36,600 nt of DNA from a virus, in IMG/VR virus record IMGVR_UViG_3300008262_000156, positions 1-36,600 of that record; one strand, given 5' to 3'. Every line of letters starts with the position of its first letter. Positions within the stretch are counted from its first letter, which is position 1. Shown piece after piece: positions 1-36,600 of the stretch. A program made the translations under genes and the position numbers. The notes below the pieces were generated by a model that was given only the letters and a program-made list of their open reading frames with translations, was not told the DNA's origin and made no database searches.

Positions 1-1190
1 CGATATTTGCCGTCGCCTGAGAAGTTGTTGTTCGATCGCTTGAAGCTGTGGCTGTGGTTGCCATCGTTCGTGGTGCCGAACACTGTTTTCGGCGCCCCGG
101 TGGTCCAGTCCACCTTCGTCAGCAGCGTTTCACCAGGCCTTGCCGCACGACTGAACAGCCCGCGCAGGTCAGGCAGGTTCGCGGTGCCTAGCAGCGTGCG
201 CAACGCATTGAACTTTGCATCAGCTGGGATGGCAGAGCCGTCGCACTCCAGCCAGCCGTTTGGAATGATGCGACTGGGGAAATCAGCAATGGCACCGATC
301 GGCAGCGGATCATCAAACCCGTTATTCAGCACCGTCCACGCTGACGACGTGGGGTCGTAGGTGAAGACGTTGCCAGTGTCGTCAGCCCACGCCATCTGGG
401 CGGCAGCTGGCTTGGCGGCCAACAATGCTGTCTGCGTGGGGTAATGGTTGACTGGTGATTCGAGCCAGGCACCTGCCACTCGCATAAAAGTGCGACCGCT
501 ATCGGTGGCGATTGCTTCCTGACCGTTCAACGGCCACGTTGCTGCCCTGATATTGGCTTCGGTGTCTTCCCAATACCCTGTTGAACGCCAGCCTGTTGCC
601 GTGCGGATGTAAACAATGCCGTGCAGCAGGTCAATAGCGCGATCCCCGTTGTTGCAATCAGCGGTGCCTGCCCAAGCAATAACAGCTGCCGTATCGGTCA
701 GCTCCCGTGTCGTCAGACACCGCCAGCCCTTCGCAGTCATCTCCCACAGGCTGCTCTCATCTAGCGCCTCGCCCAGTGCACCTGTCAGCGGCGTTGCTGC
801 TAGCAACAGCGCAACCGTCCTGTACTCATGGATGCCAACTTGGCCCCATCCGCCGGCTCGTGAAATGAACAGGTTGCCGGTGTCGCCCGCTGTCGCATAG
901 GTGCCGACGGATGTCCCGAGATCCGCCAGCAACCCCGCTTCCGTTGGATAGGTGCGGATCGGGTTTGGTGCCATGGCCTCCCAGCGGTTTTTCGTCCACA
1001 CAAAACCCTGCTGGTGGCTGCGGTCATACACCGCCTCTCCTTCCACCGACCCCGCCACCGGCAGCGTCGGCACCGAACGAAACGCCGGCAGTGCAACGCC
1101 TGACGCATCATTCGGATCCAGGCCCAGCAGCTTGCCGTGATCCGGGTCTGCCGGATCAACCTCGGCCACCACCAGCACGCGCCGTCCCAT
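1..1190 (-). CDS. Tail fibre with C-terminal collar domain (3' end cut by window edge)
   Basis: A minus-strand frame stays open from the window edge up to an ATG at 1190. An in-frame TTG at 1199 would add three residues and make the N-terminus resemble that of the next fibre (xW...VLxV). Seen: several short modules of the type found in phage fibres (for example VPTLPVAGSVEGEAVYDR and AWADDTGNVFTYD), then a phage tail-collar region. The collar region has PIGAIADFPSRIIPNGWLEC, DGSAIPAD, LPDLRGLFSRA and a HSHSF histidine motif near the edge. Known of the family: collar domains (PF07484) sit in receptor-binding fibre tips. About 397 residues are visible and the C-terminus lies beyond position 1. 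A copy of the CATACCCT element lies about 25 bases upstream. Inferred role: host adhesion. The fibre call is firm; the receptor is unknown. Confidence 0.85.
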   Translation of the reverse strand, partial: MGRRVLVVAEVDPADPDHGKLLGLDPNDASGVALPAFRSVPTLPVAGSVEGEAVYDRSHQQGFVWTKNRWEAMAPNPIRTYPTEAGLLADLGTSVGTYATAGDTGNLFISRAGGWGQVGIHEYRTVALLLAATPLTGALGEALDESSLWEMTAKGWRCLTTRELTDTAAVIAWAGTADCNNGDRAIDLLHGIVYIRTATGWRSTGYWEDTEANIRAATWPLNGQEAIATDSGRTFMRVAGAWLESPVNHYPTQTALLAAKPAAAQMAWADDTGNVFTYDPTSSAWTVLNNGFDDPLPIGAIADFPSRIIPNGWLECDGSAIPADAKFNALRTLLGTANLPDLRGLFSRAARPGETLLTKVDWTTGAPKTVFGTTNDGNHSHSFKRSNNNFSGDGKY

Positions 1191-1213
1191 CCACCACAAC
1201 CCCCACTGCCCCA

Positions 1214-1221
1214 AGGGTATG
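1214..1221 (-). promoter_or_regulatory. CATACCCT element upstream of fibre gene at 1190
   Basis: Exact copy (minus sense CATACCCT, followed by TGGGG) in the 98-base gap between the stop at 1289 and the start near 1190. A CCCC-GAACA-GGGG hairpin lies immediately before it. Probable promoter or processing element, inferred from recurrence at gene boundaries. Confidence 0.55.
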
Positions 1222-1288
1222 CCCCTGTTCGGGGGAGGGCTCGCTATGGGATTTCAGGTGGGCGGGCCGGCGTTCTGCGTCTGGAGCT

Positions 1289-3871
1289 TTAGGGCGTCAG
1301 CATGGGCATGACAACAGTGGAGTCGTCAACTTTGATAATGAAACCAAGCAGGATTGTTTTCGGCCTGGTTTCACTGTCGCCACCGCCGTCGATTGTCACC
1401 ACATGCGTGTGGCCGCCGGCTTCGTTGGTGGCACCGCCGTCGGCCTGCCACCAACCCGTGCTGGCAGTTGATGCTGATGCACGATCCCAGTTGATCAAGT
1501 TCTGGGAGTTGTTTGAGGCCCGCAACTGCAGCGAGTGCGTGTGTGCGCCGGCGGTATTGGTGGTAGCCGTGAACGCCGTCTTCGGCCGCGCTGTTGCATC
1601 CTCCTGCCTCCCCAGCGTCGCATTGGCCGCGCTGCCCCAGGTGCCATTGCCATTGAGGCCTGCGCCCCTCGGGTAAGCGCCGCGCATGTCCGGCAGCTTC
1701 AATCCCGGCAGCACTTTTGCCAGCTCGGGATACGCCGCGGCCGTAAACGCCGAGCCATCACACAGCAGCCAGCCCGCTGGCGCCACCGCTGACGGCCACA
1801 TCATCATCGAGCCGATCGGGCAGCCCACGCTCAGCAGCTGGTGCCCGCCCGTTAATTTCAGCGGGATGCCAGCCCCGCCAAACGGCATCCACTTGGTGTT
1901 GGCGCTGTCGTAGTAATAGAGCGCGCCATTGCCGCGAGCTTCCGCGCTGCTCAGCACATAGATGATGTCCTGCCGCGGCGAGTTGGTGATTGCATCTCGC
2001 TCGGCGTCAGTCGGCACCCAACGCACACCCGCCGCCAGGTCCAGCTTCACCCAAGGACTGACCGTGACATTGGCTTTGACATGCGTGATTGCCAGCTCGG
2101 TGCGGCTGACCGTCACCGTGAACGGTACACCAGCGGTCAACGCCGTCAGCTTGATTTGCGCGTTGGCGGGATTCACCACGCCGCCTGTGACCATCCCGGC
2201 TTCAACCTTCACCAACGCCGTGATCAGCGGCTCGGTGTTCAGCGCGGTGATCAACTTGGCAGTGATCACCGCTGCACTTTCACCCACCACTTGCGTGATG
2301 TAAGTCGCCGCGTGGCCGTCGACGCGGATCGTGAAGTCCGCGCCGGCCGCCAGACCAGCGGCCACCGTCAGATCAATCGTATCCACCTGGGCGACATTGA
2401 CGCCATCAACCGGCTCGCCATCGCTCACTGTCACCGCACTCAACGCACGCCACAGCGACTTGTTGTGCACGATCACCGTGCCGGCTTCATAGCTACCCGG
2501 CCGCCAGGTTTCATGGGAATACAGCGCTCGAGCCCGGGTGGCGGACAGCAGGTCGCCGCTCACCGTCACCCAATGTGCATCCACCACCGCTGGATCGGTG
2601 CTGCGGTTGGAGATCATGATCCAATCGCCTGGGTTCAGCCGCGCGCCATTGACATCACGGCCCAGACCGTTGGGATCGGTGGAGTTAATCGTGGTGCCGC
2701 TTGCACCCACGAAGATCCAGTAGTGCGCTGACAGCGCTTTCAGGCTGTCCAGCTTTGGATTACTGAGGTCCGGCAGTGCATCGAAATCAATAGCACCGGG
2801 CAGCGCCGCACCGCCCTCCACCACTGTGCCCTGGAACAGCGACAACGACGCAATCCAGCGCCGCACGGTTTCAGAATCCGTCGCCGGCACCGTCACCCAG
2901 GCGCCGGCTTTGGCATCAAACACCTTGATGCTTTCTTTGTCCTTCTCCAACGTCACCGTCAGATCGCCGCCTTTGGCGTCGGTGGTGTTGTCCCGATCGC
3001 TATTGAGGCTCTTCACCCACGTCGTCTGATCGACGATGTGCCACTCGCCCGTCTGCGGCACCTTCACGCCACCGGCGGCCGTCGTCTCGGCGGTGAGTTC
3101 ACGCCAGACCATCATCCGATCCAACGGCTGGCCATCAAGATCCAGCTGCACCATGTAAGTGCTGCCATCGGTGATCGGCCGCCCCACCACCGGCACCGGC
3201 AGGTTCACCGCCCGCGCTGCCCAGTGGTTGATCGGGAAGTTGTCCCGCAGCCGCTGCCAGGAGAAGACCGTGACCCAGGCGCCTTTGACGAAGACCTTCA
3301 GCTCTTCAACGCCAGGCTCGATCGTCAGCTGCAGATCGCCCTCCACCAACTTGTGGCCAGCGGCGCCGGTGGTGGCCACATCAGCGCTGGCGGCAAGCTG
3401 CTTGATGAAGGTGCGGGGCTCCACCGCCCAGTTCCAGCCACCCTGAATCGTGGTGGCCGCACCGCCCACCATTGGCCCCGGCGTGTTGATCTGCTCGTCC
3501 CAGACCACCAGACGGTTTTCTCCCGTCGTGCCATCTGGCGCAAAGCGCACCAGGAACGCATCGCCGCTCTTGAGCGCCTTGGCCTGTGGCGTGCCCGGCA
3601 CCGGCAGGTCCGTCACCTTGTCCACCACCCGCACCCCGGCGGTGGGGCGGAACTTCGCCAGGGTGTTGTCCTTCTTGCGCAGCCAGATGCACGGATCCTC
3701 CGTGCTGTAGTTCACCGCCAGCTCGCGCAGCTCCAGGAACTCGCGGCCGGCGCCGTCCAGGGCGTCCGGCTTGCCCGTCAGCAGCCCGTCATCGGTCGGA
3801 GCCTTGGCGCTGCCGCCCACCAGGGCATCCGTTCCACGCCAGTTGACGATCAGCACCGCGGCAGCCCACAC
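1289..3871 (-). CDS. Large tail fibre with collar domain
   Basis: 860 residues from a GTG at 3871; a second in-frame GTG at 3856 is also possible. The first GTG falls inside a strong RNA hairpin (3863-3895), so the true start is uncertain. Seen: an N-terminal RELAVNYSTEDPCIWL segment of the 'inhibitor of collar/fibre trimer' style seen in many phage fibres. Next come two similar blocks ending in a VFxxxxGAWVTV pattern, then a Thr/Val-rich beta domain around residues 490-600 (DFTIRVDGHAATYITQVVG). The C-terminus is a tail-collar domain: IGSMMMWPSAVAPAGWLLC, LPDMRGAYPRG, then paired His motifs (AHTHS, GHTHV). The C-terminal layout matches the neighbouring fibre at 1-1190, so the two may be alternative or successive receptor-binding tips. 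Virion-exposed adhesin by inference. Confidence 0.88.
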   Translation of the reverse strand: MWAAAVLIVNWRGTDALVGGSAKAPTDDGLLTGKPDALDGAGREFLELRELAVNYSTEDPCIWLRKKDNTLAKFRPTAGVRVVDKVTDLPVPGTPQAKALKSGDAFLVRFAPDGTTGENRLVVWDEQINTPGPMVGGAATTIQGGWNWAVEPRTFIKQLAASADVATTGAAGHKLVEGDLQLTIEPGVEELKVFVKGAWVTVFSWQRLRDNFPINHWAARAVNLPVPVVGRPITDGSTYMVQLDLDGQPLDRMMVWRELTAETTAAGGVKVPQTGEWHIVDQTTWVKSLNSDRDNTTDAKGGDLTVTLEKDKESIKVFDAKAGAWVTVPATDSETVRRWIASLSLFQGTVVEGGAALPGAIDFDALPDLSNPKLDSLKALSAHYWIFVGASGTTINSTDPNGLGRDVNGARLNPGDWIMISNRSTDPAVVDAHWVTVSGDLLSATRARALYSHETWRPGSYEAGTVIVHNKSLWRALSAVTVSDGEPVDGVNVAQVDTIDLTVAAGLAAGADFTIRVDGHAATYITQVVGESAAVITAKLITALNTEPLITALVKVEAGMVTGGVVNPANAQIKLTALTAGVPFTVTVSRTELAITHVKANVTVSPWVKLDLAAGVRWVPTDAERDAITNSPRQDIIYVLSSAEARGNGALYYYDSANTKWMPFGGAGIPLKLTGGHQLLSVGCPIGSMMMWPSAVAPAGWLLCDGSAFTAAAYPELAKVLPGLKLPDMRGAYPRGAGLNGNGTWGSAANATLGRQEDATARPKTAFTATTNTAGAHTHSLQLRASNNSQNLINWDRASASTASTGWWQADGGATNEAGGHTHVVTIDGGGDSETRPKTILLGFIIKVDDSTVVMPMLTP

Positions 3872-3895
3872 CCTCTATCGCCGAGGGTATGGGCT
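3863..3895 (-). other. 13-bp RNA hairpin containing the CATACCCT element
   Basis: In the minus-strand RNA, AGCCCAUACCCUC pairs with GAGGGUGUGGGCU over 13 pairs (one U-G wobble), with a 7-base loop GGCGAUA. In the plus-strand RNA the wobble becomes a C-A mismatch, so the fold favours the minus transcript. The candidate GTG start (3871) lies in the 3' arm, so this may sequester the start or mark a processing/termination site. No T-run follows. Confidence 0.6.
3884..3891 (-). promoter_or_regulatory. CATACCCT element upstream of the 860-residue fibre gene
   Basis: Exact copy, 22 bases after the stop at 3914 and 12 bases before the GTG at 3871. It forms most of the 5' arm of the hairpin at 3863-3895. 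Confidence 0.55.
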
Positions 3896-3913
3896 CAACC
3901 AGGGCAGGCCGCT

Positions 3914-4210
3914 CTAGGCCGCTGCCGGAACCGCCGTAGCCGCGGCCCAAGGCAGACCGGCCGCCACCTTCGGGGCCCGCTGCTGCTCGATCTGGTCGGC
4001 CAGGGCCTGCTCCAGCTCGGCCAGCTTCTCGCCGCCCAGGTCATCATGCACCCAGCCGATGATGGCGGTCTCGGTCAGATCCTTGAAGGGGATGGCCAGA
4101 TCACCGTCAACGCCGATGGAGCCGTAGGCGCCGGCGTGGACAACGGTCACCTTGCCATCGGCAACGGTGCGCTCAAGGTTGACGATGTGCCAGGTGGTGG
4201 TGACGGTCAT
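3914..4210 (-). CDS. Small conserved phage protein (WxxxxLER / GAYGSIG type)
   Basis: 98 residues, ATG start at 4210. Seen: an N-terminal WHIVNLERTVADGKVTVVH beta strand pair, a GAYGSIGVDGD segment, a helix around IIGWVHDDLG, and a C-terminal helix ending in an Ala/Pro-rich tail (AAATAVPAAA). I recognise this general layout from small uncharacterised proteins encoded in phage structural modules. It has no catalytic motif. It sits between a 223-residue protein and the large fibre, so a structural or fibre-assembly role is plausible but only inferred. Its own leader (4211-4367) lacks the CATACCCT element but holds an 11-bp hairpin. Confidence 0.75.
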   Translation of the reverse strand: MTVTTTWHIVNLERTVADGKVTVVHAGAYGSIGVDGDLAIPFKDLTETAIIGWVHDDLGGEKLAELEQALADQIEQQRAPKVAAGLPWAAATAVPAAA

Positions 4211-4306
4211 GGTGAGTTGTGTGTCAGGAGAACACTAGACGGATCAGATGGGCGAGGTTGGGAGGCGGTGATCCCCAGCCGGCGTTGCGAATAACCGATG
4301 AACTGC

Positions 4307-4334
4307 TGGCACCCGGGTTCGGGCCCGAGTGCCA
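4307..4334 (-). other. 11-bp hairpin in intergenic gap 4211-4367
   Basis: In minus-strand RNA, UGGCACUCGGG pairs with CCCGGGUGCCA around a CCCGAA loop, 11 pairs with one U-G. It lies 34 bases after the stop at 4368 and about 97 bases before the ATG at 4210. It could be a terminator without a U-tract or an RNA-processing/stability element. The rest of the gap shows nothing else. Confidence 0.45.
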
Positions 4335-4367
4335 TGACGTGGACAGCGCCAACACTCGGACCGTGAT

Positions 4368-5039
4368 CTAACTCGTCGTCAGGGCAAACATGATGGTCTT
4401 GCCACTGCTAGGGCTGCCGCTGAACATGGCCTCCTTGCTGGCCCCAGCCGCAGCGGTAGCCGCCCTGGTCTCGGTGAACACGGCCATCGCCGTTCCATTT
4501 GAGTCAGGGGCGTTGCCGTACAGCAGCGTCATGTCCACGGGCGGTGTAGTCGGCGTTGCGGTGCTCGTCCATGCAGCGAAGTAGAACACAAGGGATGGCC
4601 CGGTTGTCCCCAGGTCGCTGGACTTGATGTTCTGCTCGTTGCCGATCTTCTGCCAGGTGGCGTTGCGGTAGACCACCATCGTGGCCCGCCAGTTGCGGCT
4701 GGTGTTGGTGCCGCTGGTAGTGAATGTGTAGCCGGTGGTGTTGTCCACGTCCGCCTGAGTGGCGACCTTGTAGGCAACGCCAAGGCCAGGGTAGCTGTTG
4801 CTACCAGCAAATCCAAAGGTGAAGGAGGAGTTGCTCCAACTGCCGCCCGTGTTCATGTTGCCGTTCAGCAGCACCATCATCAGGTCGCCAACCTGAACAC
4901 CAGCAGGCTTTGTGACGGTCACAAAGTTGCCGGCAGCCAGATTCGTGTTGGTGTTGATCCCGACCAGCGCAGTCCCGCCACCGGGGTCGGTGCCGCCACA
5001 GCCAGCCGCCATCATCAGCATCTGAGTGTTGAAGTCCAT
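4368..5039 (-). CDS. Putative tail/fibre-associated protein, beta-rich
   Basis: 223 residues from the ATG at 5039, five bases after the preceding stop. The open frame continues upstream, but that part is only the antiphase shadow of the neighbouring fibre gene. Seen: a Gly/Thr/Ser/Asn-rich, strongly beta-like sequence with alternating hydrophobics (DLMMVLLNGNM, WRATMVVYRNATWQKIG, LVFYFAAW, KTIMFALTTS) and no predicted helix or transmembrane segment. The layout resembles small all-beta sandwich proteins found beside phage fibres. Its N-terminus MDFNTQMLMMAAGCGG contains a Cys but is not a convincing lipobox. Co-transcribed with the fibre at 5045-6412. Function unknown; a carbohydrate-binding or fibre-tip role is inference. 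Confidence 0.72.
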   Translation of the reverse strand: MDFNTQMLMMAAGCGGTDPGGGTALVGINTNTNLAAGNFVTVTKPAGVQVGDLMMVLLNGNMNTGGSWSNSSFTFGFAGSNSYPGLGVAYKVATQADVDNTTGYTFTTSGTNTSRNWRATMVVYRNATWQKIGNEQNIKSSDLGTTGPSLVFYFAAWTSTATPTTPPVDMTLLYGNAPDSNGTAMAVFTETRAATAAAGASKEAMFSGSPSSGKTIMFALTTS

Positions 5040-5044
5040 GGCGA

Positions 5045-6412
5045 TCAGGTGGTGTAGTTGAGCAGGCTGGAACCGTGCCAGCTGGTGCCACCGTCGTCGG
5101 TGTGAAACATGAACAGGTGCGTCTTGCCGGCGGTGGGGGCAGGAGCAGTGCCGCCTGGCCACTTCACGGAAGCAGGCCAGGTAATGGCGCCGCTGGTGTG
5201 GATCACCTTCAACGTGAAGGCGTAGCTGCGGGCCGCAGGGGCACCGGAGAAGGTGAAGGCGCTGTCGGCGGCAACTGTCTTGGTGAAGTAGTTGCCCAGG
5301 CTGCAGTCGACCGCCAGGGCGGCAACGGGGGTGATGCCACCACTGATGACGGCGCTGGTGCCGGGTGCCGTGACCGTTGTCGCAACGACAGCCAGGGATC
5401 CATCCGGCTTGCGGTAGGTGTCGCCCGGCACCAGTTTCGCGGCCAGTGCCGCAGCGTTGTCGGCGTAGCTGGCAGTGGGAATGTTGAGGCCGCGCGTGGT
5501 TGCCAGCAACCTGCAAGCACCCCCTACGCTCAGCCCCAGCCCCATGAAGGTGCCGCCATAAAATCCTGTGGGTTTATCGCCAACAGGCGTCAACCCAGGC
5601 TCCGCCTCCGAGCCTTCGTTGAAGTTCAGCGGCCAATGATTGTTGTTCGGCATGAGGGCGTCGTTGATCTTAAGCCATAGGCTTTGATCACTGATCGGCA
5701 CCCAGCTGCTGCCGTTAAACATCAGGATGGAGCCGACAACTGCGCCGCTTGGCACCGCTGCCCAATCGGCATGGTGCGTGCCGATTCTCGACACCTCGAT
5801 CAGATCACCGGCTGCCGCCACATAGCCCACCGGCTTCGCTGCCGTGATGTCCACCCTGCCCTGCCAGGCCGTGCGCTGGCTGGCGGCAGTGCCGGCTCCA
5901 TCCCACCCGGTGCCGTCCCACACCAGCAGCTCATGCAGGCTCACCGCCTGGCCCGCCAGGCCAGTCCAGCTCGCATCCGCAGTGCCGGCCCTGCTCGCCA
6001 CATAGGTGTCGCCCGTCCCGGGTTTGGCCGGCGCCGAAGCCGCCACCGTCGGATCAATCGTGCCCTTGTAGGTCAGCGCATTCGCCAGGGCCGGCGGCAC
6101 TGCCGCGGGGCTGGCATCCACCCACACCGACACCGCCGGCGTACCACTCGTGTACCGCAGAAACAGCCGTGCGCTGGTGGTGTCCCACCACAGATCACCG
6201 TCCTTCGCGGTGGCCGGCGCCGCCGCGGCCACCGTCACGCCAGCGCCCGGCTTGAACTCGATCAGGGCGTTGTCGTCGCCCTTGATGATCAGCGCTGGAT
6301 CATCGTGGTGGTAGTTGATCGCCAGATCGCCATAGGCCATGTCCCCGGCCGCTGGCCGGCGCCCCTTGACGCTGGAGCGATACAGCCGGACATCCAGTGG
6401 TGACTTGGCCAT
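5045..6412 (-). CDS. Tail fibre-like protein
   Basis: 455 residues, ATG at 6412. Seen: an N-terminal RLYRSS...GDMAYGDLAINYHHDD segment, typical of fibre proteins that begin with a short reference-frame module. Then come at least two copies of a short module with the pattern P-x-x-x-G-D-L-W-W-D-T...W (KDGDLWWDTTSARLFLRY and similar), and a Gly-rich middle. The C-terminal domain (AFTLKVIHTSGAITWPASV, then THLFMFHTDDGGTSWHGSS) is one I associate with cyanophage fibre ends. It is the first gene after a combined CATACCCT element and terminator hairpin (6420-6466). The protein at 4368-5039 follows after five bases. Adhesion or baseplate-periphery role is inferred. Confidence 0.82.
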   Translation of the reverse strand: MAKSPLDVRLYRSSVKGRRPAAGDMAYGDLAINYHHDDPALIIKGDDNALIEFKPGAGVTVAAAAPATAKDGDLWWDTTSARLFLRYTSGTPAVSVWVDASPAAVPPALANALTYKGTIDPTVAASAPAKPGTGDTYVASRAGTADASWTGLAGQAVSLHELLVWDGTGWDGAGTAASQRTAWQGRVDITAAKPVGYVAAAGDLIEVSRIGTHHADWAAVPSGAVVGSILMFNGSSWVPISDQSLWLKINDALMPNNNHWPLNFNEGSEAEPGLTPVGDKPTGFYGGTFMGLGLSVGGACRLLATTRGLNIPTASYADNAAALAAKLVPGDTYRKPDGSLAVVATTVTAPGTSAVISGGITPVAALAVDCSLGNYFTKTVAADSAFTFSGAPAARSYAFTLKVIHTSGAITWPASVKWPGGTAPAPTAGKTHLFMFHTDDGGTSWHGSSLLNYTT

Positions 6413-6419
6413 GGCGAGT

Positions 6420-6463
6420 AAAAACCCTGCAGACAGCCCCTAACAAGGGGTTGGCCGCAGGGT
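6420..6463 (-). terminator. Rho-independent terminator just upstream of fibre gene
   Basis: On the minus strand ACCCTGCGGCCAACCCC pairs with GGGGCTGTCTGCAGGGT (17 positions, two mismatches, two or more wobbles) around TTGTTA, and is followed by TTTTT. The 5' arm begins inside the CATACCCT element. The T-run ends eight bases before the ATG at 6412. It should stop transcripts arriving from the gene at 6496-6933. A transcript starting just downstream of the element would lack the 5' arm and escape. Confidence 0.75.
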
Positions 6464-6466
6464 ATG
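6459..6466 (-). promoter_or_regulatory. CATACCCT element overlapping terminator, upstream of 6412
   Basis: Exact copy in the gap between the stop at 6496 and the ATG at 6412. Its ACCCT forms the base of the terminator stem at 6420-6463. Confidence 0.6.
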
Positions 6467-6495
6467 AGTCGCCTCGGGGCCGGCAGCTGAGCGGC

Positions 6496-6933
6496 CTAGC
6501 CCTCAGCCGTTGGCTCGACCAGCGCCTTCAGCTGCTCGACCGTCCCGGCGGCATCGATCGCCCGCTGCGTCACTGCATTGCGCTCGCGAATCGCCTGGCG
6601 CTCCGCCTCCACCGCCTCAAGATCAACGCCTGGAATCCGCTTTGCCATCACCGCGTCATGGGGTGCCAGCTGCTCATCGCGCTGCTGGCGGCGCATCCCG
6701 TGGGCGATCTCCTTCGCTTGCTCCACATCCACCACCACCTTCTTGGCCCGTAGCGCCCAGGCGTTGCGGAACAGTCGATCGGTAGGGATCGCCTCTGCCT
6801 TCACGACCTGATGGCTCACGCCATCCGGCACATCCTTGGCAGCGATCTCCTCGATCGTCAGCCCGCAATCGAGAGAGGGAATCAGGACGGCAAGGCTGCC
6901 GTCCTCCAGGTGATAAACAATGCGCTGGTCCAT
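6496..6933 (-). CDS. Conserved phage protein of fibre cassettes (TIEEIAAKDVP / RLFRNAW type)
   Basis: 145 residues, ATG at 6933. Seen: an N-terminal half with LEDGSLAVLIP, CGLTIEEIAAKDVP and DRLFRNAWAL. This pattern recurs in small proteins that follow tail-fibre genes in many phages. The C-terminal half is charged and helical (DLEAVEAERQAIRERNAV), likely coiled coil. Known: such proteins are usually annotated only as hypothetical or fibre-associated. Inferred role: fibre assembly factor or chaperone, from position between fibres at 6987-8516 and 5045-6412. No CATACCCT element lies upstream, so it probably shares a transcript with the preceding fibre. The transcript then ends at the terminator at 6420-6463. 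Confidence 0.75.
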   Translation of the reverse strand: MDQRIVYHLEDGSLAVLIPSLDCGLTIEEIAAKDVPDGVSHQVVKAEAIPTDRLFRNAWALRAKKVVVDVEQAKEIAHGMRRQQRDEQLAPHDAVMAKRIPGVDLEAVEAERQAIRERNAVTQRAIDAAGTVEQLKALVEPTAEG

Positions 6934-6986
6934 GGGGTCATACCTCCAGTCAGGGGCGTTTCAGTGGAGCTCGTCGCGGTTTTGCT

Positions 6987-8516
6987 CTAGGCAATGAAGG
7001 CGACATTGCTGAAGTCAAGATCGGCCGTCGCTCCCCTCAGGGCCGTCTCCAGCGTGCAGGATGCGACCGTCGGTGCTGTGCGGCTGGGCGAGATCGTGCC
7101 GCTAGTGCCTTTGGAGGATCCGCCGGCTCCAACAATGGCGTAGTTGCCGTCTGCAAACGGAACCGTGAAGTTCACGATGAACACGCCTAGGGCGATGTCC
7201 GCCACACTGCTGACATTCTTGCTGGCGCGAATTGCGTTGGTCGCGAACATGATCGCCACGTTGTTCAGTGCCGTCGTGGCGGTAGTCGTGAACCTGAACT
7301 GCGTTGGGCTGATCACCGTCACCACATAGGTGCCAGCCACCACTCCGCTCAAGGCGTAGACCGAGTGCCCCGTCACCAGGCCATGGGGCGCTGCGCTTGT
7401 CACCGTTGCGGTGGTGCTGCCCGCCACGCGCGCCACCGTCGCCGCGCCGCCGGCCCAGGCGGGGACCGCCGCGCCGTTGAAGTTCACCCAGGCCTTGATG
7501 CCCCCAGCCGAAGGCCCCACCACCGTCCACTGCAGAGCCCCTCCGCCTGTGGCGCCATAGATCGACAGCTGACCCAGCCCCGTGTCCCACCACAGCCGGC
7601 CGTCACGCAGATCCGCCGGTGCCGTGGCGCCGACATGAATGCCAGCCGCCTTCAGCTGCGCCGCATCCACCGCCCGACTGGCCGTACCAGCCAGCAGAGC
7701 GGCCGCGTCCGCCAGACGCACAACACCAGCCGCCGCCGCCGTTGCTGCCGGCAATGCGGCGGGATCCAGGACATCGCCGCCCGTCGACGGCGTCAGCACG
7801 CCCGCGGTGCGGCTCCACAGCCTGTCGGCCTTCAGCTGCGCCGCATCGACGACGCGGCCGGCCGTGCCAGCGCCGATCGCCGTTGCATCCGCCAGCTGAA
7901 CGGCACCCTGCGTGGCGCTCGTTGCCGCCGGCAGGGCGGAGGGCACCACCACGTCGCCAGGCGTCATCGGCGCCAGGGTGCTGCCGACGCGGCCCCAGAC
8001 ACGCGCCAGCTGCAGCGCCGCCGCATCGATGGCCCGTCCGGCCGTGCCGTTGGCAATGTCCGCGCTGTCCGCCAACCGCACACCGCCGCTGCTGGCCGTC
8101 GTCGCGGCAGGGAGCACCGCCGGATCAAGCAGATCGCCGGCCGTCGCAGCCTTCAAGCTGCTGCCCTGGCGAACCCACAGCCCGCCGCCCTGGATCAGCT
8201 CCTGCCAGGCCGCACCGTCGTAGAGCACGCTTGCCCCCAGGGGCAGGCTGCCGCTCAACCCCGTGAAGCCCGCGTTGACCGCGCCGGCTGTCGTCACCTT
8301 GTAGAGCCAGCCGGCCATGGCCCCAGCCGGCGGCGGAATCGTGACGTTGATGCCGCCCCTGTAGGACAAAGCACCCGCTACGCCGCCAGCGCCGCCGCCG
8401 CCAGCGCCGGTCTGCGTCCAGCTGGTGGTGGCGGCTTCGTACACCCAGGTCTTGCCGGATGTCACATCCGTGTAGGACGCGCCGTCAACGGGTGAATCGG
8501 GAAAGTTCAGAGCCAT
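6987..8516 (-). CDS. Tail fibre with three 60-residue repeats
   Basis: 509 residues, ATG at 8516. Seen: an N-terminal carbohydrate-module-like segment (NFPDSPVDGASYTD...TWVYEAATTSWTQTG), a Gly linker, then three tandem repeats of exactly 60 residues (about 113-172, 173-232, 233-292). Each carries GDxxxPxxLPAAT, GxVxLAD and GTAxRxxDAAxL. After the repeats come one LWWDT module (residues about 300-330) and a beta-rich C-terminal domain containing AVPAWAGGAATVARVAG and an Ig-like stretch. Known of the family: GxVxLA...DAAQL repeats form the shaft of many phage long tail fibres. Shares the LWWDT module with several neighbours. Inferred adhesin shaft plus tip. Confidence 0.87.
   Translation of the reverse strand: MALNFPDSPVDGASYTDVTSGKTWVYEAATTSWTQTGAGGGGAGGVAGALSYRGGINVTIPPPAGAMAGWLYKVTTAGAVNAGFTGLSGSLPLGASVLYDGAAWQELIQGGGLWVRQGSSLKAATAGDLLDPAVLPAATTASSGGVRLADSADIANGTAGRAIDAAALQLARVWGRVGSTLAPMTPGDVVVPSALPAATSATQGAVQLADATAIGAGTAGRVVDAAQLKADRLWSRTAGVLTPSTGGDVLDPAALPAATAAAAGVVRLADAAALLAGTASRAVDAAQLKAAGIHVGATAPADLRDGRLWWDTGLGQLSIYGATGGGALQWTVVGPSAGGIKAWVNFNGAAVPAWAGGAATVARVAGSTTATVTSAAPHGLVTGHSVYALSGVVAGTYVVTVISPTQFRFTTTATTALNNVAIMFATNAIRASKNVSSVADIALGVFIVNFTVPFADGNYAIVGAGGSSKGTSGTISPSRTAPTVASCTLETALRGATADLDFSNVAFIA
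7641..8180 (-). repeat. Three tandem 180-bp (60-residue) shaft repeats in fibre gene
   Basis: Three consecutive units of 180 bp within the fibre gene at 6987-8516. They are diverged in sequence but exactly equal in length, starting at residues LWVR, VWGR and LWSR. Equal spacing suggests strong length constraint on a trimeric shaft. Confidence 0.8.
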
Positions 8517-8570
8517 TGGATCTCAGTGGTTGATTCGCCTGGGGACCGCCAGTGAAACGTCTGACTGCAT

Positions 8571-9842
8571 TCAGAACTCACCCAAATCCAAGACCTGCAC
8601 CAGCTTGTAGGCGTTGGCAGCGCCATCGGCAGCAACAGATGAATCACGCACCAGAACACCTTTCATCTTGTCGGGAGCCACCGCCGCCACAGCGCTGTCG
8701 CTCACGTCGCCGCAGCCGTGCAGTGACAGCGGCGTCGCCACCAGGCCGGAGCTGATGACGTGCCAGACATCAGCTCCGCCGACATAAACGATGTGATCGT
8801 TGGCCGCCAGGACGCCGTTGATCCTGGCGTGATCGCCAACCGCCGTGCCGGCCTTCGAGACCACGAAGAAGTCGCCCTCCTTCAGGCCTGTGCCTGCACT
8901 CAGCTTGCCGGCCACCACCAGGCCGGCGCGGCCATTGGCTGCAGCGACGCTCGTCAGCGAAGCGATGCCACTGGTGGAGCCGTCGTAGGTGCCGAGCAGC
9001 GTCGAGCCGGTGATCAGCCCGGCGATCTGATCCGCCAGGCCCCGCAGCTGCTTGGCGGTCACCACGCCATTGGCGTTATTGGTGGTGGCGGCCGGATCAC
9101 CCGTCTCGGTGATGTCGGTGTCCCGGGCCAGCTGCACCACGCCCTTGACCGCGCCAGTGCCAGCCGCATTGGGGGCGGTGGCATCAGGGATGGCTGCGCC
9201 GGTCTTGATGAAGCTGCTGCCGTCATAGACGTAGCTGCCGGCGTCGGCGCCGGGGCCTGCCACGATCAGGATGTCGCCGGAGTGGAGATCGCCCTTGGCC
9301 GTGATGCCGGAGCCGGTCTTGGCAATGATCACCACCAGTGCCTTGGCGGTGATGTCCGCGCCGGCGGCAGTCGTGATCTCCGCCTGGGTGGCGCTGAACA
9401 CCTTCGGCGGCACGGTGGGGGACACCCAGTTGCTGCCGTTGTGCAGCATCAGGTAGGGCGCGCCAACGGCGGGCACCACCACAAACAGATCGCCCTTGCT
9501 GCCATTAGCAGCGACGGGCAGGGTGGGGCCGGAACCGAGGCCTTCGCCTTCCAGGTTGAAGATCTCGTAGCCCTCGCCCTGGTACATCGAGCCGGCCACG
9601 GCGCCAGTGGCGGGCCGTGCCGTCGCCACCTTTGCCGGCACCACCACATTGGTGACTCCGAAGATTGTGCCCGAGCCCGCCGCGACTGCCTGGCCACGCA
9701 CCAGCACGTCATCGCCGGCACAGCCGACCAGCAGCCACTTGTTGGCCAGGTTGAACGCGATCTGACCCGGCTTCAGGCCATCGGGCAGCTTGGTGGCCGT
9801 GGGCGTGCGCAGATGCTGCAGCGCAATCGGGGAAATGGCCAT
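8571..9842 (-). CDS. Tail fibre-like protein
   Basis: 423 residues, ATG at 9842. Seen: an N-terminus of the fibre type LxHLRT...TKLPDGLKPGQIAFNL (a short beta hairpin describing what a fibre 'has', common in phage fibres), then NKWLLVGCAGDDVLV. Repeated Gly/Ala/Val-rich beta segments follow, including GDLFVVV, GDILIVAG and GDFFVVS motifs that each open a short module, with VxLARDTDITETGD near residue 240. Upstream sit a CATACCCT element and a 7-bp inverted repeat ending at the ATG. No CATACCCT element separates it from the downstream fibre at 8516. A virion-exposed structural role is inferred. Confidence 0.8.
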   Translation of the reverse strand: MAISPIALQHLRTPTATKLPDGLKPGQIAFNLANKWLLVGCAGDDVLVRGQAVAAGSGTIFGVTNVVVPAKVATARPATGAVAGSMYQGEGYEIFNLEGEGLGSGPTLPVAANGSKGDLFVVVPAVGAPYLMLHNGSNWVSPTVPPKVFSATQAEITTAAGADITAKALVVIIAKTGSGITAKGDLHSGDILIVAGPGADAGSYVYDGSSFIKTGAAIPDATAPNAAGTGAVKGVVQLARDTDITETGDPAATTNNANGVVTAKQLRGLADQIAGLITGSTLLGTYDGSTSGIASLTSVAAANGRAGLVVAGKLSAGTGLKEGDFFVVSKAGTAVGDHARINGVLAANDHIVYVGGADVWHVISSGLVATPLSLHGCGDVSDSAVAAVAPDKMKGVLVRDSSVAADGAANAYKLVQVLDLGEF

Positions 9843-9871
9843 GGGTCAGGCAGCGGGGCGCACTCTGACCC
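9843..9871 (-). other. Inverted repeat in leader before fibre gene at 9842
   Basis: GGGTCAG and CTGACCC (7 perfect pairs, 15-base loop) lie between the CATACCCT element and the ATG on the minus strand. The 3' arm abuts the ATG. Probably a leader hairpin affecting initiation. Confidence 0.45.
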
Positions 9872-9872
9872 G

Positions 9873-9880
9873 AGGGTATG
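9873..9880 (-). promoter_or_regulatory. CATACCCT element upstream of 9842
   Basis: Exact copy, five bases after the stop at 9886 and about 30 bases before the ATG at 9842. Confidence 0.58.
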
Positions 9881-9885
9881 GAGCT

Positions 9886-10137
9886 CTAGAAGGAGCCCTC
9901 GTCCATTCCAGTGATCTGATTGGTGCCCGCATCGACGGAGACACCATTACCCGCCGACAGCCCTCCAGATGCCGGCACCAGCGTCTTGGTGGTGCCGGCC
10001 ACTTCGACGACATAGAGGCTGTTGGCATCAATCGCCCAGCAGGCCTCGCCGTCCTCCAGCGCGCTGAGGTTGGCCTGCAGATCCGCCAGATTGCCTCGAG
10101 CAAGGCGGATCGGCGTCCGATTGGCGGGTACTGGCAT
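9886..10137 (-). CDS. Small fibre-module protein
   Basis: 83 residues, ATG at 10137. Seen: an N-terminal RLARGNLADLQANLSALEDGEAC segment. It resembles the start of many fibre and baseplate proteins, in which RGxxxDLxxxxxxLxxGE precedes a short 'value display' hairpin (here ACWAIDANSLYVVEVAG). The C-terminus is Gly/Ser/Asn-rich (GLSAGNGVSVDAG). It looks like an isolated N-terminal fibre module, encoded as its own small protein rather than fused to a shaft. It could be a remnant of a larger fibre or a genuine small subunit. It has its own CATACCCT element upstream and another just after its stop. Confidence 0.7.
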   Translation of the reverse strand: MPVPANRTPIRLARGNLADLQANLSALEDGEACWAIDANSLYVVEVAGTTKTLVPASGGLSAGNGVSVDAGTNQITGMDEGSF

Positions 10138-10157
10138 GGTTCTCGGCGCTCAGTGGC

Positions 10158-10165
10158 AGGGTATG
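10158..10165 (-). promoter_or_regulatory. CATACCCT element upstream of 10137
   Basis: Exact copy, 11 bases after the stop at 10177 and 20 bases before the ATG at 10137. No clear flanking hairpin. Confidence 0.55.
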
Positions 10166-10176
10166 AAACAGCTCGT

Positions 10177-12234
10177 TCAGGGGGTGACAGCCGCGCCGGT
10201 CGTGAAGTTGCCTCCATCGATCACCGCCGGCATGCCACCAGTGCCACCGCCGCCGCCGGGGCCTGATGCGCCGCTGGACGGCACCTGCTTCCCCCCGCCT
10301 GCATCGATCACCAGCGTGTGGCTGTCGGCCATCGTCACCGTGGTGCCGCCGGCGCCGCGGATTCGCATGCTGTCGGTGCTGCCATCGCTGTAGGTGATCT
10401 GGATCGCCGCGGCCAGCGGATCACTCACCCAGTCGATCGCCGCCAGGTCTGCCACTTCCCGCTGGCCAATCCGCCCGCCGCCACCGCCGGCGGCCAGAGC
10501 GGCAGGCAAGCCGGCCGCAGCGATCGATCCACCACCAACCGACACCCACTGCTGGGACGTCCCGTCGTCATAGAAGACGTAGAGGCTGCCGTTCTGGCTG
10601 GAGTACCAGAGGGCGCCGACGCTGCCTGCCGGTGGCGTCACGCCAATGTTCACCCGCGCTGGAATCGTCACGCCTGGCGGCATGCCATGGCGCAACAGCA
10701 GCTGCGTGCCAGAGAGGGCCGTGCCGATCGGCATGTCGGCCCCGCCGCTGGGCTTGGTCGTCAGCAGGCCTGGCGTCAGGCTGGAGACGTAGTAGGTCCG
10801 GCCCGGCGACAGTCCTGTCCCCGGCGCATGGGGCTCAGCGCTGTCGATCACGGCGGACCACTCCGCCTCACTGAGGGCCACCACGCCCTCCACTGCCGCC
10901 GCCACGGACTGGCCAGCGCCGGCCGCTGCCAGTGCCACCGCCACAAAGCTGCCTGCCGCCGCCGCCGAACTGGCCAGGCGCCAGTTCGGTGCGGCGTGAA
11001 TCAGCGCCTGGCCCGGCAGGACAGCGCCGCCACTGCCGTTGACATCGACATAGCGCTGGACGCGATTGACATCCAGCCAGCGCCCGTTCTCCCGCAGCCA
11101 CACCGTGTCGGTGCTGTGGTCCAGCCACAGATCACCATCCACCGCCGCGGCCGGACGGCTTGTGCCGGCACTGAATCGCTCGTGCCACGCCACCCCGGTG
11201 GCATCGACCGTCAGCGCTGCGCCAGGGCTGCCCAGGGGCAACCGCACCACGGCATTGCCCGAGACCGTGAGCAGATCGCCGTCCACCAACTGGCTGCGCA
11301 GCTCCGCCAGCTGGTTGAGGACCGGGTTGTTGACGTAGACCGACTTCCACTGGTGACTGGCCTCGTCCCAGAAACCGATCGTCTCTGCATTCAGCGCCGG
11401 GTTGCACCACAGCGCCTGACCCAGCCCCGTCGGGCGGCCACCACCAGCGGGGAGCGGCGCAAAGGCCGAGGCGCCGTTGGCCCACGGCGGCGTGACCCCC
11501 GTCGTGATCAGCTCGATGAAGAACGCCTTGCCGCTGGCATCCACCACCAGGGAGCGGCCGGCGGCGCCGACGCCCGCTGATACCACCGTGACGCCACCGG
11601 CGCCATCGGCCACCAGCAGCGAACCGGGGCCGGCCGTCTTGAGGGTGGCCACCAGCTGCGATACCTGGCCAGGCGCAGCCTCCTGCCAGGCGCTGCCGCT
11701 GAACACCTTCAGCGTGCTGGTGGTGGTGTCAAACCACAGCGCTGCCGCCTGCGCCGGCGTCGGCGGTGCCGTCGGGCCGTAGCTCAGCACCGGGCTGTAG
11801 GCCAGGCCCTCAATCAGCAGCCCGTTGGCCGGGTTGATCTCCTGCAGGCCGGCGTGGCTCGTCGGCACCTGGATCACGCCAGGCACCTTCGCCGGCTGAT
11901 CCAGCGCCGCCCAGCCGGTGATCGAGCCAATGATCAGCCGGCCGGGCTCATAGGGCCCCACCGCACTGGCGCTGCTGAGGCTGTTGATGCCGGTGTTCCA
12001 GCCGGGAGGCCGCAGATCGACGATCAGCCCCAGCGCCGCCAGCGCCTTGGTCAGATCATCCAGCGTCTGCGCCCAGCTGCCGGCAACGGTTGGCTGGACA
12101 GCCGGCGCGCCGCCATAGAAGCCGACCTTGCCGTCCAGCTTCAGATCGCCAGGCAGGTGGAGGCCGTCAACGGGGTCCAGAACCCTCGGAACACCCCGGG
12201 AGGTGTCAAAGACAAGCGGTTTCTGCAGGGCCAT
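10177..12234 (-). CDS. Large fibre/baseplate-periphery protein with repeated W-D modules
   Basis: 685 residues, ATG at 12234, overlapping the preceding stop (TAATG). Seen: an N-terminal LxVDLRPPGWN motif also present in the protein at 12840-13523, then at least four copies of a 30-40 residue module with core G-x-L-W-x-D/S...L-x-V-F/W...W. Examples: ALWFDTTTSTLKVFSGSAWQ, GDLWLDHSTDTVWLRENGRW, GALWYSSQNGSLYVFYDD. A SAAAAGSFVAVALAAAGAGQ Ala-rich segment lies mid-protein, and the C-terminus is Gly-rich (ASGPGGGGGTGGMP). Known: such modules are common in cyanophage structural proteins. Inferred role: an elongated adhesion or baseplate-rim protein. No enzyme motif seen. Confidence 0.82.
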   Translation of the reverse strand: MALQKPLVFDTSRGVPRVLDPVDGLHLPGDLKLDGKVGFYGGAPAVQPTVAGSWAQTLDDLTKALAALGLIVDLRPPGWNTGINSLSSASAVGPYEPGRLIIGSITGWAALDQPAKVPGVIQVPTSHAGLQEINPANGLLIEGLAYSPVLSYGPTAPPTPAQAAALWFDTTTSTLKVFSGSAWQEAAPGQVSQLVATLKTAGPGSLLVADGAGGVTVVSAGVGAAGRSLVVDASGKAFFIELITTGVTPPWANGASAFAPLPAGGGRPTGLGQALWCNPALNAETIGFWDEASHQWKSVYVNNPVLNQLAELRSQLVDGDLLTVSGNAVVRLPLGSPGAALTVDATGVAWHERFSAGTSRPAAAVDGDLWLDHSTDTVWLRENGRWLDVNRVQRYVDVNGSGGAVLPGQALIHAAPNWRLASSAAAAGSFVAVALAAAGAGQSVAAAVEGVVALSEAEWSAVIDSAEPHAPGTGLSPGRTYYVSSLTPGLLTTKPSGGADMPIGTALSGTQLLLRHGMPPGVTIPARVNIGVTPPAGSVGALWYSSQNGSLYVFYDDGTSQQWVSVGGGSIAAAGLPAALAAGGGGGRIGQREVADLAAIDWVSDPLAAAIQITYSDGSTDSMRIRGAGGTTVTMADSHTLVIDAGGGKQVPSSGASGPGGGGGTGGMPAVIDGGNFTTGAAVTP

Positions 12235-12788
12235 TACAGACGGGCAATCAGGTTGATTTCAACTTCCAGGACCCGCTCACTCAGGGCCTGACCCACACAC
12301 ACCACCGTGGCACCGACGCCGCTGGGGCACGCCAGCTGCAACCAGCCGGCACTGGAGCTGGAGAGGTAGTACCTGGCGCCAGGCACCAGATCAGGGCCGC
12401 CGGCCACCGGTGTCCAGTCCGCACGGCTGATCTGACCATCGCTGATCAGCCCGACCAGCTGACCGTCCACAGCGTCGATGCTGGCAAGACCCGCCACCTG
12501 ATACGGCGCCGGCTGACCCGGGATGGTGGCGTCCATCGCCAGGGCGAGATCGAGCTTCCCCGGCGTCGTGAAGAACAGCGCCATCCCCACCTGGCAGGCG
12601 GAGCCGGTGCCGCCTGGCGGTGGCGGTGGCGGCGAGAAGGTGCCGCCGGGAGCGCCGCTGCCGATGGCGGCGCCGGCACCGCCACCGGCGGCGGCGAGCA
12701 CCCAGGTTGAGGGGCCACCGCCGCCACCGTCGGGATCAAACTCGACGTAGGTGCGGCCAAACCGACTGATTGTCCGTGGCGCTGCCAA
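12234..12788 (-). CDS. Gly/Pro-rich structural protein, fibre module
   Basis: 184 residues from a TTG at 12788, preceded by AGGGG three bases upstream; no ATG is available nearby. Seen: a short N-terminal strand pair (ISRFGRTYVEFDPDG), a long Gly/Pro linker (GGGGG, then AAAGGGAGAAIGSGAPGG, then six consecutive Pro), and a C-terminal beta domain. The C-terminal domain (QVGMALFFTTPGKLDLALAM, later GARYYLSSSSAGWLQL) resembles a repeated segment in the downstream 685-residue protein (GRTYYVSSLTPGLL). Translationally coupled to that protein by a TAATG overlap. Probably an accessory subunit of the same fibre or rim complex. Confidence 0.72.
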   Translation of the reverse strand: MAAPRTISRFGRTYVEFDPDGGGGGPSTWVLAAAGGGAGAAIGSGAPGGTFSPPPPPPGGTGSACQVGMALFFTTPGKLDLALAMDATIPGQPAPYQVAGLASIDAVDGQLVGLISDGQISRADWTPVAGGPDLVPGARYYLSSSSAGWLQLACPSGVGATVVCVGQALSERVLEVEINLIARL

Positions 12789-12809
12789 TGCCCCTGCCCT
12801 GCTACCGGA

Positions 12810-12817
12810 AGGGTATG
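12810..12817 (-). promoter_or_regulatory. CATACCCT element upstream of 12788
   Basis: Exact copy, 22 bases after the stop at 12840 and 21 bases before the TTG at 12788. Confidence 0.55.
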
Positions 12818-12839
12818 CGGCCCCAGCGCGGCCCTGCCG

Positions 12840-13523
12840 TTAATAGGCCCCGAGATCCACCTTGCTGCTGACCCGATACGCGCCGGGGTTGCTCAGGTTG
12901 CTGCGGCCATCGCGAATCAGCACGCCAAGCTGCTGATTGGCCGGCACATCGCTCGCCACCGGATCATCGGTGACATTGAGAAGCTCCCCCAGTCGCTTGG
13001 CGCCGCCACCACCGTCGCCGCCGTTCATTTGATACCAGCCCGCCTCCCCGGCCGTCGTCACCTGATCGCAGTAGACGAAGGTGACGCCCTGGCGGGTGTC
13101 AAACCAGACCGCACCGGGCGCCTCCCGCTGCGGTGGCGTCGGCCCGAGATGCACAAAGCTCTCCGCGCCGTTGGTCTGATGCCACTCCCCGCCCTTGGCC
13201 ACGAGCAGCCGACCCTGGCGGGTGTCAAACCAGAAGCTGCCGTCGCCTGGCGTCATCCCCGCCTGGTAGTCGCTGGTGGCGCTGTTCCATCCCGGCGGCT
13301 GCGGACCGATGACGCTGGTGGCCGGCGGCGGCACCACACCGCTCAGCACCGTGCCCAGGTCCCACAGCGCCCGGGTGATGCCCTCGAAGTTGGCCTGGTA
13401 CTGGTTCGGCAACGTCGGACTCCGCATCAAAATCAATCTCTCGATTGCACGCAGAATCGAGATGTAGCCATAGCCATTCGAAGTCACCTCCCCGAATGTC
13501 AGCGGCCCTGCTGCTCTGGCCAT
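12840..13523 (-). CDS. Fibre/baseplate-periphery protein
   Basis: 227 residues, ATG at 13523, three bases after the preceding stop (coupled). Seen: an N-terminal helical region (YISILRAIERLILMRSP, then NFEGITRALWDLGTVLSG), a PQPPGWN motif shared with the 685-residue protein, then two copies of the W-D module (GSFWFDTRQGRLLVAKGGEW and GAVWFDTRQGVTFVYC). A Gly stretch follows, then a C-terminal LLNVTDDPVASDVPANQ segment. That last motif resembles the G-D-V-S-D...A-P-D-K pattern at the end of the fibre at 8571-9842, which suggests the two share a C-terminal module. Structural, function inferred. Confidence 0.78.
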   Translation of the reverse strand: MARAAGPLTFGEVTSNGYGYISILRAIERLILMRSPTLPNQYQANFEGITRALWDLGTVLSGVVPPPATSVIGPQPPGWNSATSDYQAGMTPGDGSFWFDTRQGRLLVAKGGEWHQTNGAESFVHLGPTPPQREAPGAVWFDTRQGVTFVYCDQVTTAGEAGWYQMNGGDGGGGAKRLGELLNVTDDPVASDVPANQQLGVLIRDGRSNLSNPGAYRVSSKVDLGAY

Positions 13524-13526
13524 TGA

Positions 13527-13925
13527 TTAAGTCACCCGCAGGGAAAGATCACCAGCCAGGAACACCGGTGGATCACTGATGCGAATCACCCCGTTGGGAT
13601 TCACGTCGCCAATCAGCTGGATATTACCGGCCGAAGTGGCGTCCCACAGCGCAAACGACTTGACAGCCTGCTCGATTGTGTGAACACCAAAGATGAAGGC
13701 CCTGGTGTTGACGCGCTGCCGGCCGCCTGACGCTGTCGTGATCGTGCCGAAATCCGTCGTCACCACGCGGATGCGGTTGCCGCCAGACCAGCCCTTGATC
13801 TCACTACCTGCCGTCGGGGTCTCGTCGCCATGCAGGGCCAGCCACAACTGCGCCGGGGGCGCCGGGAATGCCGTGCCGAACAGCCAGCTCAGTACGGCAT
13901 CCTGGTTGGTCTGCGAAAGCGCCAT
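13527..13925 (-). CDS. Small tail-fibre-like protein (WLALHGDxPT type)
   Basis: 132 residues, ATG at 13925. Seen: an N-terminal helix (QDAVLSWLFGTAF), the characteristic PAQLWLALHGDETPTAGSE, NRIRVVTTDFG, and a strongly beta C-terminal half (AVKSFALWDATSAGNIQLIG). Known: a short protein with x-x-x-L-Y/W-x-x-L-x-x-x-x-P-x-x-x-G and a 'FALWD...G' strand is a recurring all-beta tail or fibre protein in phages of many bacteria. Inferred role: baseplate or fibre component. It is the first gene of a coupled pair with 12840-13523. An IR and a CATACCCT element precede it. Confidence 0.78.
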   Translation of the reverse strand: MALSQTNQDAVLSWLFGTAFPAPPAQLWLALHGDETPTAGSEIKGWSGGNRIRVVTTDFGTITTASGGRQRVNTRAFIFGVHTIEQAVKSFALWDATSAGNIQLIGDVNPNGVIRISDPPVFLAGDLSLRVT

Positions 13926-13927
13926 GG

Positions 13928-13965
13928 GCCTTGGGTGTCCTGGCCGCAGGGTATGGAGCCAAGGC
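13928..13965 (-). other. Inverted repeat flanking CATACCCT element
   Basis: GCCTTGG and CCAAGGC (7 perfect pairs) flank the element on the minus strand, with the element in the loop. The 3' arm ends two bases before the ATG at 13925. Confidence 0.45.
13948..13955 (-). promoter_or_regulatory. CATACCCT element upstream of 13925
   Basis: Exact copy, about 10 bases after the stop at 13966 and 22 bases before the ATG, in the loop of a 7-bp inverted repeat. Confidence 0.58.
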
Positions 13966-14910
13966 TCAAGGACTCAGTTCTTGTTGCAGCCTGGCCAGCA
14001 GCGCCGCCAGGCTGACCTCGTCCACCGCGAAGGAGACATAGGGCCGGTTGAGCTCCACCGCACCCGTCGCACTCACCCGTGCCCGCCAGGCCCCGTCTGG
14101 CTCCTCCACCCAGAGCACCTGCCGCGTCTTCAAGGTGCCCGTGATGGCGCTCGCGCTCTTCCCCTTGAGGTGCTTGACCTGGACGGCGAAGTAGGACCTG
14201 ATCACGGTCTGTCCCGTCACGATCACCGTCGCCTGCGCCTTCATCCCCCGCATGCCGGACAGCACACGACCCGTGCTGTCCGCCACCACCAGGGCCTCGC
14301 CCACCAGGCGCTTGTCGGGACTGGAGACAGACAGCATCGCCTCGCCGTCCGCCACCACGACGCTCTCGCCATGCAGGAACACATCCCGAGCCTGCTCGGG
14401 CGTCATCAAGTGCGCCGTTCCCTCAACGGTCGCCGCCGCCACACCGGTCAGGCTGTCTGCCACGGAGGTGTTGAACTCCAACACCAGATCCTTGATCGCG
14501 ACCGCCATCCCCAGGGACGCCACCACCTTGTACTGGCCCGCCTCGATGCGAACCGTCGTGCCGCGGCCTGAAGCGCTCTGCACCAGCGGCGCTACCCGAC
14601 GGTTGTCCGCGTCCAGCAGCGCCACGCCGACGTGGCAGGCGTAGCGATCAGCCGACACCCGATCCACCCGCAGCAGCAGGCTGCTCGGCGTGCTGAACTC
14701 CCAGAACTCGCTGGCCGGCACCGCCTCGTACCCCAGCCTGGTCCTGACCCGAACCGCATTGAACAGCGACAGCTCCAGCGGCTTGGGGTTCAGCAGGCTC
14801 CCCCAGCCGCCGTCCTGATCCGGTTTCTGCCGCACCGTGATGAAGTTGCCCTGCTGCCGCATGCGCAGTCCAGGGTGCTCCTGCGGAACCTGGCGGGGGC
14901 GATCATCCAT
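13966..14910 (-). CDS. Virion structural protein, unknown fold
   Basis: 314 residues from the ATG at 14910. The frame is open further upstream, but that part overlaps the preceding gene antiphase and is Arg/Ser-rich noise. Seen: an N-terminal DDRPRQVPQEHPG, then a beta-rich domain with HVGVALLDADNRRVAPLVQ and TTVRIEAGQYKVVASLGMAV. A second repeat-like half follows with VFLHGESVVVADGEAMLSV and VGEALVVADSTGRVLSGM. The C-terminus has VSFAVDEVSLAALLARLQQ, helical. No recognised catalytic motif. It lies between a Cys-bearing 497-residue structural protein and the fibre cassette, so a baseplate or tail-hub periphery role is the likeliest guess. The start is only six bases after the CATACCCT-like element. 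Confidence 0.72.
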   Translation of the reverse strand: MDDRPRQVPQEHPGLRMRQQGNFITVRQKPDQDGGWGSLLNPKPLELSLFNAVRVRTRLGYEAVPASEFWEFSTPSSLLLRVDRVSADRYACHVGVALLDADNRRVAPLVQSASGRGTTVRIEAGQYKVVASLGMAVAIKDLVLEFNTSVADSLTGVAAATVEGTAHLMTPEQARDVFLHGESVVVADGEAMLSVSSPDKRLVGEALVVADSTGRVLSGMRGMKAQATVIVTGQTVIRSYFAVQVKHLKGKSASAITGTLKTRQVLWVEEPDGAWRARVSATGAVELNRPYVSFAVDEVSLAALLARLQQELSP

Positions 14911-14916
14911 GCGGCG

Positions 14917-14924
14917 AGGGTATT
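14917..14924 (-). promoter_or_regulatory. CATACCCT-like element (AATACCCT) upstream of 14910
   Basis: One-mismatch variant overlapping the stop of the gene ending at 14924 and only six bases before the ATG at 14910. If it is a promoter, the transcript would be almost leaderless. Confidence 0.42.
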
Positions 14925-16417
14925 CAGGGGATCGCCGTGGGTAGATCCGTGCTGCCCGGCGGCAGCGGCTCAATCGCCCGACTGCTGCGGGGCTTCGAGG
15001 GGCCATCGAACCCCAGCACTTCAGTTGCCGTGCCGCGGCCCACCCACCAGTCACCGAAGACCGCGTCGACGTCCTCGATCGGATCGGTCGTCGGATGCTG
15101 CTCATTCAGGCGCAACACCCCCACGGCTGCCCTGGCGGCCCTGCCCCCCAGCAGCTGCACCGGGGAGAGCTCCACCCGCTGCGGCACGATCCCCACGCAG
15201 TCGCCCACGCAGGCCGCCAGCAGCGTCACATCCAGCATCGAGAAGGCCTGCTCATTCAGCAGGGACAGGCGCAGATCATCGAGGAAGCGCGGATCGCTCA
15301 GCGGCGCATCCATCTCCTCGATCCGCCCCATCACCCGCATGTCGTTCCAGTAGTCGCTCGCCAGGGACTGCATGTCGCTGGGCTCCGCCATCGGCGCACC
15401 CAGCGCCCAGCGCACCGCGTGGCAGTGCTTGCACTCCGCGCCTGGAATCCGATCCCAGGGCAACAGCCGGAACCGCCGGCGCACGCCCTCGGGATCGCCT
15501 TCGCCGGCGCTGCGCTGCGGACCGCCCAGCCCGCTCGGCGCACGCTGAGGGAACAGGTCCTGCGACCCCAGCCGCGGCCCCGAACGCAGCTGCACAAACG
15601 ACATCCCCAGGTGGGCTGGACAGTTGCAGCTCACCGTCGTCGCCTGGGTCAGATGCCGCCCGGGGCGGAACGTCGGCAGCGGATCCCCAGCTGCCACCGG
15701 CACTTCGCGAGTGATCAGGCGGCCGTCTGTCGTGCGCTCGCGCCGCCAGAAGCGGGTGGCATCGAAGTAGACCTTGCCCTCCGCCTCATGCACCGCCACG
15801 CACAGCAGGCCGATGCCGGCCGTCAGGTCGTCCTCCAGCCGCTGGCCGCTGATCGCCGTGTCCTCCAGCACCTCGCCGACCAGCATCCGGTTGAAGTGCA
15901 GCGGGCTCACGCTTCTTGCCGCCGTGGCCTTGAAGTCCAGCTCCAGCAGCCGCAGCGGCGCACGCCCTGGCTCATCCTCAAACCGATACCAGAACTCCTT
16001 CTGCGCCGCGCCGACCGGCTGTGCCGTGATCTCCGTGCCGCGGGGCTGGATCGCCACCGTCCAGCGGCCCTCCGGCGACTCCTGTGACGTGAAGCCCGCC
16101 AACAGCAGGGTGCTGGTCCGCCACTGCTGGGTGGTGGCGAAGCTGTCCCGGTGTTCCACCCGCACGGCGGTGAACCGCTCCGCCGCACCCACCAGCTGCG
16201 CCTGGGCCAGCGCCATCCCCTTCCGCCAGGACTGCCAGTGCCCGTCCTTGTCCCATTTGGCCAGCAGGTCCGGGTACGCCGCCTCCCCCTGCACGCCGTA
16301 GCCCTTGCCCTTGCTGGGGTAGACCGAGCCGCTGAAGGCGATCCCCTTCCCCAGCTGATCCGCCACCGGCCGGCGGCCCAGACCGCCCGCCAGGACATCA
16401 CCGCGTTGGCGGGCCAA
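14924..16417 (-). CDS. Virion structural protein with Cys pairs
   Basis: 497 residues from a TTG at 16417, chosen because GGAGG lies seven bases upstream and no ATG is available. Seen: an N-terminal RRPVADQLGKGIAFSGSVYP, a beta-rich first half (WTVAIQPRGTEITAQPVGAA, RLLELDFKATA), and a mid-protein TVSCNCPAHLGMSFVQLRS. A CKHCHAVRWALGAP follows about 60-70 residues later. Together these give two close Cys pairs plus His that could bind a metal. The C-terminal half is helical and acidic (MRVMGRIEEMDAPL, LLAACVGDCVGIVP). I recognise no family with certainty. The size and place suggest a tail-tube, nozzle or hub protein of a cyanophage particle. A structural role is inferred only. Confidence 0.78.
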   Translation of the reverse strand: MARQRGDVLAGGLGRRPVADQLGKGIAFSGSVYPSKGKGYGVQGEAAYPDLLAKWDKDGHWQSWRKGMALAQAQLVGAAERFTAVRVEHRDSFATTQQWRTSTLLLAGFTSQESPEGRWTVAIQPRGTEITAQPVGAAQKEFWYRFEDEPGRAPLRLLELDFKATAARSVSPLHFNRMLVGEVLEDTAISGQRLEDDLTAGIGLLCVAVHEAEGKVYFDATRFWRRERTTDGRLITREVPVAAGDPLPTFRPGRHLTQATTVSCNCPAHLGMSFVQLRSGPRLGSQDLFPQRAPSGLGGPQRSAGEGDPEGVRRRFRLLPWDRIPGAECKHCHAVRWALGAPMAEPSDMQSLASDYWNDMRVMGRIEEMDAPLSDPRFLDDLRLSLLNEQAFSMLDVTLLAACVGDCVGIVPQRVELSPVQLLGGRAARAAVGVLRLNEQHPTTDPIEDVDAVFGDWWVGRGTATEVLGFDGPSKPRSSRAIEPLPPGSTDLPTAIP

Positions 16418-16421
16418 CGCC

Positions 16422-16601
16422 CTACCTCCGGCGGCCCCGGGCCCGCCGGTCCCGCTCGTCCACCAGCTGCTGCTCTGTCCCCTTCGGCTGCGAGACTGGC
16501 CGCTTGTGCTTCTTCTTCCAGACGTCTCCGGCCATGCGCCGCCGGCCAGAACCTGTGGTCGTCACCTCGGAATCGCCGTCAGACGATGGGTCGTTGATCA
16601 C
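16422..16601 (-). CDS. Small basic protein (59 aa)
   Basis: A 59-residue frame from a GTG at 16601 to a TAG at 16422, filling most of the gap between 16417 and 16639. Seen: an acidic/polar start (INDPSSDGDSEVTTTGSG), then Arg/Lys-rich segments (RRRMAGDVWKKKHKRPVSQ) and a terminal RDRRARGRRR. The CATACCCT element and a 6-bp hairpin lie just upstream. The GGAGG that serves the next gene overlaps its 3' end, so the two genes would be tightly coupled. A later ATG (GRRR-M) is an alternative start. Possibly a DNA/RNA-binding or head-completion peptide; function unknown. Coding status rests on gap-filling, coupling and the boundary element. Confidence 0.55.
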   Translation of the reverse strand: MINDPSSDGDSEVTTTGSGRRRMAGDVWKKKHKRPVSQPKGTEQQLVDERDRRARGRRR

Positions 16602-16602
16602 G

Positions 16603-16625
16603 GAGGCAACGGAGCTCGCTGCCTC
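16603..16625 (-). other. 6-bp hairpin after CATACCCT element
   Basis: GAGGCA and TGCCTC (6 perfect pairs, 11-base loop) follow the element on the minus strand, ending at the GTG at 16601. Confidence 0.4.
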
Positions 16626-16626
16626 A

Positions 16627-16634
16627 AGGGTATG
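16627..16634 (-). promoter_or_regulatory. CATACCCT element upstream of 16601
   Basis: Exact copy, four bases after the stop at 16639. Confidence 0.57.
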
Positions 16635-16638
16635 CGGC

Positions 16639-17154
16639 TCAGTAGTAGCCGCCCTGGCAGGCGATGTTCGCCGCGGCCGGATCCGCCGTGGCGCTGTTCA
16701 CTGCAGCCCACAACGCCTGCCCCCTCCTGAGGTACAGCCCCCGGAATTGGGGCGGCTCCCCGTCTGCGCCGTTCGCTCCGGCGTGGGGGACAGGTGCCAG
16801 CAGATGCGGCAGCTGCGCATAGACATAGGCGCCCGCTTTCTGCGCTGCCCCAAACCCGAAGCGGCCCAGGAAATGCGCGTTGCTCGAGCCACCTGATGCC
16901 GTCATCCCCAGCGAGTGAGCGCTGGTGGAGATGTAGAGGTTGACCTTCGCCGCGTTGTCATCGACGCGCTGGATCAGGAAGATCGCATCCAGCATCGCTC
17001 CGTCGTTGCTCGTGCAGTCCACCAACAGCACGCCATTGCTGCCGCTCCCCGGATCGGCGCTGGCCGCCGGGGAGGTGGTGTTGTCCAGCCTGACGATCTC
17101 CAGCAAGGGGCGATCGACCAGCATCGGCTGTTTGTTCACCGAAGATGCGGCCAT
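16639..17154 (-). CDS. Small virion protein, beta-sandwich-like
   Basis: 171 residues, ATG at 17154. Seen: an N-terminal Pro/Leu segment (NKQPMLVDRPLLEIVRLD), then a beta-rich core. The core includes GVLLVDCTSNDGAMLDAIF and a run of short hydrophobic strands (AKVNLYISTSAHSLG), with a C-terminal LYLRRGQALWAAVNSA that looks like the last strand of a beta sandwich. I associate this pattern with small head or tail decoration proteins of cyanophages, not with an enzyme. It is flanked by CATACCCT elements on both sides, so it may be transcribed as its own unit. Exact role unknown. Confidence 0.72.
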   Translation of the reverse strand: MAASSVNKQPMLVDRPLLEIVRLDNTTSPAASADPGSGSNGVLLVDCTSNDGAMLDAIFLIQRVDDNAAKVNLYISTSAHSLGMTASGGSSNAHFLGRFGFGAAQKAGAYVYAQLPHLLAPVPHAGANGADGEPPQFRGLYLRRGQALWAAVNSATADPAAANIACQGGYY

Positions 17155-17180
17155 GAATCGAATCGCCTCGCTTGAGCTTC

Positions 17181-17188
17181 AGGGTATG
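17181..17188 (-). promoter_or_regulatory. CATACCCT element upstream of 17154
   Basis: Exact copy, 18 bases after the stop at 17207 and 26 bases before the ATG at 17154. No clear hairpin. Confidence 0.55.
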
Positions 17189-17206
17189 CAGCCGCGCCCT
17201 GCCGCC

Positions 17207-18049
17207 TCAGCTCGCGCCCAGGCGGCTGTTCAGGTCATTGCGGAACTTCTGTGACGCGGCGAAGCGGTACGACCCATCGCCTGTGCGGCCTCGGTCCCAC
17301 CGCCGGGTCGACGTTGCGTCGCCGCTGGGCGTCGCCTGGCTGGCGGCGCTTGGCGTTGACGAGCTGGACCGATCCAGCGGACTACCGGTTGGCTGGCGCT
17401 TCACCCAGTCGTCATACAGCGTCGGCGTCGTATTGGCCTTGAAGCCCTCTGCTTCGGTGGCGGTGCCAGTACCACCATTCGCCGCTGTCATGTAGTCCGA
17501 CAGGTTGAAGCTCTTCTTCAGTTCTCCTTGCGTGTTTGCAGGCGCAACTCCCGGCGTTGCCGGCTTGTCCGTACCGCTCGCCGCCTCGCCTTCTTCTTTC
17601 TGCTGGTTCAGATAGCTCGGATCACCGTAATAGGTGTACGTCGCCTGCGCTTCCTGGTCGTACTTCCCCTTCGTCTCACCGGTCCGCACCCAGCCAGTGC
17701 CCTGGCCTGGGCTGATGGGGTTGCCTCCGTCATAGCTTCCGTCGCCGCCATCAGGGTGATACAAGGGCGCATAGCTGGCCTGATTCGGCGTCCAGCTCCA
17801 GCTGCCGTTCTCATTGACATTGACGTGATGCTGACTCCTGACCTGTCCCTCCAGGCTGGCGCGGTTCTGCGCCGCAATCCCGAAGATATTGCTCAGCGGA
17901 ATCTGCTTGCCTTCATATAGCTCGTCAATGTCCTTGCTTGACAGCATGCCATCGCTGATCGCTGCATTGATCAGCTGGCTGCTCCGACTCTGGGAGCGCT
18001 GCGGAGCAGCGAAAGTGTTAGCGCTGGCGACAATCTGGTTGGAAGTCAC
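17207..18049 (-). CDS. Low-complexity virion protein
   Basis: 280 residues from a GTG at 18049, chosen because TGAGGA lies about eight bases upstream; the longer open frame upstream is a shadow of the neighbouring gene. Seen: a short helical N-terminal region (SRSSQLINAAISDGMLSS, then KDIDELYEGKQIPLSNIF) and a long disordered middle rich in Gly, Asn, Asp, Tyr and Ser. That middle includes SWSWTPNQASYAPLYHPDGG and ATYTYYGDPSYL. The C-terminus is a Thr/Ser/Pro-rich tail ending in RWDRGRTGDGSYRFAAS. No known domain. Together with its two upstream neighbours it forms a run of Pro/Gly/Ala-rich proteins. In other phages such a run often encodes internal or ejected virion proteins. Function inferred from position only. 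Confidence 0.68.
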   Translation of the reverse strand: MTSNQIVASANTFAAPQRSQSRSSQLINAAISDGMLSSKDIDELYEGKQIPLSNIFGIAAQNRASLEGQVRSQHHVNVNENGSWSWTPNQASYAPLYHPDGGDGSYDGGNPISPGQGTGWVRTGETKGKYDQEAQATYTYYGDPSYLNQQKEEGEAASGTDKPATPGVAPANTQGELKKSFNLSDYMTAANGGTGTATEAEGFKANTTPTLYDDWVKRQPTGSPLDRSSSSTPSAASQATPSGDATSTRRWDRGRTGDGSYRFAASQKFRNDLNSRLGAS

Positions 18050-18059
18050 TGGTTGGTCC

Positions 18060-18716
18060 TCAGGCTGGAGTTGGCATGGTCGACGGCATTCCGCCTGCCG
18101 TTGGAGATGAGCCGCGGCCGGCAGCGGGCAGCGCGGCCTCCGCTGGATGCCCTTCCACCCGAGACGCAAAGGCCATGTCCGGCGCCGGCGGCATCGGCGT
18201 CTGCGCCGTCCGCAGATCTTCGATGCTGGGCTGCGGACCGCTCTGCGGCAGTGGCATCCCCACCGGCTGACCCGTGGAATACCGCATTGCCTGCCCTGCA
18301 ATGCCAGGGTTCATCACCCACTCGTTGGGCGCCGCGGCCAACGGACCGCCGCTGCCGCCGGCCTGGCCCGCCCAGCGCAGATCGCCCAGCTGCTCGCTGC
18401 TCATCATCGGCTGGGGCGACATCACCCGCGCCGCGCCCCACGCCGGCGGCTGCATCCCGTAGTTCACCCCCGTCCCCGGCAGGCCCTGGCCTCGCCAGTC
18501 CTGGTACGGGTTGCTGCTGATACGGGCGTTGTCGATCTGCGCCAGCTCCTGCTGGATCTGGTTGCCGACCATCGTGTTGTTCGGCACCGAGCCACCCGGC
18601 TGGGTGTAGAACGCCGCGGCCAGCTTCTGCCCGCGCGCCACCGGCACGTTGCCTGCATCGTTGCCGCGGCCCATGTAATCGCTGGCTGGCCGCGTCGCCC
18701 GCTTGAGAGGATCCAT
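18060..18716 (-). CDS. Pro/Gln/Met-rich virion protein
   Basis: 218 residues, ATG at 18716 overlapping the previous stop (TGATG, translationally coupled). Seen: an Arg/Ala/Asn-rich start (MDPLKRATRPASDYMGRG), then PNNTMVGNQIQQELAQI (a short helix). The rest is mostly disordered sequence in Pro, Gly, Met and Gln (QPPAWGAARVMSPQPMMSS), with no catalytic motif or membrane segment. It is followed after a few bases by the 280-residue low-complexity protein. Candidate internal virion or ejection protein, by position. Confidence 0.66.
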   Translation of the reverse strand: MDPLKRATRPASDYMGRGNDAGNVPVARGQKLAAAFYTQPGGSVPNNTMVGNQIQQELAQIDNARISSNPYQDWRGQGLPGTGVNYGMQPPAWGAARVMSPQPMMSSEQLGDLRWAGQAGGSGGPLAAAPNEWVMNPGIAGQAMRYSTGQPVGMPLPQSGPQPSIEDLRTAQTPMPPAPDMAFASRVEGHPAEAALPAAGRGSSPTAGGMPSTMPTPA

Positions 18717-19915
18717 CAGAAGAGGTTGAAGTTGCCGGGGTTGTAGCCGCTGTAGTGGCCGGTGCTGTTGAGCGGCGGCAGCTTGCTCGGATCCAGCATC
18801 CCCAGGTTCACCGTGTTGCCTGGCTTGAACTGGCCGGCGCGGGTCCCGAAGGCGTTACCCGCACCAACGGCGAGCACGGCCTCGCCCGGTGTCGTCGGCG
18901 GCGCCTCACCCATGGCGCCGAACGCCGCCAGCGTGGCGCTGCGGCCCGGCACTTCCCGCGGCGCGGGGATCGCCTGGGGTGATACCTGCCACGGCGCGAT
19001 CTCCGCCAGGGAGCCGAGGCTGCTATCCCGCACCCGCTGCTTGAAGCTGTCGCTCTGCAGCCAGGCGTTCATCTGCGCCTGCGGAAGGTTGCCACTGGGC
19101 GCCAAAGGCGCGGGCGCCAACGCCCCTGGCGCCGGGCCCGCCATCGCCTTCTGCTGCTCGACTGTCGCCACAGCAAACGCCGGCGCTGCTGGCGCTGCTG
19201 GCGTGCCGCCTATTGCCTCCAGCGTGGCGGCCTCGCCGGCCGCGTCGTTGCTGGCTGTCCAGAACCCGGCGGCGTCCTTGCCCAGGCCCTTGGCCGGACC
19301 GAGGCCCGCCAGCTGCTTCTCCAGGCCCCGCACCGTCGCCTGGGGCGCCGCCGCTGGCGTACCGCCGCGGCGCGTCACCTCCTCAGCCAGCACATTGCGC
19401 ACGGCGCGCATGCCGGCCATCGAGTCCTCGCCATCGAGGAAGGCCCGCCGGCGGCGCGTCTCCAGGTCCTGCTCCACCGGCTGGACGCCACTGAGGGCCT
19501 GCTCCAGGCGATCGCCATCGGCGGGACCCGTCATCACCTTCTGCTGCTCAGGCGTTGCCACCGCGAACTGCGGATTGGCCAGGTGCGCCGGCAGCTGCGC
19601 CGGGAAGCCGCCGCCGGCCAGGGCGCCCAGCAGTGAGCCCGTCTGCTCCAGGTCCGCCGCGCCACTGCCGGTCGTCGGCTTGACGGGCGCCGTCGCCACC
19701 GCAGGGGCAGCGGCGGGGGCGGGACTGCGCGCAGGCGCTGCCGGAGCAGGCGCTGCCAGAGCAGGCGCGGCAAACCGCGGGTCCGCATTGATCCGCCCCA
19801 GGTTGATGTCCCTCGAGCCCGCAAACGCACCGAACCGCGGATCTGCCTGGATCCGCGCCAGGTTGGCCGCCCGAGCATTGCGGAAGGGGCTCTGGTAGTT
19901 GCCTTGCGCCGACAT
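18716..19915 (-). CDS. Ala/Pro-rich virion protein with internal repeats
   Basis: 399 residues from the ATG at 19915; a GTG seven codons upstream is in frame but lies against the CATACCCT element and is less likely. Seen: an N-terminal pair of related segments (ARIQADPRFGAFAG and GRINADPRFAAPAL), then a long Ala/Pro linker. Two copies of a motif ATxEQQKxMxGPA lie about 125 residues apart, embedded in helical stretches (AGMRAVRNVLAEEVTRRGG). The C-terminus is Gly/Asn-rich (GHYSGYNPGNFNLF). No recognised domain. Coupled to the downstream 218-residue protein by TGATG. Could be a short tape-measure substitute or an ejected internal protein; neither is shown. Confidence 0.68.
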   Translation of the reverse strand: MSAQGNYQSPFRNARAANLARIQADPRFGAFAGSRDINLGRINADPRFAAPALAAPAPAAPARSPAPAAAPAVATAPVKPTTGSGAADLEQTGSLLGALAGGGFPAQLPAHLANPQFAVATPEQQKVMTGPADGDRLEQALSGVQPVEQDLETRRRRAFLDGEDSMAGMRAVRNVLAEEVTRRGGTPAAAPQATVRGLEKQLAGLGPAKGLGKDAAGFWTASNDAAGEAATLEAIGGTPAAPAAPAFAVATVEQQKAMAGPAPGALAPAPLAPSGNLPQAQMNAWLQSDSFKQRVRDSSLGSLAEIAPWQVSPQAIPAPREVPGRSATLAAFGAMGEAPPTTPGEAVLAVGAGNAFGTRAGQFKPGNTVNLGMLDPSKLPPLNSTGHYSGYNPGNFNLF

Positions 19916-19938
19916 CGGCTCAGCTCCGTTCTCCACGC

Positions 19939-19946
19939 AGGGTATG
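19939..19946 (-). promoter_or_regulatory. CATACCCT element upstream of 19915
   Basis: Exact copy in the 46-base gap before the ATG at 19915. CTCCA and TGGAG (5 pairs) flank it, with the element partly in the loop. Confidence 0.57.
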
Positions 19947-19961
19947 GAGCTCCCTCAGCGC

Positions 19962-20456
19962 CTAGCGCCAGCCCAGACCGCCGGTGCTCTCCAGGATCCG
20001 CGTCCCCACCGATGTATCAGCAGGGCCCGGCACGCTCAGGATGAACTCACTGCCGCTGCGCTCGAACGCATACCGCCTCACCTCCTCGCGGCGGTAGTTG
20101 GCGACATAGAGCGTCTCCGCCAGGCGATCGCATTCCCGCAGATAGACCTCGCGGTACTGATTGTCGGCGCTGAGCGGATCACTGATTTCGATTGAACGAT
20201 TGCTGTCCCCAAAGATCCGCTGCGTGCGGCTTGGCGCCATCTGGCCCGAGCTGCTCACACCTTTCATCACCTCAGAAGCATCCCAGGCCCGATCACAGCG
20301 ATCGAGCTGGTTTGCGATCCGGTCGTACCAGTAGGAATCGGGGATGCGATTCACGGCTTCCTCGAATCGCGCCATGTCACCAGCAGGGACTTGCGCTCCT
20401 TCATTCATACCCAGGTGAAACGCCGCACGGCTGATGTCGTAGTCGTTCAGGCGCAC
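19962..20456 (-). CDS. Probable neck/head-completion protein
   Basis: 164 residues from a GTG at 20456 (RLNDYDISRAAFHLG). Seen: an N-terminal ordered region with PDSYWYDRIANQLDRCDRAW (a helix rich in Tyr/Trp/Arg) and QYREVYLRECDRLAETLYVA (a second long helix). A C-terminal beta pair follows (RYAFERSGSEFILSVPG, then GPADTSVGTRILES). I recognise the general layout, including the GPADTSVG motif, from small conserved structural proteins that follow the portal or capsid in cyanophages. The annotated role in relatives is uncertain. It lies three to four genes after the MCP, which fits a connector or neck protein. Its CATACCCT-like element lies inside the 3' end of the upstream gene. Confidence 0.7.
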   Translation of the reverse strand: MRLNDYDISRAAFHLGMNEGAQVPAGDMARFEEAVNRIPDSYWYDRIANQLDRCDRAWDASEVMKGVSSSGQMAPSRTQRIFGDSNRSIEISDPLSADNQYREVYLRECDRLAETLYVANYRREEVRRYAFERSGSEFILSVPGPADTSVGTRILESTGGLGWR

Positions 20457-20462
20457 AGGGAA

Positions 20463-20789
20463 TCAGGCAGCTGACTCGAGGGTAGGGGCCTCCTTCACGA
20501 AGATCCCGTCGACCATCCGGCCGCGCCGATCCTTGATCTCGCTCCAGGCGTGGGCGATCGCCTCCTCCACCGTGAAGCCCAGCTGGGCCGAGAGGATCGT
20601 CAGCACCACGATCGCGTCACCAACCCCATCGATCTGGCCGGCGGGGTTGCCCTTGGCGATCGCTGCAGCCAGCTCGCCCAGCTCCTCCACCAGCTTCAAC
20701 ATCTGGGCCTGCGGCACGCTGCCCTCAACCAGGTTGCGATCCGCCGCCCAGCCGCGGATCTGCTCAAACCCCTGCCACTGCTCCGTCAT
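20463..20789 (-). CDS. MazG-like nucleotide pyrophosphohydrolase
   Basis: 108 residues, ATG at 20789, three bases after the preceding stop. Seen: the all-alpha NTP-PPase core with LKLVEELGELAAAIAKG (EE..E, residues 35-39) and, 15 residues on, DGVGDAIVVLTILSAQLG (Asp 54 and 58), the metal-binding acidic set. Length is that of a single MazG-like domain. Known: MazG-like enzymes hydrolyse (d)NTPs or related nucleotides to the monophosphate and PPi. Cyanophages often carry mazG, usually among metabolic genes, so a copy inside the structural run is notable. Inferred role: nucleotide-pool or alarmone adjustment during infection. Activity not demonstrated from sequence. Confidence 0.82.
   Translation of the reverse strand: MTEQWQGFEQIRGWAADRNLVEGSVPQAQMLKLVEELGELAAAIAKGNPAGQIDGVGDAIVVLTILSAQLGFTVEEAIAHAWSEIKDRRGRMVDGIFVKEAPTLESAA
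20479..20486 (-). promoter_or_regulatory. CATACCCT-like element (CCTACCCT) before 20456
   Basis: Variant copy inside the 3' end of the MazG-like gene, about 22 bases before the GTG at 20456. Supported mainly by its spacing to the next start. Confidence 0.4.
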
Positions 20790-20792
20790 GGC

Positions 20793-21230
20793 TCAGCCCA
20801 GGAACAGCTGGTTGCTCTTGAAGACCTCATCCCAGTTCACCCGGGTGCTGGAGGCCTTGAGCTGATCGAGGTTGCGGAACACCTCGCCCGGCAGCGACAG
20901 CTGCAGGCTCTTGATCTTCTTGGCGGTGCGGTAGCCCAGGCCCGGCACCCGGCGGGCGATGTCCTCGGCCGAGGCGGTGTTCACGTTCAGCCGTGTCTCG
21001 ACGATGTCGATGATCGGCGCCGGGATCGCCTCATCGGGCTCCTCCTCGCGCTCGTAGCGGGAGTCGAAGTCGGGGGTGCCCTTCTCGTCGCAGGGCATCA
21101 GCTGGGACAGGGAGGCGTAGTACGGGACGCCATCTGGGCCCTTCACCATGCAAAAGTCCTCCTTGGTAGCTCCGCCTCCGACCTGGACGACACGGCGGCC
21201 AGTCTTTCGGTCCTGCCAGAACACAGACAT
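20793..21230 (-). CDS. Helix-hairpin-helix protein
   Basis: 145 residues from the ATG at 21230 (MSVFWQDRK). The frame continues upstream without a good start, and AAGGAGC precedes this ATG. Seen: an N-terminal ordered part with two possible strands (RRVVQVGGGATKEDFCMVKG), an acidic linker (YEREEEPDEA), then residues about 80-110 with RLNVNTASAEDIARRVPGLG and YRTAKKIKSLQ. This is the helix-hairpin-helix DNA-binding motif of the ComEA/NAD-ligase type. Known: HhH motifs bind DNA without sequence specificity. Its place just after the capsid genes and before the MazG-like gene suggests a head-related DNA-handling or packaging accessory, by inference. Confidence 0.8.
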   Translation of the reverse strand: MSVFWQDRKTGRRVVQVGGGATKEDFCMVKGPDGVPYYASLSQLMPCDEKGTPDFDSRYEREEEPDEAIPAPIIDIVETRLNVNTASAEDIARRVPGLGYRTAKKIKSLQLSLPGEVFRNLDQLKASSTRVNWDEVFKSNQLFLG

Positions 21231-21257
21231 ACAAGCAAGCGGGCTCCTTTGAGCTGA

Positions 21258-21265
21258 AGGGTAGG
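21258..21265 (-). promoter_or_regulatory. CATACCCT-like element (CCTACCCT) upstream of 21230
   Basis: Variant copy in the divergent gap between the HNH gene (plus strand) and the HhH gene, 27 bases before the ATG at 21230. The rest of the 134-base gap holds a 14-base segment shared with the other HNH gene but no other clear signal. Confidence 0.42.
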
Positions 21266-21364
21266 GAGACTGCCCGTGATGCCACAGGCCGGACCGTGCT
21301 AAGCATTTGGGTGGGCCGGCGAGCTGACACTCCCGACCCGTGACCAACCTGACTACACAGGCCG

Positions 21365-22189
21365 ATGGGCAAGAGCATAGGGCGACCGGCGCTGCCGGTG
21401 GCGATCGGACAGCGCTTTCAGCGGCTGACAGTCGTGCGCCAAGGACCAGCCTCGAGAAGCGGAGATCGCCGATGGTGGTGTGAGTGCGACTGCGGCCGCG
21501 CCTGCGCCCTGGTGTCGTCCAATGGGCTGCTCCGCAAGGGCACCGGCAGCTGCGGCTGCCTGCACCGAGAAGCCATAAGGCAGCTGCGGCTCACACACGG
21601 CCAAAGCGGCACGCCTGAGCACAAGTGCTGGATGCGCATTCGCCAGCGTTGCGAGAACCCAAGCGACATCAGCTACCCGGATTACGGCGGCAGAGGCATC
21701 CGCGTCTGCCAGCGCTGGCAGACGTTTGAGCCGTTCCTTGCCGACATGGGGCCCAGGCCAGGGCGTGGCTACAGCATCGAGCGCATTGATGTTGACGGCA
21801 ATTACACGCCGGAAAACTGTATCTGGGCCACGACTCAGCAACAGGCCCGCAACAAGCGCGTCAGTATTTGGATCGAGCACAACGGCGAACGCCTGCACAT
21901 CAAGGAGTGGGAGCAGCGCACCGGCATCAGCTGGAGCACGCTGCGGCATCGCTACGTGGACCTGAGCTGGAGCGCGGAGCGCACCTTGACCACGCCGCCA
22001 GAAGCATTCGCCCAGCGCGGTTCCGCCACCTGGAACGGAGAAACACTGACGCTCACGGAATGGAGCCAGCGCACTGGTATTCCCATGAAAACGCTGCATC
22101 ACCGTCTCAGGGTGGCCGGCTGGAGTGTTGAGCGCGCCTTGAGCGAGCCAGTAGCCCGCCGTTCAAACAATAAAAAGCCCGGTAGTTAG
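21365..22189 (+). CDS. HNH homing endonuclease (freestanding)
   Basis: 274 residues, ATG at 21365, on the strand opposite the structural genes. Seen: an N-terminal treble-clef-like segment RWWCECDCGRAC...GSCGC (Cys quartet); a second helical stretch KCWMRIRQRCENPSDISYPD; a YGGRGIRVCQRW motif; and the HNH catalytic core GYSIERIDVDGNYTPENCIW with a trailing QQARNKR. This is the layout of freestanding HNH homing endonucleases with repeats. After it come two similar C-terminal modules (EWEQRTGISWSTLRHRY and EWSQRTGIPMKTLHHRL), which look like repeated DNA-binding (NUMOD-like) domains. Paralogous to the HNH gene at 34374-35252. The first catalytic His of the usual motif is not clearly present, so activity is uncertain. 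Confidence 0.88.
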   Translation: MGKSIGRPALPVAIGQRFQRLTVVRQGPASRSGDRRWWCECDCGRACALVSSNGLLRKGTGSCGCLHREAIRQLRLTHGQSGTPEHKCWMRIRQRCENPSDISYPDYGGRGIRVCQRWQTFEPFLADMGPRPGRGYSIERIDVDGNYTPENCIWATTQQQARNKRVSIWIEHNGERLHIKEWEQRTGISWSTLRHRYVDLSWSAERTLTTPPEAFAQRGSATWNGETLTLTEWSQRTGIPMKTLHHRLRVAGWSVERALSEPVARRSNNKKPGS

Positions 22190-22197
22190 CCGGGCTT
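22171..22197 (-). terminator. Rho-independent terminator after the decoration gene
   Basis: On the minus strand AAGCCCGG, loop CTAACTA, then CCGGGCTT (8 perfect pairs) is followed by TTTTTA. It lies 23 bases beyond the stop at 22220 and inside the last codons of the plus-strand HNH gene. It should end the MCP/decoration transcript. Confidence 0.8.
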
Positions 22198-22219
22198 GAT
22201 ATGATCTAAAGGGGGCTAA

Positions 22220-22990
22220 TCAGCCAGTGTAGCCTGAATAAGCGGCTCCTTTGAGCATAAGGCTATTTAAATCAGCCACGCTGTCTTCGATGAGGTAGCA
22301 CACCTCAGCGATGAGATAGACGCCACCGAGGAAGGTGGAGCCCAGGCCGCCCTTGTCGGCCCACAGCTTGAACTCCAGCTCAGCGGTGGTGACCACGGGG
22401 GTCGCCACGCTGTTGCAGAAGTCATCGGCATCGAAGTCACCGCGAGCGGAGACATTCATCGGACCGGTGTGGGCGCCGGTGGCGCTGATGGCACCGGAAT
22501 CGCCGGGGGCGCCGGCGGGTGCGGTGGCCTTGGCTTCCAGCCACAGCTTGGCGCCGGCGTTGGCCAGCAGACCAGAGGCCTCGGGGGCCACGGGATCCTT
22601 GGCGCCGGAGCTGAAGGCACCGGGCTGGTTGGCCTGGCGGGGCACCCGCAGACCGACGCGATACAGGCTGGCGCCTGCAGGCACGATCAGGCCTTTGACA
22701 TCGGCCCGGGGCTTGTCATCGCCGCGGGTGTCGGGCGAGCCGATGGTGATGTCATAGCCCTGGACGCCAGCACCAACGCCAGGGGCGGCGGGGACGGCGC
22801 CCTGGACGTGAACGAAGCCCACCTTCTGGACAGCCAGCACGCCGGGCATGTAGAGCACAGCCTGCTGCTGACGATCGTGGGGATCGCCGACGGGACGATT
22901 GTTCTTGACGAAGTCCGCGTTGGGCTTCGGCCAGGCGTTCAGCCCCACTACCCAGTTGCCGGGGTAGATTTTCTTGTAAGTCTCAGCCAT
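22220..22990 (-). CDS. Probable head decoration or minor capsid protein
   Basis: 256 residues, ATG at 22990, preceded by AGAGG. Seen: an N-terminal YPGNWVVGLNAWPKPN, PGVLAVQKVGFVHVQG, and a long Ala/Gly/Pro-rich middle with a beta pattern (ASLYRVGLRVPRQANQPGAF, then LLANAGAKLWLEAKATAPAG). The C-terminal half is more ordered (TTAELEFKLWADKGGLGSTF, then YLIAEVCYLIEDSVADLN). No enzyme motif. It is the first gene after the MCP and ends at a strong terminator, so it belongs to the capsid transcription unit. Known: a protein encoded immediately after the capsid is often a decoration or head-fibre protein. Family not recognised with certainty. Confidence 0.72.
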   Translation of the reverse strand: MAETYKKIYPGNWVVGLNAWPKPNADFVKNNRPVGDPHDRQQQAVLYMPGVLAVQKVGFVHVQGAVPAAPGVGAGVQGYDITIGSPDTRGDDKPRADVKGLIVPAGASLYRVGLRVPRQANQPGAFSSGAKDPVAPEASGLLANAGAKLWLEAKATAPAGAPGDSGAISATGAHTGPMNVSARGDFDADDFCNSVATPVVTTAELEFKLWADKGGLGSTFLGGVYLIAEVCYLIEDSVADLNSLMLKGAAYSGYTG

Positions 22991-23030
22991 TGAAGTGACC
23001 TCTAGGGATTGGGATTAGACGGGCCTCCTA

Positions 23031-23774
23031 TCAGGGAGTGGTGTAGATGAAGCTGTGGGCGATGGTGGTGAAGTCCATGTTCAGGGTCTCGAAGCCCGCG
23101 AACAGGGACCAGATCAGGATCACGAAACGCGAGAAGTCGTCGTTCGAGTTGATCAGCACCTGGGCGTTGTTACCGCCGATGCCGATGCCGATCGCCTGGG
23201 GACCGAAGAAGATGCCGCAGGCAGCACGGCTGGACTTGGCAGTCGCGGCCGTAAAGCCCTTGGCGCCCTTGATCGCCACGCTATAGTTGTATTCGGGCAT
23301 GTTGGTCGTCTCAAAGAAACGTACGCCCTCAAAAAGGAACCCGGTAGGCATACTTGGAGCGCCTGCAACAAAGCCGGCTTGGCCATACGCAGGGCCCATA
23401 CCCAGGTAGTTGCTGGCGTTAGGCTGCAGGAAGGGCTGCATCGGGTTGACCTGACCCAGACCGCTGTAGCGAGCGATCTCACGGAAGTCCGAGTCCTGAC
23501 GCATGTGCATCATGAAGTCGGGATCGCACAGGCAGCGGTAGTACCCATCCTGGTAGGTGGGGACGTTGCGGCTGCGCATGTCCTTCACGACGGCCAGCAG
23601 ATCTTCCTTGACGGAGAACTTGGCGTTGTCGTTGCCGCCAGCCACGCTGACGTCATAGCCGGGGGCAGCGATCTCGGTGTCGCTCAGGCCACCGGGGAAG
23701 TAGTAGCCGCCCTGCTCGTTGTTGGCCTTACCGCGGGAGTAGGACTTGTAGAGCTCGTTAATGAAAACCCGATC
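23031..23774 (-). CDS. Major capsid protein, exon 3
   Basis: 247 residues of the MCP C-terminal half, ending at a stop at 23031. Inferred 3' splice site: GAT at 23774 follows CCCG, giving the junction WR-DRVFINELY with exon 2. Seen: KSYSRGKANNEQGGYYFPGG, DGYYRCLCDPDFMMHMRQD, and FEGVRFFETTNMPE, a layout I associate with the N4-gp56/P22-like HK97-fold coat family (PdxxxxLRxD, then GvRfxet.n). An ATG 17 codons further upstream (MANRENRQ...) lies within intron sequence (its P9 hairpin), so it is not the real start. Spliced with 24920-25242 and 25613-25844 it gives a protein of about 430 residues. The usual role is assembly of the icosahedral shell. Confidence 0.85.
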   Translation of the reverse strand, partial: DRVFINELYKSYSRGKANNEQGGYYFPGGLSDTEIAAPGYDVSVAGGNDNAKFSVKEDLLAVVKDMRSRNVPTYQDGYYRCLCDPDFMMHMRQDSDFREIARYSGLGQVNPMQPFLQPNASNYLGMGPAYGQAGFVAGAPSMPTGFLFEGVRFFETTNMPEYNYSVAIKGAKGFTAATAKSSRAACGIFFGPQAIGIGIGGNNAQVLINSNDDFSRFVILIWSLFAGFETLNMDFTTIAHSFIYTTP

Positions 23775-24919
23775 CGGGCTGTTACCCCGCCAGCTCTTTA
23801 TCTGACGGTTCTCACGATTTGCCATCTCGTGAGTTCAGACTATATCATGATCTAGTCCCTCCATCTGCGATCGAAATGCCAGTCCCTATCAAGCCTTTGG
23901 CCTTTACGGCTGAGGAGATCAACGCCTTGACAGATCAGTGGTCTGATCTGGAGATCGCTGCGCAGCACAGGCTTGCATATTCCGCAGTGCGGAAAGCCCG
24001 GCTGGCGCATGGCGTCAAGACGTTTACCCAAAAGACAGGGTTGGTCCGTATCGCGGAAACTGGAGAATTGCGTCGCAAAGGAAGCGTGCGCGGCGCCGTC
24101 AGGACTGACGGACTCCAGGACGATTACTTTGCGTGTATCGACAATCCAGAAAAAGCTTACTGGATTGGATTGCTCATGGCAGATGGATGGGTCACGCTTA
24201 GAGAAGGGGTACCCAAAGAGGTTGGCCTTGCCTGCCATCCACAAGATGACGAGTTGCTGACCTTCTTCGGTAAAGCGATTGGCTCAAGTGGCAGGATTGT
24301 CACAAAAACAAACAATCGCTCTTACTCTTCCAGTGGCAAGTCCCAAATCAGTACGATTCGCATAACCTGTCAAGCCTTCACTCGGCATGCGATTGCAGCT
24401 GGAGTGAAAACCAGAAAGTCAGGTTGCCTCGTACTTCCGCCCGCTGCCCATCTTTTCCCCTCGGATTTTTGTCGAGGTTTTTTTGATGGTGACGGTTCAA
24501 TATGCCATCGCAGTTTCACGTTTATTTGCGGCTCAGCTGATTTCCAGCAAGAGCTTATGGCCCTGATTCGTTACGAAACAGGACATGCACTCCATCCTGC
24601 TATCGTGATAAGCCCCAATACCGGCAAAGGTGTCGAGCGCTTGTCTGGTTATCGCAAAGATAAAAGCGTGCTTGATTGGATGTACCAAAGAAACTCGCCT
24701 GCTTTGAGCCGCAAATACCTGAAATACATAACGCATTGGAGCTAGACCCCCGGCACTCGTGGGAGCAGTTACTGTCCGTTCTGGACTCGGCTCCTAGTCG
24801 TTGCACCTTCCCGCGGATTCCTCTGCGGGCTTGGCTCAGGATTCCCCGGTAATGGAGGGGTTCCCTGAGTTCACCGGGTTATTGCCCGCTGCTCACGCAG
24901 CGGCGGCGCAATCGTGTTT
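23775..24919 (-). ncRNA. Group I intron 2 in the major capsid gene
   Basis: 1145 bases. Core elements on the minus strand: P1 pairs exon end GGCGU with GCGCC (U-G at the splice site); a P2-like hairpin CCGCTGC-GTGA-GCAGCGG; P element GAACTCAGGGAACC (near 24857-24873); Q AATCCTGAGCC (24833-24843); R GGTGCAACGACTAGG (24793-24807); S ATGATATAGTC (23838-23849). P4 pairs CTCAGG with CCTGAG and P7 pairs GACTA with TAGTC. A P9-type hairpin CTCACGA...TCGTGAG follows, then a terminal G. R and S are separated by about 940 bases holding an antisense LAGLIDADG gene. Splice points are inferred from pairing and protein continuity, good to a few bases. Confidence 0.88.
23876..24745 (+). CDS. LAGLIDADG homing endonuclease, antisense within intron 2
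   Basis: 289 residues from an ATG at 23876 (an upstream TTG at 23819 is in frame but lies in the conserved intron core). Seen: an N-terminal helix-turn-helix-like stretch (TAEEINALTDQWSDLEIAAQ), motif 1 YWIGLLMADG (about 95-104) and motif 2 FCRGFFDGDG (about 197-206), both with the catalytic Asp intact, then a C-terminal VLDWMYQRNSPALSRKYLKY. Known: LAGLIDADG enzymes cut intronless alleles to mobilise their host intron. Odd: it is encoded on the strand opposite the intron and capsid gene, so it cannot be made from the capsid transcript. It is visibly AT-richer than its neighbours, suggesting recent arrival. Likely homing agent of intron 2. Confidence 0.88.
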   Translation: MPVPIKPLAFTAEEINALTDQWSDLEIAAQHRLAYSAVRKARLAHGVKTFTQKTGLVRIAETGELRRKGSVRGAVRTDGLQDDYFACIDNPEKAYWIGLLMADGWVTLREGVPKEVGLACHPQDDELLTFFGKAIGSSGRIVTKTNNRSYSSSGKSQISTIRITCQAFTRHAIAAGVKTRKSGCLVLPPAAHLFPSDFCRGFFDGDGSICHRSFTFICGSADFQQELMALIRYETGHALHPAIVISPNTGKGVERLSGYRKDKSVLDWMYQRNSPALSRKYLKYITHWS

Positions 24920-25242
24920 ACGCCAGCGGCGATAGTCATCCAGCAGAGTCAGCGAGCCGATGCTCTGGTGGAAGACGCCAAGGTTGCCGGTGTCGATGAG
25001 CAGCCGCTGGGCCGTCATCAGGTTTTCGCGGCTCACCTTGAAGGTGCTGGGCTGATCCGGTTCGGTGGGATCTGCGGGGCCTGTGTATTCTTTGAGGGTC
25101 ACCAAGACCTTCTGCTTGGTGATGTTGCGGGAGGACGCAGTACCGATGGTCTGATCGGGCGTCCGCTCGCGGGATTCCTTGGAACCCGGAGCACCCCAGT
25201 AGCTGTAGCGATCAAGCTGGACCGTCTGGCCCGGCATCTTTG
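24920..25242 (-). CDS. Major capsid protein, exon 2
   Basis: 108 residues between the two introns. Seen: KMPGQTVQLDRYSYWGAPG, KQKVLVTLKEYTGPADP, a helical ENLMTAQRLLIDTGNLGVF, and HQSIGSLTLLDDYRRWR running to the 5' splice site. The last residues read on into intron 2 (KHDCAAAA, stop at 24893), which is why an unspliced reading stops. The MVKLQNHWIK start that a simple gene finder would choose lies in the intron 1 P9 hairpin, so it is not a true start. Spliced to exon 1 the junction reads VVVHDF-S-KMPGQ, in phase. Confidence 0.82.
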
Positions 25243-25612
25243 CAGTGATGTTATCCCACTGGCTCTTTATCCAATGGTTCTGCAGCTTTACCATTGCTGC
25301 AGCTCAGACTATATCTTCACCCACGGCTTGATCCGTTTGGGTGCTCCGCACTCGTGGGTCTTTACCGTCCGTCCTGGACTCCATGACCTAGTCGTTGCAC
25401 CTTCCGCCTGTTCCCAGGCGGCTCGGCTCAGGATTCCCTCGCCCTGCCGCACTCCAGCAGCAGGGCTTTATAAAATATTCTGCCGTGTTGAGCGGCTTTC
25501 CTTGTCAAGGTTCTCGGCGTGATGCCGACGGTCAGAGTGTCAGGAAGGGTTCCCTGAGTTCACGGAGTATCGATCAGGCTTTCGCGCTGAAAGTTCCCTG
25601 GGCGTACACCCT
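25243..25612 (-). ncRNA. Group I intron 1 in the major capsid gene (ORF-less)
   Basis: 370 bases, closely related to intron 2. Minus-strand elements: P1 pairs exon end UUUCU with GGGAA (U-G at the splice site), extended by GGGU/GCCC; P2-like hairpin CTTTC-AGCGC-GAAAG; P element GAACTCAGGGAACCC (near 25548-25564); Q AATCCTGAGCC (25425-25435); R GGTGCAACGACTAGG (near 25388-25402); S GAAGATATAGTC (25307-25318). P4 CTCAGG/CCTGAG, P6 CCGCCTG/CAGGCGG and P7 GACTA/TAGTC are present. A P9 hairpin CTGCAG...CTGCAG and a stem CAGTG...CACTG follow, ending in G. R to S is only about 70 bases, so there is no internal gene. The 5' splice point falls inside the TAG that ends the unspliced exon 1 frame. Confidence 0.87.
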
Positions 25613-25844
25613 AGAAATCGTGGACTACGACTGGCTCAATTGCAAGCTCAGCGACGTAAGTGGGGTGCGGGCGATAGAGCTCAGCACCCAACAGCTTGGG
25701 AAAGTCGGAATCAATCCACAAAGCGGATAGCGCCTCCTGCGCGAAATCGGTGGAGAACGCACCGAGGACAAGCCCCCCGTGCTTGTCTGACGAAGGTATG
25801 TACTCTCCTGCCTGTGTAAGCCCGTCAGCGCATGGCCGCCCCAC
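25613..25844 (-). CDS. Major capsid protein, exon 1
   Basis: The MCP N-terminal exon, 77 codons plus one base if it starts at the GTG at 25844. Seen: GAFSTDFAQEALSALWIDSD, then FPKLLGAELYRPHPTYVAEL and EPVVVHDF, then the splice in phase. The start is not settled: the GTG at 25844 has no clear Shine-Dalgarno sequence and overlaps the start of the antisense endonuclease. An in-frame ATA at 25799 has AGGAG five bases upstream. A TTG further in (residue LW) follows AGGAGG, but would cut into the likely core. A 7-bp hairpin (GACAAGC/GCTTGTC, 25767-25787) lies just after the ATA. Total spliced length from the GTG is 432 residues. Confidence 0.75.
25793..25800 (-). promoter_or_regulatory. CATACCCT-like element (CATACCTT) near MCP start
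   Basis: One-mismatch copy, followed by CG as in several exact copies. It overlaps the candidate ATA start and lies between the antisense endonuclease and MCP exon 1. If it is functional, the MCP start must be downstream of it. Confidence 0.38.
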
Positions 25845-26659
25845 CCCGTACCGTTCTCAACCCCTCGGAGTCCGCGGCCCTTACCCGCCTTGTCCTGGCC
25901 TACTGTCTCGGCCGTGGTTCCATCTGCCTGTGCAGCCGCAGTTACGCCCTGCAGCTGCATCAGCCGCGGGCGAATATGGACTACACCCACTACCAGTGGC
26001 GTCGGCTGCGGCAGTTCCTGCCCAACACCAAGGCGCCCCGTTATGTGCCAGTCAAGGGCGACACCGGAGACGGCCGCGCCGGGCAGTGGCGGCTGCGGGT
26101 GAGCAGCAAGTATTTCGAGACCGCCTTCCACCTGCTCTACCCCGACGGCTTCCAGCTGCGGCCGCCCGTGCTCGAGCTCCTCGGCGCGGAGGCGATCGCG
26201 TCGCTCTGGGCTGATCGTGGCCGGATCCTGGTGACGCGCGGCCGCAACTTCGCCACCGGCCGCCTCAACCTCTCGCGGCTGACCTTCGAGGAGGCAGAGC
26301 TGGTGGCCGAGTGGATCTCCAGGCTGACCGGCAGCGGATCAACGCTCCACCACGGCCCCCGCAGCTTCGAGGCGCCGATGCTCTACTTCGATGCCGAGTC
26401 CACGGCCAACCTGATGCGAGCGGTGTCCGACACCTGGATGGCCCAGGCGGGCTGCCTGCAGCGCAAGTTCCAGGTGCCGCTGCTCGGCCGGCCCATCAGC
26501 GCCAGCGAGGCCCTGGCGGCAGAGCTGGCGATGCCACCGCCGACTGCGCGCCGTGGCGCCGGGCTCCTGAAGACCCGCAACCGGCGTGTGCCGGCGCTGC
26601 CGCGGCCCAACGATCCGCCGGTGCTCAGATCTCCAGCGGCTGAATCAGCTTCTGCATGA
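25832..26659 (+). CDS. LAGLIDADG-like endonuclease homologue, probably degenerate
   Basis: 275 residues, ATG at 25832, on the strand opposite the capsid genes. Its 3' end overlaps the lysozyme gene tail by 35 bases. Seen: a first motif region LTRLVLAYCLGRGSICL, then ALQLHQPRANMDYTHYQWRR, RVSSKYFETAFHLLYPDG, and a second motif region AIASLWADRGRI, the arrangement of the LAGLIDADG_2 family (usually ..GDGS.. and MDDGS). In both motifs the expected acidic position reads Arg (GRG, DRG), so cleavage activity is doubtful. GC content matches the phage, unlike the intron endonuclease, suggesting long residence. It sits beside the intron-bearing capsid gene, as with freestanding endonucleases that mobilise a nearby intron. 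May be a relic or a retained DNA-binding protein. Confidence 0.72.
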   Translation: MAAPPRTVLNPSESAALTRLVLAYCLGRGSICLCSRSYALQLHQPRANMDYTHYQWRRLRQFLPNTKAPRYVPVKGDTGDGRAGQWRLRVSSKYFETAFHLLYPDGFQLRPPVLELLGAEAIASLWADRGRILVTRGRNFATGRLNLSRLTFEEAELVAEWISRLTGSGSTLHHGPRSFEAPMLYFDAESTANLMRAVSDTWMAQAGCLQRKFQVPLLGRPISASEALAAELAMPPPTARRGAGLLKTRNRRVPALPRPNDPPVLRSPAAESASA

Positions 26660-27428
26660 CGGCCAGGAAGTCGCGGCCGGGGCTGCCGGCCATCCGCGTG
26701 CCGCTGCCCGGCCTGCGCAGCATCGGATTGACGCTGTTCAGCAGGGCGGCCTGGCTCTGCTGCACATAATCGGCCAGGCCGTTGGGCTTGATTGTCCCCA
26801 GCGGCGTGGCGAGCAGTCCGCTCAGGGCGACGGAACCCGCCGTGTTGCTGCCCAGCAGGGAGGCGGGAGCCCCGGGCATCGGCAGGCCACCACCACCACC
26901 ACCGCCGCCGCCGCCGCTACCACCGTCACTGGCGGTGCCGGCAGCAGCAGTGCCGTTGCCAGGATTCGGGGCTGCCCCCAGCCGGCCCTGGTAGAAGCCC
27001 AGCAGCTCCCTCTGCCCCTTCACCGGCTGGCCGTAGTAGCTCTTGCCCGCCGCCGTCGGCAGCGACGCCCACTCCGGCGACAGCTTGGCCAGGGCCTCTG
27101 TCGTCATCGGCTTGGATGGATCCACGCCACGATCACGGATCAGCTGCAGCGCCGCCCGGTCCTGGGACTCCGGCGAGAAGTCCTTCAGCCCTAGCCGGCC
27201 CGCCACGCCCTTCCAGGTATCCGGCATGAACTGGTACGCGCCCGCCGCGGCCGAGGCGTACCCGCCGGAGCGCACCACCTGATCGGGGTGGCCCTTGCTC
27301 CAGTCGAACTGGCCACCGCCGAACATCGTGCCGTAGCCCTTCTGCCCGCCGCCGTGCCAAGTCCCCTCCGCCATGCGGATGGTGTCGAGGTAAGCGCGTT
27401 CGTTGGCGCCAATCGCTGCCTGGGCCAT
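26625..27428 (-). CDS. Lambda-R-like lysozyme (GH104 family), virion-associated candidate
   Basis: 267 residues, ATG at 27428. Seen: residues about 10-150 match the lambda endolysin layout: AYLDTIRMAEGTW with the likely catalytic Glu at 21, GYGTMFGGGQFDWSKGHPDQ, AAGAYQFMPDTWKGVAGRLG, LKDFSPESQDRAALQLIRDR and ELLGFYQG. Known: this family is a peptidoglycan lytic transglycosylase that cleaves between MurNAc and GlcNAc. Unusual: about 115 extra residues follow, beginning with a poly-Gly linker (ten Gly, about 172-181) and ending in LLNSVNPMLRRPG...FLAVMQKLIQPLEI. It lies in the head module between portal and capsid, with no holin visible. It could therefore be a particle-borne enzyme for DNA entry as well as, or instead of, a lysis enzyme. 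Confidence 0.87.
   Translation of the reverse strand: MAQAAIGANERAYLDTIRMAEGTWHGGGQKGYGTMFGGGQFDWSKGHPDQVVRSGGYASAAAGAYQFMPDTWKGVAGRLGLKDFSPESQDRAALQLIRDRGVDPSKPMTTEALAKLSPEWASLPTAAGKSYYGQPVKGQRELLGFYQGRLGAAPNPGNGTAAAGTASDGGSGGGGGGGGGGLPMPGAPASLLGSNTAGSVALSGLLATPLGTIKPNGLADYVQQSQAALLNSVNPMLRRPGSGTRMAGSPGRDFLAVMQKLIQPLEI
26889..26920 (-). repeat. Poly-glycine codon tract in lysozyme gene
   Basis: Run of CCACC/CCGCC-type triplets (plus strand) encoding about ten consecutive glycines between the catalytic domain and C-terminal extension of the lysozyme. Simple triplet repeat, prone to length change. Confidence 0.75.
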
Positions 27429-27431
27429 GGC

Positions 27432-27650
27432 CTACTCGCTGAGAAGTTCGAATCGCCTGGAGACCGACGGGCTGCTGCCCGCCGCCAGATCCGCTGCGGT
27501 CCGCGCCGCCGCGGCCTCGGCCGACAGGCCCTTGCTCTGGTAGTTCGCCAGAAAGTCCTGCACCTGATCCACTGGATCGGATGCAGGACTCGTGGCGCTC
27601 AGTCGCTGGATGGCGCCGATGACCTGCGGGGATGCAGCAAGGCGCGTCAA
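27432..27650 (-). CDS. Small Ala-rich protein
   Basis: 72 residues from a TTG at 27650; no ATG is in reach. Seen: a helical N-terminal part (LAASPQVIGAIQRLSATSPA), then VDQVQDFLANYQSKGLSAEA and AAARTAADLAAG, strongly helical, ending in SRRFELLSE. No recognised domain. It is followed after a few bases by the lysozyme gene and preceded by an exact CATACCCT element, so it likely opens the lysozyme transcription unit. It has no membrane segment and is not a holin on present evidence. Possibly a small internal virion protein. Confidence 0.6.
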   Translation of the reverse strand: MTRLAASPQVIGAIQRLSATSPASDPVDQVQDFLANYQSKGLSAEAAAARTAADLAAGSSPSVSRRFELLSE

Positions 27651-27671
27651 GGGCTGAGTGTCTCTGGAGGC

Positions 27672-27679
27672 AGGGTATG
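27672..27679 (-). promoter_or_regulatory. CATACCCT element upstream of 27650
   Basis: Exact copy, 18 bases after the stop at 27698 and about 21 bases before the TTG at 27650. No strong hairpin. Confidence 0.56.
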
Positions 27680-27697
27680 GACCGCGCCGCCTGGGAC

Positions 27698-28459
27698 TCA
27701 GTTGAAGGGGATCGTGTTCTGATCCGCCGGAGTAGTGAGCTGCTGCACGGCAGCAAGGAAGGCCGGCACGCCGATTCCCACAGCCGTCAGGCCGGCGAGG
27801 CCTTGCTCGGCCATGCGGGCGTGGTCGCCCTCGAGGCCCAGGCCCTCGGCCGCTCTGCGAACGTGACCCCCGAGAGGCGCCTCCCAGAACTGGTTGGCGA
27901 TGCGCTCGCGGCCCTCCTCCTCCAGTGGATTGCTGGCGTAGCCCTGGAGGCCCGCCTGCCCCTTCCGCTGGTAGGCCGGCGTTGCAGCGATCCGCTCGCG
28001 GCGGGCCCGATCGCGATCCAGCACCACCTGGGCGCGACCCGTGATCGGCGATGGCCCGCTGGCGCCGCCGGGGCCGCCGTGGTCGTAGCCGATCAGGCCG
28101 GCCCGCATCTGGTCCATGGCGGAGACGCCAGGGTTCACGGCGCGGCTGGCGTCGATGTCATCGGCATCGACGAACTGCCGATAATCAGCGGGTGGCTGCG
28201 CACCGGGGTTGCCTATCATCAGCAGGTGCTCCCGAGGCGGCGGTGCCACACCGGGGTTGCCCATCATCAGCAGGTGCTCCTGGGGCGGCGGCGCAACGCC
28301 GGGGTTGCCGGTCATCAGGCCGCGGGCGGCGGGATGCACCATCGCCTCCACCTTGGCCCTGGTCGCCGGATCGTCCATGTTTCGGTAGCCGAGGCGCGGC
28401 TCCGAGTTGTTGACACCCTCGGGGTAGACGAACTGGTGGCGATTCACCTGACGTGACAT
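27698..28459 (-). CDS. Virion protein with three Pro-rich repeats
   Basis: 253 residues, ATG at 28459, with GGAGG near the end of the upstream gene serving as its ribosome site. Seen: an N-terminal HQFVYPEGVNNSEPRLGYRN, then repeats of GNPGVAPPPxEHLLM at exactly 16 residues, encoded by a 48-bp DNA repeat. A helical charged middle follows (VLDRDRARRERIAATPAYQR), then a C-terminal hydrophobic helix LAGLTAVGIGVPAFLAAV. That helix could insert in a membrane or pack in the head. No catalytic motif. Its place between portal and capsid, together with a terminal hydrophobic helix, suggests an internal or ejected virion protein. Family not recognised. Confidence 0.66.
   Translation of the reverse strand: MSRQVNRHQFVYPEGVNNSEPRLGYRNMDDPATRAKVEAMVHPAARGLMTGNPGVAPPPQEHLLMMGNPGVAPPPREHLLMIGNPGAQPPADYRQFVDADDIDASRAVNPGVSAMDQMRAGLIGYDHGGPGGASGPSPITGRAQVVLDRDRARRERIAATPAYQRKGQAGLQGYASNPLEEEGRERIANQFWEAPLGGHVRRAAEGLGLEGDHARMAEQGLAGLTAVGIGVPAFLAAVQQLTTPADQNTIPFN
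28201..28318 (-). repeat. 48-bp tandem repeat (two full units, one partial)
   Basis: Units at 28201-28248 and 28249-28296, with a partial third from 28297. They differ at a few bases and encode GNPGVAPPPxEHLLM-type 16-residue repeats. Period is a multiple of three, so copy-number change would keep frame. Confidence 0.85.
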
Positions 28460-28462
28460 GAC

Positions 28463-29095
28463 TCAGCCTCCGATCGCGAAGGTGGAACCGCCGCTGGCCA
28501 TCCGCGACGCCAGGTTGTCCAGCGCCGCCAACTGCCGCTGGTCCATCACCCCCTGCCGGTAGCGGGCGGAGAAGTCCACGGCCTGGGCGTTGGCGAAGTC
28601 GCTGGTGCCGTCACGGCCGCCCGCCTGGGCCACCTGCTGGTTCATCAGTCGCTGCTGCCCCAGCATCTGCTGCGCCAGCTGCGGCTGCGCCACCGCGTCC
28701 ACCATCGACTGGGCGCCGTGGATTTCAGTGACGAACTGCTGCTGGCTGCGGTTGGAGCTCATCTGCTCCTGCCGCTGCATCATCTGCTGGGGGCTGTCCA
28801 GGGCCTGGGTGCGAACCTCGGCGCGGGTGGCCATCGCGCCGAGCTTGTAGGGATCGGCGACGGAGCCTGCGGCCTCAAGATCATTCGGATCCACGGGCCG
28901 TGCCAGCGGCTGCACCTGGGCGGAGGCGCCAGGCCGCGATGGCGTCCCCTGCAGGTGCAGGTTGTCGCCAAGGGTCTGGGCCAGGCCGGGGCCTTCATTG
29001 GCCATCGGCGAGACCATCGCGCCCGAGGGCGGTGGCACTTCAACGGGTTTGTGGCCTGGCCGGAGACCGCCAGGCGCTGCGAAACGGAGGGGCAT
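28463..29095 (-). CDS. Gln/Ala/Met-rich virion protein
   Basis: 210 residues from the ATG at 29095 (MPLRFAAPGG), eight bases after the upstream stop with GAGGTC between them. The longer open frame upstream is antiphase shadow. Seen: an N-terminal disordered Pro/Gly part, then long Gln/Ala/Met-rich helical segments (QQMMQRQEQMSSNRSQQQF, then QPQLAQQMLGQQRLMNQQVA) with coiled-coil-like hydrophobic spacing, and a short C-terminal helix (ALDNLASRMASGG). No known domain. Downstream, its 3' end overlaps the ribosome site of the repeat-bearing gene, so expression is coupled. Candidate internal head protein. Confidence 0.66.
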   Translation of the reverse strand: MPLRFAAPGGLRPGHKPVEVPPPSGAMVSPMANEGPGLAQTLGDNLHLQGTPSRPGASAQVQPLARPVDPNDLEAAGSVADPYKLGAMATRAEVRTQALDSPQQMMQRQEQMSSNRSQQQFVTEIHGAQSMVDAVAQPQLAQQMLGQQRLMNQQVAQAGGRDGTSDFANAQAVDFSARYRQGVMDQRQLAALDNLASRMASGGSTFAIGG

Positions 29096-29103
29096 GTCAG
29101 ACC

Positions 29104-29898
29104 TCAGTAGGCGTTCATGGACTGCACAGCGGCGGCGTAGGCCACTGGATCGCTCTGTTGCTGGCCCTTGGCCATCAGGTGGTAGGCCAGGCCGGCACTG
29201 GCGGCAGAGCCGACGCCAAGGGCCGCCAGACCCCAGCGGGGCATGCCGCCAAGGACTGGGACGTCCTTCAGCTCGGGCTGCGAGGCGGTCCACCAGTTGT
29301 CGACCTCGGGATTGATCGGCGCCGGCGCGGCAGGAGCGCCCGCAAGGGCCGCGTCCTCCTGGCTGGCGACGGCTTCCATCACGACCGGAGCAGCCGGCTT
29401 GCCGGGCGGTGCCGGTTCCGGCGCCGGAGTGAAGCCCATCATCGGCGACACCTCAGCGCGGAACTTCTCGTCCGCCTTGGCCTTGTCGATGAAGGCCTCG
29501 ATCGCCTCCATCCGCTGGTACTTGCCCTGGGAGGCGAGCTTCTGCTGGCGCTGCATCTGGCCCAGCAGCGCGGCGTCATCGGGATAGGCCGAGCCGCCGG
29601 CGGCGCGGAGGACCCCAAGCTGCTCTTCCAGCTGCTGAGGACTGGGATTCTTGATGCCAGAACGCATCAGCAGACCCCGGGCCACGTCCTCCACGCTGGC
29701 GTTTTTCGTGGCCCAGGCCATGTGCTCCGCCTTTCCGTCTGGAGACGGAACGGTGACAGCGCGATCGCCGTAGGCGGCGCTGCCGAGCCAGCGATCAGCC
29801 AGGGTGTCCCTCCCCACGCCGTACTGCTCCAGCAGGGCGCGGGCGGCGTGGGGCGCCCGCTCGGCGGTCCCAGCGGGTTTGGCGGCAGGCCGTGCCAT
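29104..29898 (-). CDS. Virion protein with C-terminal hydrophobic segment
   Basis: 264 residues, ATG at 29898. Seen: an N-terminal helical part (APHAARALLEQYGVGRDTLA), a mid region with MQRQQKLASQGKYQRMEAIE (amphipathic helix), and a Pro/Ala linker. Near the C-terminus a 20-residue hydrophobic stretch (WGLAALGVGSAASAGLAYHL) may be a transmembrane helix. Known: ejected internal proteins of short-tailed phages often carry such helices to cross the envelope. Here that is inference from position (after the portal) and composition. No enzyme motif seen. Confidence 0.65.
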   Translation of the reverse strand: MARPAAKPAGTAERAPHAARALLEQYGVGRDTLADRWLGSAAYGDRAVTVPSPDGKAEHMAWATKNASVEDVARGLLMRSGIKNPSPQQLEEQLGVLRAAGGSAYPDDAALLGQMQRQQKLASQGKYQRMEAIEAFIDKAKADEKFRAEVSPMMGFTPAPEPAPPGKPAAPVVMEAVASQEDAALAGAPAAPAPINPEVDNWWTASQPELKDVPVLGGMPRWGLAALGVGSAASAGLAYHLMAKGQQQSDPVAYAAAVQSMNAY

Positions 29899-29901
29899 CG
29901 A

Positions 29902-31008
29902 TCAGCCCTCCATGAACAGCAGCTTGGAACGGATCGCCTCGGGATCGGCCTGGGCCAGCACCTTCCAGGCGTCCTGGGGGGCGACATCCATGGCCTGGGA
30001 GAAGGCACCCCAGACATTGCCGTTGCCGGCCATGCGGGGCGATGCACCGGGCTGGGGCATCGGCATCTGGGGCCGCTGGAACTGCTGAGGAGCTTCCTGC
30101 GCCATGGCGTCCATCCGGGGGTTGCCGGCGGAGGGCATCAGCGGACCGTCCTGGCTGATCATCCCTTCGGCGAGGGCCTGCTGGGCCTGCTCGGCGGGAG
30201 TCTGCACGGGGTAGGGACCGTCAGCAGAGAAGAAGTTCTTGACGTAGTCGCTCAGCACATCGGGGTTGGTCAGCACCGTCAGCATCGACTCGCGGTCAGC
30301 TGTCGCCGCCGCCAGCACTTCCTGCACCCGCTCGATGTACTCGTGCTGCTGCCCGAGTGCCGCGGCCTGCTGCTGCTGATGGGCGAGGGACTGCAGCAGG
30401 GCATCCTCCACCTGGCAGGAGTAGGTGTTGAGCTTGACCGGCGCTTCAGGGCCGAAGTGGCTCAGGACCTCGAGGGACTCGTTGGAGATGTTGTCGAGGT
30501 AGGAGTCACCGCGCTGGGCGCTTGCCGCGGCCTGCTGCGCGGCCATTGCCTGCGCCTGCTGCTGGCTGATCGCCTGCTGCTGCAGCGTCTGGTTGGCCGC
30601 CTGGGCCGCCAGGTACTGGACGTCCGCCGCCGACAAGCCCGAAGTTGGTTGCGGCGAGTAGGTCTGGGGCGCCGATACCGCCTGTTGGGCCTGGACCCAG
30701 TTGGCCGCCTGCCCCTGCGTCAGGCCGCTGGGGGTCGAAATTGAGGGTGCCGCCCACCCCTGGTAGGCCTGCGCTGGAGTCTGGGCGCCGACCAGCTGAC
30801 TGAAGGCCTGCTGCCACTGAGCTTGCCCCGAATCCCAGTTGCCCGGTGTAGGTGCCGCCACCGGCTGCCCAGGCATCGGTGAGATAGGAGCCGAAGGCAT
30901 CGCGCCGGCGGGCAGCACGCTGCTGTTCCAGCTCGGTTGGCTCGCCTCGGCTGGCGCGTAGGCGATCGGCGTCTGAGAGGGTTGGGGGGAGGCTTGCGGG
31001 ATCGACAT
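29902..31008 (-). CDS. Gln/Pro-rich protein, candidate scaffold, overlapping portal
   Basis: 368 residues from an ATG at 31008; ATGs further in (for example 30900) are alternatives. Its first ~500 bases overlap the portal C-terminus in another frame. Seen: a Pro/Ser/Gln-rich N-terminus (QASPQPSQTPIAYAPAEASQ), then strongly Gln/Ala helical sequence (AQAANQTLQQQAISQQQAQA), a better ordered core (NESLEVLSHFGPEAPVKLNT), and an acidic C-terminal half. The C-terminal half lies outside the overlap and is unambiguously coding. Position after the portal, Gln/Ala helices and lack of enzyme motifs fit a scaffolding protein, a role inferred and not proven. The overlap length is unusual. Confidence 0.7.
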   Translation of the reverse strand: MSIPQASPQPSQTPIAYAPAEASQPSWNSSVLPAGAMPSAPISPMPGQPVAAPTPGNWDSGQAQWQQAFSQLVGAQTPAQAYQGWAAPSISTPSGLTQGQAANWVQAQQAVSAPQTYSPQPTSGLSAADVQYLAAQAANQTLQQQAISQQQAQAMAAQQAAASAQRGDSYLDNISNESLEVLSHFGPEAPVKLNTYSCQVEDALLQSLAHQQQQAAALGQQHEYIERVQEVLAAATADRESMLTVLTNPDVLSDYVKNFFSADGPYPVQTPAEQAQQALAEGMISQDGPLMPSAGNPRMDAMAQEAPQQFQRPQMPMPQPGASPRMAGNGNVWGAFSQAMDVAPQDAWKVLAQADPEAIRSKLLFMEG

Positions 31009-32788
31009 CTTGGTACTTGCCGGAGTAACTGAGTTCTTGCCTCAGGAAGGCGAGGGTTTTGTAGATATAGGGAACAAGATCAAGGTTGGGATCCGCCGCA
31101 AGCGGGAGATCCGGCTCCTGGGGGTGGGGCACCTGGAACATGCCTCGCAGCATGTCCATGAAGATCCCAGCCTGTCTTGCCGTGCTCTCTACAACCCGGA
31201 AGGGAAAACCGCTGAGCATTGCTGAGCGTTCTTCCGGGGTTTTTTGAGGGAACAGGAACTGAAGCGCCTCGATACTCGATACGCCCAGCTCCTGAAGGTT
31301 CCTGCAGACAATGGAGTTCTGCAGGATTTCCTGAGGCGAATCCTCGAAGATTTCCCCCATCCACCTCCAGGATATGGAGGCCGATCCATCGGGGATCAGC
31401 CCCACCACCTGGGGCGGCACCTCCCCTGTCTCCTTGATGTGGGCCACGGCCTCGCCGACCTGCTGTCGCCAGGCGCTTGTCGCCGCCTGGTACTGCTGCT
31501 CCAGGGCCTGGAACTCCTCAGGCGGCAGGGCCATCGCTTCCGCCAACGGCGGTTCGGGCTTCTGGATCCCCAGCGCCTGGCCGAGGGACTCGCGGAACAA
31601 CGTCTCCTCGTGCGTCACCATCAGCGAGAACAGCCTGCAGAAGCCGTACTCGAACAGGTCCCGGCACTTCTTCTTTGCCGTCGCCGCTACCCGGCCGTAG
31701 AGGGTGCGGACCTCGTAGGCCGTGGCGCCGCTGTTGATCGAGAGATCATCCACACCGCCCAGGGCCGCGCGGATCATCTCCTGGTACGCCTGGCTGTAGG
31801 CCGTCAGATCGCCGCCGACGCTGTCGGGCGTGATGTAGCCCACCCGATCAGCCGCCTCGACGTTGGCGATGATCCGCGGCACCCGCATCCCACCGCCGAA
31901 GCCGCTGTTCGCCGGATCAGAGGAGCGTGTGGCGGCACGGTTGAGGCCGATGAAGCCGCTGTTGGAGCTGATCGTCGCCTTGCCGCCAGAGTCGCCATCG
32001 GGCTCGAGCAGATCGTGCTTCGGCCGGCTGGAGACCAGGGTGGGGTTGCCGAAGAAGTTCAGGTTCGACTTGATCGACTTGACCATCTTGTCGTGCTGCA
32101 AGATGTGGCTGGCCAGCCAGTCGAACTCGCCGTGGCCGGAGCCGGCCTGCAGACCGCGGTTGTTGAAGACCTCGACCGCGGGGATGAAGCCCAGGGTGTT
32201 GAGCAGCGTGCTGACCTGCCCGCCCAGCACCGCTTCAGCGCTGAAGTCCGGCTTCTGATTGGTGATCGTTTGCTCGATGCGATCGGCGAAGACCCGCATC
32301 CGCAGCCAGCGCAGTTCGCTGTTGGAACCGCCACCCATGTAGCGTGCGGCGCCATCAAGCTGATCTGAACCGAGGGAAGATCCGAAGCCGCGGGGCGGAC
32401 GGACGCGGAAGGAGTAGATGATCTGCACCTCCTCCAGCGCGCCTTCCTCATCGTAATAAGATCTAAACTGGTCTTGATTGAAGTAGTGGATCCGATAGAG
32501 ATCCTTGCTGGGTCTGAAATACAGCAGGCCGCGGCCGTCAATCATCAGGCTATCGAAGATAGCCTCCAATCGCCCGGGGAGCTCGTTGTATTCGACGACG
32601 CGGCGCAGGAACTCGCGGCGCTGCGCGAAGGTGTCCTGCGTGGCAAAGAACTCGATCCCCTGCCTGATGCCGAAAAGCCTTAGCTGTGCAAGATGCGAGG
32701 CGACCACCAGCGTGTCCACGCCTTCGCTGGATGTCCGCGAGCGCGCTGCCTCGAGGATCTGCTGAAAACGCTGTTGGTCGAGGGACAT
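30506..32788 (-). CDS. Portal protein
   Basis: 760 residues, ATG at 32788. Seen: an N-terminal domain (FQQILEAARSRTSSEGVDTL, then EFLRRVVEYNELPGRLEAIF), DGRGLLYFRPSKDLYRIHYF, HDKMVKSIKSNLNFFGNPTL, and AYSQAYQEMIRAALGGVDD...TAYEVRTLYGRVAATAKKK, the long stem/crown helix region typical of portals. About 595 residues are clearly portal-like. The last ~165 overlap the next gene in another frame and are Gly/Pro-rich (GGGTYTGQLGFGASS and later), so the functional end may be earlier. Known: portal rings form the DNA entry vertex and bind the terminase. The resemblance is to portals of cyanophage siphovirus-like groups, recognised by pattern only. An exact CATACCCT element lies upstream. Confidence 0.85.
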   Translation of the reverse strand: MSLDQQRFQQILEAARSRTSSEGVDTLVVASHLAQLRLFGIRQGIEFFATQDTFAQRREFLRRVVEYNELPGRLEAIFDSLMIDGRGLLYFRPSKDLYRIHYFNQDQFRSYYDEEGALEEVQIIYSFRVRPPRGFGSSLGSDQLDGAARYMGGGSNSELRWLRMRVFADRIEQTITNQKPDFSAEAVLGGQVSTLLNTLGFIPAVEVFNNRGLQAGSGHGEFDWLASHILQHDKMVKSIKSNLNFFGNPTLVSSRPKHDLLEPDGDSGGKATISSNSGFIGLNRAATRSSDPANSGFGGGMRVPRIIANVEAADRVGYITPDSVGGDLTAYSQAYQEMIRAALGGVDDLSINSGATAYEVRTLYGRVAATAKKKCRDLFEYGFCRLFSLMVTHEETLFRESLGQALGIQKPEPPLAEAMALPPEEFQALEQQYQAATSAWRQQVGEAVAHIKETGEVPPQVVGLIPDGSASISWRWMGEIFEDSPQEILQNSIVCRNLQELGVSSIEALQFLFPQKTPEERSAMLSGFPFRVVESTARQAGIFMDMLRGMFQVPHPQEPDLPLAADPNLDLVPYIYKTLAFLRQELSYSGKYQDVDPASLPPTLSDADRLRASRGEPTELEQQRAARRRDAFGSYLTDAWAAGGGTYTGQLGFGASSVAAGLQSAGRRPDSSAGLPGVGGTLNFDPQRPDAGAGGQLGPGPTGGIGAPDLLAATNFGLVGGGRPVPGGPGGQPDAAAAGDQPAAGAGNGRAAGRGKRPAR

Positions 32789-32808
32789 CGGCGGGGTCGA
32801 TCAACCCG

Positions 32809-32816
32809 AGGGTATG
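32809..32816 (-). promoter_or_regulatory. CATACCCT element upstream of portal
   Basis: Exact copy, five bases after the large-terminase stop (32821) and 20 bases before the ATG at 32788. Confidence 0.58.
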
Positions 32817-32820
32817 GGGC

Positions 32821-34377
32821 TCAGTCGTCGCGCCACTGGCCCCAGGCGGGCTGGAGCCGACCGGGGCCCACCAGGCCCTTGATCGCCAGCAGAAACGAGT
32901 CAGGGCAGTCGTCGTGGTCGGTCGACCCGTAGTTGAGAAACTCCGGCCAGTAACCGTTGTCCCAGTTGATCCAGCGGTTCCAGAGGATGCGCCCGGTCTG
33001 GAACAGGCCGAGGGCGCCGCGGAAGCGGGAGAGCTTGTCGCCGCGGTAGCCGGTGACGGCCTTGAGCACGAGGTTGTGGAGGCTGCGCTTGTCGTGCAGG
33101 ATCTCTTTGGCGTCGGCCTGGAGGGACTGCTGGTAGCTGATCGCCTCGATGTTGATCGTGACCGGCACGTCGGTGGGGAACCAGTCGATGGTGCCGTCGG
33201 GCTTCTCCTCGCCTTCGACCAGCAGGCCCCAGTCCGCGAGGAGCTCGCAGAGGGCATCGATCTTCTCCAGGTTGCCCATGGAGCGCAGGCGGCGGAAGTC
33301 GATGATCTCAATCTTGTCGCCGCTGATGCCGGCAAGGGTCATCACGGTCCAGTCATTCCTTTCCTTCAAGCCTGAGCTCAGGTCAATGCCGACGCAGAGG
33401 CCGTCGTATTCGCTGGTGAGATCGCCGAGCTTGAGCCAGTCAGCCGGAAAGTCAATCTCAGATCTTGAGACTGGCTGGTTCTGGAATTGAAAAGCGAAGC
33501 TCAGTAAATCCTCGGAGCGCAGCTTGCGCAAATGCTCCAGTGTGTAGAAGCCGGGCCAATAGCTTCTCTCAAGGCCGTTCTCGTCAGTTTCGATGGCCTG
33601 CTGGGTGACCACCCTCCAGCCATTCTTTTCGTTGAATGTCGTTCCAAAAATATCAACAGTAGAAAAGCGGGTGCCGAGGGCGATGCAGCGCCCGCCCTCC
33701 AGCAGGGTAGGCTGCACAACCTCAGTCCAGTTCGTAATCAGCTTGCGACGGATCTCAGGATTTTGGATCGATTCCGAGCTTTTGACGACGTCATCAAGTA
33801 CGATAAGTTGCGAGCGACGGCTAGTAATTGAGCCCGAAAGCCCTTGTGCTACCACTGAATAAGGGTCTGCCGCCGCAACGTCGACGCCGGCGAACTCGTA
33901 GTCGATGCTCCATAGCTCGTCAGACTGACGCGCCTTGGACAGTCTGACCATCGGGAACACCTCTTGATAATTGCGTCCACCAATAATTGTCTTGATTGTA
34001 TGGCTCCGAGATCTGGCAATATCAAGGCTGTACCCTAGGTACAGCATCTGCAGCATCTTCCCCGCCTGCGCGTGAGTGCCGATCAGCCACGCGCAAAGCA
34101 TGCCCAGCACGGTTGACTTGGCGGATCCCCGCGGCGCGAGCACAGCCGTATTGGGGCCAGCGCATTGCAAGAGCTGCGTGGAGTCTGTTCTGGTGACAAA
34201 CTCCTCGACCCAGCGCTTGTGATGCTCGGCGTTTGGCTTGCCAAGCAGTTCGCAGAAAGCCCCAAAGTCTGAGCGGGCCATCCGCGTCAGTGACGGGACT
34301 TCCAGCTCGACCTTGGTAACGCCCAAAGCTAGGGCCTTGGCCCTGCGCAGGTGAGCCATGGAAATCTCAACGCTCAC
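32821..34377 (-). CDS. terL: Large terminase subunit
   Basis: 518 residues from a GTG at 34377 overlapping the HNH stop (GTGA); an ATG at 34359 is an alternative start. Seen: Walker A APRGSAKST (81-89), a LWSIDYEFAG segment, Walker B LIVLDDV (191-197), the coupling-like ALGTRFST (233-240), and the C-terminal nuclease with GIDLSSG (Asp near 332) and a late DDCPDSFLLAIKGL Asp cluster. Known: TerL is the packaging ATPase and headful/cos nuclease, docking on the portal. The KSTVLGMLCAW...YSLDIARSRSHTIK pattern resembles terminases of cyanosiphoviruses. Intact, no intron seen. Confidence 0.93.
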   Translation of the reverse strand: MSVEISMAHLRRAKALALGVTKVELEVPSLTRMARSDFGAFCELLGKPNAEHHKRWVEEFVTRTDSTQLLQCAGPNTAVLAPRGSAKSTVLGMLCAWLIGTHAQAGKMLQMLYLGYSLDIARSRSHTIKTIIGGRNYQEVFPMVRLSKARQSDELWSIDYEFAGVDVAAADPYSVVAQGLSGSITSRRSQLIVLDDVVKSSESIQNPEIRRKLITNWTEVVQPTLLEGGRCIALGTRFSTVDIFGTTFNEKNGWRVVTQQAIETDENGLERSYWPGFYTLEHLRKLRSEDLLSFAFQFQNQPVSRSEIDFPADWLKLGDLTSEYDGLCVGIDLSSGLKERNDWTVMTLAGISGDKIEIIDFRRLRSMGNLEKIDALCELLADWGLLVEGEEKPDGTIDWFPTDVPVTINIEAISYQQSLQADAKEILHDKRSLHNLVLKAVTGYRGDKLSRFRGALGLFQTGRILWNRWINWDNGYWPEFLNYGSTDHDDCPDSFLLAIKGLVGPGRLQPAWGQWRDD

Positions 34378-35252
34378 GCCGCGACCCCCAGCGCTCGCTC
34401 AAAGCGCTCAGCAAGCAAGCCCGAACGATGAAGTCGCCAGGCGTGTTGATAGCTAATGTCTAAAAGCTCGCACGCTTCGACCAGCAAAAAGCTACCCTTG
34501 CTTGTTTCGACAGCTATTGTGTTTCGACGGTTTCGGCAGTTTTGCGCTGGCGTCACCCATTGACAGTTCTCGGGTGAATACCCAGCGCTGTTATCGCGCC
34601 GGTCGAGCTGATGATCGGCGGTAGGGGGAGCGCCCATGTCTTCAAGGAAATACTCAAACCCAGCAAGCCATCGCTCGCAAACAGTGATTCCCCTTCCTCC
34701 GTAATCAGGCCAGCTCAGCGAAAAAGGGTTATGGCACCTGCTGACCATCCCCAAGTACCGAACATAAACAGAGCTTTTCCCGCCCGCTCTTGCGTATCCA
34801 TGCCTAAGATTATTACCTTCACGTTTGATGCACCCACAGCTCTTGGACAGCCCTTTCACGAGGCTTTTCACCAGGACTGATTTCTCAACACCGCTTCCGC
34901 AGCCGCAGCGCACGAGCGCCGCTGGCTCGTGATGGACCCCGCTCAGGCACGTCTTGCTCGGATAGCCGATGTCCGCTGCGGGGCCGAGGACCGTCCAGCG
35001 GCCGAACACGGTCCCCGCCTCTGGCTGCGCCAAGCGCTTGCTCCCCTTTCGGAGCTGCCGCTCTTCTTCTTTCCAGCAGCCGCAGCTCATGCTGCACTTG
35101 CCGAGGTTGCCTCCGTGCACCAACACGCAGACCCTCCCGCAGTCGCACTCACACCACCAGCGAACGGTCTTCCGGCCTTTGTTCGGCCCTCGCTTCACAA
35201 CCGTCAGGCGACCGTGCTTCTCGCCAGTCCTGTCCCGTAGAGTCGATCCCAT
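34374..35252 (-). CDS. HNH homing endonuclease between terminase genes
   Basis: 292 residues from the ATG at 35252, preceded by AGAGG; the longer open frame starts inside a terminator and is unlikely. Seen: two Cys-rich treble-clef-like segments (RWWCECDCGRVC...SCGC and a second CGCGSG...SCGC), MVSRCHNPFSLSWPDYGGRG, and the HNH core ADHQLDRRDNSAGYSPENCQ with trailing NCRNRRNT. The His-x-x-Asp pair and the Asn are present, so catalysis is plausible. A C-terminal DISYQHAWRLHRSG looks helix-turn-helix-like. Paralogous to the gene at 21365-22189, and a 14-base segment is shared just upstream of both. It lies between small and large terminase, overlapping the large-terminase GTG by four bases. Known: freestanding HNH genes often insert between terminase genes. 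Confidence 0.88.
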   Translation of the reverse strand: MGSTLRDRTGEKHGRLTVVKRGPNKGRKTVRWWCECDCGRVCVLVHGGNLGKCSMSCGCWKEEERQLRKGSKRLAQPEAGTVFGRWTVLGPAADIGYPSKTCLSGVHHEPAALVRCGCGSGVEKSVLVKSLVKGLSKSCGCIKREGNNLRHGYARAGGKSSVYVRYLGMVSRCHNPFSLSWPDYGGRGITVCERWLAGFEYFLEDMGAPPTADHQLDRRDNSAGYSPENCQWVTPAQNCRNRRNTIAVETSKGSFLLVEACELLDISYQHAWRLHRSGLLAERFERALGVAA

Positions 35253-35326
35253 CAGCCTCTTGCTCAGGTTGGTCACGCCGCAGGTGTTCCACCACGCTGC
35301 GGCACCCCAAGACCCTAGGCCATCCC

Positions 35327-35344
35327 TGTCCACCCGGGTGGACA
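35327..35344. promoter_or_regulatory. 18-bp perfect palindrome upstream of HNH gene
   Basis: TGTCCACCC and GGGTGGACA form a perfect 18-bp dyad with no spacer, 75 bases upstream of the HNH ATG. It could be an operator for a dimeric regulator, an endonuclease site or a cruciform. No known operator recognised. Confidence 0.5.
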
Positions 35345-35406
35345 AATCAGTGGAGGCCGCGGCCGATTTGTCTGAAGGGCCTCGCGTGGGCGAGGAAAAA
35401 TGCTGG

Positions 35407-35441
35407 AAAAAAATCCGGCCCATGCAGCGAGGGTATGGGCC
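35407..35441 (-). terminator. Rho-independent terminator after the small terminase gene
   Basis: Minus strand: GGCCCAT, loop ACCCTCGCTGC, ATGGGCC (7 perfect pairs), GG, then ATTTTTTT. The CATACCCT element spans the 5' arm and loop. It lies about 22 bases after the stop at 35463. Confidence 0.78.
35430..35437 (-). promoter_or_regulatory. CATACCCT element within terminator, after terS
   Basis: Exact copy forming the end of the 5' arm and the start of the loop of the terminator at 35407-35441. A transcript starting in the loop would lack the 5' arm. The rest of the 210-base gap to the HNH ATG holds the 18-bp palindrome and a CCTCG/CGAGG hairpin. Confidence 0.6.
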
Positions 35442-35462
35442 AAAGCGCTGGCACCACAGGCT

Positions 35463-35987
35463 TCAGGCCTGATGCTTGGCCTCGATGTCCGCGAAGACCG
35501 ATTCGACGGTGGCTTCAATGGCCGGCCAGACATTGGCGTCACGGCCGAACACCTTGCGCAGGCTCTTGGCCGCCAGTTCGACGCCAGCGAGCAGCAGGCT
35601 GCGGCGATCGTGGGCATTGACCTCACGGGAGAGGTGTTCGATGTGCCCGCGCAGTTCCTTGCTCAGGTAGGAGATCTTGGTGGGGCTGTCCCCCAGGCGG
35701 ATCTTGCCGTCATCGACGGCATTGCGGATGGCGGCGATGTCGTCGTGGAGCGCCATGATCTCGGTTTCGAGAATGGCGCGGTGGTCCAATTTCTTCCAGC
35801 GCTGCAGAGCGAAGGCTTCCCAGTCATCGATGGAAGCCTCCATTCCCAGGAGGCTGGCATAGAGGTAAGAGGCGACGATGGAGCGCTCGCCGGCGGCGTA
35901 CTGCAGCACAGCGGAGCGCTTGCGCTCGGGCAGGGCGGTGAGCCAGGCCTCAACGGGCTGCTCGTGCTTGACCAGCAGCGATGTCAT
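35463..35987 (-). CDS. terS: Probable small terminase subunit
   Basis: 174 residues, ATG at 35987 overlapping the previous stop (ATGA, coupled). Seen: a largely helical sequence. It begins LLVKHEQPVEAWLTALPERK, then an acidic helix (EASIDDWEAFALQRWKKLDH), and a long coiled-coil-like stretch (TEIMALHDDIAAIRNAVDDG, ELRGHIEHLSREVNAHDRRS). The C-terminus is helical (IEATVESVFADIEAKHQ). No enzyme motif. Known: small terminases are short helical DNA-binding oligomers encoded just upstream of terL. Assignment rests on position and helical character, not on a clear family match. The HNH insertion now separates it from terL. Confidence 0.66.
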   Translation of the reverse strand: MTSLLVKHEQPVEAWLTALPERKRSAVLQYAAGERSIVASYLYASLLGMEASIDDWEAFALQRWKKLDHRAILETEIMALHDDIAAIRNAVDDGKIRLGDSPTKISYLSKELRGHIEHLSREVNAHDRRSLLLAGVELAAKSLRKVFGRDANVWPAIEATVESVFADIEAKHQA

Positions 35988-36600
35988 CGGCGGGACATGC
36001 GAACAGCGCGATCGGCGTCAGTGTCGCGCTGGTAAGAGTACGTCTTGCGTGCTTCATCGCCCTGCGTCTGATAGCCGAGACGATCCTGCTCGCCCTTGGC
36101 GCCAACGGTGAGGCGATCCTGCTCGCCGCTGGTGACGATGCCCTTGCGCTGCTCTTCTCCCTGGGTCTGGTAGCCCAGGCGGGTTTCGACGCCCTCGGCG
36201 GCGAGGTAGTCCTTGGAGAGACGGTTGGCCTCCTGCATGCCGGCGATCTTGAAGTCGTGCTCGCCCGTCATCAAGTCCAGAGTGTTACGGCGATCGAGAT
36301 CGGCAGAGAGCTGCATCAGGCTCTTCTCGTCCTCAGTGGACCGGGCCATCAGCCTGGAGGTGATGTCGTAGTTGAGGCCCTTCTCAGCCGCGCTGACCTG
36401 CAGGGCGTCCTGCATGGCGCCACGATCGGGGTTGAGCTGGTTGGGGTTGACCGACCAGTTGATGACGCCGTTGTAGGCCTCCTCCCACCAGTTGGTGGTG
36501 CTGGCGCCAGTGCCGGTCGCGGCGGTTGCAGGCCTGCCCGCCGCGGCCGCCGTGGCGGGCCTGGCGGCGGTGGCGGCAGCGGGGCGGGCAGCGGTGGTCG
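35984..36600 (-). CDS. Repeat-bearing structural protein (N-terminus cut by window edge)
   Basis: The frame is open from the window edge at 36600 down to the stop at 35984, about 205 residues; the ATG at 36415 is probably internal. Seen: an Ala/Arg/Pro/Thr-rich edge (RPATAAxAGRPATAA repeats), then TNWWEEAYNGVINWSVNPNQ. A helical middle follows (AAEKGLNYDITSRLMARSTE), and C-terminal short repeats of the type LGYQTQGxExRK separated by GEQDRL. Known: repeats of roughly GxxExR type occur in structural proteins of marine picocyanophages. Inferred as a virion protein encoded upstream of the small terminase. Translationally coupled to that gene by ATGA. Confidence 0.7.
   Translation of the reverse strand, partial: TTAARPAAATAARPATAAAAGRPATAATGTGASTTNWWEEAYNGVINWSVNPNQLNPDRGAMQDALQVSAAEKGLNYDITSRLMARSTEDEKSLMQLSADLDRRNTLDLMTGEHDFKIAGMQEANRLSKDYLAAEGVETRLGYQTQGEEQRKGIVTSGEQDRLTVGAKGEQDRLGYQTQGDEARKTYSYQRDTDADRAVRMSRR

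Follow-up and report, generated by a model that had tools for sequence, protein, structure and literature searches.

A proposed C-rich -10 element, probably read by a phage sigma factor, at late gene boundaries in uncultured relatives of cyanophage S-EIV1

Results

Structural genes of an S-EIV1-like virus

The stretch of DNA analysed here (hereafter, the window) is a 36.6-kb linear virus record (IMG/VR IMGVR_UViG_3300008262_000156, positions 1 to 36,600) made up almost entirely of minus-strand structural genes, including those for the large terminase, a portal-type virion protein, the major head protein, lysozyme and tail fibres. Genes were called with a simple codon-usage finder, and their start positions are approximate. 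Among isolated phages, Synechococcus phage S-EIV1 is the closest (terminase 45%, portal-type protein 47%, major head protein 53%), and the window represents the structural half of an uncultured S-EIV1 relative, a virus of cyanobacteria. S-EIV1-like viruses, to which hundreds of contigs were matched, are a large and mostly uncultured family. Close relatives of the window in IMG/VR (designated here by G numbers) include two long genomes, G006 (90,162 bp) and G011 (96,597 bp); the early half is missing from the window itself and from G005, G009 and G010, all of which are fragments. A scan of genome contigs with the portal protein mainly hit metagenome-assembled bins, at 33-49%, and gave no named host for the window’s clade.

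Several further features lie among the structural genes. The major head protein gene has two apparent group I introns, at 23811-24929 and 25280-25625 (-), which match Rfam RF00028 slightly below the gathering score (E 1.8e-7 and 6.6e-9); the first contains an open reading frame (ORF) for a LAGLIDADG-type endonuclease on the opposite strand (23819-24745). Opposite-strand ORFs or gaps are likewise found within or adjoining the major head protein gene in G006, G008 and S-EIV1. A gene for a MazG-like nucleotide pyrophosphohydrolase (20463-20789 (-); PF03819, E 4.6e-5) sits within the structural module. Two further ORFs, at 34374-35423 (-) and 21365-22189 (+), share a WWCECDCGR motif and look HNH endonuclease-like by eye, with no Pfam match.

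A conserved octamer lies between genes on the late strand

The initial annotation listed 13 exact copies of an octamer, CATACCCT, lying between genes in a single orientation, with less than one copy expected by chance. Every coordinate is correct: all 13 copies are on the minus (coding) strand and none on the plus strand, and all lie outside called genes, 5-68 nt past the preceding stop and mostly 20-30 bases ahead of a start codon. Across 100 dinucleotide shuffles, the mean number of copies was 0.43 and the maximum 3.

Four near-copies had also been noted (14917, 20479, 21258 and 25793), each of which carries one mismatch. When a matrix built only from sites in the relatives (n = 53) was applied to the window with a threshold of 12 bits, it returned 16 minus-strand sites and one plus-strand match within a gene, compared to 0.45 expected overall. 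The 16 sites (Table 1) are the 13 octamers together with three of the near-copies, AATACCCT at 14917 and CCTACCCT at 20479 and 21258 (12.1-15.7 bits). The fourth near-copy, at 25793, scored 7.5 bits, which is chance level, and was dropped as a promoter; the plus-strand match at 16216 was also rejected as chance.

Table 1. Predicted late promoters in the window; scores are from the relatives-only matrix.
Element	Position (strand)	Predicted start	Location	Score (bits)	Conservation
CATACCCT	35430..35437 (-)	~35423	Head of terminase region, before HNH-like ORF 34374-35423	18.5	
CATACCCT	32809..32816 (-)		Before portal-type gene 30506-32788	16.4	TACCCT at junction in 10/10 high-GC relatives
CATACCCT	27672..27679 (-)	27665	Before gene 27432-27650 / lysozyme-like 26625-27428	20.8	
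CCTACCCT (variant)	21258..21265 (-)		Before 20793-21230	12.1	TACCCT at matching boundary in G009, G005, G006
CCTACCCT (variant)	20479..20486 (-)		Before 19962-20456	15.7	G005, G006, G008, G009, G010
CATACCCT	19939..19946 (-)		Before 18716-19915	17.8	
CATACCCT	17181..17188 (-)		Before 16639-17154	13.7	G005, G006, G009, G010
CATACCCT	16627..16634 (-)	16620	Before 14924-16417	14.4	
AATACCCT (variant)	14917..14924 (-)		Before 13966-14910	15.3	
CATACCCT	13948..13955 (-)	13941	Before 13527-13925	20.5	G006, G011
CATACCCT	12810..12817 (-)	12803	Before ORF 12234-12788	15.7	
CATACCCT	10158..10165 (-)		Before 9886-10137	15.4	
CATACCCT	9873..9880 (-)	9866	Before 8571-9842	21.8	G009
CATACCCT	6459..6466 (-)	6452	Before 5045-6412	17.4	G009
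CATACCCT	3884..3891 (-)		Before tail-fibre gene 1289-3871	16.3	G009
CATACCCT	1214..1221 (-)	1207	Before 3-1190	15.2	

An initiator block lies at a fixed distance from the octamer

Alignment of 45 distinct intergenic octamer copies from the window and its relatives revealed a second block that the initial annotation had missed, a conserved C-A-R at a fixed six-base distance downstream; YC is favoured immediately upstream of the octamer. The base at offset 6 is A in 27 of 44 distinct intergenic sites (binomial p ~2e-10) and in 9 of the 13 window sites taken alone, leaving about 40% of sites without an A exactly at this offset, and the base right after it is a purine in 40/44. The A-R at offset 6 is absent from four intragenic octamer copies. 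No -35 element was found, as no column in the -35 area of the aligned sites exceeds 0.3 bits.

Taking the A as +1, TACCCT spans -12 (its first T) to -7 (its last T) and is followed by a six-base discriminator. Window-type sites thereby share with sigma-70-type -10 elements T(-12), A(-11) and T(-7), with a purine at the predicted start 6-7 bases downstream, and they lack the -35 element that sigma-70-type promoters have at a spacing of 16-18 bp. They also differ from the promoters of T7-like single-subunit polymerases, which extend about 20 bp and reach +1, in that the motif is 8 bp long with a free six-base gap. At the head of the terminase region, ORF 34374-35423 begins at the predicted start site of its promoter, so the real start codon is probably internal, or the ORF is leaderless.

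The element is conserved among relatives

Conservation in related genomes bears out the element, which is kept in the relatives, the portal junction included (Table 1). G005 has 12 copies of CATACCCT on a single strand, and G009 and G010 each have several copies of ATACCCT or TACCCT. The long genome G006 has 19 copies on the minus strand, 17 of them within 48.8-86 kb and the others at 4.6 and 9.0 kb; its two opposite-strand copies are both intragenic and without the initiator, such that initiator-bearing copies occur on the late strand only. G011 and G008 mainly carry (C)GTACCCTG, with the spacing to the initiator unchanged. The bases preceding TACCCT are CA in the nearest clade and often CG or TG in the more distant G011 and G008; the eight-base core proposed from the window alone holds in the nearest clade, and the part that is invariant across the relatives is TACCCT.

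Upstream of genes, TACCCT outnumbers every one of its own anagrams in eight of nine high-GC records; the remaining one, G007 (13.5 kb), contains a single TACCCT site. The same comparison showed no TACCCT excess upstream of genes in S-EIV1 or G013, and the S-EIV1 portal junction reads TACACT, with an identical gap to an A. A set of 8-mers of the CTGGTAC type, noticed initially in S-EIV1 and G007, was dropped, as it was not among the motifs enriched upstream of genes.

One ORF near the lysozyme gene lies on the opposite strand (25832-26659 (+)) and is LAGLIDADG_2-like, below the Pfam cut-off. It has counterparts in G006 (75382), G009 (19873), G010 (14013), G003 (13133) and G004 (15618). In these relatives the ORF has its own upstream TACCCT, followed by a conserved GCCTGTGTAAG block; the window reads TACTCT.

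In two long relatives, a sigma factor with altered region 2.4 accompanies the motif

The initial annotation raised a sigma factor or a single-subunit RNA polymerase as what might be encoded elsewhere in the genome. Both long motif-bearing relatives, G006 and G011, encode a sigma-70-family protein whose -10-reading helix is altered, and they are the only two of 26 family records with a sigma-70 region 2; S-EIV1 and G013 have no sigma-70 region 2 gene. The G006 protein has 296 residues (G006 39525-40415 (+); 4526-5416 of locus L027), and its matches to Pfam Sigma70_r1_2, r2 and r4 are above cut-off, with r3 slightly below (25.2 vs 25.3 bits). It thus has the regions 1.2, 2, 3 and 4 of an RpoD-like (group 1/2) sigma factor, and its closest relatives among solved structures are SigA proteins from cyanobacteria. 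The two phage proteins are 41% identical and group together at 99%. A close-relative scan with the G006 protein returned only itself, while a two-sequence alignment used as query reached the G011 type and more distant sigma factors. An AlphaFold model from the two sequences (mean pLDDT 66, pTM 0.41) was too poor for a fold search.

Region 2.4 reads WWAQQSCQI in G006 and WYAMAACQQ in G011, as opposed to the WWIRQ type in 39 other viral sigma factors and SigA (residues are given in E. coli numbering, by alignment). In those 39 and SigA, position 435 is I or V, 436 is R, K or Q, Q437 is invariant and 441 is nearly always R. The residues at 435, 436, 437 and 441 are A, Q, Q and I in G006 and A, M, A and Q in G011; in both proteins C replaces I439, Q stands at 440 and R441 is lost. 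The residues that read the -10 element, Q437, T440 and R441, are conserved across phyla (PMC8407463), and substitutions at 437 and 440 change recognition of -12 (PMC2613000). The corresponding residues are Q, Q and I in G006 and A, Q and Q in G011.

Because region 2.4 is rewritten in this pair, and because TACCCT is not clearly enriched in viral contigs that carry other sigma genes, the G006/G011 sigma factor, whose gene the window fragment does not contain, is the best candidate reader of TACCCT. No clear TACCCT set was seen around either of the nearest outside sigma factors, L224 and L229. We regard it as probable that a phage sigma factor reads the TACCCT promoter. Co-occurrence of sigma gene and motif comprises few cases, because the gene is found in two genomes only and the window and three of its relatives are incomplete. 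Two observations count against recognition by this factor: the -35 element is absent although the candidate has regions 3 and 4, and T(-12) is kept although the nearby residues Q437 and T440 differ. A sigma factor with full regions 3 and 4 normally uses a -35 element as well.

That pairing is odd enough to give some room to another route, in which a host sigma factor modified by a phage co-activator, or an unrecognised phage polymerase, reads the late promoter and the G006/G011 sigma factor serves other promoters. Recognition of TACCCT by the sigma factor is, moreover, something that we infer, for a gene that is not in the window fragment. We nevertheless consider this other route distinctly less likely, as sigma factor and motif occur together in both long genomes and the -10-reading helix is altered in exactly those two. 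Nor was another transcription enzyme found: the matches listed for 64 early ORFs of G006 include no polymerase family, and no single-subunit RNA polymerase turned up. That listing, which for PHROGs runs to 25 families, contains no gp55 or gp33. A search with PF00940 (RNA polymerase) gave no match, and its controls were equally silent.

Discussion

We think it very likely that CATACCCT is a promoter. The initiator at -10 spacing, the absence of a -35 element, restriction to the late strand, location at operon heads and conservation in relatives favour a late promoter for a phage factor, the first of two readings offered by the initial annotation; the second, an RNA-processing signal, is not favoured. 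The octamer probably serves as the -10 element in a late promoter that is specific to the phage and read by host core polymerase with a phage sigma-70-family factor, and most likely turns on the virion genes of the window’s virus. In the layout we propose, TACCCT would occupy about -12 to -7, followed by the six-base discriminator, with transcription starting at the A of the C-A-R initiator and without a -35 element. About 16 such promoters would stand at the front of short operons in the structural module, always on the late strand, and most likely be read by host core RNA polymerase and the phage-encoded factor, with the rewritten region 2.4 corresponding to a hexamer in which T(-12), A(-11) and T(-7) are kept and CCC replaces the A/T-rich middle. 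To the motif, initiator, positions, conservation and altered-region-2.4 sigma factor of both long motif-bearing relatives, which were established computationally, this adds a start at the A, activity late in infection and recognition by a G006/G011-type sigma factor, all of which we infer; the window’s virus presumably carries such a gene.

If the sites were ordinary promoters for host SigA, of the loose TAnnnT form, their T(-12), A(-11), T(-7) and six-base discriminator would suit a sigma-70 -10 element, but the CCC is invariant, GC-rich middles oppose melting, there is no -35 element, and TACCCT is not clearly enriched in related S-EIV1-type genomes or other sigma-bearing viral contigs, making this explanation improbable. 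Slightly more doubtful still is a processing or stability signal in a polycistronic late mRNA: copies just past stops and ahead of starts in a single orientation would suit it, yet it predicts neither an A/R initiator at exact -10 spacing nor a partner sigma factor with a changed region 2.4. Mycobacteriophage stoperators are likewise short, asymmetric, uniformly oriented intergenic sites, but the two-block -10/initiator layout is unexpected for one-way protein-binding sites of this type, or for recombination boundary sequences, and we rate these the least probable of all.

A phage sigma factor paired with a late promoter is a known kind of system. The late promoters of T4, read by gp55, and their counterparts in cyanophage S-PM2 are lone -10-type octamers with no -35 conservation, present in tens of near-identical copies at late genes and used by host core with a phage sigma factor (PMC2988020), as we propose here for the window. 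The T4 consensus is TATAAATA rather than CATACCCT, and the candidate sigma factor is not gp55-like but a full RpoD-like protein with regions 1.2-4. In phiEco32 and 7-11, a phage sigma factor related to the sigma-70 group reads phage-specific middle/late promoters with a 9-bp element, tAATGTAtA (PMC4331800); these belong to another phage family and have another sequence, the window’s promoters being distinguished by a C-rich core. Group 2-like sigma genes, RpoD-like as are those of G006 and G011, are known from the cyanosiphoviruses S-CBS1, S-CBS3, KBS-S-2A and P-SS2, and the P-SS2 factor has been taken to read canonical sigma-70 promoters (PMC2784084). Microcystis phage Ma-LMM01 relies on SigA-like promoters throughout infection (PMC5780444). 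The viral sigma relatives compared here keep a WWIRQ-type region 2.4, whereas the G006/G011 pair does not and has a matching promoter set. No TACCCT-type promoter was described among the papers searched, and the combination of a C-rich -10 element with a matching altered helix is new as far as our searches reach.

The sister lineage differs from the window’s clade in having neither a sigma-70 region 2 gene nor a TACCCT excess. In S-EIV1 and G013, A/T-rich TTAAAATA-like sites lie ~14-25 bases ahead of many late starts, and in S-EIV1 TAAAATA-like sites stand before some late genes in place of TACCCT. This suggests that the late promoter switched upon gain of the sigma factor; alternatively, the lower-GC relatives could simply use host-like promoters. 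We give roughly even odds to a switch of promoter specificity within one phage family, in which a lineage gained an RpoD-like sigma factor, its region 2.4 was rewritten for the GC-rich TACCCT and the late promoters followed. Early regions have recurrent sequences of their own. Genes of the early region in S-EIV1 (4.3-44 kb) and on the minus strand of G013 are preceded more often than expected by ACTCAAC or CAACTCA, which may act in early or middle regulation in the S-EIV1 lineage; CGGGGGCC-type blocks, which recur upstream of early genes in G006 (0-46 kb) and of minus-strand early genes in G011, may be terminator stems or another element.

For the window’s clade of S-EIV1-like viruses, these findings provide a readable late-gene programme together with a candidate regulator. 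The proposed pair of sigma helix and -10 element, in which the usual A/T-rich middle is CCC, would be a natural one that allows a test of which residues read -10 to -8, and may offer an orthogonal sigma/promoter pair for cyanobacteria.
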